Of a DNA stretch of 64,000 bases, positions 1-64,000 are shown in pieces; position 1 is the first letter of the stretch; each line of letters begins with the position of its first letter. The position numbers and the translations under genes were made by a program. The stretch is from positions 22,065,399-22,129,398 of the forward strand of contig NC_079206.1 in assembly GCF_026745355.1 (NCBI RefSeq). Reading direction: 5' to 3'. The stretch is from Beta vulgaris subsp. vulgaris (lineage: Eukaryota > Streptophyta > Magnoliopsida > Caryophyllales > Amaranthaceae). The notes below the pieces were generated by a model. It did not search any database. It was given only the letters and a program-made list of their open reading frames with translations, and was not told where the DNA came from.

Positions 1-420
1 TACTATATATTCAAGGAAACATTAATCATGAGCTACATTTATATGCTAGCGCTACTACTCAATTCCTCTTGATCACTTATACTGACACATATGTGGGAAT
101 GTGTCCTAACACTCGTTGTTCTACTTTAGGTTATTATTGTTTTCTTGGAGATAACTTAATTTCCTGACAACATAACGTGAGCCTACTCTCTCTAGATCAA
201 GTACATAGTCAGAATATCAAGGTGTCACGAATGTCGTTGCGGAGGATTGTTGGCTTCGTAATCATCTTTTGAAATCACGTTGTCCCCCTATACAAGCTAC
301 TATTGTTTCGTGATGGTGTTACTGCTAGTTACCTCTCTCAGAATCTTCTTTTGAAATATGGCATGTCTAGCACAGGCAACTTAAACGTTTCCCTTCAACA
401 ATTACGGTAAACTTTTTGTT
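1..420 (+). pseudogene. Ty1/copia RNase H relic
   Basis: Read on the plus strand, this stretch resembles the RNase H end of a copia polyprotein. The blocks LHLYAS, YTDTYVG, a decayed STSGY block followed by CFLGDNLIS, and a mutated YCDNVSA-like block near 310-340 occur in the usual order. The same blocks appear cleanly in the copia element on the minus strand at 5926-10141. Here the frame is broken by stops and shifts, and no LTR follows, so this is a dead 3' fragment cut by the window edge. Seen: motif order. Inferred: copia origin. Confidence 0.75.
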
Positions 421-452
421 ATTATAAACATGTAATGTGTAAATGTTATACT

Positions 453-662
453 CCCTCCGTCCCATAACATAATGCTCACTTATCATTTTACATGACAATT
501 AAGGAAAACAAAAGGTGTAGTAAGATGTCCCAAATAAATGTATATAACTAAGTGTTTTTTTTTGGTATTTTTGCCGTGAAACTAATTATTTATTTTCTTT
601 TTCCTTTATAAAAAAATCAAAAAAATAAGTTTTCCTTGAAATGGAACAAAACAATAAATATA
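453..662 (+). mobile_element. Stowaway-like MITE, left end only
   Basis: The TA followed by CTCCCTCCGTCCC is the standard plant Stowaway (Tc1/mariner) terminus. The matching right terminus was not found before 663, where different sequence starts, so the element appears truncated. The intact copy at 62645-62987 starts with the same CTCCCTCCGTCCC. Confidence 0.4.
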
Positions 663-1195
663 TGTTGGTGCAAAATTAGTTGGTTGACTTTGCAAACAAG
701 TGAATGCACACCCAATAGTTAGATATTGAGTGCCACAGGAGTTTTAGTCCCTGGAGGTTACTAGTTATAATTGGATAAAACCTTGCTAACGTTCTTTGTT
801 GTAATCTAACTGATTAAACTACAACGCCTAATTAATTCAAGCGAAATACATTAAATAGAACAAGATGGGCAATAATTAATCTAATAATTAGAGCCATGTA
901 TTCCCATTAAATCACAAACTTCTAGAATAACTTTTTATAACACACATGAGGATAATCCATGCTGGACAATTAAAGGGAAAACACAAAGATGATTACCTTC
1001 ATGAGTTCCAGCTAAAACTGGAGATGAATAAACTTGTCACTTAGTACATGCTCTAGATCTAAGAATTAAACTATAACCCTAGAAGGGGGTTGGCTCGGCT
1101 AGGCTAAGGCTACACTAGAAAGAAAGTTGCACATTGTTGTGTGTTGTGTTTCTTGTCCTTTACTTGATCCTTTCACTTGTATTTATATTCCAACA
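663..1195. repeat. possible old solo LTR
   Basis: The segment starts TGTTGG and ends CCAACA, a perfect 6-bp inverted terminus of the kind found on copia LTRs, and is about 533 bp long. The flanking 5-mers (ATATA and TGATA) do not match, and no primer-binding site or coding region adjoins. This is a weak call. Downstream 1196-1686 shows nothing recognisable. Confidence 0.25.
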
Positions 1196-1686
1196 TGATA
1201 CGTAACTCCCATGCATCTTTGGAGGGAAATGATTTGAATAATTTATGATTCAAATCATAACTGTCTTTTCTGGTGCTGGAATGACCACATTCAAATACCC
1301 ACGTAGCTTGCCCCGTGATAGATTGTTGATTACCCACGTTTTCGTAGTCGTTTGACCTCCATCTCCTGAACATTCCATTTGGTTCTTGACTTTTGTTGAC
1401 TTTCTTTTATGGGCTTTCTAATATGATTGAGCTTCGACATTAACATAAATATTAAACCATTTGGGGACGAATACAACATACATAATAAATGCTTAGTCAT
1501 CATCTAAAAATTGTAGCAACAATATGGCACATAATTTGAAAGAAAGATAAGAGTATTTTAGATAATTTGTGTAGAATTTAACGATATTTTAGTCTAAGCA
1601 AATTGATAAAAGAAAATCGACAACAAATTGATGTTTCGCATGATCAAAGTTATTTATGTCATTCTCATCTAGAGGCATTATTTTGG

Positions 1687-1842
1687 GGAAAAAACTTGGT
1701 TAACCCACCGGGTAGACTACCCACCCCATAATATAAGGTTGTGGTAATTATGATAGTGGAATCCAACTAGACTTAAATACTAATATTTTAATTGTTTATT
1801 AGTAGCGGATAGTCTACCCAATGGGTTACTCAAACAATGTTC
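1687..1842. mobile_element. Mutator-like MITE with 9-bp TSD
   Basis: A 156-bp element with inverted ends: AACCCACCGGGTAGACTA near the left end pairs with TAGTCTACCCAATGGGTT near the right end. It is flanked by TTATTTTGG on both sides (1678-1686 and 1843-1851). A 9-bp TSD is typical of the Mutator superfamily. There is no coding capacity. The outermost few bases of the two arms are diverged. Confidence 0.6.
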
Positions 1843-1851
1843 TTATTTTGG

Positions 1852-3054
1852 AATGACATAAGGAGTTTTTCAATGATGTGCACCAACCCCACAACAACAA
1901 TGATAAACGCCAACCCCGCATCATTATGACCAGCAACGGCTACTTTAGTGAGTGAATGGTGCTTAGATTAACAAAGTCATTAGTTTTTGCAATAAGCTAT
2001 GTCGTCCATGCCTCAACGGTAAGTATAAACAATGGCATGTTCCTTAATCATCACGGAGTCCCATAAAAGGGTCTTCTAATACACCACGCCTGCTGGGAGG
2101 AAAGGCATACACTTCATAATTAAAACAAAGCTCTAGTAACACAACTATGCAAACAATATAAATTATATAAATAGTTAAATAGGTCATGACTTAAGTCATC
2201 TCTCCTAGCTACTATATGTATTAGTACTATATTATTATCCTAATCCAATCCTACAAGCAAGAGTATAACGGATAATGGAACTAGTTTCAACCAACCCCAC
2301 CAAAAAGTTACCTAACTCTTCACCCAAAATGTATAAAAAAATAAAGCAAGAATTTCAAAACATTCAGCAAATCAAAAAATAAAGCAAGAATTTCAAAACA
2401 TTCAGTAAATCAATGTACAGGTATTAGTAACGGGCATATTTATCTGATTGGTAGTTTGGTACTCTACACAACAAGCTTTCCTTGTTGCAAAAAAATAAGA
2501 AAGACGAGAGAACTTAATTTCTTGAAGAAATGGAATTATAGCTATGTACTTTTAGATATTCAAATAAGAAACAGTAAGCCACTAAGTCTCACGATCAAGT
2601 AAATCCAAAAAAATGCTCCCTATTACTCATATTTCTTATATTTTTGGATATGTAAAGACCTCAATTTTTTTTTTAAGATTTTATATTTCATACTCATTTT
2701 TCTATTGCATATAAGAAGAAACTACGGTTTGTACACTTTTTTGCAATCTCTCTCCTATTTTCGAAACATTTCTCTTACTTTTAAGTACTAGCACATCCCT
2801 ATTCGTCATATAAATAACTATATGAAACATCCCTATATGAATAACTATATGAAACATTCCAATAGAGAAATGTTCATAGAGAAACAGAGGTAGTAATATA
2901 ATATTCACTATAGAGAGTAAGAGAAACATACACTATATGAAATAGAGGTAATATTCTCTTCGCACCTGAAACATCCCTATAAAAAAATATTCAAATAAAG
3001 TAATATTCTTTATATATATGAATAACTTTATGTAACATCCCAATAGAAAAGCAT
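1852..3054. other. non-coding interval with short local duplications
   Basis: No gene was found here. It holds a 38-bp tandem duplication at about 2333-2410 (unit containing AAAGCAAGAATTTCAAAAC) and an AT-rich stretch at 2780-2990 with repeated TATATGAAACAT motifs. The short open frame on the minus strand at 2702-2929 only follows these repeats. Confidence 0.5.
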
Positions 3055-3072
3055 AAAGTACGATTAAGAATA

Positions 3073-3644
3073 AAAAATTGGAGCAAATGTTCGACTCTTC
3101 TTCCTCTCCTCTCTCCTAAACCCTAGCCTCCATTGTCAAGGCTTCCATCAGATCTTACCGGTGGAAACTCAAATATTTGCTTCTTTCTAAGGTTTTTTGT
3201 TTCTTAGGTTATAATAATGTCTCCCTCGAAAGAAAGGGTTATTCTCCTTCGAAAGACAAGGTTTTTTCGATCTCCTTCGAAAGACAGAGTTCTTCGAACT
3301 TCTTCGAGAGACAAGGTTTTATTCGCGTTGAATAGGGTCTCTCCAGTTATGCGGGGCTACAATTGATGTTTATTGATCTGATTCGGATTACGAAATCAAC
3401 ACAAGAATTTTCTTCCCAACAAGATTATGAACCGACGACGGATCCACTCAAAAAGTTGTATGAGTCAATAAAACGAGAATATGTTGAATTGTTATAGCTA
3501 TGTATTTGGATTCTCAACCCTTCACCAGTTAATTCGTGTTTTATTTTGTTCAATCTGTTTTCAATATCGTTAATTGTCAATTGTAGATATTGTATGACTT
3601 TAATTAATGAAATATAGTGTCCTTTGGGACTTCTTTTTTAAAAA
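3073..3644 (+). mobile_element. non-autonomous retroposon with TSD and short poly(A)
   Basis: About 570 bp flanked by an imperfect 18-bp direct repeat, AAAGTACGATTAAGAATA at 3055-3072 and AAAGTACGATAAGGAATA at 3645-3662 (16 of 18 match). The insert ends in an A-run directly before the right repeat. These are hallmarks of LINE-machinery insertion. The body contains CTAAACCCTAGCC near its 5' end and three diverged copies of a CTTCGAAAGACAAGGTT-like unit at 3215-3320. It carries no long ORF. It could be a SINE-like LINE derivative or a processed pseudogene of an unidentified transcript. Confidence 0.55.
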
Positions 3645-3891
3645 AAAGTACGATAAGGAATAGAGATAATATGATATTGTTATATAATTGACTTAATTAG
3701 TCAAATTTATTATAATATGAATGCGGACAACAAAAGTGTAGAACATACTTTTTGTGATTTCTATATTTTCGTTTTTAGTTTTAAAAATAGCCGAATATTA
3801 AGAATAACAAACAATAAAAACTATAATTATAATAGAGCATTCGTTTTTTGGTAAGAGTTAAACTTGTTGAAAGATAAATAAAGTATAAATA

Positions 3892-4364
3892 GACACAATG
3901 CAAATACAGTAAGGAAATCTGAAAGCTGATCATGAAATGGCTGCAAATCAATAGTAATTACAATACTATTGATGGAATGACTAGATGGTTGCAAAGGTGT
4001 AGAGCCAGTAAGTTTAAAAGACAAGTGTATATAGCCACAGTGGCAGCAGGGGTATATCATATATGGATAACTCGAAATGAAGTACTATGGGACAAAAAAG
4101 TTGTTTAAGTGGAAGTACTTGTTAATAGAATACAAAGAGTAGTAGTAGATAGAGTTTACAGTGTAATCCCTAAGAAGATAAACAGAAGTGATAGAGAATG
4201 GTTGAGAACAATAACTCAACATGTAATTAGAAGATAATCCTAACTTTGTAGGGGAGGGTCCAACCTAGTTGGTTTGTCCCCTCAAAGTTTAGGCGTAGAT
4301 TGTAATGGTTTTACTTGGTTTGAAATATAAGCTCACTTAATTAGCAAAAAAAAAAAAAAAAAAA
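3892..4364 (+). mobile_element. 5'-truncated LINE (L1-type) 3' end
   Basis: A perfect 12-bp direct repeat AAAGTATAAATA (3880-3891 and 4365-4376) brackets the insert, which ends in a run of about 20 A (4346-4367). The plus-strand frame from about 3978 to 4236 encodes the C-terminal tail typical of plant L1 reverse-transcriptase ORFs, including VYHIWITRNEVLWDKK and a final arginine-rich helix, with one in-frame stop after LWDKKVV. A 5' truncation, poly(A) tail and TSD are the normal signature of target-primed reverse transcription. Only about 0.47 kb of the element is present. Confidence 0.85.
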
Positions 4365-4650
4365 AAAGTATAAATACGTGGTTTCAAATCGGTATAAAAA
4401 TTTGTTATATGATAAAAGCAACCGTGCGGTAAGAACATCTAAACGAGTTAGTAGTTACCATGACCCTACTCGACCAAAAATAAGCTAAAAGTAAAGTTTT
4501 CAAACTTTCATAACCAATTTAGTGTTAAAGTCAAAGGTGTTGGGTAAAATCAAATGATACTATCAATGTGACTTGATTTTAAAGCAAGATTTGCCTCGCC
4601 TTGAAAAGAAAAAGCAAAAAAAAAAACAAAAAAAGCAACATAATCCCCTT

Positions 4651-4656
4651 TATAAG
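4651..4656 (+). promoter_or_regulatory. TATA box of secreted-peptide gene
   Basis: TATAAG within CCCCTTTATAAGGGTT lies about 100 bp upstream of the ATG at 4751. A start near 4680-4685 would give a 5' leader of about 70 nt, normal for a plant gene. Confidence 0.5.
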
Positions 4657-4750
4657 GGTTGCCAGCCTGCCACAACAAACATCAACTTATTGTTTCCCAG
4701 CAACATACAAAAGAAAACATACAAATTAGAAGAGAGTAGAGAAACAGAGG

Positions 4751-4999
4751 ATGGGAAACTCTAAAACTCTGATTCTATTCTCTACTTTGGTTGTGCTTTT
4801 CTTGCTAATATGCAGCACTTCAGCAACACCTCATCCAAGGGCTCATGGAGGAAAACATGTCAGAAAATTCCACCATCATCATGTATGGCATAAGATAAAG
4901 AAGCCGTCCATCAACCATGTGAATTCTCGAGGACATCGAAAGCACCTTGTGCTTTTATCTCATGTAAACCATCAAGAGATCGGAAAGTCAGCTATTTAA
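4751..4999 (+). CDS. small secreted His-rich peptide precursor
   Basis: 82 residues, intronless. Residues 1-25 form a textbook signal peptide (MGNSKT, then the hydrophobic LILFSTLVVLFLLIC, then STSA as likely cleavage site). The mature part is basic and His-rich (RKFHHHHVWHKIKK) with a central PSINHVNSRGHRKHLV segment that could be a processed peptide hormone. It lacks the Cys pattern of RALF, EPF or defensins and does not match the CLE, CEP, PSK, IDA or RGF C-terminal boxes as I know them. The function is therefore unknown, with apoplastic signalling or defence as a guess. A TATA box at 4651 and a G+C-richer coding stretch than the flanks support a real host gene. A second small frame (5027-5176, 49 residues with a hydrophobic IIFIICIFNIVLV segment and basic tail) follows within 30 bp and could be a separate product, a second exon or chance. 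Confidence 0.6.
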   Translation: MGNSKTLILFSTLVVLFLLICSTSATPHPRAHGGKHVRKFHHHHVWHKIKKPSINHVNSRGHRKHLVLLSHVNHQEIGKSAI

Positions 5000-5176
5000 T
5001 ACATGAATATCTTGTTATCAATTATCATGGGCGGCCATGGCGTTTTTTTATCTCCCCCCTCCGTTATTATCTTTATCATCTGTATTTTTAATATTGTTCT
5101 GGTGCGAAGAAACACCAGATTGATACTTGTGCGAGCTCAACCAACCAGTTTTGCAAGTCGAACTCTTTGGAAGTAG

Positions 5177-5717
5177 AGGGAAAGGTATAAGAGAATCCCC
5201 ACTTCTGAAGAGCCCACTAGTGGTAGTTGATGTTATGATGTGTAATTATGTAAAAACTTTTGTAAAGTTTTCTACCGTTATGGACTTATGGTCTTTGGAA
5301 TTCAATTCAAATTCTCCAACTCTTTGGAATTTCAACATAAATCATATAACTAACTTTAAGAGATTGCTTGTTTAATTAATTGAGGTTGAACTAGCTAGAC
5401 ATGTGCTTGCTGGTGTGCCATGGCCTTTGGTGGCACAGCTCATAGCATCATGTGTTCCCAATTTTTCATGCTTAAATAGTTCGAGCTAGCCGTTGTGCCA
5501 CTGCCCGTGCCCATTTCTGCAAACTGCAGCCTAGCTAGCAGCTAAGCACAGGACACAGCTTGCCAACAGGGCCTTGCCCTCCCATGTCGTATTCAGCTTC
5601 GATTTGAATTCGAAACAGAAAAAAAAACTCCTTTACACCTTTTGTGAAGTCTGAAAAACACACAATTATCAATGTAATAAAGTCATGTCGTATTTCGTGA
5701 TTCTCATAGACTCATAG
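5177..5717. other. non-coding interval
   Basis: Probably the 3' untranslated region of the peptide gene, then unique-looking sequence with several CTAGCTAG-like palindromes (5390-5560). No gene or element end was recognised. Confidence 0.4.
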
Positions 5718-5925
5718 TTAAAGGTGTCAAGTTGGGTTATCGGGTGGGTCTAGGTTGGCTCGACCTGAGTCGGATGTGTTTGGGTCACATAACATTGTAT
5801 CAACATTTTCTCAGTTGGTAATAGATTGGGCTGGATTTTGATATGCTCGGGTATAATTGTGTGTTGGGCTGACTCCTGATCAAAATGGATCGGTTGGAAA
5901 ACCTAATTATGTCGAAGCGGAACGG

Positions 5926-8900
5926 ATTCCCAGACAAGTATATGGCACTCACATTATCACAATATACCAATGTAGCCTTTTTAATAGGACAATGTAGCTC
6001 AACCAACAAGTTCCGAAGCCAACAAGACTCAGAGGCTACATTAGCAACTCCCCTGTATTCAGATTCTGCACTAGAGCGAGACAATGTGGCTTGTCGTTTG
6101 GAAGACCAAGAGAGTAAGTTATCACCAAGAAAAACACAATAACCAGATGTCGAGCGCCTAGTGTCAGGACATCCCCCCCAGTCAGCATCAGTATAAGAGA
6201 TAAGGGTGGATGTAGACGAAGGATACAAGTGTAGGCCATGATGAAGTGTGCCCTTAACATACCGAACAATACGTTTGAGAGCCTGCATATGAGCCTCCAT
6301 AGGCTGGTGCATGAATAAGCAAATTTGTTGAACAGCATATGAAATATCCGGCCTAGTAAATGTGAGGTACTGAAGAGCACCTGCAAGACTCCGATATAAA
6401 GTGGGATCGGAACATGGAGCATCCGAAACGGCACTAAGTTTAGACTTAGTATCGACAGGAGTAGCAGAGGACTTACAGGCAGACATGCCCGCGCGCTCGA
6501 TGATTTCTTCAGCATACTTGCGTTGAGATAAGAAGAGACCACCTGCATGACGGGTTACAGCAATACCCAAGAAATAGCTCAACAGGCCTAAATCTTTCAT
6601 AGCAAACTCAGATCTGAGAGGAGACATGATAGATGTGCGAAGAGCGGTCGATGAGGCAGTCAAAATAATATCATCAACATATAGCAGTAGAGAAGTAGTA
6701 TCACGACCCTGGCGATAGATAAATAAAGAATGATCAGACTTACTGTTATGAAACCCAATCATAATCAGCAAAATGGCGATACCAAGCTCGAGGAGCCTGC
6801 TTGAGCCCATAGAGAGACTTTTTCAGCAAGCAGACATGATTTGGAAAATCAGGATTCCGATAGCCCAAAGGTTGATGCATATACACAGTTTTCTTCAATT
6901 CCCCATGTAGAAAAGCATTTTTCACATCAAGTTGATGAAGAGGCCAACCTTTGGACAAAGCCAAACTAAGAACAGTTCGAATAGTAGCCGGTTTAACCAC
7001 CGAGCTAAATGTCTCCCCGCAGTCAATGCCCACCTGTTAAGTTTTACCATCACCTATAAGACGAGCCTTGTGCCGCTCAAAAGAACCGTCAGATTTTTCC
7101 TTATGAGCAAAAATCCACATAGAACGAATAATATTAGCATCAGGGGGGCGGGGTACCAATTCCCAAGTCTCATTTTTAATTAGAGCATCAAATTCATCGT
7201 CCATGGCCATTTTCCAATTCGGGTCACGAAGGGCTAATACGGGGTTACACGGGAGAGGGGAACGCACAACATTAGTATTTAGGGAAAGGAATTTTTTTGG
7301 TTTATAAATACCATGCTGGGCACGTGTAACAGGCCGTGTGGGTGGAGAAAGTGTTTGGGCTATGGTACTAGATGAAGGACGCTGTGGAGAAGTAAGGTGT
7401 GGTACAGGGCTAGGAATACCACTGACTTGAGGGGAATGTGGCCCAATAGGAGAGGAGGGAGAGGGAAAGCTGGGCACGGGCCCAGATGAGGAGATGGGAC
7501 TGCGAGGAGGCGTGCCAGCAGGAGGGCGATTAAGCGCTGGGCCAGGAGGGGAACGCGTGGGCTGAGGGATGCTGGGCCCAGACGCGTGTGACAAGGGAGG
7601 CAATGTCAAAGGGGATGTGGGGTCCAGAAATTGATACGACACAGAAGTGGGCTGATGGAGCTTAGAAAAAGGAAAACTATTTTCATCAAATTGAACATGA
7701 CGACATATATAAATTTTCCGGGAAGAGGGGTCGTAGCACTTATACCCACGATGATTAGGGGGATATCCTAAAAACACACACGGAGTAGAGCGAGCTTGGA
7801 GTTTATGAATGGTAGTGGAAGGAAAAGGGGGAAAACATAAGCACCCAAAAACACGCAAGTGAGAATAGGACGGATCTTTATTAAAAAGAATCCGAAGAGG
7901 GGAATGATATTCTAGATTTTTATTAGGAAGAATATTTAAGAGATACGTGGCCATTTGCAAACTATGATGCCAAAAAGAAGAAGGAAGGGAAGCATGAGCA
8001 AGAAGAGTCCGGACAATATTGTTAATAGACCGAATTTTACGCTCGGCTTTTCCATTTTGAGATGATGAATATGGGCAAGAGAGTCTAACATTGAAGCCAT
8101 TTTTATGACAAAAGGACCAAAAAGGAGCATTGTCAAATTCCCGACCATTATCATATTGTATGTTTTTAATTTCCCTTTCGAATTGTGTTTTGATATAGGC
8201 TCGAAATTGTAAGAAGGTGTCAAAAACTTGAGATTTCTTAGCAAGGGGAAAGGTCCAAACAAATTTAGAATAATCATCCAACACAACTAAATAATAGCGG
8301 TGACCCATAGAACTCAAAACTGGAGAAGTCCATAAATCACAATGAATTATATCAAACGGCATCATAGTAGTAGAATTAGAAGTTACAAATGGCAATTTCA
8401 CGTGTTTTCCAAGGGGACATGAGTAACAAACAGTAGAAGAACTAAGTTTATTACATTCAATGAACTTATTTTTCCTAAGAGAATCTATAATAGAAGCACC
8501 CGGATGACTCAAACGATCATGCCATAAAGATGGTGCAAGAGCAGCAAAGCTAGAGTGAGGCTGGACATGATGAGTGATGGAAGTGATTGGATAAAGGGCA
8601 CCCCGACTCTCACATCTCATGAGTGGTCTCCCCGTCCGAAAATCCTTCACAGAAAACCCACATGGATCAAATTCAACAGTGACATTGTTATCAGAAGTAA
8701 ATTTTCGAACAAAAATAAGATTTTTAATCAATTTAGGAGCATGAAGGACATTTTTCAGAGCTAAAGGAGGATGAGGGGAAGGAATACTAGCATCTCCGTA
8801 ACCATGAATAGGAATAGTATGACCATTTCCAACAACAATACCATTATGTTTGCTCAAATTAAAATAAGAATGCATGTTACCTTGGGAATTGGTCATATGA

Positions 8901-10141
8901 GATGTAGCCCCCGTGTCCATGTACCAGTTAGGGTCCGGTGGAGTGAGGCCCAATGTATACATCGCTTGCTCAATGTCGGTGGAAGTCTGAGATGTGTCCA
9001 TGGCATATGCTTGTGGTCTGCTGCCAAGAACCCCTGGCCCAGGCGTCCCAAATTGTTGCTGACCCCTTCCTTGCTGCCTGTTGACAGTGGGCCTGGCCCA
9101 ATTGGCAGTAGGATAGGGACAAGGAGGGAAGGCCCAGGGCCACATTGGCCATGGAGGACGGTGAAACTGTCCATAGGCGTGCTGACCATAAGGCCACTGC
9201 TGACCCCCACCTGGCGCAGTGTGTTGCTGGCCGGACCCACGACCGCCGCTGCCGCCTGACTGGTGGCGCCCCCTGCCACCGCCCGGACCACCACCGGTGC
9301 TTCCCTTGCCGGAATTTCGCTGCTGATTTTTATTAGAATTCCGGTTATGTGGCTTTTTATTAGATGTGGAGCCACGAGAAACATCCGACGAAGGCCCTTC
9401 ATTATGGGATGAAACAAGAGCAGATGAAGAAGACCCGTTAGCAGCTTTCTTCAACAGGCCGGCCTCCTCAAGCACCAACATGGAACGGGCTTGATAAAAG
9501 GGCGGTAAGGGATCACTTTGATGAAGCAGGGTGCCGACCCCACTATATGCATCACTAAGACCAGTCACCATTTGCAGGACAAGCCGGTTATTAGAAACCG
9601 GTGCAGCAACATTCTTGAGTTGATCGGCAAGCATCTTCAAGCATTGGCAATAGGCAGAGGCATTAGCAAAATCTTCCATATTAGTGTTGGAAAATTCCTG
9701 TTCGAGAGCGACAGCACGAGACGATTTGTTGTCCTGAAAAATGTCTCGTAGTCGCTCCCAAGCCACTTGCGCCGTGGAGTCGGGCTCCAAGATAGTGTTG
9801 AGGAGATCCTCAGAAATGGTGCCATAAATCCATTTCAACACCGTTGCATCCACCATAGGCCATTCCTCTTTTTCTGCATCGGTGGAAAGAACGTGAGGAG
9901 TTTTTGGTGGAATGATATGGTGAATAACACGACTAGATCGTGCATGAACTTTGAATAATTCCGCCCACGTGGAATATTGAATAGTTTCCATATCCAAGGT
10001 GATAGGAAGAATGTGTTTAATGTTTGTAGAATGAAGAGAAGGAGAAGAAAGAGAAGATTTGGCCATTGAACCACCAGTCATTGTGCCGTGAGATGGTGGT
10101 AGGCGGCTGGAGAAGAGAATGCGTGTGCTAGGGTTGCACAT
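5926..10141 (-). pseudogene. copia gag-pol polyprotein, broken
   Basis: The longest uninterrupted frame is 7037-10141 (1034 codons); a better start may be the Met at 10066 (MAKSSLSS). Order: UBN2-type gag; a Gly/Gln-rich linker without a visible CCHC knuckle; protease DTGATSH near 8910; GAG-pre-integrase zinc finger (H-H-C-C); integrase core with DLW, YDNGREFD and QNGKAERK; a Pro-rich linker; reverse transcriptase with the YVDD active site at 6670-6681; RNase H with DADWGGCPDTRR and SRSSAESEYR. Lesions: an in-frame TAA at 7037-7039 inside the reverse transcriptase, a frameshift near 6757, and truncation at the 5926 end. Antisense ORFs in the gag linker (8771-9417) are shadows. Movement would need functions supplied in trans. 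Confidence 0.93.
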
Positions 10142-10160
10142 CGGAAGAGAATCAACCCTT

Positions 10161-10172
10161 AATCTGATACCA
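10161..10172 (-). other. copia primer-binding site
   Basis: On the minus strand the sequence is TGGTATCAGATT, matching the usual TGGTATCAGAG complement of initiator methionine tRNA except for the last bases. It lies directly inside the 5' LTR and upstream of gag. Confidence 0.85.
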
Positions 10173-10367
10173 TATTAGAAGTTAATTCCTATAACTGAAT
10201 AAAGTTTACAACCTAACGTTATATACTCCAAAATACACAATAGATTACAAGAGATATTTACTCCTAAAATTATGCCACCAAATCACCAATCATACCTAAA
10301 CATATCTACAGTAATAAGTAATAACCATAATGAAAATATACAAGCCATATTTTCATATAGTCTAACA
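10173..10367 (-). repeat. copia 5' LTR
   Basis: About 195 bp. Read on the minus strand it starts TGTTAGAC and ends TTCTAATA just before the primer-binding site. The terminal CA has mutated to TA. No partner LTR exists at the other end of the element, so insertion age cannot be estimated from LTR divergence. Confidence 0.75.
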
Positions 10368-11402
10368 GGCACCCCTAAGTGTGTGTTGGGTCGAACCCAC
10401 ATAGGTTGGATCGAACCCGACCAACTCGGGTGTGGGTTGGGTATGGGACTGGCCATTCCGCCAGGCTCAAATCAATTTTGGGTAAACATAAGTTTGCTTC
10501 TAAATTGGTTTGTGCAGATCAATTTGGATTTGAATGAACTTGGATCGTCTGAGGTCGTTTCGAATGGACTTGGGTCAGCTCGCAAGTCAAATTTGGGTGG
10601 AGTTGGAATGACCCATTATATGTTTGAGTCTATTCGTTTCTAGTCAATCGATATCGATCAAAGTTCGAGTCGGCACACGCATATCTGAGTGTGCGACAAC
10701 GCGAGAAATACATAAATGAACAAGTTAATAAACTTGACCAATGTTGATTATAATCATATTATCAAATATGTCCAGTGATTTTTTAGTAACAATTTTTTTA
10801 ATATATTATAAAGAGGTATTTATAAGAACTTAAACTAAAGTTATGAGTCATAACTTTATGAGCAAAACATATTTGATTGATAATGTTGGGTTGATATTGG
10901 GTTGGGTCGACCTACAATAAATTGGGTCTAAAAGGATTTTGTCAGGTCTGCTTGGGTTCAGATTGACTTTAGATCGGATGTACATTGAATTTATATTTTG
11001 TTATCCGTATCTGACTGGGTTATGATGAAGTTTGAATCAGTAACAAATTGGGTTGGGTTCTGATATCCTCGGGTATAACTGTGTTTGGTTGATTCGTAAT
11101 CGGAATGGATCGGTTGAAAAACCTGGTTATGTCTGATTGAAACGGTCGGATGTGAATAGGATGCGGGTGAACCCGTGAGTCAAGTCTCTTTTTGATACCC
11201 CTACTCATAGTCGTAATCTCGTTGAAGTACTAGTAGAAAGAGCGAATAGTCCTCGTTGATCTATTAGGATATTCCTTAGTTATACTAGTATACACTTTGT
11301 TTGTCCTCGCATAGTATCATAGAATTTATTTAATTATTAATTGTTAAAATTACAAATCACCAACAACCTTCAACTCTATCTTTTGAATAATCATACATGG
11401 TA

Positions 11403-11700
11403 GTAGGGGTGCTAATTGAGCAAATCGATCGCGAGCTGGGGTATGCTTGACTCGACTCGAAAATTGACCGACTCGTGCTTGACTCGACTCGACTCGAAAC
11501 TCGTTGAGCACAAAATTTCCTAGCTCGACTCGTGCTCGATAAAAATTATTGATGCTCGACTCGACTCGAGCTCGTTAAACTCGACTTGAGCTCGTTAAAC
11601 TCGACTCGAGCTCGTTAAACTCGAGCTTGGCTTTGCTCGAGCTCATTAAGCTCAACTCGACTTGGACTAACTATGCTCAACCCAACAGAAACCCATCAAG
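11403..11700 (+). repeat. CTCGAG-rich hAT-type repeat, copy 1
   Basis: Starts near GTAGGGGTGCTAATTGAGC and then carries iterated CTCGACTCGA and a 21-bp unit GAGCTCGTTAAACTCGACT repeated three times at about 11565-11625. Related GAGCTCG-rich stretches occur at 28505-28690 and 61797-62000. The AGGGGTG start resembles hAT termini; the other end was not identified. Confidence 0.5.
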
Positions 11701-11733
11701 CTCAACCCAAACTCTCAAGTGTCATCCTTCCCT

Positions 11734-11853
11734 TTTATAAAGAAAAGAAGCTTTGATTTTTAGTTCTCAATCAATATGGGACTTTTGTTTAAGCCACCAT
11801 GTTTTATAAAGTTAAATAGGCTTTGATGTTTTATCTTTCTACCAATGTGGGAT
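11734..11853 (-). promoter_or_regulatory. two tandem snRNA-type USE+TATA modules
   Basis: On the minus strand, ATCCCACATTG (11843-11853) is followed after 34 bp by TATAAA (11803-11808), and GTCCCATATTG (11772-11782) after 32 bp by TATAAA (11734-11739). The plant upstream sequence element of U-snRNA genes is RTCCCACATCG, set roughly 33-34 bp from the TATA box in Pol II-type genes. The two modules are diverged duplicates about 70 bp apart. No U1, U2, U4 or U5 start is visible downstream; the next sequence is the CTCGAG-rich repeat. They may drive a non-coding transcript of that repeat. Confidence 0.45.
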
Positions 11854-12344
11854 AACTACAAAAATGAAACATTTATTTCAAATTATGTTTTTCTTAATAT
11901 TAAAATGAAATATCCATAACAACCATTCTAATAACAAATACCATTGTTATATATAATATAAATATATCAATTCAAAAAACTAATGAACCTCCAAAAAGAA
12001 CTAATAGTTCAAACAAAACCTATATAGTATTTAATTTAGTTGTCCAAAATCCACCCAGAAGAACTTCAATCTATGCCCTTCCTACCATCCTTGTATCTAC
12101 CTTTCTCCTTTCATCTACCATCTTGTAAATAGAAAAATAATAGTCAATATATATAATAGAAAACAGAATCCATGTAATCAAACACCAAAAGCTCACAAAC
12201 ATTAAACAACATGATTTCACAAGCATCAAACATCATACTTCTAAATCTACATAATAACAAAATAAGTAAAAAAAAAAGTTTTATAAACCATACCTATATA
12301 TGCGCATCGATGACTAATAAAGAGAGTGATATCTCAACAATTAT
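11854..12344. other. AT-rich interval
   Basis: No gene or element end was recognised. It lies between the USE-like modules and the last exon of the CACTA pseudogene and may include its 3' untranslated region. Confidence 0.4.
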
Positions 12345-13740
12345 TTATGCATCACTTGAAAGTGTAGATACCAATACTGCGGCAATCATTTCTGCAGTCA
12401 AGCTAGGGTCTTTTTTCCGTAGTCGCCCAAGTGAAGCAGCAATTGAATCAAGAGTTTCAGGTTCTTCAGGTTCCTTGCTCATATTTTGTAATTTTGAGGC
12501 TTGAGACTCAAATTCATATGATACTCTTTTCATTTCAGCAGCATGAGCTTCTCTTTCCTTTGCAACTTCCTCTCTTTGAGTGATCAAATCTTTTTGCACG
12601 TATGTAGTTACAGCTTTTTTGATAGAGTCAATGACTTCCTCTGGCAATTTTAAAAATGTACTTAATTCTTTATCTTTTTGCATCTTACGGGAAACACCTA
12701 GTCCATGTAATCGTTTTGAACCTGGTGCATTTCCCATTACTTCATCAAATGAATCCTTATGAGATTCACTATTCTGATCATCTTGTAATGCCTCCAGTTC
12801 TCGCATGGCTTGCTACATATATTAAAATACATGGTTAGTAAGCTTAAATAAAATAATCAAATCAATAATATACATAATCATAATACAAGAATAACAAAAT
12901 ACATACTATCTTCTTTTGCGTATCATCATAAGGTCGATCATAAACTTTTCCTTCTTTTCGATGACGTGTCTCTTCAAACATCTCCCTTTTTGATGGTGCC
13001 TTACCTTTTTCACGCAAGTGAGATAACAATGAAAAAAGCAAGATGAAATATGTACAGTTCATTTCATGGTCAATGTAAATATATATTATGCTAAATATGG
13101 TATGTATCTCAAACCATCTTGTCATAACGCATGGCAAATGATACTGGACCAACTGTGTGCATATTGTCAAACAATTTGCTATTTTTCGGAATCTGCAAAC
13201 TTGTTTTCTAACAGCAAAAAAAATATTAGACATGGAAAGAATTCAAATCATAAGAATATATTATGCTTTAAACCTACCTTTGCTGCATTAGTCTCCCAAT
13301 AAGCTAGAAGTGTTTTGAAATGTGCCTCAGGTACTCCCTATGGCGGATGTTTCAATCTCTCTTCATAGCTATCATATGCATAATAATGTAGCTTTTTAAG
13401 CCTATATTTGAATCCTCTCCAGGATTGATCAAGGGTTTCATATACCCACTCTTCAGATTCAGGTGGAAGGATGTACTTGCTCTAAATAAAAAGTTGGTTA
13501 TGTATTAATAAAAAATAAATAAAATCTAGATAACACATAAAACAAATAACACTCACTTTCACATAATCCCATATTTTGTCCTTATTTGGAACTTTTTGCC
13601 AATTTGTGTAAGTTAAAGGGGCCCAATTGTAGTCATATAGTTCCTAAGAATCGAGTAAGCTATTTCCTAGCTTTAAACCTTTGCAGGGACATTTTCAAAC
13701 TTCCACCTAGATGCTCCACACTTAGGACAAGAGAAATGAT
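12345..13740 (-). pseudogene. CACTA (En/Spm) transposase, Transposase_24 type
   Basis: Exon-like blocks on the minus strand follow the TNPA-like Transposase_24 family: 13660-13562 (WQKVPNKDKIWDYVK), 13490-13280 (WVYETLDQSWRGFKYRLKK, then AYWETNAAK), 13210-13070 (TVGPVSFAMRYDKM), 13015-12905 (APSKREMFEETRHRKEGK), and a last exon 12811-12345 with FDEVMGNAPG and a coiled-coil rich in Glu/Lys. A TNP2-like scrap (CPKCGASRWKFE) lies upstream at about 13740-13680, the normal order for CACTA elements. One in-frame TAG (about 13345) and a frameshift near 13170 break it. The role in a live element is DNA binding or accessory transposition. CACTA termini were not found. Confidence 0.8.
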
Positions 13741-13889
13741 AAACGTATAACTAATAGATGCAAAAAAACATCTATCGGGGGTAATATAGTCTTTTCAAAC
13801 ATTAAATTGGATTTGTAACGTTCCACTGAGGAATGGTTCATCCCCGTGTATTCCTAAGTTTGAAATAGAAAAAACAACGCTTAAAAGGT

Positions 13890-16800
13890 ATGATTAGACA
13901 GGGAGGAGACATTTCGGAGAAGAAAATGAAATTGGGAGGAAAAACTTGAAGATTGACGGTGAGAAGAAGCCAAAAAAATCTTCCCCTGAAGAAGAAGAAT
14001 TGAATAATCCACAGCAGAAGCAAAAAAATTACCCTGAAGAAGAAGAATTGAATATTCCACAGCAGAAGAGAATTTTCCCAGCATGTTGGTTTTGGAAATG
14101 GTTGAAGGTAAGTTAAGTTTCGAAATTAATGTGGAAATTCCTTTAATGTTCATAATAAATGTAATTAAAAAAACTATTTTAAGTGTTATTTGAAAATAAA
14201 TGGAAATGGCGGATCTTATGATGAACTCTGTTGCAGTAAGCTGAATCTTAGTTGTTATTGCATGTTAGTGAACATTGAGTTGGTAAATTGAATGTGTTGC
14301 GAAAAATGAGAATCTTGTAGTTGTAAATGAAGATAATTAATTTGAAAAAAATGCTTAGGTGATGAAGGTGGTAATGGTAGGAAGGGGAAGGCCCATCTTA
14401 ATGAGAAGGTAAGTGATATTTTGTGTTGTGAAATATGAATTTGGAATGGTAGCTATAGCACTAAATGATTTATACGGAATCATGTAGGGCAATGAGGGCA
14501 ATGAGGAGGAAGACGGGAGTGAAACATGGCATGATGAAGAAGAGGACGAGGATGACGAAGTAACCTAATATCCCCCTTTATGTTTGTTTATTTAATTAAA
14601 GGATTGTAAAATGTATTGAAGCATTGAATATGATTGTTTTCAAGGTAATTGGACAATCGCGGAAGAGCGGCACAAGGGATAGGCTTCCTGATGAAGTATA
14701 CAGGGTAGTTAGTTTTTGTGGTTGAAGTACGTTGATTTAATTTTATGTGTAGTGAATTGTACTGAATGAGAGATTGCAATGGCAGGTTAATAGGATAAGT
14801 GTTGGCGGAAGGTTGAAGGAGAGTGGGGAAGTGATTGCAAGGCGGGTGCAACTTAACAATAAAAGGGTAAGGGAATGTTTGTTTTAGGCGCATTTTGAAG
14901 CGTAAATGTGTAATTGTGTGCCTACAAACTGTTACTGATAACAGGAAGTAAATTTCAACTGCCGAGTCGAGACATTTGGTCAAATCGTAAAGCAATTTGA
15001 TGAGAGAAAAAAGCGTATGGTGGCTGAAATGGGGTTTGTTGGATTATTGCACTTTGTGGATAAGGGTTTGCCAAGGAATTTATGTTATTGGTTGTGCACA
15101 ATGGTAGATGTGAAGAGGAGGGTACTAGTGTTGAAAGATGGGTTGGAATTCCCTCTATCGAAGATACAAGTCCACTGGGTACTTGGTATCCTCATTGGTC
15201 TGAGGCATGTACCTAAAGTTTGTGAGGACGATGCGATGGAGAATGAAGTTGCAAGACTGTGCGAATCATTTGTTACGCGATGCCCGTCTGGACCTAGGGG
15301 AGTTACGCGGAAGACAATTATGGAAGTTATTGAGGGGCCTTTGGAAGATGACTCAGAATTCAAGAAGGCATTTATGATGATGGAGATGAATGACGTGATA
15401 GCCCCGACAAGTTGTCATCGAATGTCTGTGAAGATGCTCCCAGTTGTAAGTGTTGCAGAGAGGGCAAAAGAATACGATTGGTGTAGTTTTGTGTTGGACC
15501 ATCTTATAAAATGTGTTGGGAATTTTGCGAAAAGGTTTTACGCTGATGGATTTGCGAAATGCTGCCGGTGGTTGCACAATATTTTTGGCGGTATGTTTTG
15601 TTTTATCATATAGGCATTATCTATTATCTAAACCCAGGTATTATTTGACAAAATGTTTTTTCATATAGCCATTATTTATTATGTAAACATAGGTGTTATA
15701 ACCTTGATCGATTGAGGAGGAACCCTGTATCGTGGGGAGTTTTTCCACGAATGAAAGGTTGAACGAAGGAGGATATAAACGTTGCAAAGAAAGATGATAG
15801 GAAAGCATCAGGTGATTATGGTCGCCTCGGGGTAAGTAGTTTATATATATGTATGTGTTTCTTTTTGTTAGTAGCTGGAATAAGATATGTTGTGTTGTGT
15901 TTTTTTTTTTTTGTTAGTAGCTGGAATAAGATATGTTGTGCTTATAAAAATTTGAAGTGTGTGGATGTTGCGTACGGGGAACGTCATCCTTTGGAAGCAA
16001 GGGACAAGATGCCTGAATACTATGAAGTGGATCCCCAGATAATATCTAATTGTAGAACAACACGTAAGAGAAAAGGGGCCTTGAAGGGGAGACGTATAGG
16101 AAACTCTAAATTAAATCCTTATCAGTATAAGTTGCGCAGAGAAGAAGGCAGTAGTAATGGAAGGGAAATGCAAAAGGATGGAAATGCATAAGGTATAGGT
16201 ACGTGTACATCTGCACCAAGATCACCTATATCATTGAGGAGTCACCAACAGTCAGAGGTGGAGGAACCTGATGAATGTTCATCACCATATGCACCCCTAG
16301 GATTAGAGAATGTTAATGTAAATGGGAATTTGCTATTGAATGTGTGTGCATTTGGAGACTCAAGTAGTAATAATACTCTGACAGGTTCCATGGAAGCACA
16401 AGTGGAAGCACAACTAGAGAAGGTGGTGGGTGAGTGTAAGTATGGTTCGGTAATAATGGAGGCACCCATTTTAGGTATGACAGTATTAGAGGGTTCGAAG
16501 TATAGTTGGAGGAAAATGAAGGAGGTTGAAGAAATAAGTGAAGATGAAGATAATGAAAGGAGGTCTTGTTCTAATGAAGGAGGTAATGCGAATGCGAATT
16601 CGGATGGAGAATCGCAAGTAGTGACCGAATTGGTTGGAGAACGAAGCCGTAAACATAGGAAGACAAAGACATCGGTTGTTTTAAGTGAGGAGTACGAGCA
16701 GACGTGGCGTCCGAAGGCAACCAACAAGGACAAATTATTTGATCTGATGTCGAAATGTAAGTAAGTTGTACTACAAGTTGATGAGATCCAATTATTTTTC

Positions 16801-18012
16801 AAAGTATTACATTGAATTATTTGTTAATGTAATATTGCCGGGGAAATCTAATTATAATTGATGTTGATGGGAACTACGCGACATTGAGTTGTTGCAGATC
16901 ATTATCTCAGGCCCGTGGCCGATTAGATGACAATGTAAGTCTCCTGCTAAATGCCAAACATATCAGTGTACATCCTTTAAATGACGATTTTATGTTGGTC
17001 TGGTCTGGTGTTCTCTGTGTAGTATGTTCGAGTTGTTGCATGTCTTTATGTGAAAGTGTGGGGGCGGCGATTTGGAAGTAGAAGCAGGAGGTTGATGCTG
17101 GATCCGACATTTGCGGTCAGTTCTTGTGGTTAGTTATTTTAATAACAACAAAGATGCAAGTAACTCATTAATACATAATTGTTTTTTCCATGTAGATAAG
17201 AGTGCTGCAAGTAGAAGGAGATAGCTGGGAAAGGGTCGATAGGATTATCCAGTCGTGCATCAAGAACACGGAAGTTGCGTCATCTGTTAGGATAAGTGTG
17301 GTATGTACAATGTCATTACCCTTTGACAACGAACAATATGGAATATTGAAAAGTAAACTCAATTTCAGGTTTTTGTCCCTGTTATTGAAGAAGGTCATTG
17401 GTGGTGTGCCGCCTTCTCGGTAAACAGGGAAGAGGTGATGATCATAGACTCCTTGGAAACAAAAAAAGTTGTACACCTGCATCACCTATCACTAGAGAAA
17501 TTGGTACACCTGATTTATGTATTATGGTAATAATTTGAAATATACATTATGCATTATGCAATATACTAATATATGTGGACAGTGCTACGCGATGGACCGG
17601 TATTTTAGTGTTGTCGACAGTTCCTGGGAGATTGGGAACGTGAGCAGATGGCCGCGTTCGACGCTGAAAATGAAGCAGCAGTCGGACTTGTAAGTTTATC
17701 TTAATTAGATTATGATGGGAGTCATTGATGTAAAATAATAATTTATATTATGTTGTATGTTAGGCATAGCTCCGGAGTTTACACGTTGTTAGCTATCAAG
17801 CACAATGCTGATCGTTTTGTCGAGACTGTACACTTGGTAATGTTCCGTTAATTTGTACATACATTCAACTAATAGAGGAGGTTTCCGTTAATTTATTATG
17901 AAATGGACAGGGAAACATTGTGGAAGAGCGTAAATGGTTGCTATGTGAGGATGTCATGTGCGACTTCAACGAGGCCCGCGAAAGTGTGAAGGCTTTGATG
18001 TCATCTTTGTGA
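13890..18012 (+). pseudogene. Ulp1-like (C48) protease, element A
   Basis: Many small exons, matched to the copy in element B. N-terminal acidic exons (two SPEEEELN-type repeats at 13985-14080; EEDEDDEV near 14550); a conserved plant domain at 14945-15597 (FDERKKRMVAEMGFVGLL, GLEFPLSKIQVHWVLGI); a linker (16000-16763); and the peptidase at about 16896-18012. The catalytic His is in GHWWCAAF (17396-17398) and the Asp in IIDS (17447-17449). The nucleophile Cys is replaced by Ser (HSSGVY, codon 17771-17773; element B has HSCGVH). An in-frame TGA occurs in the exon around 15760 where B reads through. The family cleaves SUMO or SUMO conjugates. Kaonashi-type Mutator elements are known to carry such genes. 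The Cys-to-Ser change suggests a catalytically dead, perhaps SUMO-binding, product. No convincing start codon was found in the first exon. Confidence 0.85.
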
Positions 18013-18362
18013 AGGATGTGCTTTACTGTGGAGTTCAGTATCATTGAGCTTTGTGTGCCAGCTTTTAGAGTCTTGGACATTCGGTTGGGTTGGGCTTAGT
18101 TTAGTTATGATTTGTATAGTTTTGAACATTGGGATTGGGGGTATTGTTAGGCAGTTACTTTGAGTTAAGTTTCCTTGGGCTTTCTTTGGCAGCTTTATAG
18201 TCTTGTACATTGGGCATTGGGTTGGGCTAGTGTTTTGCATGGCAGTGAAGTAAATATATGATATTATATTTTTGTTATGATATTTATGAATCCATGTTTT
18301 GCATTGGGTTATGAATACATGAAACTAGTTATGAAGTAAAGTAATGGATTCATGAAAACAAT

Positions 18363-18800
18363 TTATGAATCGAAAAAAACACAATTTATCACTCCATGAA
18401 CACAATGTATGAAACCATGAACACCATGTATGAATCCATGAACACAATTTATGAATTCATGAACACAATTTGTGAATCCATGAATACAATTTGAGAATCC
18501 ATGAACACCATTTATGAATACGCAATTTATTAATCCATGAACACAATTTGTGAATCCCATGAACACAATTTATGAATCCATGAACACAATTTGTGAATTC
18601 ATGAACACAATTTGTGAATTCAAGAACACAATTTGAGAATCCATGAACACAATTTATGAATCCATGAACACAATTTATGAATATGTGTGAACCCAATCCA
18701 TGAATACAATGTATGAATCCATGAACAAATTTTATGAATCTGTGAACAAAGTTTATGAATCCATGAACACAATTTTAGAATCAGGTGAAGGCAGTTTATG
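18363..18800. repeat. minisatellite, about 21-bp unit
   Basis: About twenty imperfect copies of a unit like ATGAATCCATGAACACAATT fill the gap after the Ulp1-like gene. The short open frames on both strands (FINCVHGF-type repeats) are by-products of the repeat. Followed by an AAT-rich run (18810-18860) and a three-fold 40-bp motif with GTCGTTC and GACGACGAC at 18880-19015. Confidence 0.9.
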
Positions 18801-19170
18801 AATCCATGAAATAATAATAATACTAAATAATAATACTAATAATAATCATAATAAAATGGATGTCATCACAACAAACTAGTTACAAAATATAGTTAGAAAA
18901 TAGTCGTTCGGCAATGACGACAAACTTGTTAGAAAATAGTCGTTCCATGACGACGACGACAAAGTAGTTACTAAATACTCGTTCGTGTTCCACGACGACG
19001 ACAAAGTTGTTGTTCCACATCCAATTTGATAACCCGATTTGTCTTCACGTTGTTCCTGCGAAAAGCCTCTTCCTCATACAGGTGTTCCGTTTAGACTACA
19101 ATAGTGCAACTATTAGTCACATTTATTACATTAATGACAATGGAAATCAAATGGAGTTGGTTTTAAAAGA

Positions 19171-20193
19171 TTATAGACAATAATGACAATGGAAATAAAA
19201 TGGAGTAGTAACTATCAAACGTACCTGAACATCACCCACGAATTGCGCGTGGGCGCCACCCTCAGCCATGCGGACATCCACATTAACGTCGTTTCCACAC
19301 CACATCACAGCCATCCCCCCACAAATGCCGACGCCGTTGACGCACTCAAACTTCATGGATGTGCCTAGTAGTGCATGAACCTCCGCAAACTCATGCTGCG
19401 TCACCCTTGTTTCTAGTAGAACCATGACCACCGGTTGATGAACACCGAAGATAGTCCAGAAATGAGATACGAAACTAGGCCTCGCACAACCCCTGACACT
19501 CCAAATTAAAAGTGGGGTGTGTGGGGATAAAGGGTTAAGTTCACTTATGCCCCCCCTTAGTCGGACCATAGTGAAGTGCCACTCCTCCTCTCTCCTAACG
19601 CGCGTATCAGAAAACATGGTTATCCGTATGTGTGACATTGGGGCCATGATGTGCATCACATGAAGGTTGTGTACATAACTGGCCATGAGAACTTGAACGA
19701 CCTGAGTTCTCATCAAGTATATGAAACCTGAATCAGGAATTGTGAATTTTGGGTCCACAATGTACCTAGCAAAATCAGGCACAATCTTTTTACTTCCTTC
19801 ATCATCTAGCCTGCATATACTCCAATCTATGAACACATTGAATGCATCTGGTACCTTAATAAGATCACTTATGTTAGGTAGGTGGCCAATCCTGGCCGGA
19901 GTCTATGCTTCTTGCATCTTCAGGGGACTGTATAAAGTGCAATCAGGATGATCACGTCGAGGATTGCGTATGATCTTCCTCAGTTTCCACGGGGTGGCAT
20001 TAACTTCCCCAAAGTAGGAGTTATCCCTCCAATAATTAATTTTGTTGAAATCTAATTCCGGCTTTCCTATGGGTGGGGGGATGGCATATATGGTGGACCT
20101 AGTTGAACATTCGGTGAAGGACCACCCTGTTGGTGGTTCGATGATGGGGAAATGTTTGCATATTCTGCCATGAGGGAGTTTGAAGATAAACAA
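19171..20193 (-). pseudogene. endonuclease-like domain protein, element A
   Basis: One frame from 20193 to 19171 interrupted by a single TAG near 19904. The N-terminal 200 residues are unfamiliar. The C-terminal part has the start of an endonuclease/exonuclease/phosphatase fold as in LINE endonucleases: a W-x-RG block (LLIWSVRGCARPSF), then VVMVLLETRV, then GICGGMAVMW. The domain stops shortly after, at a good splice-donor-like site (CAG/GTACGT near 19226), so only the N-terminal half is visible. Element B has a counterpart at 49496-50344 that ends at the same point. The full DNase catalytic set is therefore absent from what is seen. The function is unknown. Confidence 0.6.
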
Positions 20194-20545
20194 GGTAATA
20201 CGTTTATTGTGGGCATAAAGAAGGATTTACTATGGAGCAATAAGGTAGTAAGTTTATTTGCAGTTAGATATTACTATGGAGTAATATATAATAATATTAC
20301 ACACTTGTTTGCAGCGCACGAGTAATACTATGTTGAAGTTATAAGAAAATGTAGTCACCGTGTACAAGGTGAAAGAAATTGTGTTCACGAAATATATAAA
20401 GTTGTTTAACTATCAGTTATGAGTGCTGGAAAGTAGTGAACAATGAATGAAATAACTTAAGAAAATAACCGGGACGTAAATTATTTCTAATGAATGAAGA
20501 ATCCATATTATTTCTAATAAATTATTTGTTACTAGCATGAATAAT

Positions 20546-20773
20546 ACAATGAAGTAATGTGTAAAAGTGTACGCAAGTTTAGCTTATATATCATTACTAT
20601 TATTAATGGAAGTTAAAGTTTGTAAATTAGTTCTAATGCATACAATGAAGTAATGTGTAAAAGTGTACGCAAGTTTAGCATATATATCATTACTATTATT
20701 AAAGGAAGTTAAAGTTTGTAAATTAGTTCTAATGCATACAATGAAGTAATGTGTAAAAGTGTACGCAAGTATG
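20546..20773. repeat. 96-bp tandem repeat, 2.4 copies
   Basis: Copies start at 20546, 20642 and 20738 with ACAATGAAGTAATGTGT and are nearly identical, so the array is young. The rest of 20194-21077 is AT-rich and has no recognisable gene. Confidence 0.9.
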
Positions 20774-21077
20774 TAGCCTTTACATAACATGCAAACATTA
20801 TAAGGATAATGTGAATGTAATCACAACAAAAGTAAAATAAGAACACAATTATATTGCATAAAACATTCATTTACAAAGTTAAAAAGTACACTATTGATCT
20901 AACAAACGCTTACGATTATACACAAAACTTATATTCATGTAATAAACTAACTTATATTAAACTACATACAACTTATATTAAAGTAATCAACTAACTTAAC
21001 AAACTTAACAAACTACATACAACTTATATTCATGTAATAAAAACTAACTTATTTTAAACGCATTTATTCTTGTTCTT

Positions 21078-21623
21078 CTAGTTCGTTCCCTCGTCGTCTA
21101 AATCGGTTTCCTTCCTCTTGTTCTTCTTGCTCGTTCCCTCGTCGGAATCGGTACATTTCCTTTTCTTCTTATTGCTCGTTCCCTCGTCGGAATTGGTACA
21201 CTTCCTTTTGTTCTTCTTGCTCGTTCCCTCGTCCGATTTTGGAAACATGTCTTCCCCAAAAAGAAGAGGAAACCCGTCAAGGAAGTCTGCCCAGTCAATG
21301 AACAATCTAGCGTACAAAGAGACGGCATTAAAAAAAATAATGTCCCGTGCCGTCTCGGCCCTTGTATTCATCATATTCTTGTACCATGCAGATTCTTCAA
21401 GGAACTCATCACTGTACAACCTCCATAGCCTGCATGTACCACGAATTGCGTCTCTTGAATACGCGGAACACCTTTCAAAAATTTCATGTATCATGATGTG
21501 TTCAATTGACACCAAAGGATGGCGAGGGTTTTCTGCATCAGCATTTTCATTATCTTCCGCAACATTTCTATGTTCTTCGTTTTCTCCCTCCATATTCCTC
21601 TCTTGTTTGTTTTCTCCCTCCAT
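21078..21623 (-). CDS. F-box-like protein with Lys-rich repeats, element A
   Basis: 181 residues, uninterrupted. Residues about 34-75 (HPLVSIEHIMIHEIFERC ... GTCRLWRLYSDEF) have the spacing of an F-box: a hydrophobic helix, a variable loop, then a Cys-x-x-Trp-Arg helix. A second conserved block DFLDGFPLLFGEDMFP (about 113-130) is shared by family copies in element B. The tail has three repeats of SDEGTSKKNKRK, probably nuclear-localising. An N-terminal MEGENKQERN duplication is present. If the F-box reading is right, the protein could bind SKP1 and enter an SCF ubiquitin ligase; that is inference from a short motif. It is the only intact gene in element A. Confidence 0.6.
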   Translation of the reverse strand: MEGENKQERNMEGENEEHRNVAEDNENADAENPRHPLVSIEHIMIHEIFERCSAYSRDAIRGTCRLWRLYSDEFLEESAWYKNMMNTRAETARDIIFFNAVSLYARLFIDWADFLDGFPLLFGEDMFPKSDEGTSKKNKRKCTNSDEGTSNKKKRKCTDSDEGTSKKNKRKETDLDDEGTN

Positions 21624-21702
21624 ATTTCTTTCTTGTTTGTTTTCTCCCTCTTAAATTTTTTCTTCTCAGTGTATGTCAATTATGAATAACTACTGATTAT
21701 TT

Positions 21703-21751
21703 TGCCGTATTTATACACAACATAATTGTGTCTTTTCAATTGTGCCCTTTA
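21703..21751 (-). promoter_or_regulatory. conserved promoter of F-box-like gene
   Basis: On the minus strand a TATA box (TGTATAAATACGGC) lies at 21700-21713, about 85 bp upstream of the ATG. Just further upstream is TCTTTTCAATTGTGCCCTTT (plus-strand reading, about 21730-21749), identical before the F-box-like gene of element B, where it occurs twice. The identity far exceeds the background around it, which suggests a functional control element. Confidence 0.55.
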
Positions 21752-21784
21752 GTTTTGATGTAGTGTGACTGTTCACTTCCCATG

Positions 21785-21882
21785 GGGTTTATATTAACTA
21801 TATTGTGCCTCTTCATAATTAAACTCTAATTGGGGTTTATGTTAACTATACTGTGCCTCTTCATAATTAAACTCTAATTTAA
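21785..21882. repeat. tandem duplication in F-box-like promoter region
   Basis: A unit of about 55 bp (GGGGTTTATATTAACTATAT, then a TGTGCCTCTTCATAATTAA block) is present twice with few differences. The TGCCTCTTCATAATTAA block also occurs upstream of the element B gene near 48108-48135. Confidence 0.7.
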
Positions 21883-22189
21883 TTTTAAACAAACAGTTAT
21901 TGTATATAATTTGGAAGAGGAGGAACAATTATTATGCGTCTGTGAACACTATTTCTGAACCAGTCAACACTATTTTTAAACAAACCAGTCAACATGTAAA
22001 CCATTTTGAATCCCTTTAAACATGATTTTTGAATCCGTGAACAATATCTATGAATCTATGACAATGATTATGAATGTAAAACATTATTTATGAATCCGTG
22101 AACATTTAATATTCAAAACGTAAAAAGTGAATAGACTGGTAACAAATCAATACATGTGTCCTAATAACATTAGCACACACAACTCCTAT

Positions 22190-22420
22190 GTAAAGATACT
22201 GAACAACCTTTTTATTATCCTGAACACAATTTTTATATTATTGAACAACCTTTTTATTATCCTGAACACAATTTTCATATTATTGAACAACCTTTTTATG
22301 ATCTCGAACACTATTTGCATATTATTGAACCTTTTTATGATCCTAAACACTATTGTCATATTATTGAACAACCTTTTTATGATCCTGCATAATATTTTAA
22401 TATTATTGAACCGTTGCCAA
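22190..22420. repeat. minisatellite, about 44-bp unit
   Basis: Diverged tandem copies of a TATTATTGAACAACCTTTTTAT unit, about five copies. The small open frames on both strands only reflect the repeat. 21900-22190 is AT-rich without a gene. Confidence 0.85.
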
Positions 22421-22531
22421 TTAAATAATCATAATGTCCTTGTAATGTAACCGTAGCCAATTAAATAATCCCCATTATTTTCCAAAACTGCTTAATTGGA
22501 AAGCATAGTTTTGAGGGTTTACGAATAAGAA

Positions 22532-23091
22532 ATGGATAGCAAAGGATCAACTTCAAGCACCCGTACGTGGAGGTCCTCCGCAAAATCAACCGTATATTGC
22601 AATCACAATACTACAGCCGTCCTCAGAGTGACAAAAAAATTGGGTGCTAATGCCGGACGGAAATTTTATGGTTGTCCCCTTTGGCCGGTGAGATACGAAA
22701 TTTTGTTTTAATTTTTTATTATTACTATTTTATTTTTTCTTTAATATTGTGATCCATACTTTTCTGATTAGAATGACGGCGAGTGTGGATTCTTCAAATG
22801 GGCGGACGACGACCATGTGGAGACTGTATGTATCGGCGTTGGAGATGGAACTACAAGCAGCTGCAATTGCATTAAAGGCGTTGAACGAAGAGAAGGAGGT
22901 TATGCAGAAGTGAATTACAGAATTGCAGAAGAATAATGAAGATTTGTTGGAGTCCAATATAAATTTGAAGAATGAAATAACACAGTTAAGGATCGAAGTC
23001 CTAAAATGTGGCAGATCTGAGAAATCCGCTAATTTTGCTTTTTTTCATTTCCTGGGTTGTATTTGCCATTGTACTTTACGTGAAGGAGTAA
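22532..23091 (+). pseudogene. GRF zinc-finger / coiled-coil / membrane-anchor protein, element A
   Basis: Exon 1 (22532 to about 22689) encodes a Ser-rich start and the first half of a GRF zinc finger (CNHNTTAVLRVT ... GRKFYGCPLWP). After a short intron, exon 2 gives ECGFFKW, completing the finger. A frameshift follows, then a coiled coil (ELQAAAIALKALNEEKEV, one TGA, then Leu-rich heptads) and, in another frame, a C-terminal hydrophobic helix (LILLFFISWVVFAIVLYVKE) before the stop at 23089-23091. The intact homologue at 45120-45652 shows the same layout. GRF fingers bind single-stranded DNA or DNA-repair enzymes in other proteins. The membrane tail suggests anchoring to a membrane such as the ER or nuclear envelope. 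Confidence 0.75.
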
Positions 23092-23230
23092 ATGCAAGCA
23101 ATGTAATCGACAGTATCAATATTACTTTATGGCATTGAAATATTATCTTAGACTTATTTATGTTATGACTAAGTTGAGCCAACAACCACTGAAGTTAGGA
23201 GTTATTAGCCTTAAATGCATTAACCATGTC

Positions 23231-23238
23231 TATAAAAA
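23231..23238 (+). promoter_or_regulatory. TATA box of SUMO-like gene, element A
   Basis: TCTATAAAAAGG lies about 55 bp before the ATG at 23289. The preceding TTAAATGCATTAACCATG resembles the sequence before the TATA box of the element B gene (CATTAAATGC at about 45810). Confidence 0.5.
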
Positions 23239-23288
23239 GGGGTGCCAGGAAATTTAATCCAGACAAATGAACTAATGTTTTAATAACA

Positions 23289-24004
23289 ATGAGTTCATCT
23301 TCGTCCGAGTCAAATTCCTCCTCAGTGGAGGGAATGTCCATATCCTCAACTGGATCTGACACAATTTCAACAAATGGTAGTTCGGCTCATCAAGGGGTCC
23401 CTCTTGCAAAAAAATGCATGTTCCTCGTCAAGGGGGCTGATATAGATGACGACGGTGTTGAGTATCGGATGAGCATGCACAAACAACTACGTGTTGTCTA
23501 TGATGATTACGCAAAACGATCCGTGTACACCTAGCTTACTTGAGTTTGGTTTACCATAAAAAATTGTTACAACATGATGGGAGTCCAAATACTTACAAAT
23601 TCAACACCTCCGGTGATGTTGTCCTTGCTTACAAGAGGGTAAAACATATTATTATTTTCAATGTTGGTTTTACGTAATTGGCAATATTTATATTTAAGTA
23701 TGGTTTCTTTACATAATAGGACACCGATGAAGGGATTCCCGTAAATCCTCGAATGAATGAAGATAAAACCATCACCTTCACCATTCAAGATTTACGGACA
23801 TGCCCAACTGTGGAGAGGTTTCGCATGCCTAAAAATACACCAATGTTGGAAATTTATGAACAATGGGCAGCAAGTCAAGGTGTGTTTGAAGAGAAAGTTA
23901 CATTATGGCTTGATACGGATGTGCTACATCGACATGCTACAATTGAGCATTCAAATGTTTACGACGGTGCTATCATTTACAGCCAAGTGAACAAAGTCCA
24001 ATAA
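23289..24004 (+). pseudogene. tandem SUMO-like domain protein, element A
   Basis: Exon 1 (23289-23638): a Ser-rich tail, then a beta-grasp domain (KKCMFLVKGADIDDDGVEYR ... VVYDDYAKRS) that continues in another frame after a frameshift near 23520 up to SGDVVLAYKR. Exon 2 (23720-24004) encodes a second domain (TITFTIQDLRTCPTVERFRM ... KVTLWLDTDVL ... YDGAIIYSQV). Both follow the SUMO pattern: initial VKG strand, Tyr before the central helix, hydrophobic-Leu strand, TP loop, then D-x-V/I near the end. Two SUMO-like domains without a C-terminal Gly-Gly resemble the Rad60/Esc2/NIP45 type and not a conjugated SUMO. It sits in the same element as a SUMO-protease-like gene. One lesion. Confidence 0.65.
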
Positions 24005-24149
24005 TTTAACGAGAAAGTTTATGCAAACGCAAATGTAGTATGGGTTATTATGTGTAATGTATGAATTTACATGAATATTCCGTTTTGTATTAATGTTTTA
24101 ACCAATTATTGTATTATGTTTTTAGTTTATTTATGTCATTTAAATATTA

Positions 24150-24280
24150 TTGTATTGCGTATGAAGTACTTTATTAGTGTATGAAGTACTTTTTTAGTGT
24201 ATGAAGTACTTTATTATTGTATTAAGTACTTTGTTAGTGTACTAAGTTTTTTATTACTGTACTAAGTTTTGGAAACATTA
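24150..24280. repeat. minisatellite, about 25-bp unit
   Basis: Five to six copies of GTATGAAGTACTTTATTAGT-like units between the convergent SUMO-like and transposase genes. Confidence 0.8.
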
Positions 24281-24390
24281 TAAGGAAACAACTATGTTTT
24301 GTATTTTATGTTATCACTTTTTTTATTACAAGTACAAAGAACTTCCCAATGTACAACTTTTTTATCACTTTTTTATTGCAGTCTTTGTTG

Positions 24391-27300
24391 AAGAAGTCTC
24401 TGTATTGATAAACCTATGAGCCAACGGTAAAAAACTTAGTATTAGTACACATAAAAACATAAACTACAATTAAAAACCAACACGATACTATTGCTACCTC
24501 ACTAGTAGGCCACAACTGCAGCTCCAAAGGTGGTGATGGATTTACGTAATCCAAATCCTGTAATGAACAACGGCCTTGCTCAATGCTAATTTTGTGTAAA
24601 AAACCCCTTATTAATTTTTTGCAAAACCATCAAGTTGAATCAAGTTTGGTCTTACTAAATACCTGAGAGGGGTCTGCACTCTCCTTGCGTTTCACTCCTT
24701 TCCCTTTCCCCTTCTTAGGTGCTTGTTGCTGCTTCTTCTTAGCTTCCTCATTCTTCCCTTCATCATTATTTCCCTTCTCATTCTTGGCCTTCTCATTCTT
24801 CGCCTTCTCAACGCATGACTTAATTCTACCTCCCGTTTAGTTTTTTTCCTAGGGGGGTCTTTAACCGAGGCAACGTGAACTTCTATGCGACTACCTTCAC
24901 ATTCATTTGGGGACTTCTCTACCCTATTGCAGCTGCCAACTCCTACAGAACCATTTGCCAACTGCATCCATTGTGTGTTACCAACAGAAGTAGGAGTGCA
25001 ATCTTTCAAGCTCATACTAGCTATCTTCATGGAATTCCGTTCATCTAGGCGTATGTTCAGTACTTGGAGCGTCTCCAACACAGTGTGAACATCACCATAG
25101 TTGGCTGCCTTCAAGCAGATTGGGTCAAAAACCACCATCATTCTATCATAGTTCTGCACTTCATCCGTCTTTGAGGGATCGTGATAAGCTACCTTCACCA
25201 TTGTATGCTTCCGGAATACATCTTTCCGCCATCGTCGTAGTATGTACTTTTCAGGTATCTCCTTAATTTTCAACTTATTATATAACGATATTATATGCCT
25301 ACATAAGATTCCCGCAGACTCAAACAACTTGCATTCAACTTAGCTTCGGTCGTCTCCATGTCTATAAGAACAACATATTCACAATTCCTATCAAGAGGCA
25401 CCTCCTTTTTAGTGTCCTTGCAAACCACCCAAACCCTATCCTCATACGTATGTTCAACCAAATCGTCTCCAACATCCTGCTTACCAGTCCATTCAAGGTA
25501 TAACACCTTCATACATTCATTTTGTATGTCCCTAAATTTAGCATCGGTGTACAACTTTTGGAACACAACCTCCGTCTTGAAAGTTGTGACAGCAACACGG
25601 AGATACCTTGAACTATTTGCATCAGCTTCCCTCTCCGCATTTGGTCTTGCTTCCATCGCGTTGCAATATTACTCAGCAAACTTGCATAATTTTGTGGTTT
25701 TGTGAACATAACCATCGAAAAAACTGTTGATGCTCTCACACCTTTGGGTTGTCTTCATTCCCACCCAAAATAGATGCCTCATGTAAGCAGGAACCCACAT
25801 ATCTCTTTCCAGAAACAAACCTGAAGAGTCATTATGCTAAAAACTTTAAAACAAATGCAGGCACATAACATACCATGCAGTAGTACATTTCTTCACTTAC
25901 AACATAAGCCATATGTACTAAACCTCATGTAAGCTTGGTTGATAATTTCACTTAACAAACATACCTTGAAGCCATTCATCATCACCTAGCTCATACTTCT
26001 CTATCGCACAAAGCCAACTCCTCTCAAAAACTTCTGGACTTACACTCTCGTATATGGCTTTCGTCAAACGCTTCCTTCAAATCTTTGTAATTAGCATATG
26101 AATCAAGCTTCTTCCCAAATTTCATCATGATGTGCCAAATGCACCACCGGTGTACAGACTCTGGCATAGCATTGCGAAGGGCCTTCCTCATAGCAGCATC
26201 TTGGTCTGTAAATATTCCAATGGGTGCCTTACCCCCCATACAAAGCAACCATGTGCTAAAGACCCACTCATAAGTCTCCGCATCTTCGTGCGATACTAGC
26301 GCACAACCAAGCAATATGCTCTGCCCATGGTGGTTCACTCTAACAAAGTTTGCAAAAGGTAATTCATAATCATTTGTCAAATATGTCGCATCGAAACATA
26401 CCACGTCAACAAATTCTTCGTATGCCACCCTCGACCTAGCGTCAACCCAAAGCACATCCTTCAAATACCCTTTATCGTCAAGTCGATGAATGTGGAAAAA
26501 AATTTGATTGTCAGCTGCCATCTTGTTAAAGTACATTAGCATCGCATTTGCATCTCCGGGCCCAAGTTTCAACTTCCGTTCCTTGGCAATCATATTCCTA
26601 AGATCCCTCTCTGTGATAACCATATTCTCAATACCATTTCGTTCACGCGCTAAGCTACTATGAGTCTGTGATATTCTAATGCCAACAGCGTGATCATTAA
26701 ACAACCGCCTTCTAACAGCGCAACTGACCTCCTCCTTCCTAAACATGCTAATGAACCTCGATTTGCTTGGTGTTGGATTATGGTTGACATGATCCAAAAC
26801 GATCCTCTTCACTACCCATTCCCCCCCCCCCTTCATTACATGCAACATACATTATAATAGGGCAATTGCATTTCTTAGACTTCCTAGTTGGCACTTCTAC
26901 ACCTTTACGTCCAACCGCAACCCACCCCTTCAATGTTCGTCTCAAGTCAGGTTTACCATTACACTCAGATTTCCAAGTGTAATTCCTAAACTCCTTCTTA
27001 ACTTCTGCACCACTCACCTCTTTCCCTTTCACACCTACTTTCTTCAAAGACCCAGCTGCCTTAATTACACCGAAACCTTCCTGCTTTCCATATCTCCTAA
27101 AATAATCATCATCGTATTCCCATGTGCCAAATACCATTCCAACTGCATGTGGTTGCACAATAGTGTTTGACCCACAACTATGAGGATCAGGTGTCTCAAT
27201 AACAGCCAATTCATCATTATCATGACAATTCATGTCCTGCAATTCCAATATTATAATATCCACACTTAAATGAAACATCAATTCCAATATTATATTTTCC

Positions 27301-27556
27301 CTAATTACTATACCAAATTAATGGTAAATTGCAACATGAAGTTATTACAATAGAAACAAAACTACATGAAGTTATTCGCTGCGAGACAAAATTACCCTTT
27401 TTTTTCTACTTCAATAAATGCCATTTATTCCTACCATTTCATCATTTATTACTACAACGCAAATAACAAATTTTTTTAATTACAAATTCTACTTACCTCC
27501 GCAACTGTGGGAACTGCATGTTCACCCGCGTACCCGTCCTTCATTATCGAATCCAT
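24391..27556 (-). pseudogene. FAR1/MULE-type transposase, element A
   Basis: Exon 1 at 27497-27556 (starts MDSIMKDGYAG, clean GTAAGT donor), then a main exon 27250-25990 and further exons to about 24391. FAR1-type zinc finger at about 27150-26780 (FGTWEYDDDYFRRYGKQEGF, KKCNCP, HVNHNPTPSK); DDE domain with VVCFDATYL, FTDQDAAMRKAL and HRWCIWHI; a decayed SWIM finger (GILCRH kept, first Cys pair lost); a Lys-rich C-terminus. Lesions: a frameshift in a run of 11 C at 26820-26831, another near 26060, an in-frame TAA near 25670, and frameshifts near 25325 and 24800. Such proteins cut and paste Mutator-like elements such as Jittery; FHY3 and FAR1 are domesticated relatives. Here the broken frames and cargo neighbours mark a transposon gene and not a light-signalling factor. 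Confidence 0.88.
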
Positions 27557-27760
27557 AGCGCTACTGCTCGATCAATGTAATTTAAAAATTAACTATGTCC
27601 TAATTAACTTGAATAAATTCTTCAAAAATTCCTTATCTTTCTCGTCTTCTAATTTGTCTGAAGTTCTACTTCACGTGGCTTAGTAAACTTTAGTGAAATG
27701 TGGACATTTTGTGATTTAGTGATTTAACGACAAAAAACTAGCATTCTTGTTTGATTCATG

Positions 27761-28290
27761 AAATCGTAAAAATATAAATGATTGTCACTTAGTTATTAAC
27801 ATTTTTAAGTTAGTAGCTTTTATATTCGTTTTATTATATTTTGCTTAATTATTTGAAACGATAAAATAAAATATAATTTAACTACTCATTAAAATTAATT
27901 ATTTACTTAAACACGTTTAAGTTTTTAGGATATTACAATACTTGATTTTATTGCATGTTATTTTGGATGAATCGATAGTGTTTGACTTAAATTTTTATTG
28001 ATACGTCCATGCTGGGGTGTGGGAACTTGGGAAGGGTGGTGTTGGACGCCATTGAAGAAGGAAGAGAGAGATGAGGAGAGGGTGGGGCAGTTGGTGAATT
28101 AACGAGGCAAAAATGGATCACAAGTAAAGCACGTGCAAGTATTTACCAGTTCTTCCGGTGAAAGCAAATAAAAGGAGTATTTTTGGCGGACATCCCCAAT
28201 AGCTGGGGATATTTAAAAATAACCCATAATTGGGAGTATTAAAGCGGACGCTCCAAAATTGGGGGTATTTTTATCCATTTTTCCTCAATA
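27761..28290. other. interval ending in a MULE-like terminus
   Basis: AT-rich to about 28000. At 28130-28287 the sequence (minus reading) begins GGAAAAATGGATAAAAATAC and continues with a CCCCCAATTTTGG block and an inverted CCCCAGCTATTGGGG. This is the style of many plant Mutator-like terminal repeats. No inverted partner was found, so whether it is the right end of element A or of a separate MITE is open. Confidence 0.3.
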
Positions 28291-28504
28291 AAAAGAGAGA
28301 TACTAGATAGTAGATAGAATAAAAAACCAAAGGAAATAACTATTCAATGCTGGGATTCAATAGGAAGTAGCACAAAAGGCTCTTATCAGTATTTTCGTCA
28401 ATGAAAGATTGATACCAACAACCTTATCGTTTTTAAAAGGTTTCAACTATCACTTAACTCATAATAGTCCTAATTTTGGAGAGGTCTTCCTAAAAGAGTC
28501 TTAC

Positions 28505-28690
28505 ACAGGGGTAGGAATAAGCCGAGCCTGAATAGTGTTAGGCTCGGCTCGAGTTTCCAAAACAAGGCTCGTCGAGCCTCAAAAACGGAGCTCGGCTCGA
28601 GCTTGTGTCTTTGAATGTGAGGCTCAGTTCGAGCTCGTTTAAGGCTCGGCTTGAAACTGACTTGGTTGAACTTAGAAAATCAGGTTTTAA
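28505..28690 (+). repeat. GAGCTCG-rich hAT-type repeat, copy 2
   Basis: Begins CAGGGGTAGGAATAAGCC, a hAT-like terminus, and continues with GGCTCGGCTCGAG iterations. Related to copies at 11403 and 61797. Confidence 0.5.
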
Positions 28691-28833
28691 ACTTTTACGT
28701 CCCAACTTAATCTTGTGAACTCAAATTTTTTATTCATTAATAATTTAGATACTGAAGAGTCAGTCCCAACAACTAAGCTAGACCCAACATCTAAAACTAT
28801 CTAAACATATTTAGATACACTCATATTTATAAG

Positions 28834-29172
28834 GAAAATTTGCACATAACCACCTTAGGTTTTCACTTATTTAGAAACTCCCACCTTTATGTTTTTTTCC
28901 CTAAATTTCCACCTAAACTTTACAAAATCTTTATTAACTCCCACCACTTAACGGATTTTGCCAAACTCTGTTAGTGGTGGGACCCACATCATTTATGTCT
29001 TTTGTTTTTCCCTCCAAACAACTCACTTCCCCCTTCTTATATAAGAGAATCTCCCTCCAACACAAGCAACAAAGGGGGTGAACCTCCTTCTGATAAGATG
29101 TGGGTGAAGGATCAAAGGATGAAAAGGAAAGTTCTCTTATGTAAGAAGGGGGAAGTGAGATTGTTTATATAG
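28834..29172. mobile_element. MULE-type inverted-repeat element, truncated
   Basis: AAGGAAAATTTGCACATAAC begins a long terminal-repeat-like stretch. Its inner part ACTCACTTCCCCCTTCTTAT (29021-29040) is inverted at about 29141-29160 (TAAGAAGGGGGAAGTGAG), giving arms about 80 bp apart. The right arm stops shortly after, so one end is missing. No coding sequence. Confidence 0.5.
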
Positions 29173-29642
29173 CGTAGTCTGTTTGACCTCGGATTTTCCT
29201 TTCAGTACTCTAAAAAATATGTGGCATCTCGATGTAAACCGATATAACAAGATAAATATCCCTATAATAAGCTAAATCACCAGAGTTCTAATCTTAACAG
29301 TTAAGCCAAACACAAGAATTGCTAATTTCCATCTTTTCCCTTCTTTTCTGTCCGCAGACATAACTACAAAATCCAAACAAGCTTCTTAAAAAAAGAACAC
29401 TGATATACTAACTAAAAAATGTAATAGGCGCCACATCGCAATACATTAGATACAAACATTAATGGCAGCTTCATTGAGCAATTATATATTTGTTTGACAG
29501 AATGACAACCGAATTACACGGGTCGCAAGAAAACCAACTCCTCCACATACAAGAGATATGAATTCACAGTGATCATTTCAGCATTGAACCTCAAAAAATA
29601 ATATGAACCACAAGTGAATCCAAGTATAAGACATATATATAC

Positions 29643-32600
29643 TTATAAGATCCCAGAGGCATTGCATTCTTCTAGCATTTTAACAAGATTATGTTCAGGG
29701 GCACTTATTGACGGTAGCATCATGCGATTTGGAAAAGCGGGCTGCGATCTAGTCCCAGCAGCTGCTTCGGGATCACCAGATGACCCTTCTTTCCTAAGTG
29801 GCACATCAGATGATCTTCTTCGCACATTTGCAGCAGAAATCCGCTCTTTCCATATTCTTCCATCCTATTTACGCACCATTATGCATAAATAAAAGAGATC
29901 ATAAGACTAAATGTACACAAATTTTGGTAATTTGCAGGGAATAATGAATATGATCCTTGCCATTAGGGCTTTTCTGTGAAGCACAGAAAAGGTTGGAGCC
30001 TGAAGTTTCTCTGTTTCGAAACCCCAGACTTTTACATATCAAGACATCAGGTTTCCTCACGTTCTAGGCTATATAGGGATCTTTATTAATTTATTTCACC
30101 TCAAATACACTTCAGAATGGTCATCGAGGCTTGACAGTTCATTCTGAACTAAAATTATATGCAAAAATTTCATCAAGTTCCCTGCTTTAACAGCAGAACG
30201 TTTTATCTAAAGGTTTTACAAGCTACTCATGATTATTACTTTCTACTTTATATAGCAATTAAGAAACTGAAAATTTGCTCTTCAATCAGCATACACATGA
30301 CACTATAAAAACCAATTTCCTGGTTCAAACTACTAACAGAAAGTCAGAAACATAAATGGACTCAAAAATGAAAATGACAGCACCAAAACAACCAGAAGTG
30401 GTCTACCACATGGAATAATAAAACCCTGCCTCCAAAATGACACCTCCACTAAGGATAGACTGTGGACCACTTGCTGGGATGGAAAGCCAGCCCATATACC
30501 AGTTACCACACATTATAATATTGCATGATCTTTTCGCCAATAATAAATAATTGCTCACTACACATGACACATACTTCATTATATAAGGAAGATCCTTTTT
30601 CTTTTCATTCTTCATCGTTGGGGTGTGTTTGTGAAAGGCAAGAGATTAAAGGAAATCCACCAATCCAAATAGCATACTAGTGAGCTTTCTAAGCCAATAA
30701 ACTATGACAAATGAAATCCTAATTAACAATGAATCATCCAACACATAATAGGAAAGCTAAATTCCTTATTTTTTCAAGGAAAAAAAAAAAAAAAAGAGAA
30801 GTTAAACACCTATTTACGCACTAGGTCACTAGTGGATAAGGGTATAAAAGTTATGTGCATCTTTCTGTAATGAGTAGTTGAGTACATATTACCTCTAGCC
30901 ATACTTGGTTCAGTTTGCTAATAAAAGAGGGCACTAAAAATATGATCATATTTTGTACAAATTGAAGTTAGCCAATTAGTTATACTTAGCTCACATATGC
31001 TTACATTAAAGTGAAACAACAAAAGATCAGAAGAAGGGATCAGTTTTTACAACTCTAGGTACTGAGCAAAGTCAATATCTCTATCACTAATGGTTTCATA
31101 AGACCTCTTTCCACAGATTAAAAGAGCAGTTGTTGCATGCTCAATTCAACAAACAAAAGTTGGCTACATAGTTTGCAACAACGATAACAAGAAAAGACAG
31201 AATGGGAATAAAGGCATGAAAATAAAGAAAAACAATTTTTACGAGAGCACCCTCGAGAAAGAGCACGATGCTTTCAGTCATTTAACAGATGGTATTATTC
31301 TAGCAGCAATTTCTTGACAAAGACAGTAGTTTAGTATCAAAGTAATGGTAGGGAAAGGAAGAAAGAAGAGGCATAAGTAGAGACGGTGAGGGTAGAGGCA
31401 GCAAGCTTCTATATATATTACAGGCGAACACGGTTAGACTAACCACTCAATCCTTCTGATTCAAGACAAGGCCATATAAAAGAAACAGATTAAATAAAAG
31501 TTAACATAGTCTGAAATCCACTTGAAATAGCTGGCCTGCAATGATCAATTTTAATTGACATCAAAACCACACATGTGACTTAGCTCTGCTCAAATAGGTT
31601 CACAAACAGCCCCCCAAAAGGAGAACATAAGGTGCCATAACTTAACAGTTTCTGGGACAATAACGACAGGATTCTGGAATATATAACACCTTAGAGAAAC
31701 TACCAACACACTTATAGTTGGTTAATCCTTACTTCAATAAACTGTTGTATTGAACTGCCTCCATTCCCAAAATCCTTGCCATGAAACTCAAACTTAATTT
31801 CTCAAGATTTACTACCAAAACACTTAACATGTAGCCATCTAAATATCTAATTATAACACATGGACTGCTTGTAATAGTAAAGGCCCTCGATCAAACATAC
31901 TTCAAGCGAGCATCCTCATCCTCAACCCCATTCTAAGAACTATCTAAATACTGAAGATGCTACTCATAGAAATACCTTCATCTCAATGTAAATCACCAAG
32001 GTACATTTCAAACAAGAGATCCCCACATCGTGAATTTATATGCTTCTTTTTTCAATATACTTCCTCAAAATTATAAGGGGCTCCCATCCAAAAATTCAAA
32101 GATAAGGTCCGAGATAACAGCCAACTTTTGTCTTCTGAGTGTTCATCTGAGATGTTCATGCTATAACTCAAAAGAGCTTTTCGGGGCCAGTTGCTATAAG
32201 TGTTCCCAAACACCTAAAATCCAAGCAACTAGAATTCATACCACATATCATGCCTTAGGGTTATAAACCCTCCTGTACAAAAATGCTAAAAAAAAAAAAT
32301 TATAGAAGTAATAAACAAAGCATTTTCAGTATGACATATCACTCAGTGTCGTTTAATTGGACATGGAAAGTATTATCTCCTACGAATTTCTCTTTCTCAC
32401 GTGCTATAAATTGTTTGGTATTCCCATGGGGAGTTCCATTTACCTAAGGAGATCCCCATAACCAACTTTTTCCATTTTGTACAAACTATAATTACTTCAC
32501 ATAATCTACTTCTCATGCTTGACATGTCAACCAAATAAGAATCACGCATAGACAACCATCTCACGAGTAAAGAGGACAGATGACACCAGAGATTGTAAGA

Positions 32601-33623
32601 AACTCCGAAAATTATCAAAATTAGAACTTACATTTAGAATAGAAGGTTCCGGCAGTGGACACATGACAGGTTTGTCATTGTCAAGAGGCTCAACTGGGTG
32701 TTCAACAGGTTTAAATTCTACAGCTACTTCAATACCATGAACAACAGAATGTGCAACATCAGCCCCAGTGTCCTCAGGGTTAGGGGGTGAGACTTCCCTT
32801 TCGCCCTGCACCAAATCACATAGACAAAACACAAATAGTTAGGAATCAGTGAACATCATATTGGCTATAATTTACCAGAAGCAGCATACTGAAAGAGCAA
32901 TACCAATGACATTGACAATGAAGCACACCAGTCCTTGGCGAAAAAACACCAAAAGCAACTTCTAGTCATGATTACACACAAACCCCAAAAAAGATATTTT
33001 GATGATATTGGATATTAAGTGACTTGCTCGTCCCAAAAGTAAATGATCATCAAGAAATAGATGGATCAAACGACAGTAAGAAACGCGACTAAACCTGGCT
33101 AAATGACTCTTGGTAACTAAAGACTCAACAATCAAATATAATCAGCATATGGAACAAAATCAAATTGTTTGCCCAAAATCAAGATTTTCAACTACCAAAA
33201 TCTCAATATGGATCCAAGGAAGGTAATAAGAAAGTCAGATGAGAAGATAAAAATACAAAATCTGACCAAATCAAACCAAAAGGGGAAAACCCCACAAAAT
33301 CTGCTTATAAAAGGTCAAACAAAACAATAAATTAAGAGTCCAAAATCACCTAAACACAACAGTAAAAAAAGATTTTTAGCCGTTCAAATCAGGTCTACTT
33401 ACCACATCAAGTACCCTTAAACAACTTATAGTCCAATTCACACACAAAATCAACAAAATACAATGAAAATATAATGAAAGACAGGAACTTTCATCAAACC
33501 CAGATGAAAAAACTAGACCACAAATAAAATGGTTGAGCAAAAAATATAGATTCTTACAATTGCGCTTTGAGTTCTCCGATGTCCAGTTTTGCTGCCAGAA
33601 AACTTGGAAAAAATACCCACCAT
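29643..33623 (-). CDS. conserved plant protein of unknown function (host gene)
   Basis: Three exons, all phase 0: 33558-33623, 32632-32805 and 29643-29864, giving 153 residues. All junctions are GT-AG (donors GTAAGA and GTAAGT, acceptors TGCAG and AAATAG); the introns are 752 and 2767 bp. Exon 1 encodes MVGIFSKFSGSKTGHRRTQS, a basic Ser/Thr-rich start. Exon 2 includes EVAVEFKPVEHPVEPLDND and CPLPEPSILN. Exon 3 includes GRIWKERISAANVRRR and ends SAPEHNLVKMLEECNASGIL. I recognise the pattern as a single-copy plant family without an assigned role. There is no signal peptide, membrane helix or known domain. It is the only clear housekeeping-like gene here and is flanked on both sides by giant Mutator-like elements. 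The second intron holds no evident gene. Confidence 0.85.
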
Positions 33624-33694
33624 TTTTTAAAATTAACTCAAGCTAAAAAATTCACATTAATGGGTACCCAAAAATCTGTAAATAAGGCACTTCA

Positions 33695-33702
33695 GTATAT
33701 AA
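33695..33702 (-). promoter_or_regulatory. TATA box of host gene
   Basis: TATATA within ACTTTATATACTG (minus strand) lies about 75 bp upstream of the start codon at 33623, implying a transcription start near 33665-33670. The left end of element B lies only about 550 bp further upstream. Confidence 0.5.
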
Positions 33703-34209
33703 AGTTAAAGAAGAAGAGAAACTGCAAGGTGGGAGGTTGCTTCGCGCATGAAACTTTGGACTGTTGCTCTGATTCTTTGGTTCTCTTCATTTTACGTAGT
33801 AATAACAAGTAGTAGTAGATTGTAATGTAATTAATTGTTTCGAGTAATTATAATTTGACTTTAATGGGATTTGTTTTGATGGGTTGAAAAGCTGTGAATT
33901 AAAATAAAAGGGCGGCGATAAGAAGTTAAGAATTTTTATTTTTTTAAAAGGAAGAAGTTAAGAACCTTGGTAATTACTACTAGAATATTTGATAGAATAA
34001 CATTAAAAGTCACGTCATAAAAAAAAAAAGATTTATAGTCCACTCAAAAGATAAATTAAGGTTATGACTTATGCGAAACACCCAAAATTAATTTAAAAGT
34101 GGATGCCATGCTCGGATGCTCCACAGACACAGTACTTGCAATGTCACATTTGGAATTCGCACGCAATGTAACCTTTTCAATTTTCATGGTGACAAAACAT
34201 GAGCTGGGA

Positions 34210-34234
34210 TAAAACGCTAGCAGCTAGCGTTTTA
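34210..34234. repeat. perfect 12-bp-arm palindrome beside element B
   Basis: TAAAACGCTAGC, one central A, then its exact reverse complement. It lies 14 bp outside the estimated left end of element B. Confidence 0.7.
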
Positions 34235-34270
34235 TTTTGTCTATAGGAGGACTAAACTGCAAAGAACAAA

Positions 34271-34331
34271 TGTGGGAAGGAGTTTGGCTGATGAAAAGCG
34301 AAAATAAACGAAAAAGCATGAAATGACAGAA
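34271..34331 (+). repeat. left terminal inverted repeat of element B (best-conserved part)
   Basis: Contains TGTGGGAAGGAGTTT and the 22-bp block GAAAAAGCATGAAATGAC(AGAA), both matched in inverse orientation at 59825-59886 with similar spacing. The following purine-rich stretch to about 34400 keeps weaker similarity to 59690-59820. The Lys-rich open frame at 34347-34607 is a by-product of this purine bias. Confidence 0.8.
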
Positions 34332-34561
34332 TAGAGGAAAAAGCAGATGACAGAAAAGAGGACAGGAAGGACAAGAAGGAAAGCGGGAAAAGTTGGACAG
34401 AGAAAAGGGAAGTGTAAAGAAAACAAAAAAAATCTAAGATTAAAAAGACCCGTTAGAAAACAAAAAAAAGAGTCAAAACTTTCCAACAAAAAATCTGTAA
34501 TAACTGAGAAGAAGAAAAAACAGAGGAAAAGACGAAAAAAAATATCTGAGAAGAAGCTTCG

Positions 34562-37500
34562 ATGGGTGAGGATATTGAATTCAGCATACCAAATCATGAA
34601 CAGGTAAAACAGTTATAATTTTTTTTGTTTCTATCCCACATTATTTTAATAAAATGGCTAAGAAATCAGGAAAAAAAAGTAATAAATATGTTAAAAGTAA
34701 TTTTAAGAATTTGGTAAATAGTTCATATTTAAAGAAGACAATGAGGGGAGAAACCTTTATGTAAATAGTTTGTTAAATAGTATATAATTTATAGGAAAAA
34801 TCAGAAAGAAGTATAAATATGTAAAAAGTGAGTGTAGTAATAAATATGTCTTCCTAAATGAAGAGAATGTTTACATAAATTGCAGGTTTGATCATAGAAT
34901 TTATGGCTGGCTCACCTGGCTGCATAGAAATACCCAGTTGGTCAGTAAATTATAGTTGCAAAGGGATAAATTTATTGCGCCATATTAATGTTTAGATATT
35001 TTCTTTTAAAGAAACTTTAATAAAACATTAATAGCAAACCAAACGAGCATTGTTAGTTATCTACAAACACTAGTTGGATATGCTAAACACTTGTAGGATA
35101 CCAAACAACAAACAGTTGACTTAAAATATAAAAAAACATGGTTCAGTGTTAAAAGAGTGTGTTTTTGAAAAAAAAAAATGAAACAAACTAACTTGAAGAT
35201 ATGTTGTCAAACAGTTGACTTGAAGAATGTGTTTTAGTTGGAGAATATTAATATGTTTGTCTAATTGAAGATAATTAATATATGTGATTGTATTAGCAGC
35301 GAAGAAGTAGAAGAGTTAACTTTGATTTGAATGAGGAAGTGCCTGACATATTTTTGGAGGAGGAGTCAGGACAGTTAGTTGAATTGTGCAACGAGGATAA
35401 CATTGTTGAGGAATGTGTAAGTGGATCATTTACATCAAATAACACATCAAATAATAAGGTTGATGTTCCTAATGTTGGCATGGTATTTGGTACATGGGAT
35501 GAGATTGACGAATGCTTTGTGAAATACGGGAAACAAGAGGGTTTTGGTGTTCGTAGGGTAGGTGGTGGTAGTAGTATGCAAAAGAAAGAGAAGGTGAAGG
35601 TTTTGCGTAATTATACGTGGAGATGTGAGTGTGAAGGTGAACCAGACAGGAAGCGAACGGTGGATGGTAAGCGGTTAACAGTTGGGAAAAAGGGTGTGGA
35701 CGTATCTAGTAGGAAGACGAAGAAGTGCAATTGTCCTGTGATGATATATGCTAGTGTAAATGAAGAAGGGCTATGGGAAATAAGGAAAGCAATATTACAA
35801 CATGAAAATCATAATCCTACACCTAGCAAGGTTAGAAACATAAGCAAATTTCGACAAGAAGAAGTTAGTTGTGCTGTGCGGAGGAAGTTGTTTAATGATA
35901 AAGCTGCTGGAGTGAGTATATCTCAGATACACAAATCCATTGCTACGGATAGGAATGGACTCGAGAATATGCCAATAACTGAGAGGGACTTGCGTAACAT
36001 AGTAGCAAAGGAGCGTAGATTGAAATTTAAGGACGGAGATGCTAATGCCATGTTGAGTTATTTTGACAGAATGACAGATGATAACCAACAATTCTTTCAC
36101 ATGCATCGTTTGGATGATGAAGGTCACATGAAAGATGTATTGTGGGTTGATGCGAGAAGTCGTGCAGCGTATGAGTATTTTGGGGACGTTGTATGTTTTG
36201 ACGCTACTTACCTTACTAATGATTATGCACTTCCTTTTGCTAATTTTGTGGGAGTAAATCACCATGGTCAAAGTATATTACTAGGATGTGCTTTAGTATC
36301 TCACGAAGATGCTGAAACTTATACTTGGGTCTTTAGTACTTGGGTGAAGTGTATGGGTGGTAAAGCGCCTAATTGTTTTCTTACCGATCAAGATGCTGCA
36401 ATGAGGAAGGCGTTGGTGAATGTTATGCCCGGCACTAGCCACCGTTGGTGTTTATGGCACATTCTTATGAAGTTTGGTAAGAAGCTGGGTAAGTACGCGC
36501 TTTATAAGGAGTTCAAAAGGGTACTTCTTGATGCCATATATGACAGTGTTTTAGCTGAAAAATTTGAAGTTGAATGGTGTGCTGCAATATCAAAATACGG
36601 ACTCGGGGAAGATAAGTGGCTTGAAGGTGATTATATACTAATGATTAGCATAACATGTTAATCACGTTTTATTTAGCGTAGCATGTTATACATAGCAGTA
36701 GCATGTTATACATAGCCTTTTACATAGCAGTAGCATGCTTTAGAAATGATTGGGTATTTTGGAAACCACATGATGATTATCATTAAATTAGTAGCATCTG
36801 GTTTGTTACGTAATTTGTGGTGAGATGTTATAGTATATGATTCAACATTATTGGTGGTTAGATGCTGGTAGTGTATATGTATATTTAATTGTAGTGGAGG
36901 AGTAAGTAGGTAATTGTTGTTAAAGTATTATTGATTAATTTTGTGTTAATGTAGGTTTGTATAAGGAGAGGATGATGTGGGCTCCGGCTATATGAAGCAC
37001 ATATTTTGGGCTGGTATGAAGACGACGCAACGTTCAGAAAGTATTAATAGTTTTTTTGACGGTTATGTGCATAAGAATACGAAGCTGTGTGATTTTGCGG
37101 AACAATACTGCAATGCTATGGAGAGTAGGGCAAATTCTGAGAAATTAGCAGACGCAAATAGTATTAGGTACGTAAGACAACTTGCTACTGATTGTAAAGC
37201 GGAGGTTGTGTTCCAAAAACTATACACAGATGATAAGTTTAAGGAAGTGCAAGCGGAGTGTCTCAAAATGTTGTATGTCCATTGGAGAGGGGTTCAAAAA
37301 TTAACATACAATATAGAGGAGCACACATTTGCAGATAGAATATGGGTTATATGCAAGGATACTAAGAAGGAGGTACCTACGAATAAGAGAAGGAACTATC
37401 GGGTGAAAATTGACGTAGGTACGGTCTTGGCATGTTGTGAATGTAAGATGTTTGAGTGTCATGGTATTTTGTGTAGGCACATCATTAATTTGTATGATGT

Positions 37501-38158
37501 TTTGAACATAAAAGAAATTCCTTCACAATACATCCTTGATCGGTGGAGGAAGGATGTCATTCGAAAACATACGATGATAAAAGTGGCGTATCATGATCCC
37601 TCCAAAACTGAAGAGGTAATGTGTTATGATAAAATGATGGTCCATTCGACCCAATTTGCTTGAAGGCGGCTTATTGTGGTGAAGTTGATCTAGTAGTCGA
37701 TGCACTTAAGGTGCTTGATGATCGCATAAATGAGAGGAAGGCATTGAAGTTGACTAGTAATGGACCAAAAGAAGGCACTCCTTCATCTGTGGGTAATAAT
37801 ACAATTAGACAGGATGTTACTCCTGGTTCGGTAAACATGAAGGAGGGCGTCAAGGACCCCCCTCGGAAGGCACGTAAAGGATCGCGCTCAGTTCGATTCC
37901 CTTCATGCATCGAGAAGGGGCAAGGATCCAAAAAACAGAAGAAAGGGAACAAAGATGGCAAGGTATTGACTATTTATTTCAATCTTGCTAACTTGCTATG
38001 CATGTGTTGAAATTTGCAGGGTATATAGATTAATTGGGTTTATATTTGTCATTGTTTTTTAGGTTGATGATGATGAAGAAGCCTGCAATTCAGAGAGCGA
38101 TGACGATGAAGGTCATGAATTAGGGGGACAGGTTAATATTTGGTCAGGGTCGAGTTAA
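34562..38158 (+). pseudogene. FAR1/MULE-type transposase, element B
   Basis: Short exon 1 at 34562-34602 (MGEDIEFSIPNHEQ, GT donor), main exon about 35300-36629, then 36956-37960 and a last exon 38062-38158. FAR1 zinc finger (FGTWDEIDECFVKYGKQEGF, TWRCEC, KKCNCP, HENHNPTPSK); DDE domain with VVCFDATYL (about 36190), FLTDQDAAMRKAL (about 36383) and HRWCLWHI; intact SWIM finger CECKMFECHGILCRH (about 37436-37480); basic C-terminal region and acidic last exon. Lesions are two single-base shifts, near 36992 (before MKHIFW) and near 37640. It is otherwise complete and far better preserved than the element A copy. Transcription runs inward from the left terminal repeat, as usual for Mutator-like elements. 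Confidence 0.9.
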
Positions 38159-39580
38159 TACCAACTTAATCATATCTTCGCATATTGGGGCAGGTCGAAG
38201 AAAAAGCCCATGTTTTATTTATGTTGGACCCACTGGCCTCTTCTATTTGCTGTATTTATTTCGGACTGGGCTTGGTGATAGGAGTGCCCAATGATACACT
38301 TAGCTTTCCAAATTACTAAAATATAGTGATAACCTGACATAGTTAATAAAAATACCTTAAGGCTTAAGAGTAACATAATGCCAAGTTGTTTGTATTATCT
38401 CAATTTCGACATAACATGTATATCACTTGAAGACAATACAAGCTTCTTTAGAAAGAGTCGCAACTTGAATGCAAGTTAGCTAGGCATAACTTGTGTGATT
38501 GAATATTTTAGATCATCTTAAAAATCAAGTAAATAAGATTATAAGCCCAACATTATGTTTAACTCAATAAATTAAACTAACATAGCCTAATAAAGCACTA
38601 AATCAGCTTCAATTTAACTCCGTTAGCCCAATAATTAACTATGTGACTCAACTAACATTACAAAAATTAAAATTGAGCCCAAATATCATACATGCAACAC
38701 TTAGATTAAGTTGCTTTGACTAATGTAACCAGATTTTAGGCCCCACTTAGAATAATTAGCTAAATGTAGTAATTGGGCTTGCTTCACAACTCCAATGGTA
38801 AATCATTTAATCATTACTTAATCACATTTCAGATTATTTAATCACATTATTACTTAATCACATTGCAGATTTGCATAAAAGATAAGTTATCCAAAACAAC
38901 ATTGTAATTGATATTTTACAAGACAATTAAGCATTTGAGTGTTAAATTAAGACAATTGTTTAGGTGGGAAAATAGTTCCAAAATATAATAATTACATGTT
39001 AAAAGGAAGGCAACATCAGGCAAAAAATGACGAAGTCTTGCGGGTTGTACGCGCGTCTATGTATGAAGACTCCGCATTCGTCAAATGCTGCAAAAGACAA
39101 GCAAATCACGAAATATAAATCAACCCTGTCACATATTTATAATTTACGACACATTACATATCAAACCATTTAGAACTTCAACATATCAAACCACTTACAA
39201 CTTCAACATATCAACCCAAGTATAACTTGAACATATCAAACCATTTATAACTTCAACATAGCAAACCACAACTACATAGTTAATTTCCAATGACACAAAA
39301 ACAATTACATCACCATAAACAATTTGAACAGTTACTTATTTACCAAAGACCAATATCAATTAAAACACAACTGCGAATTTCAATGAAAACACAACAGCAA
39401 GAATACTATATATATATGTAACGAATCCCCCAGAACCACAACATAATAGTACACCAACAAACAACATAACAGTACACCAAGAAACACAGTTAAACATGTT
39501 AATTAATGAGAAGATTACATATATTAACGAAACTGAGTTATAGAAAGTACTTCATGGAAGTAAGCTAAGCGCACACCTCC
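38159..39580. other. gene-free interval with small minisatellite
   Basis: AT-rich. A 31-bp unit (AACTTCAACATATCAAACCA-like) is repeated about four times at 39157-39265. A possible short minus-strand exon (39098-39030, acceptor TTTGCAG, then HLTNAESSYIDARTTRK and stop) is too weak to call. Confidence 0.45.
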
Positions 39581-40485
39581 TCATGGAGAATTGTTGTGAT
39601 AGGGGTTGTCGAAATCGTAGGAATCGCTATCATCTTCTTCATGTTCGCAAAGACAGTAATCTCTATCCTCTTCTTCCTCTTCGCAATTAGAGCACTGGAC
39701 ATCTTCATACACCTCCAGAGGGCGTAAATTTCCATCCTCATCCTCAATAAATATTTCATGGGATTTCAAACCTTGCGCATAATAACTACCGTTCCCAAAG
39801 AACATTCCTGCCCATGGCAAGGTTTTATCTTCGATACAAGGTTCTTTTAACAAAATGAATGAATCACATATTTTTTTTGTTTTCCCTTTTGCCCTGTCAT
39901 GGGCGTTTCACTAATTTTCGATTTCCCTCTCCCTTGTTCAGTGGGTTCTGTAATTTTAATCCCTTTTGGTTCACTAATTTTAATCCCTCTTGCTTCTAAC
40001 AATCTCTTACGAAATGATCTTGTTATTGGGTATGGACGGGAGTTAGGTGGTGCATGGGACTTACAATTGGGGTACTTACATTTTAAGGATGAAGGGGAGT
40101 TAGGGGGTGAAGGGGAATTACATTTAGGGGGTGAAGGGGACTTACATTTAGGGGGTGAAGGGGACTTACATTGAGGGGGATTGAACATTTTCTCCGCATC
40201 CTTCATAACTTTTTGCAAGGCTTCGTATGATTTGCTGCTGAGTTTAATAGCTGTTTTGCCGGAATAGAAAAAACTCCATGCGTAAGGGCCACAGTCGGCA
40301 ATTGAATTTGCAAGTAATCTGCAAATATTAGCTTCCTCGTTCGTTTTAGCAGCGTTGGCAGCATCTCTAAGTGGTTGAATCATTTTTATGATGGATGCCA
40401 TGTTTGAGAAGAAGATGATTACTTCTAGGAATGTGTAGAAGCTTAAGAGAGAGGAAGTGGTGGTGAGAGAAGATATTAAGAACAT
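39581..40485 (-). pseudogene. Pro/Ser/Cys-repeat protein of unknown function, element B
   Basis: Likely start is the Met at 40401 (MASIIKMIQPLRDAANAAKT), giving an alpha-helical N-terminal domain of about 85 residues, then imperfect KSPSPPKC repeats encoded by a 27-bp DNA repeat (40090-40175), then a basic stretch with ARGIKISEPKGIKITEP. A single-base shift in an A8/T9 run near 39873 moves the frame into a conserved-looking tail (LPWAGMFFGNGSYYAQG) ending in an acidic Cys-containing region (CSNCEEEEEDRDYCLCEHEE). No domain was recognised. Element A has no counterpart. The homopolymer shift could be a true lesion or an assembly error. Confidence 0.55.
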
Positions 40486-40548
40486 AAAAATGAGCTGTGG
40501 AGGTGTGATGGTTAATGTGAAATTAAGGCATCTATTAATTGTTATATG

Positions 40549-40943
40549 TAAGGATGGAAATGAGTGATGGATGATCCATCACCCGCTTAACCCGGTATTT
40601 TAAATGGATGAAAACCCGAATTTAAATGGATGGAAAGTGGGTGGTGGGTGAGAATTTTTTCATCCGTCACCCGATCCATCACCCGTTTAACATCCAACTC
40701 ATTACCCAATTATTAAATTTTACGTGTAAATTACTTATATTGTATGTGTTTGATATAATTATTTCATATTGTGTCACTAATTTCTTTTAAAAATATACTA
40801 AATATCATCACCCGTTTAGCACCCGACCCACCCGTTTCACCCGATGGATGACGGATGGATGGATGCGGGTGGAGTAAACAATTGCGGGTGGTGGATGCGG
40901 GTGATGTTCCACCCGCCCCGAATCCGATCCATTTCCATCCCTA
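40549..40943. mobile_element. hAT MITE with perfect 8-bp TSD
   Basis: 395 bp with termini TAAGGATGGAAATG and TAGGGATGGAAATG (read inward from each side), bordered by GTTATATG at 40541-40548 and 40944-40951. The interior is rich in CATCACCCG and GGATGGATG. It inserted about 60 bp upstream of the Pro/Ser/Cys-repeat gene, inside element B, so it is younger than B. Confidence 0.9.
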
Positions 40944-41188
40944 GTTATATGTTAACCTTGAATAGTTTCCCTTATTTAATACCCACTTGTATGAATAGTT
41001 TTCCTTATTTAATACGTAGTTGGTGAGAAGGTTGTGGGTTAAATGGAGAAATAGATATATGACAAAAGATAAATTGGATTAACATATATTTTAAGTAACT
41101 CCACATGTGGTAATTGAAAAAGTACACTCTAAATTTGGTAAGTAGGGTGAGAAAATAGTTCTAAAAAACCTATAAGTTTCATCGATTT

Positions 41189-41917
41189 TTATTTCTTTAC
41201 CAAGAAAAAAAGATTGTTGATGCAGTTCGACCATGCTAGACCAAGTGCAGGAACAACTGAGCGATTGGAAGATGTTAATATTAAATTATTTGTTGTGTAT
41301 CCGGTACTATCAAATGCATCTCTAATGTCATTTGTGATAATGACGGCTACATTGTATGCATTCGCTATACTTTTTAGTTTAGCTGAGATAGTAAAAAACA
41401 GTTTTGATCTTGCACGCATATCAATTGCGGTGTTGCCGTAGTCACATTGAAATAACGAAGTTATTGAGTCAATCACTAGTACCCGCACATGTCTTGAAGT
41501 ATGCGAATGTGCGTCACACATTTGCTCTATTGTGTTTAGTGTAGTTAACAATTGTTTGGAATCGTCAACTCGTTTCACTAAAACATTATCAAGTGACATG
41601 TAGTTATTTGCCTCATCATCATATTTCGCCTTCATGCTTGTAAGCATTTGATTGAGGCGAACTGAAGGGAAAACATTATTTATGTGAATGTATATGGTTG
41701 AACCGAATACACCTCCTCGATTTGGTGGTAGCTGAGTAACCAAAGCAAGTTGTAAGCAGAATTGTGTTTTACTTGATCCGCTCTCGCCACATAATTCAGA
41801 TATCATAGAAGTTGGGAAGCCTCCCAATAACAAATTGTCGACCGTTGCACATTTAAGTTGCAATCTATTTTGCGAACCAATTAGGTTGACTGCCAGGATT
41901 GGTTGTGGGCTTGCCAT
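41189..41917 (-). CDS. XRCC3-like RAD51 paralogue fragment carried by element B
   Basis: 242 residues, single uninterrupted exon. It aligns by motif to the ATPase core of XRCC3: an LLGGFPTSMISELCGESGS entry block with Walker A region GESGSSKT, then QFCLQLALVTQLP, GSTIYIHINN, Walker B VRVLVIDSITSLF, a VAVIITNDIRDAF block, and ALGLAWSNCINN near the end. XRCC3 works with RAD51C in homologous recombination. The Walker A position before Lys is Ser and not Gly, which should weaken ATP binding, and the extreme C-terminus is short (known plant XRCC3 proteins are nearer 300 residues). The normal gene is intron-rich, so the intronless state suggests capture as cDNA. A TATA-like ATATATAAG (minus) lies near 42100. 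Element A shows no copy. Confidence 0.75.
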   Translation of the reverse strand: MASPQPILAVNLIGSQNRLQLKCATVDNLLLGGFPTSMISELCGESGSSKTQFCLQLALVTQLPPNRGGVFGSTIYIHINNVFPSVRLNQMLTSMKAKYDDEANNYMSLDNVLVKRVDDSKQLLTTLNTIEQMCDAHSHTSRHVRVLVIDSITSLFQCDYGNTAIDMRARSKLFFTISAKLKSIANAYNVAVIITNDIRDAFDSTGYTTNNLILTSSNRSVVPALGLAWSNCINNLFFLVKK

Positions 41918-44375
41918 TAAAACACTAGGACTACTTTAATTTGGGTAGATTTAGGAAAATGGGATTGTAAGGGTTAAGGGTTAAGGGTTAATGTTGTTAC
42001 ACGTTATTTAGGGGAATGGTGTTGAGCCTTTGAAACATAAAAAGTGTTTACGTGTTAAATTAATTTGGGAGTGGGCTTCATTGTCATGTCATATGCCCAT
42101 ATATATAAGTGAATTGAAAATGTTAGGTGAACAAAAAGTGTCGGACCCGCACAAAATTATAAATTAGAGTGTGGAAGAGTGTTGTGTCCAGCAGAAGGCC
42201 TAGGGCCTAGGAAAGATTGATGGGCTGCCTATAACTTCTGCAACACGGCAAAAGAGGAAGAAAAGGTATGATGTGATTGACAGCACGGCAAAAGAGGAGC
42301 ATAATAAAAGATTTAATTCCCAAATTCTCCCCTCTTCCCTCCAAATTGTTATTAGATCTGTATAAAATTTTTAAATTGTTACTTTTATGAAAGTTTGAAT
42401 TTTGAATAATATGTAGAAGATTTCGAAAAATGAATTTGTCAATCTGTTTTATATTTTAATAATTTTGAGAATTCCCATACTTTTTATTTAATCTCTATTA
42501 AGATAAGATTAATTATTATTTGCATTTTAAAGTTTGCATTCAAACCTTATATAATGAACAATTTTATAAATATAATAATCAATTAATTTCACTACCAAAG
42601 TTTATTTCGATATCCAGTTATTACAAAACGTTGCAAATAAATTATATAAGTTTAAATAACAAATTTATGTGCACATAATAACGAAACTGCAAATAAAGAA
42701 CATAACAATTAACAACAGTTCTAAAACATGATAAGAAATCATTAATATCCATTACAATGCAAATGTCTTAACCGAATATTTAACGTCCATAAGAAATTAG
42801 ATATAACGCTTACATATAAGTAGGGGGATGCACCTATCTACGCACCATAGAGTCTTCTCCGGCGATACGCAATGGGTGGCTTTGCCTAATTAATTAGTAA
42901 AATTATAGATTATGGAATTTGTATTCATAAACAAGTGGAGTAATAAAGTACCTTGCAACATTAGATTTGCAATAAATTAACAAAACAATAATTTAGGAAG
43001 ATTTATCCTAATTACTAATTACAATCATAAACAATAAAACTTCATAATAAATAATATTTGCATAAGTACTATATTTTGCAATTAATTAACAACAGAATAA
43101 TTATAGAAGATTTATCCTAATTACTACTTAAAATCATAATAAAAAAAACAAGTAGTTTTGAATTCGAAATAAGTGTATTTGATTAAGAAACAAGTATAAA
43201 TGAACATAAACAACTGTATGTCATATAAAAATATCAGTTGTCTTCGAAATACAAACTACTGTGTTAAATAACAAAACAAGTGTTCTACATTCAGAAACAA
43301 GTGTATTTAATTAAGAAACAAGTGTAATAGCGTCGATAAAAAAATGAACTAACAATTTAATTATGTAGGAAGATAAAAAGTATTTTTGAAAGAAACATGA
43401 ATAAAGTCAAACAATGGCATTTCGATCGTGAAGAAGTCGATATTTGAACATTACTAAAACAATATAGTTTCTATTGTCATCACATCTCTTTTATATCTTT
43501 AGTAAAACAATAGTGTTTCGGTGTCGTGATGATGTCTACATTTGGATTTTACAAAAACATTAGAGTTTCTAATGTGATCACATCTCTATTTAAAACAATA
43601 GAGTTTCTAATAGATCTTTAGTAAAACAATAGTGTTTCGGTGTTGTGATGATGTCTATATTTGAAATTTACAAAAACATTAGAGTTTCTATTGTGATCAC
43701 ATCTCTATTTAAAACAATAGAGTTTCTATTGTGATCACATATATATTTCAACATTACTAGAACAATAGACTATCGATTGTCATCACTACTAGTTCAATAA
43801 ACCTAATGCTATGTTTGGATAGCAAGATTTCATTTCAAATTCTGAATGGATGAAATCTATTGTTGTATGGTATGGAATTTGAAATTATGGAATTTGTCCA
43901 AATTCAATATAAACATTGTTAGTCTATATGTTCAAAAACACTTGTTTAGTCTAAAAGATGCTTGTTCTGCATGTAAGAGAACTGGTACTTTAGTCATAGA
44001 CACTTGTTTCTTGTTAAATAAGTGTTGTCTCTGAACACTTATCATCCCACTGATATAATCATATACCATACATTGGTTTGTCATTCATATACACTTGTTT
44101 TATACTACAAAACGCAGGCATTTTAATAGAGTACACCAGTCATGCAAATAAAAATTTCATTAGAGTACGCTTGTAATTCAAATAAATTAAAGTAGAGTAC
44201 AATTGTAATTCAAATAAATTCATTGGTCACAATAACGTACTAAGTTAAAACTAAAACACAAAATAAATGAACTTTTAAAAGTATATGATTCTACTCATCC
44301 TTCGAATCTAATTCCAATTCTTCAACAATTTTGCCATAATTTCCTCAAGCTTATAAGTTGCCTTACCCAGTTGGT
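41918..44375. other. gene-poor AT-rich interval
   Basis: No gene was found. TTAAGGG is repeated about three times at 41968-41990. A tandem duplication of about 130 bp with AACAATAGTGTTTCGGTGT and GTGATCACATCTCTATTTAA units lies at 43490-43745. The plus-strand frames around 43846-44034 have no support. Confidence 0.45.
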
Positions 44376-44553
44376 TATTTTACGTATAGTGGGAGTGGGT
44401 GGTATTTTCCTTCTTTCTCAAATTCCTCCAATTTCGCCACTGATGTGTAGATACTATCTCGATATTCGGCTAATTGCTCTAATAAATCTATAGAAGCACT
44501 CACTACATCTCTGACATCTTTAAAAAATGCTGGATCACTGATAAAATAGGCAA
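44376..44553 (-). CDS. short coding-like fragment, unknown
   Basis: An open frame of about 58 codons with coiled-coil composition (DPAFFKDVRDVVSASIDLLE ... VAKLEEFEKEGKYHPLP) and a possible acceptor (TATCAG) at its start; it ends with TAA at 44376-44378. It has coding-like composition compared with the AT-rich flanks, but no homologue in element A was seen. Could be a last exon or a relic. Confidence 0.25.
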
Positions 44554-45119
44554 AAGATATAATTTATAAGAAAAGGAAATGAAAGCGGTGTTGTTTTTGA
44601 AATTTCAATTAGAATGTGAGAATTATAGCTATTTGTAGGCAATATATGCAGTGAATGTTGACTTCGTCAACGGTCAATAAATAACCAGCTACAATATTGT
44701 ACGCAACACTATGCCACAGTTTGAATTTAGTGTTCTTTTAAAACAAGAACTTGTTTAATTTCACACAACACATGTTAGTTAAGGGAAATATACATCTGCC
44801 TTGTTATAGTAACTTGTTTCTTATGTGCTGCCATGGTTTGTTGCAACAGTTTAACTGTATCCTAATGAAAAAACACTTGTTTTGGATGATATTACACATG
44901 TTTTTTAATAAAGAATATGTGTTGCGTGTTAACCGAGGACTTCCTCATACCACCCTAATTTTGGGCAAGTAAGTTTCAACGGTAATATTTAAATGTATTG
45001 TTACACTTGTACAATATTTCAACGGTAATATTTCGAAATTTATTAATGGACTCTTTGAAACCTATATATTTTGGATAATTGTAGTATACGGTTTGTAATT
45101 TTGGGGTTCCAAAGCGCCT

Positions 45120-45652
45120 ATGGCACGCGAACACTCACATTCATCTGGTTCTCAGTCAACCTCATTCACGAAGGGAAGTCCACGAATTAAATGCAATCAC
45201 AATTTGGATGTTGTTCTTCGAGTAACAAAATATGGTCCAAACTACGGGAAAAAGTTCCATGGATATTCAATGTGGCCTGTAAGTTGTTAAAATTAAACCC
45301 ACGATTTATTATATTTTTTTAGTAATGTAAATTCGTCAAACATATAATGCAGGAAAAAGATTGCGGGTTTTTCCGGTGGGATTCAGAGGTCGTCGACTCC
45401 GGTGCCATGACAAACGAAAAGGCAGCTATATTGCTCGAAATTGAAGTCGAACGGGCAAATCATCCGAAGAAAATTGCAAAACTGAAGAAAGAGAGAGATC
45501 GTTTGAAGGAGGAAGTGAGAGATCTGAAAATTGCAGTTCATGATATGAAGACCGCCGATAAAACGAAAGCATGGAAGGACGCCATTAAATCTTGTGTTAT
45601 TTTGGGCCTAATATGCGTTATTGTAGGTTTAATGTACTCCAGTTCCAAGTAA
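45120..45652 (+). CDS. GRF zinc-finger / coiled-coil / tail-anchored protein, element B
   Basis: Exons 45120-45278 and 45353-45652 (donor GTAAGT, acceptor TGCAG, phase 0), 152 residues, no lesion. A Ser-rich start, then the GRF finger (CNHNLDVVLRVTKYG, KKFHGYSMWP, then EKDCGFFRWD) at about residues 24-65, a charged coiled coil (ARG-poor heptads KKIAKLKKERDRLKEEVRDL) and a C-terminal membrane helix (SCVILGLICVIVGLMYSSSK) with almost nothing beyond it, the layout of a tail-anchored protein. It lies 240 bp upstream of the SUMO-like gene on the same strand, as in element A. GRF fingers are known in DNA topoisomerase, endonuclease and helicase proteins. A nuclear-envelope or ER-anchored nucleic-acid-binding role is inferred. 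Confidence 0.8.
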
Positions 45653-45894
45653 TTTATATTTCGGTTTATCTTAACGACTATGTTTGAGACAATTATACCC
45701 TTTACAATTAATTGCAGCTGACATCAGGTTGTGTGTTTACTTAATATATCAACCACAATATTCAATATACATCAAATAAGTGATAGTGTTAAAGTAATGA
45801 CATGGGCATTAAATGCTACTAACCAATTGTGCCTATAAAACTAATGTAGTGTCACACAATTCTCATACAATCAAAAATTATACTCAACGAAAAA

Positions 45895-46651
45895 ATGTCT
45901 CAAGATAATATGTCTGAAGATAGCATGTCTGAAGGTAGCCAGGAGAATTCAAACGATGTTGCAGCCATTGAAAGTGGCTCTTCTGGGAGTGAGGTCTCAA
46001 AGAGTACCGTAGAAGAAGGTCGGGCAGATGCTATAACCTGCAACTTCACCGTCAAGGGTGGTCGCGTTGATGACCTTGGGCAGTGTACGATATATGCGTA
46101 ACGAAAAAATTTAGTGTTGTTTATGTCGATTACGCAAGGAGAGCGGGGGTCGAAGTGGGGGATTTGTTCTTGGAGTATAGGTCAAAGCACTTGAGCCCAA
46201 TTGCCACACCATTGAAGGTGAATATGCGAGATAATGACGTGGTTCTCGCATATTTAAGGGTCAGTAATCTTCTATTACCAAATACAACTAATTAAACAAT
46301 AAAAATGAGTGTGTACTATAGTTTCTAAAATAATTGTTTTTTTAATATGTACAGGGTAGGGATTTTGTTGCTGTGTCCGTTAACCCACGACTTGTGGCTA
46401 CGTCGCATTGGGTGGTGTTCACAATTCAAGATTTACGCACGAACCCTAATATTGAAAAAATTAGGGTTCAGAAAGAGTCGTTTGTTGGAACATTCATGGA
46501 TGAGTAGGCCGGAAATCGAGGATACGATATACAAGAAGTTCACATGTGGTTGGATGCAACTCCGTTGAACCCAAACATGCGAGTTAAAAAGGCAAAAATT
46601 TATGATGGGGCAGTCATATATGCCCAAGTAATGCATAGGCCACAAGTATAG
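45895..46651 (+). pseudogene. tandem SUMO-like domain protein, element B
   Basis: Exon 1 45895-46260: an acidic Ser-rich tail (MSQDNMSEDSMSEGSQENS), then a SUMO-like domain, ITCNFTVKGGRVDDLG, a one-base shift near 46087, and YDICVTKKFSVVYVDYARRA through NMRDNDVVLAYLR. Exon 2 (about 46355-46651) carries the second domain: VVFTIQDLRTNPNIEKIRV, an in-frame TAG at about 46506 where element A has Trp, then VHMWLDATPL and YDGAVIYAQV, stop at 46649. The first domain matches SUMO spacing (Tyr-x-x-Arg-x-Gly-Val, then the TP loop, then Asp-Val). There is no C-terminal Gly-Gly. Two lesions; the domains align end to end with the element A copy, so the family is real. Confidence 0.68.
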
Positions 46652-47270
46652 CATTTACGATGTAACCTTTATGAACGCTAAAGTTATTTTCAATGCCTAA
46701 AGTTATTTTGAATGCATTCCCATAAGTGCATGATTAATAGTCCCCCAAACATGTAAGGGTTATGGGAATCTACCAATTACTATTTATGTTTTATTAGGCT
46801 AGTGTAATGGGAATGAAATTATTAGTTACGTAATAGTAGTAATGTGTTAAGTTTGATTACGAAATTAATAGTCACGTTTTGAAGATAGCTTTAAGTGCAA
46901 TCTCTCCACTTCGCATATCACATGTAATTGGATGGGCATGAAATGATTATGTAAGTGAAATTACGAACACAACTTATAAATCCATGAAGACAATTTTATA
47001 ACTTTAAAACACAATTTATAACTGATATTCAACTTATACACAACTTTAAAACACAATTTTTAAACTTCAAAACACAATTTATAACTTACACAATTTAGGA
47101 ACACAATTTTTCAATACATATATACAACTTATATTCAACTTATCAACTAACTTAACAAACTTATGATACTTAAGAAACTTATCAAACTTAACAAACTTAT
47201 GAATCTTAACAAACTTATCAAACTTAAGAAAATATATACTTATTATATTCATTGAATAAACTATATTAGT
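46652..47270. other. AT-rich interval with short repeats
   Basis: ACACAATTTATAACT- and ACAAACTTATCAAACTTA-type motifs are repeated at 46970-47230 between the convergent SUMO-like and F-box-like genes. No gene was seen. Confidence 0.5.
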
Positions 47271-47876
47271 TTACACGCACTTCTTCTTGTTCTTCTTGTT
47301 TGTTCCGTCGTCGTCCGAATCGGTTTCCTTCCTCTTCTTGTTGTTGCTCGTTCCCTCATCGGAATGGGTACATTTTGCTTTCTTATTCTTGCTCGTTCCC
47401 TCGTCCATATCGTTACGCTTCCTTTTGCTGGTTCCCTTGTTAGATTTTCCGTTGTTAGGTTTTGGAAACATTTGTTCCCCGAAGAGTAGAGGAAACCCGT
47501 CAAGGAAGTCTGCCCAGTCAGTTGAAAGTGTGTTGTAGAGAGAAATGGCATTAAAAAAAACAATGTCCCTTGCCATCTCCGCTCTCCTCCTCATGCAATT
47601 CTTCATCCAGTTAGATTATTCAAGGAACTCATCATTGAATAGCCTCCATAGCCTGCATGTGCCACGAAGTGCGCCTCTGTCATCGTCCGAACACCTTTCA
47701 AAAATTTCATGTCTCATGATGTGTTCAATTGACAGCAAAGGATGGCGAGGGTTAGGGACATCAACATTTTCAGTATCGTCCACAACATTAATTTGTTGTT
47801 CGTTCACTCCATCCATATTCGTTTCTTGTTTGTTTTCGCTATCCATGTTTCTATCTTGTTCGTTTTTTCGCTCCAT
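47271..47876 (-). pseudogene. F-box-like protein with Lys-rich repeats, element B copy 1
   Basis: The same layout as the element A gene: HPLLSIEHIMRHEIFERC ... GTCRLWRLFNDEF, then DFLDGFPLLFGEQMFPK, then Lys-rich DEGTSKNKKAK-type repeats ending NKKNKKKCV. A single in-frame TAA (47616-47618) sits where element A has a Glu codon, directly after NDEFLE; the frame is otherwise open for 202 codons. An upstream TATA (TGTATAAATAAGGC, about 47950) and the conserved TCTTTTCAATTGTGCCCTTT box (twice, about 47975 and 48037) match the element A promoter. Confidence 0.65.
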
Positions 47877-47959
47877 GTTTCTTTCTTGTTTGTTCTCTTA
47901 TACTTTCTCTTTTGTATGTCAATTATGAATGACTAATGATTATTTTGCCTTATTTATAC

Positions 47960-48135
47960 ACAACTTAAACGTGTCTTTTCAATTGTGCCCTTTAGATAAT
48001 AAGTTTAGTTGTGAAGTGGTGCGACATAAACGTGTCTTTTCAATTGTGCCCTTTAGATAATGAAGTTTAGTATTGAAGTGGTGCGACTCTTCACTATTTT
48101 AAATTTATAGTGTGCCTCTTCATAATTAAGTTATG
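47960..48135 (-). promoter_or_regulatory. duplicated conserved promoter, F-box-like copy 1
   Basis: A tandem duplication of about 67 bp holds two copies of TCTTTTCAATTGTGCCCTTT, plus the TGCCTCTTCATAATTAA block further out. All are shared with the region upstream of the element A gene. Conservation across diverged elements suggests regulatory function. Confidence 0.5.
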
Positions 48136-48599
48136 CCTATTTAAATCTATTTAAAACAAACACTTATTAATAAGGTCAAATAAGTTTCAATCACTAGTAT
48201 ACTATTTATATATTCGCATAAACATAAATTTCACCACTAATATATCTAATAGTGTTGTTTTGATTTTATAAAAAACTAGTAGATAATCATAAATTAATTA
48301 ACAATTATTATTATTTGACCATGATTATAATATTATTTAATAATAGACAATAATACAAGTATAATACTATACATTGTGGTACAAATTTCTAATAATAACA
48401 TAATCAGCTAATACTATTATGAATAATAAAATAATAGACATAATACAAATATATAATTAAATAATATACATAATACAAGTATAATACTATATAATCATTG
48501 TGATACTTTAATTAAAAGTATCATAATAACATAGTCCACTAATAGTGATATGAAAATATGAATAACAAAATAATGGACAAAAATACAAATGTTTGTTAA

Positions 48600-49200
48600 A
48601 CATTAACTATTTGGACCTTAATGGACCGTATTAGACCTGATTGGAACTGGTTGGAACTCATTGGACCTTATTAGACTTGATTGGAACTTATTGCACCTGA
48701 TTGGAACTTATTGCACCTGATGCGAACTTATTGGACCTTATTAGACCTTATTGGAACTTTTTGCACTAATTAGACCTTATTGTAACTTATCTGAACTTAT
48801 CTAAACTTATCTAAACCTACCTGAACTTATTGGACCTGAAACTTAATTATAGAAGTTCAACAAAACACACCGTTAATAAGTTCCAATAAGTTCAGTTTAG
48901 GTTCAATCACTAATATCAGTTCAGATAAGGTAACCCTTAAGCTGATTGGAAGTTATTGGACGTTATTTGAACTTATTGACCTTATTGGTACTTATTTGAC
49001 TTTAATGGACCTGATTAAAATTAAGTTGACCTTATTGAACCTTAGCTTAACTGCACTTATTGAACCTAAAATGAACTTATTGCAGAAAACTGAACTTATT
49101 GCAGTAAACTTATTGAAGCTTATTGGACCTTATATGAAATGAAGTTATTGAACCTAAACTGAACTTATTGGAAATTATTGAAACTTATTAGATGTTGTTG
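48600..49200. repeat. degenerate minisatellite TTGGACCTTATT-type
   Basis: Dozens of short units such as TTATTGGACCTGATTGGAAC, irregular in length. 48140-48600 before it is very AT-rich and gene-free. Confidence 0.85.
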
Positions 49201-49495
49201 GACGTGACTGAAACGTACATTCTGTGTTATTAATCTTTAACAAGTGTGTTGCAGTAAACAATATGTAACAATCCTTCATAAGTTGCCAAGTGTCATATAT
49301 ACTAGGAACCTTGTTAATTTATTACAATTGGAAAATTCCCGCCAAATAGAGCCGAAAATTAGAAAACAAAAACTGGAAATTTCATTTTCTATTGTTGCGC
49401 GCGAAGACCATGTGATAAATAGTGGGAGGCCTCCCATAATCTTCTATTCACAACCACACATAACCTTCCAAACTAAAATTTTCCTTTCGTCTACC

Positions 49496-50344
49496 ATGGA
49501 TAATGTGCTGATAAAAACCAATGAAATTAAAAGCCACCCACGAACACTACACTCTACCATGGATAATGTCGAGCACGATGGGGTGTCGAAAAGTGTCGCT
49601 GCTGTAAAGCCATGTAGTTCAGCACGCAACTTGTTGTCCATGGAATGCATCTCCATAGACGACGTTCTTCAAGGTGTCCTCCACCCAAATACGAACTTCA
49701 ATGCCCATGATCTAGTTCAAATCGACAGCGACGACGTCATCACGCCATACTTCTGTCCAGACGTTGGGGACATAGCATTACATCCGAAGTGGCTTAAATG
49801 TGTACTTACATGGCTCCTTGTAAATTCAAAGAGAGTAGATGTCATGAGTAACCTACACTTAATTGACATTTGCTCTCCTCTCACTCCACGTGTTGAGGTT
49901 ATTGTACTTCAATCCACTAAGTACACGATGGCAATCCGCAGCTTCCAATACAGGTTAACAATTATACGCATCCCATTTACAAGTGATGAAATAGCATTAC
50001 GAGTAATAGTTAACTCTCACCAAACGACCAATGATGTTAGAGATGGTCGTACTTTTAATTTGAGTTTGGAGAAATTAAACAATTCTACTACTATTTGTAA
50101 GCGACGAAAAGTCAACATTTCGAAGTTCCTAACTTTTGCGGTGTGCAATTGTCGTGGTATAGGTCGGAAAACATTTCCAGCAAAACTACAAGAAATATTG
50201 GGTGTACATACACCTGATATAGTTATTTTGTCAGAGTGCAAGGCGTCAAAGGTAATGGCAAGAATTGCTTTGCGTAAATTTAAAGTGAAAAATTTCTCAA
50301 TGGCCGATGCAGATGGTGTTGCAGGTGGAATAGCGATTTTTTAA
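49496..50344 (+). CDS. endonuclease-like domain protein, element B
   Basis: The frame is open from 49244, but ACCATGG at 49496 is the better start, giving 282 residues. About 200 N-terminal residues are unfamiliar. The C-terminal part has NCRGIGRKTFPAKLQEIL, PDIVILSECKAS and GVAGGIAIF, the first third of an endonuclease/exonuclease/phosphatase domain of LINE type. It ends at the point where such domains continue with Trp, exactly as in element A (19171-20193). The shared truncation suggests this short form is what the elements carry. The residues for metal-dependent cleavage located later in the fold are absent, so nuclease activity is unlikely. No lesion. Confidence 0.55.
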   Translation: MDNVLIKTNEIKSHPRTLHSTMDNVEHDGVSKSVAAVKPCSSARNLLSMECISIDDVLQGVLHPNTNFNAHDLVQIDSDDVITPYFCPDVGDIALHPKWLKCVLTWLLVNSKRVDVMSNLHLIDICSPLTPRVEVIVLQSTKYTMAIRSFQYRLTIIRIPFTSDEIALRVIVNSHQTTNDVRDGRTFNLSLEKLNNSTTICKRRKVNISKFLTFAVCNCRGIGRKTFPAKLQEILGVHTPDIVILSECKASKVMARIALRKFKVKNFSMADADGVAGGIAIF

Positions 50345-50802
50345 TGGTCAAACTAACAAAACACCAAGTATTGTTCCCCATGCAATGAAAACGAACAAAT
50401 GGAGTGGGAGTGTCCATGTTTAGTACTATGTTATAATTGTACCTCTCTCCTCCCTGTTTCTATTTACTTCTATGTTATAATTGTAGTTAGTATTATGTTG
50501 TTGTTAAAAAATTATCTATTTAAGCAAATGTCCGCCCATATTGAGTTCATTGTTACATTGTGGCCCACATTTTATGAAATGGCCCAAATTTACATGTATT
50601 ACTTCACTACATTAACAAACATGGGCCAAACTGTCACTTTACTACATGACAATAATACGGGCCAAGATTTCTAAACTGAACTATATGGTTTTTTTCTTAC
50701 CCATTTGTAATAGAATGGATTCGTTAGTCTGATAATGACATTGCTTGTAATTATGTTATAAATGGGGGCTTCAATAAAGTCATAAATAGGGCATGCAATA
50801 AA

Positions 50803-50985
50803 AAAAAATTTGGGCCTGTAATGAAGTTATGAATTGGGCTTGTAATTAATTAAAGTTAAAGTTATCAAGTTATAAATTGGGCCTGTAATTAATTAAATTT
50901 AAAGTTATCAATTTATAAATTGCGCCGCTAATTAATTAAAGTTAAAGTTATGAAGTTATAAATTGGGCATGTAATTAATTAAAAC
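50803..50985. repeat. tandem repeat, about 58-bp unit
   Basis: Three to four copies of a GGGCCTGTAATTAATTAAAG unit followed by TTATCAAGTTATAAATT. Imperfect but clear. 50345-50800 carries no gene. Confidence 0.85.
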
Positions 50986-50999
50986 ATAGTTCTAAATAT

Positions 51000-52390
51000 A
51001 TTTCAAGTATATGCATATAATAAACAAGTATGTGCATATAATTAACAAGTATGTGCATAATAAACAAGAGTATGCATATAAGAAACAAGTGTATGCATAT
51101 AAGAAACAAGTTTATGCATATAATAAACAAGTGTATGCATATAAGAAACAAATTTATGCATATAATAAAGAACTGTGTGCATATAAGAAACAATTTTATG
51201 CATATAATAAACAAGTTTATGCATATAATAAACAAGTGTATGCATATAATAAACAAGTGTATGCATATAAGAAACAAGTTTATGCATATAAGAAACAAGT
51301 TTATGCATATAAGATACAAGTTTATGCATATAAATACAAGTTAATGCATATAATAACCAGTGTATGCATAATTGAAACAAGTATATGCATAATTGAAACA
51401 AGTATGTGCATATGAGAAACAAGTATATGCATATAAGAAACAAGTATTTGCATAATTGAAACAAGTATGTGCATATAAGAAACAAGTATTTGCATATAAT
51501 AAACAATTGTATTTATATAATAAACAAGTGTATGCATATAATAAACAAGTGTATGCATATAAGAAACAAGTTTATGCATATAATAAACAAGTGTATGCAT
51601 ATAAGAAACAAGTTTATGCATATAATAAACAAGTGTATGCATATAAGAAACAAGTTTATGCATATAAGATACAAGTTTATGCATATAATAAACAAGTGTA
51701 TGCATATAAGAAACAAGTTTATGCATATAAGATACAAGTTTATGCATATAATAAACAAGTGTATGCATATAAGAAACAAGTTTATGCATATAATAAACAA
51801 GTGTATGCATATAAGATATCAGTTTATGCATATAATAAACAAGTGTATGCATATAAGATATAAGTTTATGCATATAATAAACAAGTGTATGCATATAAAT
51901 ACATGTTAATGCATATAGGAAACAAGTATTTGCATAATTGAAACAAGTATATGCATAATTGAAACAAGTATGTGCATATGACAAACAAGTATATGCATAA
52001 TTGAAACAAGTATGTGCATATGAGAAACAAGTATATGCATATAAGAAACAAGTATTTGCATAATTGAAACAAGTATGTGCATATGAGAAACAAGTATATG
52101 TATAATTGAAACAAGTATGTGCATATGAGAAACAAGTATATGCATATAAGAAACAAGTATTTGCATAATTGAAACAAGTATATGCATAATTGAAACAAGT
52201 ATGTGGATATGAGAAACAAGTATATGCATTTAAGAAACAACTATTTGCATTATTGGAACAAGTATGTACATATGAGAAACAAGTATTTGCATAATTGAAA
52301 CAAGTATATGCATATAAGAAACAAGTTTTTGCATATTACAAACTAGTATATGCATATAATAAACAACAAGTATGTGCATATAATAAACAA
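51000..52390. repeat. large minisatellite, 21-bp unit
   Basis: About 65 copies of units like TATGCATATAAGAAACAAGT and TATGCATATAATAAACAAGT. Because 21 is a multiple of three, several frames on both strands stay open (YAYKKQV- or MHKLVSY-type heptads, up to 220 codons), but these are not genes. Some sections have higher-order alternation of AAGAAA and AATAAA variants. Confidence 0.95.
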
Positions 52391-52769
52391 GAAACAAGAC
52401 AATTTACTACATGACAAATGTATGTCCCTATTTTTACAACTCCATAATTAAGTTAAACCCCATACATAACAAATATATGAACCAAATGATAATGACGTTA
52501 ATTAAGTTATAAATGGGCCTGTATTAAATTTAAAAATAGGGGATGTAATTAAGTTAGTAATTGGGCCTGTTAATCAATAAAAATTGGGGTTCTAAATAAA
52601 ATGGGCCTGTAATTCTTATAATTCTTAATTAACTTATGGATGACTAAACAATTATATGGCCCAAAGTGGGGAAATACAATTAACAGTCACGTAATTAAAT
52701 GAAACGTCATTTCCCAACAAAAAAATAAATGAAATGTCATACTTTGGAACGTCACCTTACGTCTCTATA

Positions 52770-52780
52770 TAAATACCAAG
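52770..52780 (+). promoter_or_regulatory. TATA box of F-box-like copy 2
   Basis: TATATAAATACCAA about 105 bp before the ATG at 52877. The same TATAAATACCAA occurs at 53883-53894 before copy 3, followed in both by AAGAAAGTAAG-type leader sequence, so promoter and gene were duplicated together. Confidence 0.5.
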
Positions 52781-52876
52781 AAACTTGTTCATTTTGCACC
52801 AAACACAAACACAAACACAAAAGAAAGAAAGTAAGACACCAGTTGGAAAAACCTACTAGAAAGAAAGAAGGGAGAA

Positions 52877-53415
52877 ATGGATGGAAAAAACCCACAGTCA
52901 GAAGAAAACTTGAGTGACAAACAAAGAGAGGCAGATGCTCGTTGGGGACGGAGCATCAATTAAAGAAAAAAAAAATTAGTGTGGAAGGGAGGAACTGATC
53001 AACCGGATGCCCACCCTGTTCTCTCAAATGAATATTTAATGAGAGAACATACTATTCCGAAGTGTCACTGGGATTCAGAAAGAGATATTATCCCAGATGT
53101 CATCTTGATTCCAATAGATCAAATGGAACAGACTTGCAGGTTATGGTATGAATTTACCCGTCCTGAAGACCCCCCTATAAATGTGTGGAAGAGTGTTGAA
53201 ATGGAGAGGAGGGAGGAAATTGCTAGGGATATCATTAGATTCGACGCCGTACAACTGCATGCAAGGATGTCAAGGGATTGGGTGATTTTTGTGATGGGTT
53301 TCCGCTTCTCTTCGGGGAAGACATGTTTCCAGACATGAAGAAGGGGAAGGGGAAAAGGAAGGCAACAGATTGCTTGGTTGAAGACGAAGGATGCAGCAAA
53401 AAGAACCGGGTGTAG
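52877..53415 (+). pseudogene. F-box-like protein, element B copy 2
   Basis: Starts MDGKNPQSEENLSDK, then an in-frame TAA near 52960; the frame resumes with HPVLSNEYLMREHTIPKCHW ... CRLWYEF and IARDIIRFDAVQLHARMS. A one-base shift near 53290 separates the C-terminal block DGFPLLFGEDMFPDM and a Lys-rich end (KKGKGKRK ... SKKNRV, stop 53413-53415). About 17 residues are inserted between the two halves of the F-box-like motif compared with other copies. Two lesions. Confidence 0.55.
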
Positions 53416-53986
53416 TTATATAGTATGTTATTTAGTTATTTACGTAAATATAAGTTTATTCTACTTTACTTTAAGTTTTTATATAGTATATAGTACGTAG
53501 ATAAATATAATTGTAGTTGGTGATCTGAGTTTTTTTTTTTATGGAATTATGATATATATAGTTTTTTTTTGTATGGAATTATGGTTTATAATTGTTTACA
53601 TGGTATTTTTGTGAATGGAGTTTTCATTATAATATATGTCAATTTTTTGTTTGCAATTACTGTATAAAAAAAATTAATAATCTCTGGCTAAATTTTCTGG
53701 CCATAAGAAATTACCAGTTTGTTAAATGGTCCAGATTAATTATCCCAGATCAAGTGGCACAGATTAACATTGAAGAGCGTGAAATTGCAGAAATTAACTG
53801 TGGACGATAATGACGCACAGTAGAGTAGAGTAAGAAATGAAGAGTGACTATTGATTAGACACCAGCTAATAATATATTAGTTTATAAATACCAAACACCG
53901 GTTGTTACTCTATTTTTACATTTCTAAACCAAGAACAAAGAAAGTAAGAAAAACCTCTACCATAATATTTTTGTACAAACTGAAAA

Positions 53987-54268
53987 ATGGAGGGACCAAA
54001 TGGAAATGATCAACCTTTAGCCCACCCTATGTTCTCCGTAGAACACGTAATGAGAGAATTGATTTTACCAAGGTGTGATTGGGATACACAAGTAGCAATC
54101 AAAAGAACATGCAGGTTATGGAGGGAGTTTTCCCGTCCTCGTCATGAAGATATACCTGCATGGCAAAGGTATGACATTAAGAAGAGGGCGGATATGGCTA
54201 ATCATATTATACGTCATGATGTTGTGACACTACATGCAACCATGTCAACAGATTGGGTGTGCTTGTAG
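53987..54268 (+). CDS. F-box-like protein, short form, element B copy 3
   Basis: 93 residues, no internal lesion: MEGPNGNDQPLAHPMFSVEH, then ILPRCDWDTQVAIKRTCRLW, then MANHIIRHDVVTLHATMSTD and a stop after WVCL. It lacks the DGFPLLFGE block and the Lys-rich tail of the other copies, so it keeps only the F-box-like part. It has its own TATA box (53883). A protein with a SKP1-binding motif but no target-binding tail could act as a competitor; this is speculation. 54270-55190 after it is AT-rich without a gene. Confidence 0.5.
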   Translation: MEGPNGNDQPLAHPMFSVEHVMRELILPRCDWDTQVAIKRTCRLWREFSRPRHEDIPAWQRYDIKKRADMANHIIRHDVVTLHATMSTDWVCL

Positions 54269-55196
54269 TTTACGTTCTTTAGTTACTAAAATATACCTTA
54301 ATTCTACATATTTTTGTAACAAAATTGAATGATGCAAAAACGTACTGTTCACTACTCTTTAATCTAAATTTTTTGTTTTGGTTTTTGTTGTTGTCATAAA
54401 GACATAAATATAGTAGTATGTAAGTATTTATCCTAATTTTAACTTGTTTACATGATCATTATCATTATCAAATTTGGACAAGTGGTGTAATTAATACGTC
54501 TTTATATTTAATTTATCCTAATATAGTTGTATGTATATATTTAAAATTTCTGTTGTCAACCACTATGATATGTCTAAAAATTTGGACAACTGTATAATAT
54601 ATGCGCTGTAAATATTTGTGTTCTCAATCACGTGAATCCTTATTATGGTATAATTCCCCATTATAAATTTTTTTCGTCGACACTATCATTATAATGATCT
54701 CTCCGCACTAATTGATTGTCTCTTCCCAACAATTTAAATACGTAATGAAGATTTATTTACGTATGATTTTCTCTTCCCAACAATTGAAATACATAAATGA
54801 AGTTCGAGTATATAGTCAATTCACAAAGTGGTCTGTGTTAAGTTTTAAATTTCATTATGGTGTAATGGACAATAAATCACTTAACTTATTGTAACTGAAT
54901 ATTAAATTCTTCTGGACTGGATTGAATAATGATTTCATGGGGTCGAATATGTAGACCAGTTCTTACTCGTTAAAAAATCCAAGTAATACATGATTATGGC
55001 ATACTAATTCCCCAATTTGTAATTGCAATGTTGCTAATTACAATGACCAACTCCTTAGTAGCCCAGCTCTTCCTCGTTATAAATTAATAATAGTAATATG
55101 AAGACCAACTAACAAAGGTCCCATACTACTAAAGGGCCCATTGGCCCAATGTTGTTAATTACAATGGCCATTTACAATTAAATTTCAAACACCAAC

Positions 55197-58100
55197 TCAC
55201 AATGTACTTAATAGATCAATAACACTACTTCTTGCTTCGTTCTCCGTTGACATAACGTCTTCACATAGCAGCCGCTCCCGTTCCTTCGACATATTATCCT
55301 TTATAAATTAGGGATACAAAGGAATTTAAGTGTGAGTAAACTTATGTTACTTATAAAAAAATATCTTAAGTACTTGGATAAAGAAACAAATACCACAACA
55401 ACTCTCTCCACAAAACGATCCGCACAAGCTTTAATCGCAATGAGCATATGGACACCACAACTATGTCTATCCGTGTGCATGAAAAAAATACAATTCGTTA
55501 TATTGTAACCTGTATAAATATTTAAATTTTCAATCACGAAATATAACTTAAGATAATCATACGTGTCATTTTGGATGTTCATGTCCAAGCTCACAGTCGG
55601 CCAAGTATGTATGCGCCCTACTCTCCAAGATGGATCCAAAGCACTAAATAACGTATCCATAGCATACCCCTACAATGATATTTGTTCCTTCATTGTTACC
55701 ACATTCATTATAAATATATACTCTCTTAAAAAGGTCAATGGTACTTTACCAATGTTGTGAGGCTGAGATGATGGCAATCTGGTGCCTTCTTTGGCTCCAA
55801 TGAATCCATCACCAACACTTCTCCCCTATTTGGAGAGTAAGCCGTGCACCACCAATGCTTATTCTCAAGAACCGGAACAAATACCTTCACCAATGTTCAA
55901 TTAATTTCAAATTGTACTATACCCATTAACAAATACATACACAACTTTCAGTACTTACGTGTACTATCCTTTTCCAAGAAGTTCCAACCATTTGCTTCGC
56001 ATAAGACGATACAAGTTTCTCTACATCTCTTATACCATCCTGGAGTACTCGTATCTACAAGGTAACATAACACACATGACTTATTTCCTAATTATAACAT
56101 TCCTTGCATTTTTTTAAGCACTTAATTTCAATCTAACCGCAAATGTCGGGTCAATCATAAACCTCCTACTCCTCCCTGGAAAACGTTTCTCCCACACTTT
56201 CGTGTATAAAATTGCTGCCAACCTAACATACTGCAACCACATGTGTAGCATTAAGGATCTTAACATGTTTATTTATACACAAATACATTTCAAAAATACG
56301 ATATAATACTTACATTATCGTCAACCCACCCCCTAGGACGTGCGACAGAAGCACAACTTTGTAAAGACGCGTAGTTCTCGTCACACTTAATCATATCTGT
56401 TGTCTTCAGCGCACTCCGATAATTATCCCTTACAAACCTCCCTAGCTTTTTCTTGTATTGCTTGTATTGGCATGGCCGCCATGTCTCCTTATAACCTTCA
56501 ATTCTTTTAATCGACCACTTAGTCTTTCGTTGCTTGCGACTTCGACCACCCTCATCCTCATCCTCATACTCAATTACCTTATCCCCCTAACCCCCCTCAT
56601 CCTCACCCCCCTTATCCCCCTTACCCCCTCATCCTCATCCTCATTATTTCCAACCCGTTCACCCACCAACCCCACACCCTGCTGCTCACCTATACCTCGA
56701 GAACCATTTCCACCAACCTCATCCTCATCAAAACATTATTTACAACTTGCTCACCTATAGCTCCACTGCCACTGCCACCAACAACCTCACCTACAACTCC
56801 ACTCCCACCAACCTGCTCACCTATAGCTCCAATACTACCACTGCCACTGCCACTGCCACCAACAACATTATTCACAAACATTTCACCAAAACCTTCCCAA
56901 CAGTATTTTGACCCCTCCCCTTGACTTCCACAAACTGGGTCATCCTCACCGACATTATTATTCTGACCAATAACATGAATTACTTCACGAAGATGCAATG
57001 TTTCTGTATGGGGTTGGGGTTGGGAAAATTAGTAAACATTTACATTAATACATCATTTCCAATATTTATTAATTACTTCACCAAGATGCATCCAATTTTA
57101 CATTTACTAAACCCATTACTTACCATATTCTCCTAAGCCATCATTGGGGCCCGTCTCGTTTTCCAACTCCGGCCGCTGCTCAGCAACTTCTTCATGCACT
57201 GGAGCTTCATGCACTAGACCTTCATGCACTGGACCACGCACTGGACCTTCATGCACTGGAGCTTCATGCATAGGATCTTCATGCACTGGAGCTTTCTTCT
57301 TCATTCTCCTTCTTTTACTCTTCGTGCTAATGCCAGCACTACAACGACTCATTTCCTGCATTCAAAAAACATTATTGAAGAGGATGTCTTCAATCAAAAC
57401 CAATTGCTAGATATAAAAGTACCTCAATATCTTCTACTGTTGGCATGACATCCCGAGCCTCCAGATGATGTCTTCCCCCATAAGCGACATCAATACCCTA
57501 ATTAACATTTTCAGCATCTACATTAATATTCTAAACGCATAAAAATAACCCAACCAAATAGGCAATACGGATTCATAATATACACACCCCAAGCTTGCCA
57601 TAATCACCAGTGGCCAGCAAATCTTCCTTCTTCACCTTGTTCACATCTACGGTACTCCACGCCCGTATCCTTGGAAAAGCCCCCCACATCAATGGTGGTC
57701 GGCGCAACCGATCAAGATATAGAATCTACATCAACCGATCAAAATTACTAAAGCAAAAACATTTTTCTACTACATCATAAATACTACAAATATTATAACA
57801 TTGACTTACCGCTAAGAACATAGTGCACCCACCAGACCCCTTAGCAAATCCATCAAGGTAGAATCTTTTTGAAAATCCACCAATCGCATTCATGAGATGA
57901 TCCAGTAACAAACTACACCAATCATACTCATGAGCTCTCTCTGCTACAAATGCAGCATACAACATACTCACGGCCAATCTCTGACATGTCGTAGGGCATA
58001 TCAGATCATTTAAGGCCATCATCAGAAAGGCCTTCTTAAATTCAGCATCTGAAGATATTTCACCTTCAACAATTTGTTTAATCACTAGCTTTAATTCCCC

Positions 58101-59068
58101 TAACACCAGAACGACTAGTATACCCATATACATCAAAAAACCTCATTACCTCATCAGAACCCTCATCATCATCACCGTAGAATGGTACAGTCTTCGGCCC
58201 CGCCGGAATACCCATAACCCAATAAACCTGTGTCTTACTAAGAGGGAATTCTAGCCCATCGGGCATCAACAACACCCTATTCTTAACATCAACCCTTGTA
58301 CATAGCCAATAACAAAAGGTCCTAGGCAAACTTTTACCAGCGAAAAACAAAAGACCACCAAAGCCCATCTCCGTCACTAGCTTTCGCTTCCTCTCATCAA
58401 ATCCCTTCACAACCTTCCCAAATTTCTCTACTCTACAATTCATATTACTCTCCTACATGAAAATAAACAATATATGAGCATTTAACATATCAAAATCAAC
58501 TTTTTAAATATATAACAAAACACAATCTAATCATCATATAACATTACTCTTTTATTATTCCTGGCAGTTGTGTAGCAATTACTTTGCCTTCTGCCTTCAA
58601 GCATCCACCTATGCTTAGATCATTCTCCTATTATAAGTTACATGCATTACATATTATATACTTCATTTATTCACCGTGTAATCAAAACTTCAATAATAAG
58701 AACTTCAATAACATTACTTACCCGATACACTCGTACTTCTATTTCTTTATACGCTCTTCCAGATTTCTTCCCTATTACCTATTTTCCATTTCTATATAAT
58801 ATCATTATTACAAAAAAAATAACAAAATCATATATATATATATGCCAATAAGAACATCAAATGTACCTCTCTTTCCCCGTCTGAATGAAGATCCTCGGTA
58901 CTAGATTCTTCATTGTCATCACTTACATGCACATCATCGAATTCAGACACCTCCATTTGAAATTATTAAATAGCTATATCAGTTACAAACTTACAATAAT
59001 CACATTATAAATTAAAAGCACTCATAACTCCAAATTACAACAATTTTTACCTTTTGCTTCTTCGCCAT
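55197..59068 (-). pseudogene. Ulp1-like (C48) protease, element B, triad kept
   Basis: Exons by comparison with element A: 59051-59068 (MAKKQK), 58870-58950 (acidic), 58695-58760, 58560-58635, the conserved domain 58443-57810 (FDERKRKLVTEMGFGG, GLEFPLSKTQVYWVMGI, VAERAHEYDWCSLLLDH), 57720-57580, 57510-57430, a repeat exon 57380-57120 (PVHEGPVHE type), Gly/Ser-rich 57000-56690, and the peptidase 56600-55197. The active-site set is complete: His in KHWWC (55855-55857), Asp in VMDS (55804-55806), Cys in HSCGVH (55457-55459). It ends LLCEDVM ... LLSTL with TGA at 55197-55199. One single-base insertion near 58090 breaks the frame; no other lesion was found. The family processes or removes SUMO. 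It is convergent with the rest of the element, with its 5' end beside the right terminal repeat. Confidence 0.87.
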
Positions 59069-59824
59069 TTCTGCAATACTCCTTGATTACACTAACAAAA
59101 TACATACAATTATATTCAGATTCATAGTCGGAATGCAAACTATACTATCTACTAGCAGATTCTATAATATCTAGTACCAGCAGAAATTACACAATAATTT
59201 ATATTTAACCTCTAAATCATAATTAAACATACTTTTCTTTTCCAGGTTCTCATGACATGATTTCTCTTCTCACCATACAAATTGAAATTTATTCTAAAAT
59301 GAAGATTACAAAATTTCGAACACAAGTTCTCAACACTTTTATCAACATTTCAAATTTGATTTTAACCATCATTATATTTACAAATATTATACTTTTTTTA
59401 TTTTCACATCAACTCCTATCTTTCACACTGCATTACTACAAATTCTTTTTTCTTAATATAAATATAAATTCAATTATTCGCGCACTTAATTATACAATTT
59501 TAATTTTTTAAATTTACCAAAAATCACTATTTTTACATGAATTTTTTTAAATCAATATAAATATAGAATTCAGATGTTTCCACCAGTAAATATATAATAA
59601 TACCACTTTTAAATAATTTATATATATATCACAAATTTTACTTACATTATCGGCGCATGTTTCTTCTTTGTCTTCTCCGACGATTTTTTTTTCCTTCTCC
59701 AAAGCTTTCTCTCTCTTCGTTTTATCTTTCAGTCAAGAGTACTGATAATTCTCTCTCCTCCCGTTTTCTTTCACACAAATACACAGAGTGTTTTTTGTCC
59801 TCAGCCGTCACTTTATGCCAGAGT

Positions 59825-59886
59825 TTCTGTCATTTCATGCTTTTTCTTTTTTTTCAAACCCAACTTTAAGGAAACTCCTTCCCACA
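59825..59886 (-). repeat. right terminal inverted repeat of element B (best-conserved part)
   Basis: The inverse of 34271-34331: TTCTGTCATTTCATGC and AAACTCCTTCCCACA. Outside 59904 the sequence changes to GGTCC/GGTTTAGGG-rich repeat material, and no TSD matching the left side was found. Confidence 0.8.
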
Positions 59887-59904
59887 ATTTCCACGAGCTG
59901 GACC

Positions 59905-60475
59905 GATTTCCCGTTTCAGCGTGTACCTCAATTGGAGTGGTCAGATGACCGGTCCGGTCCATTCAGGTTTAGGGTTGAATTTTCTCAAACTTGAATTCGG
60001 TCTGTTCATTTTGGTTTAGGGTTGAGTCTATGTTGGGCGATTTTAGGTTTGACATATCAATTCGGTGTTTTTCTTATTTGCTTGAATGAAAATTCGTTTT
60101 GATTTTAAAATTTTAATTATATATGCACTATTATCTACAATAAATAATTTTCAATATCATCCATATACACTAGTTTTTGAATACTGGATTGAGGATGAAG
60201 CCTTTTTATGTATTTTCTCGACTGATTTGACGGGCTAGTTCAAGGTTGGGTACAGTTAACGGACCGCTTTAGGATGGAATCATGTCCACAATCCGGGTCA
60301 AGGCTATGGTCGGGCCAGTTTCCCCACTCATCAATTTGGCCTATGAAAACTCGTTTGATTGTCCTGTTTCTGACCGTTTCAGGCCCAGCCATCTAGCGGG
60401 TCGATTCGAACCACTTTTTACATGGGTCGATTCAGGGTTGAGCATGGTTAGGTCCTCCTAATGGCCACCTCTAAT
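59905..60475. repeat. hAT-like repetitive relic
   Basis: Rich in GGGTTGAG, GGGTCGATTC and GGTTTAGGG. It ends TAATGGCCACCTC, which read inward is GAGGTGGCCATTA, a hAT-style terminus. The other end is unclear and may coincide with the damaged right end of element B. Confidence 0.35.
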
Positions 60476-61796
60476 GAAAAATGATAATTGATTTAAGATG
60501 AATTTCAAATAAGTTAGGCCCTCAAATACTTTACTAAAAAATCATCTCAATGACTAAATTCATCCTAAAATTTTCTAATACGTCCTAAATACAGGATGAT
60601 CCCATCTACTCTTATTCCCCTTCTTGTTCCCATATCCTTTTTACAATTCTCACCTTACACTAAAGGACCACCAACATCCCTTAAATTAAGTTAGGTTAAC
60701 CTACGAGTGATTCTTATTCCGTAGAATTTTTAATTAACCTGCGTGGTTCTTATTCAGTAGAACCTTTAATTTTATCTCACTTACCTAAATATTATATATA
60801 GAATTTAACTCTATCTTATACTTGACTTTTTTCTTAAAAAAAGAAAAAATGAATTCATATTCATTACTTTGATCGTCTTTTTTATTAATGTGTAAGGAAA
60901 AACATAATTATATTTTATTTTGTTAGATCTCTCACTAAATATTTTCAAAATGTCACGCACTCACGCTATTTGCCGCCCGGATTTACCCAAACATCGTCTG
61001 AATTTATACCGTATTAATATTCTTCTTTCTCCTTCCTCCACTTCTTCTTCCTCTTTTATAACCTTCCATAACCACCACCACCTGCAACCTTTCCCATGCA
61101 ACCACCTTCTTCTTCCTCCTCCTCCTCCTTCCTCTTCCTCCATTCTTCTCCTTCCTCCTATCCTGCTAGTTTCCGTAACTCCCCTGCAACCCCAACCCCA
61201 GCCCCACCACTGCCACCAACCCCCGGCCAACCCACACCACACCCTTGCCCTCGAAAAACCAGCAAAAAAAACTGAAAAAATCATTTTTGATCTCCTTCCT
61301 CCTCTCCTGAAATGAAATATAAAAAACCCAAAAATTAGTTCTTCTTCTCCCTCCTTTGTCGTCTTCATCCTCCTCAATTTTCACAGCTTTTTCTTCAAAA
61401 TTTGTTTTCACTGCTCATGAAACTTAACCAAAATTTCAATCCCAACATGTTGGAGGCTCCCTTTTTTTTGGTTTCCTCCATGGTAGAACCAAAAAAAGTG
61501 GTCGGGTCCATCATGGTAGAGCCAAATTAAATTTTAGTTCGGATCATTGCTTAAAAGGTACATAATATGTATAAAAAATACGGATGATATTTATTAAATA
61601 CAGGCAATAAATAGCAAGATCGTTTTCAAAATAGCAATTTTAATAATAATTGGGAATCTTCGGGTCCTTCTTAAAGACTATCGCTTTCTCTTCGAGCTTT
61701 GGAAGATAAACCAACTCCATATAAGCTGGATGAGCGGAGCCTTGAGATTGGGTCCTTCTTTTGGAACTCCCATTTTCCTTTCCCGTTTGACATAGA
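60476..61796. other. interval without recognised gene
   Basis: A 40-bp tandem duplication at 60700-60775 (TTCTTATTCCGTAGAA type) and a pyrimidine-rich CTT/CCT stretch at 61020-61160 that yields Pro/Ser-rich or Gly/Arg-rich open frames on opposite strands. These frames are low-complexity and not convincing genes. Confidence 0.4.
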
Positions 61797-62000
61797 GGTG
61801 CTTAGCGAACGAGCCGAGCCCAAAAAACATTGGGCTCAGCTCGATCTCGTTTAACTTTTCATGGGCTCGGCTCGAGCTCGTGAGTCGTGATTAGTTTTAG
61901 CTGCTCAAGCTCGCCTCCTGAGCTCGTTTTCATGCTCGAGCTCGGCTCAAACTCGGGTTCAATTATGGGCTCGAGCTCATTGGGGGAAATTTATTTTGCG
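61797..62000 (-). repeat. GAGCTCG-rich hAT-type repeat, copy 3
   Basis: Begins AGAGGTGCTTAGCGAACGAG and carries GGGCTCGGCTCGAGCTCG iterations like the copies at 11403 and 28505. The far end was not found. Confidence 0.5.
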
Positions 62001-62182
62001 AAAGTCTATATAAAGTGAGTTCAATGATTCTATTATCATTGATGATTCCAATATAAAATATTTTTTTGAGTATAAAATACTAATCGAGCTGTTCATGAGC
62101 TTTGGGAAAAACAATACAGGTTAAACAAAGGGAAATAATTGGTCAAAAAAACTCTATTAGCACCCGTAGTAGTGTAAGCCAT

Positions 62183-62478
62183 TGTAACAGAATACAGTTA
62201 TTCTGTTATTAGCAATCTGTTAATACAGTTATTCTGTTATTAGCAATCTGTTAGGAAATTCTGTTAGCTTGTATTTTTCACTATAAGTAGCTAACAGTAG
62301 CTATACTTGGGATTCATTCAAAAAATTAATAACAATCTCACATCCTATCTTCCTTTCTATCTCTTTCTAGCTCTATCTCTATTCTCTTCTATCTCTCTAC
62401 AATCTTCAGTCTATCTCTCTCTCTTATTCTTTATCTTGTTATTAGTTAATAATAGCACTCTTTGAAGCTGCTATTACA
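62183..62478 (+). mobile_element. solo LTR with perfect 5-bp TSD
   Basis: 296 bp, starting TGTAACAG and ending GCTATTACA (TGTAA...TTACA inverted ends), flanked by GCCAT at 62178-62182 and 62479-62483. It contains a TATA box (CACTATAAGTAGC) and a CT-rich leader. A 31-bp internal duplication (ACAGTTATTCTGTTATTAGC unit) lies at 62191-62252. Recombination between the two LTRs of a former retrotransposon, probably copia, is the usual origin. Confidence 0.9.
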
Positions 62479-62644
62479 GCCATGAATCATGAATGTTGGT
62501 ATCCCGGCGCGATGGAAAGGGAAAGGTGATAAATGGGGTTAAAATGTCATTTTTATTTTAATATTTCAACATTAAATCTGATATTTTTACGTGTTGTTTG
62601 GTTGACATACATAATATACGGAATGTGGAACGTCTCAGGAAATA

Positions 62645-62987
62645 CTCCCTCCGTCCCAAAATATAGTTCAAATTTTCATTTTGGGTGTCCCAAAATATAG
62701 TTCTCATTTCCATAATTAATTTCACATTTTTCCATAATTTGTCTAGAAAAATCATGTCCCATCATTTATTTGCTTATTGAATTTTGTTTTTTCCTTTGTT
62801 TATTCAACCAAAATGTTACAATTAATGCTCTTTCACCAATTATTCTCCATTCTCTCTCCTAAAATCATCTTTTCCCATACAATATTTATTTAAATAAACA
62901 AAAAATCTTTACTATCTTTCTTAGATTCTACTTGCATAAATTATCGTGAAAAAAGAGTAATGAGAACTATATTTGGGACACAGAGAG
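62645..62987. mobile_element. Stowaway MITE, complete
   Basis: 343 bp with ends CTCCCTCCGTCCC and, inward from the right, CTCTCTGTGTCCC, each followed by an AAATATAGTTC-type block. TA target duplication at both sides (62643-62644 and 62988-62989). Confidence 0.9.
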
Positions 62988-63127
62988 TAATAAGTTAGTT
63001 TTGTTGGCAAAAAATATAGGAAGTTTTACTCATCTATGATTATCATGGAAGTTTTGCCACTTCCTATAAATTGAAACTTTATGGGAAAAAACAATTTCCT
63101 AAAAATATTACATCCTATATTTAATTA

Positions 63128-63616
63128 CTCTCTCTGTTTTTTTTTATCGTTCTCACTTAGAATCTTGACGCTGTTTATACTTAGGGCCTGTTCTCTTCGG
63201 CATAAAACAGCTGAACTGAACTAAATTGAACTGAACTGAACTGGACTGAATTGAACTGAACTGAATTGAGCTGAACTGAACTGAAATGAATAGTGATATG
63301 TGAGAGTAAAAGTATTGTCAAGAGCTGAACTGAACTGGTCTGAACTGAACTGATCTGAACTGAACTGAACTGAACTGAACTGAACTGAAAATAAGCTGGG
63401 GAGAACAGACCCTTAGAAAGAATCTTCTCAAATTTTTTTCAATTTATAAGAAAAAGAATAGTCGTGTGGGGTCTTGTTTGATTCTTCTCAATTAGTATAT
63501 TATTAATATTCAATCGTTATAATTTTTACTAATATAAAATAAAAATATTTAAGTTCAAAAATGTACATTAAAAAATGTGCACAAAATAGTGAGAAAGAAA
63601 AAAAAAACAGAGAGAA
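63128..63616. mobile_element. outer Stowaway-like MITE interrupted by a Tourist MITE
   Basis: The left end CTCTCTCTGTTTTTTTTT ... GTTCTCACT pairs with the right end AGTGAGAAAG ... CAGAGAGAA in inverse orientation. Excluding the insert at 63181-63412 it is about 260 bp. TA duplication is not cleanly preserved. Confidence 0.6.
63184..63412. mobile_element. Tourist-like (PIF/Harbinger) MITE nested inside
   Basis: 229 bp; the ends GGGCCTGTTCTC and GAGAACAGACCC are inverted, flanked by TTA on both sides (63181-63183 and 63413-63415), the 3-bp TSD of PIF/Harbinger. The interior is largely CTGAA pentamer repeats. Confidence 0.85.
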
Positions 63617-63686
63617 CCAAACAACACCTTAAACTTGGCCCTGAGGGGTGGAGTAACAACTAAGGCTATGTTTAGTTCACCTGAAA

Positions 63687-63785
63687 TTTTCTGATCTGAA
63701 CTTATCTGATCTGATCTGAACTTATTTTTTCTGATCTGATCTGATCTGAACTTATTTTTTCTGATCTGATCTGATCTGAACGGAT
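63687..63785. repeat. CTGAT/CTGAA tandem repeat, MITE-like
   Basis: A 33-bp unit (CTGATCTGATCTGAACTTAT, then TTTTT) repeated three times, preceded by GGCTATGTTTAGTTCACC. Probably the interior of a second Tourist-like element whose right end was not recognised. Confidence 0.6.
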
Positions 63786-63866
63786 CTGATTTACAAGATC
63801 TTATCTTTTATAAAATATATTACCCAATAGATTATTACTATTATATTATTACTTTGTAATTCATTA

Positions 63867-64000
63867 CTCCATCCGTTTCCTAAAGATTTTCCCACTTTCC
63901 GTTTAAGGGTGTTTCCAAAAGATCTTCCCACTTTTGCTTTATTCCTTATTTGGCAAAACAAATTTCCCTATTTACCCTCTCATGTCACTATCATATGGTC
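63867..64000 (+). mobile_element. Stowaway-like MITE, left end, runs off the window
   Basis: TA followed by CTCCATCCGTTTCC, then a partly duplicated AAGATTTTCCCACTTT / AAGATCTTCCCACTTT. The right end would lie beyond the window. Confidence 0.6.

What the first reader, a model, noticed from the sequence alone, without database searches (positions are those of the whole stretch)
13880..59904. Two related giant Mutator-like elements with a shared multi-gene cargo
Elements A and B both carry six gene types: FAR1/MULE transposase, Ulp1-like protease, tandem SUMO-like protein, GRF finger/coiled-coil/tail anchor, F-box-like protein, and a truncated endonuclease-like protein. The transposase and Ulp1-like genes sit at opposite ends and converge in both. 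The copies are diverged, so the gene set was kept over time and not captured twice recently. Ulp1 in Mutator-like (Kaonashi) elements is known; this whole combination is not one I know to be described. The cargo suggests an element that manipulates host SUMO and ubiquitin pathways.
Basis: partly seen in the sequence, partly recalled or inferred. Interest (0 to 1): 0.93.

Follow-up and report, generated by a model that had tools for sequence, protein, structure and literature searches.

The report
Two large beet jumping genes with cargo
This stretch of a beet chromosome holds two old, broken copies of a large jumping gene that carries a protein-tag-cutting enzyme and look-alikes of the tag itself, which may once have helped it avoid being switched off by the plant.

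Summary
The observation mostly holds. The window is beet DNA: the best matches to the B transposase exon are Beta vulgaris proteins (98, 97, 96%). Element B (34268-59889, 25.6 kb) has a significant ~64-bp terminal inverted repeat but no target-site duplication; element A (about 13.5-28.4 kb, inferred) has no callable ends. From the transposase end both keep one order: FAR1/MULE transposase, GRF plus tandem SUMO-like pair, F-box-like gene, endonuclease-like fragment, convergent Ulp1-like gene. Transposase and Ulp trees are compatible, and a third beet pair has consecutive locus tags.
Corrections: 8 of 10 gene copies (endonuclease fragments aside) are broken; A's protease has Ser for the expected Cys; the F-box segment is much younger (dS 0.36); F-box and endonuclease labels are unconfirmed; the SUMO-like genes lack di-glycine. 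New: the Ulp gene's N-terminal half resembles the plant mobile domain (below cut-off), and element-specific motifs fill non-coding tandem arrays.
Ulp1-carrying Jittery-like MULEs are in print; the wider set was not found in ten searches. Best mechanism (inferred): a cut-and-paste MULE with a SUMO- and PMD-directed anti-silencing module.

The parts
34268..34331 (+). Element B left terminal inverted repeat (~64 bp)
   Evidence: Pairs with 59825-59889; local alignment score 52 against shuffle maximum 41 of 100
59825..59889 (-). Element B right terminal inverted repeat
   Evidence: no 8-11 bp target-site duplication consistent with the TIR ends
35297..38010 (+). Element B FAR1/MULE transposase gene (one intron; frame broken near the C-terminus)
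   Evidence: PF10551 1.1e-33, PF03101 1.3e-7, PF04434 3.6e-5; Beta vulgaris relatives at 98, 97 and 96% on three contigs
39847..40578 (-). Element B ORF of unknown family
   Evidence: 243 aa ORF, no Pfam hit
41189..41935 (-). Element B XRCC3-like (RAD51 paralogue) fragment; no counterpart seen in A
   Evidence: PF08423 9.9e-28; best solved-structure match XRCC3 9.7e-34
45120..45652 (+). Element B GRF zinc finger / coiled coil / C-terminal hydrophobic anchor gene, open, one intron
   Evidence: PF06839 1.3e-8 above cut-off; hydrophobic stretch at residues 130-148
45895..46651 (+). Element B tandem SUMO-like gene (frame broken in domain 1, in-frame stop in domain 2)
   Evidence: Relative P0001; weak SUMO matches for both domains; Rad60-SLD 0.0046, below cut-off
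47261..47897 (-). Element B F-box-like gene (one in-frame stop)
   Evidence: 67.5% aa to A by tblastn; F-box 0.014 and 0.045, below cut-off
49241..50344 (+). Element B truncated endonuclease-like ORF
   Evidence: Similar to A 19171-19902 (score 71, 0 of 1000 shuffles); no relevant Pfam or PDB hit
52964..53338 (+). Element B second F-box-like ORF
   Evidence: tblastn to the other copies; alignment A3; no Pfam hit
53984..54268 (+). Element B third F-box-like ORF
   Evidence: no Pfam hit
55200..58452 (-). Element B gene with plant-mobile-domain-like N-terminal half and Ulp1-like C-terminal half, about eight exons read by eye; His/Asp/Cys present; frame broken in the N-terminal part
   Evidence: 57.5% aa to A over the first 120 residues; C48 0.007 and PMD 0.03-0.16, below cut-off; relatives with PF02902 1.1e-6 and 4.9e-7; alignment A1
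51004..52391 (.). Element B 21-bp tandem array (66 copies) with core AAACAAGTG; eight further copies of the core at 42929-44882
   Evidence: TRF; 21 sites in B, 1 in A, 1 elsewhere in the window
14942..18009 (+). Element A gene with PMD-like and Ulp1-like halves; Ser where the catalytic Cys is expected; in-frame stop at 15760
   Evidence: PMD 0.0011 and C48 0.0072, below cut-off
19171..19902 (-). Element A truncated endonuclease-like ORF
   Evidence: no Pfam hit
21081..21650 (-). Element A F-box-like gene, open frame of 190 aa
   Evidence: F-box 0.094, below cut-off; dS 0.36 to B
22532..23090 (+). Element A GRF / coiled coil / tail-anchor gene, broken by frame shifts and a stop
   Evidence: 57.6% aa to B over 33 residues of exon 1; reading frames
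23289..24004 (+). Element A tandem SUMO-like gene (domain 1 broken, domain 2 open)
   Evidence: 36% aa to B domain 2; profile of both, SUMO2 8.4e-4
24692..27317 (-). Element A FAR1-type MULE transposase gene, broken (frame shifts; stop at 25671-25669)
   Evidence: PF10551 2.3e-32; 74% aa to B core; Beta protein P0018 matches this locus, P0005 is an annotated A-type relative of 735 aa
18344..18810 (.). Element A 21-bp tandem array with core GAACACAAT; further copies at 20386, 20841, 22222, 22264
   Evidence: TRF; 15 sites in A, 1 in B, 0 elsewhere

Best explanation
Elements A and B are two anciently diverged, now defective members of a beet-lineage family of large FAR1-domain (Jittery-type) Mutator-like transposons. 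Besides the transposase they carry a convergent gene whose protein joins a plant-mobile-domain-like (PMD) half to an Ulp1-type protease half, and a shared accessory set: a GRF-finger/coiled-coil/tail-anchored protein, a tandem SUMO-like protein, an F-box-like protein and an endonuclease-like fragment. Shown: similarity, gene order, divergence, decay, B's terminal repeats, several transposase relatives in Beta, compatible transposase and Ulp trees. Inferred: the transposase moved the element by cut and paste from TIR to TIR. Inferred with less certainty: the PMD-Ulp1 protein disarmed host silencing at the element, its PMD half by imitating the host PMD silencing proteins MAIN/MAIL1 and its protease half by stripping or binding SUMO; the tandem SUMO-like protein (no di-glycine, so probably not conjugated) was a decoy or recruiter for SUMO-binding host proteins; and element-specific motifs in non-coding tandem arrays were the address, much as VANC proteins find their VANDAL targets. 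The part played by the GRF and F-box-like proteins is unknown; the F-box segment was exchanged between lineages late.
For: Transposase domains; TIR of B, score 52 against a shuffle maximum of 41 of 100; A-B similarity of each gene; PF06839 1.3e-8; SUMO as the commonest PDB match of both SUMO-like domains; C48 above cut-off in two relatives and H/D/C kept in B; PMD profile hit in A at 0.0011 and in 7 of 16 relatives up to E 1, best 9.9e-5. Transposase tree: A and B in one Beta-only clade of 11 tips (0.998), the chr2 locus in another (1.0). Ulp tree: A+B 0.943, chr2 clade 1.0. pN/pS 0.20-0.57 in seven segments. Tandem arrays fill 19.7% (A) and 21.8% (B) of non-coding DNA against 3.4, 1.1 and 10.6% outside, with element-specific cores. 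In print (passages): VANC-target tandem repeats (PMC5735166, PMC10398659); Ulp1-carrying VANC-type genes with hypomethylation of their own elements (PMC13317346); the suggestion that TE-encoded PMD proteins counter MAIN/MAIL1 silencing (PMC8616336); Ulp1 in Jittery-like MULEs (PMC2528002).
Against: No TSD for B, no ends for A. 8 of 10 gene copies are broken. A's protease has Ser at the expected Cys, and Bienertia P0122 has neither His nor Cys there. PMC6117577 (passage) reports that Kaonashi proteases are more distant from SUMO proteases than the deneddylase DEN1 and unlikely to act on SUMO. DUF1985 was found in neither window gene nor any of 16 relatives. All PMD hits are far below the curated cut-off (at most 22.1 of 34.9 bits), and 9 of 16 relatives have none. 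C48 is seen in 3 of 16 relatives, two above cut-off. P0001 has no Pfam hit. F-box and endonuclease labels are unsupported by profiles. The node joining A+B to the quinoa relative is weak in both trees (0.746, 0.652). The right flank also has 10.6% tandem repeats. No expression, methylation or protein data.
Confidence: 0.55

Rival explanations
1. Passive cargo: an Ulp1-carrying Jittery-like MULE that captured host gene pieces as Pack-MULEs do. The accessory genes hitchhike and have no role in transposition or silencing.
For: B carries an XRCC3-like fragment with no counterpart seen in A. GRF, SUMO-like and F-box-like genes are each broken in at least one copy. The F-box segment has its own, younger history. 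Capture is common in MULEs (passages of PMC13317346 and PMC2528002).
Against: The same gene types lie in the same order in two elements whose synonymous sites are near saturation, with pN/pS well below 1 for Ulp, GRF and SUMO-like; unused fragments should not keep that.
Confidence: 0.28
2. The Ulp1 and SUMO-like genes serve the transposition reaction itself: they tune SUMO-dependent repair at the excision or insertion site, not silencing.
For: Bao et al. (PMC2836005, passages) proposed that Ulp1/OTU domains in transposons act on repair factors; the commonest PDB matches of the tandem domains are SUMO; B has taken in an XRCC3-like piece.
Against: The XRCC3 piece was seen in B only. Element-specific tandem arrays and the PMD-like half fit an anti-silencing role better.
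Confidence: 0.15
3. The interval is a patchwork of separate insertions and no multi-gene element exists.
For: No TIR or TSD was found for A; GRF-SUMO and F-box are each inverted between A and B; the F-box segment is younger.
Against: B is bracketed by a significant TIR pair 25.6 kb apart; the order transposase, GRF/SUMO, F-box, endonuclease-like, Ulp is the same in both; a third transposase-Ulp pair has consecutive tags elsewhere.
Confidence: 0.1

Closest known systems
Ulp1-carrying Jittery-like MULEs of grapevine and melon (PMC2528002, passages)
   Same: Jittery-like MULE with an ULP sequence downstream of the transposase; that paper's two multi-copy Jittery-like families are 11.9 and 14.4 kb (which of them carries ULP is not clear from the passages)
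   Different: The words SUMO, F-box and GRF do not occur in that paper's main text; B is 25.6 kb and carries the wider set
Kaonashi (KI/KIU) MULEs of Arabidopsis
   Same: Ulp1-type protease gene in reverse orientation to the transposase gene (PMC2528002, passage)
   Different: KI-MULEs are non-TIR with a mudrA transposase (PMC2528002) and VANDAL-related (PMC13317346) in the passages read; here the transposase is FAR1-type, B has TIRs and no DUF1985 was found
VANDAL / VANC anti-silencing system (PMC5735166, PMC10398659, passages)
   Same: Family-specific short motifs in tandem repeats in non-coding parts of the element; an extra gene beside the transposase
   Different: No DUF1985; binding and demethylation untested here
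PMD genes in plant MULEs, and host PMD silencing proteins MAIN/MAIL1 (PMC6446971 table, PMC8616336 passages)
   Same: PMD reading frame beside a MULE transposase, often antisense to it; proposed counter-silencing role
   Different: Here the PMD-like half is below cut-off and joined to an Ulp1-like half; the table lists FAR1 but no PMD for the dicot/monocot Jittery group
Ginger1 transposons with Ulp1 or OTU (PMC2836005, passages)
   Same: A ubiquitin-like protease domain associated with a DNA transposon
   Different: Different transposase; the domain is fused to it; no SUMO-like protein in the passages read
RENi proteins (Rad60, Esc2, NIP45; recalled)
   Same: Two SUMO-like domains in tandem without di-glycine
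   Different: Rad60-SLD profile is below cut-off (0.0038 to 0.045); the gene is in a transposon

Membership tests
Jittery-group MULE (group 36 of PMC6446971, table passages) | MULE transposase domain | tested here: met
   PF10551 2.3e-32 and 1.1e-33
Jittery-group MULE (group 36 of PMC6446971, table passages) | FAR1 domain in the N-terminus | tested here: met
   B 1.3e-7 above cut-off; A exon no hit; A-type relative P0005 0.0028 below cut-off
Jittery-group MULE (group 36 of PMC6446971, table passages) | SWIM or CCHC in the C-terminus | tested here: met
   B 3.6e-5; A 0.012 below cut-off
Jittery-group MULE (group 36 of PMC6446971, table passages) | TIR 39-292 bp, or none | tested here: met
   B ~64 bp, A none found
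Jittery-group MULE (group 36 of PMC6446971, table passages) | Target-site duplication (table: 'Not indicated/8 bp'; 9 bp in other MULEs) | tested here: not met
   8-11 bp scanned around B's ends with up to 1-2 mismatches: none consistent with the TIR; no 9-bp candidate with a partial TIR for A
Jittery-group MULE (group 36 of PMC6446971, table passages) | Falls in the Jittery clade of a transposase tree | not tested
   No Jittery reference sequence was used
Kaonashi (KI) MULE | Ulp1 (C48) gene in reverse orientation to the transposase gene | tested here: met
   Orientation in both elements; C48 0.007 in both, below cut-off, above it in relatives P0123 and P0135
Kaonashi (KI) MULE | Non-TIR element | tested here: not met
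   B has TIRs; none found for A
VANDAL/VANC | DUF1985 in the accessory protein | tested here: not met
   No hit up to E 0.5-1 in window pieces of A and B or in 16 relatives
VANDAL/VANC | Family-specific motifs in non-coding tandem repeats | tested here: met
VANDAL/VANC | Protein binds the motif and removes methylation | not testable with these tools
   Needs ChIP or EMSA and methylomes
Plant mobile domain protein | PF10536 above curated cut-off | tested here: not met
   A 0.0011 (18.6 of 34.9 bits); best relative P0128 9.9e-5 (22.1 bits)
SUMO | C-terminal di-glycine for conjugation | tested here: not met
   Both genes end without it (A ...YSQVNKVQ, B ...YAQVMHRPQV)
F-box protein | F-box domain above curated cut-off | tested here: not met
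   Best 0.014, 15.8 bits against 20.5
RENi / Rad60-type tandem SUMO-like protein | Two SUMO-like domains, Rad60-SLD profile | tested here: inconclusive
   PF11976 0.0038 (A), 0.0046 (B), below cut-off, for domain 2; P0001 (domain 1) no Pfam hit; SUMO matches for both domains

The most novel reading that the evidence does not exclude
A plant DNA transposon family carries a multi-part counter-silencing kit, namely a PMD-like/Ulp1-type fusion protein, a non-conjugatable tandem SUMO mimic and a membrane-anchored GRF protein, addressed to the element's own DNA by fast-changing tandem motifs: a transposon-borne anti-silencing system that has evolved on a Jittery-type MULE separately from VANC.
Probability: 0.2. 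Interest if true: 0.85.

Novelty: new variant of a known kind. Interest (0 to 1): 0.6.

Why it matters
Ulp1-type proteases in plant MULEs have been reported since 2006 (cited in PMC13317346 and PMC6117577), and the passages read call their function unknown. An element that keeps the protease together with a tandem SUMO mimic over a time long enough to nearly saturate synonymous sites points to SUMO signalling itself as the target, and makes that testable in a crop whose genome holds long open relatives of the transposase. If the arrays prove to be target sites, anti-silencing by tandem-motif recognition would extend beyond VANDALs.

Tried and rejected
TIRs for A by ungapped repeats and local alignment: none above shuffles. 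A first alignment with loose scoring was uninformative, below its own shuffle mean. TSDs: none consistent; five control regions gave 1-4 chance candidates where A gave 0. Structure models of SUMO-like domain 2 (mean pLDDT 47.2; its strand/helix order looks ubiquitin-like) and of the F-box-like protein (42.2) were too poor for a fold search, so none was run. PDB search with the F-box-like profile: one irrelevant hit. Known VANC motifs YAGTATTAY (3 in A, 3 in B, 0 elsewhere) and AGTTGTMC (4, 2, 1): small counts, no expectation computed. Equal age of all cargo was rejected by the F-box dS. The whole set was not found in print in ten searches (two returned no paper); most subscription papers are not held, and Hoen 2006 and van Leeuwen 2007 were seen only as cited by others. 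Ten papers were opened, passages only. PMC5240378 (A. palmeri EPSPS cassette with Ulp1 and plant-mobile-domain genes) was a lead not followed further; in PMC12804786 (beet MITEs) the words Ulp1 and FAR1 do not occur in the main text.

Full report
WHAT THE WINDOW IS. The best matches to the B transposase exon (35297-36658) are Beta vulgaris subsp. vulgaris proteins at 98, 97 and 96% identity on three contigs of different length (690 proteins at E <= 1e-5 among 3304 candidates, 120 listed). P0018, a Beta protein, matches the A transposase sequence and sits beside A in the tree; it is very probably the annotation of this locus. The window is therefore beet nuclear DNA. The own-genome search did not complete (ten tries), so copies elsewhere were reached only as annotated proteins.

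ELEMENT B. Its ends are a ~64-bp inverted repeat, 34268-34331 against 59825-59889, score 52 where 100 shuffles reached at most 41. No 8-11 bp duplication consistent with these ends was found. Inside, left to right: transposase(+), an ORF of unknown family(-), an XRCC3-like fragment(-), GRF gene(+), SUMO-like gene(+), F-box-like gene(-), endonuclease-like ORF(+), two more F-box-like ORFs(+), Ulp1-like gene(-).

ELEMENT A. From 14942 to 27317: Ulp1-like(+), endonuclease-like(-), F-box-like(-), GRF(+), SUMO-like(+), transposase(-). No ends could be called; scaling from B suggests about 13.5-28.4 kb (inference). Read from the transposase end, both elements have the order transposase, GRF/SUMO-like pair, F-box-like, endonuclease-like, Ulp; the GRF-SUMO pair and the F-box gene are each inverted between the two. 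Exon boundaries in the GRF gene (after the Trp-Pro of the finger) and in the SUMO-like gene (after the first domain) lie at matching places in A and B (read by eye), which argues for one ancestral set and not two captures.

AGE AND CONSTRAINT. A-B comparisons give pN/pS 0.20 (bootstrap 95% 0.15-0.26) for the transposase core, 0.50 (0.33-0.74) for the FAR1 part, 0.22 (0.17-0.29) for the C-part, 0.38 (0.30-0.48) and 0.41 (0.28-0.56) for two Ulp parts, 0.57 (0.42-0.78) for SUMO domain 2, 0.51 (0.35-0.75) for GRF exon 1. Synonymous sites are near or at saturation (pS 0.59-0.93; dS undefined in 5 of these 7), so only the ratio is informative. The F-box gene differs: dS 0.36, dN 0.20, pN/pS 0.61 (0.43-0.86), and non-coding DNA beside it is still 72-83% alike. 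This segment was shared later than the rest, by gene conversion or re-acquisition.

CO-INHERITANCE. Transposase tree from 26 of the 120 listed relatives plus A and B; Ulp tree from 15 of 16 relatives plus A and B (P0137 dropped). A and B fall together in both (a Beta-only clade of 11 tips, 0.998; A+B+P0125, 0.943) and the beet chr2 locus falls in a different Beta clade (1.0 in both). Quinoa relatives join A+B in both trees with weak support (0.746, 0.652). P0130 as annotated has no C48 domain.

PROTEIN IDENTITIES. Ulp C-terminal half: C48 at 0.007 in spliced B and 0.0072 in spliced A, both below cut-off; of 16 relatives quinoa P0123 (1.1e-6) and spinach P0135 (4.9e-7) pass, P0132 (7.7e-4) just fails, 13 have no hit. 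In alignment A1 B keeps His, Asp and Cys; A has Ser at the Cys; Bienertia P0122 has neither His nor Cys. Ulp N-terminal half: the plant mobile domain profile PF10536 turns up, always below cut-off and over overlapping profile positions, in A (0.0011), in B pieces (0.032, 0.16) and in 7 of 16 relatives (best 9.9e-5). PMC8616336 (passages) says that host PMD proteins MAIN and MAIL1 silence transposons and that TE-encoded PMD proteins may be a counter-silencing strategy; PMC6446971 (table) lists PMD frames, often antisense, in several plant MULE groups. SUMO-like: one relative was found (P0001, E 2.4e-35; 316 candidates) with an open first domain; 24 of its 26 PDB matches up to E 5 are named SUMO/SMT3, best 0.015, but it has no Pfam hit. 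The domain 2 profile has SUMO2 4bkg at 8.4e-4 on top and 28 of 33 matches named SUMO/SMT3; A's domain 2 alone found only an unrelated chain at 0.28. Neither gene ends in di-glycine. GRF: PF06839 1.3e-8 with a C-terminal hydrophobic stretch. F-box and endonuclease labels remain leads.

DECAY. Transposase A (frame shifts; stop at 25671) and B (frame broken near the end), Ulp A (stop at 15760, Cys lost) and B (frame break), SUMO-like A and B, GRF A, and F-box B (stop at codon 94) are broken: 8 of 10 copies, the endonuclease-like fragments not counted. GRF B and F-box A are open. Annotated Beta relatives of 627-735 aa exist (P0002-P0005), but P0005 and P0002 lack the SWIM stretch and P0004 the FAR1 part, so whether any gene is whole is open.

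NON-CODING ARRAYS. Tandem repeats fill 19.7% of A's and 21.8% of B's non-coding DNA, against 3.4% (left flank), 1.1% (between) and 10.6% (right flank) (coding limits set by eye). The cores differ: GAACACAAT 15 times in A, 1 in B, 0 elsewhere; AAACAAGTG 21 in B, 1 in A, 1 elsewhere, with eight of B's 21 outside the main array, at 42.9-44.9 kb. VANC targets in VANDALs have this architecture (passages of PMC5735166 and PMC10398659), but DUF1985 was not found here.

READING. These are real, related, large FAR1-type MULEs with a conserved multi-gene set. Ulp1 in Jittery-like MULEs, and Ulp1 in reverse orientation to the transposase in KI-MULEs, are in print (PMC2528002, passages). The tandem SUMO mimic and the GRF anchor beside it were not found in ten searches of the paper library. 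The SUMO- and PMD-directed anti-silencing mechanism is my inference; against it, PMC6117577 (passage) judges Kaonashi proteases unlikely to act on SUMO. Passive cargo is the main rival.

Noticed in passing
5800-10174 (-): Ty1/copia-type LTR retrotransposon coding region: gag, integrase and SH3-like domains significant by Pfam in 7040-10174, with the frame broken within the reverse transcriptase part.
   Followed up: partly
12345-12812 (-): 155-aa coiled-coil-like ORF that recalls the tail of plant En/Spm-type transposase genes (recalled); no Pfam hit above cut-off.
   Followed up: no
29022-29056 and 29125-29159: 35-nt inverted repeat, 89% complementary, 68 nt apart, between the two elements: a possible small MITE or hairpin.
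   Followed up: no
48875-48911 and 49143-49179: 37-nt inverted repeat, 95% complementary, inside B among 10-bp tandem repeats.
   Followed up: no
63211-63790: Pentamer arrays (CTGAA, TCTGA) in the right flank.
   Followed up: no
41189-41935 (-): XRCC3-like single open frame of 248 aa inside B, no counterpart seen in A; a captured repair-gene piece.
   Followed up: partly
P0122 (Bienertia sinuspersici, 850 aa): Ulp relative in which both the His and the Cys of the triad are replaced while the surrounding region aligns, a candidate pseudo-protease.
   Followed up: no
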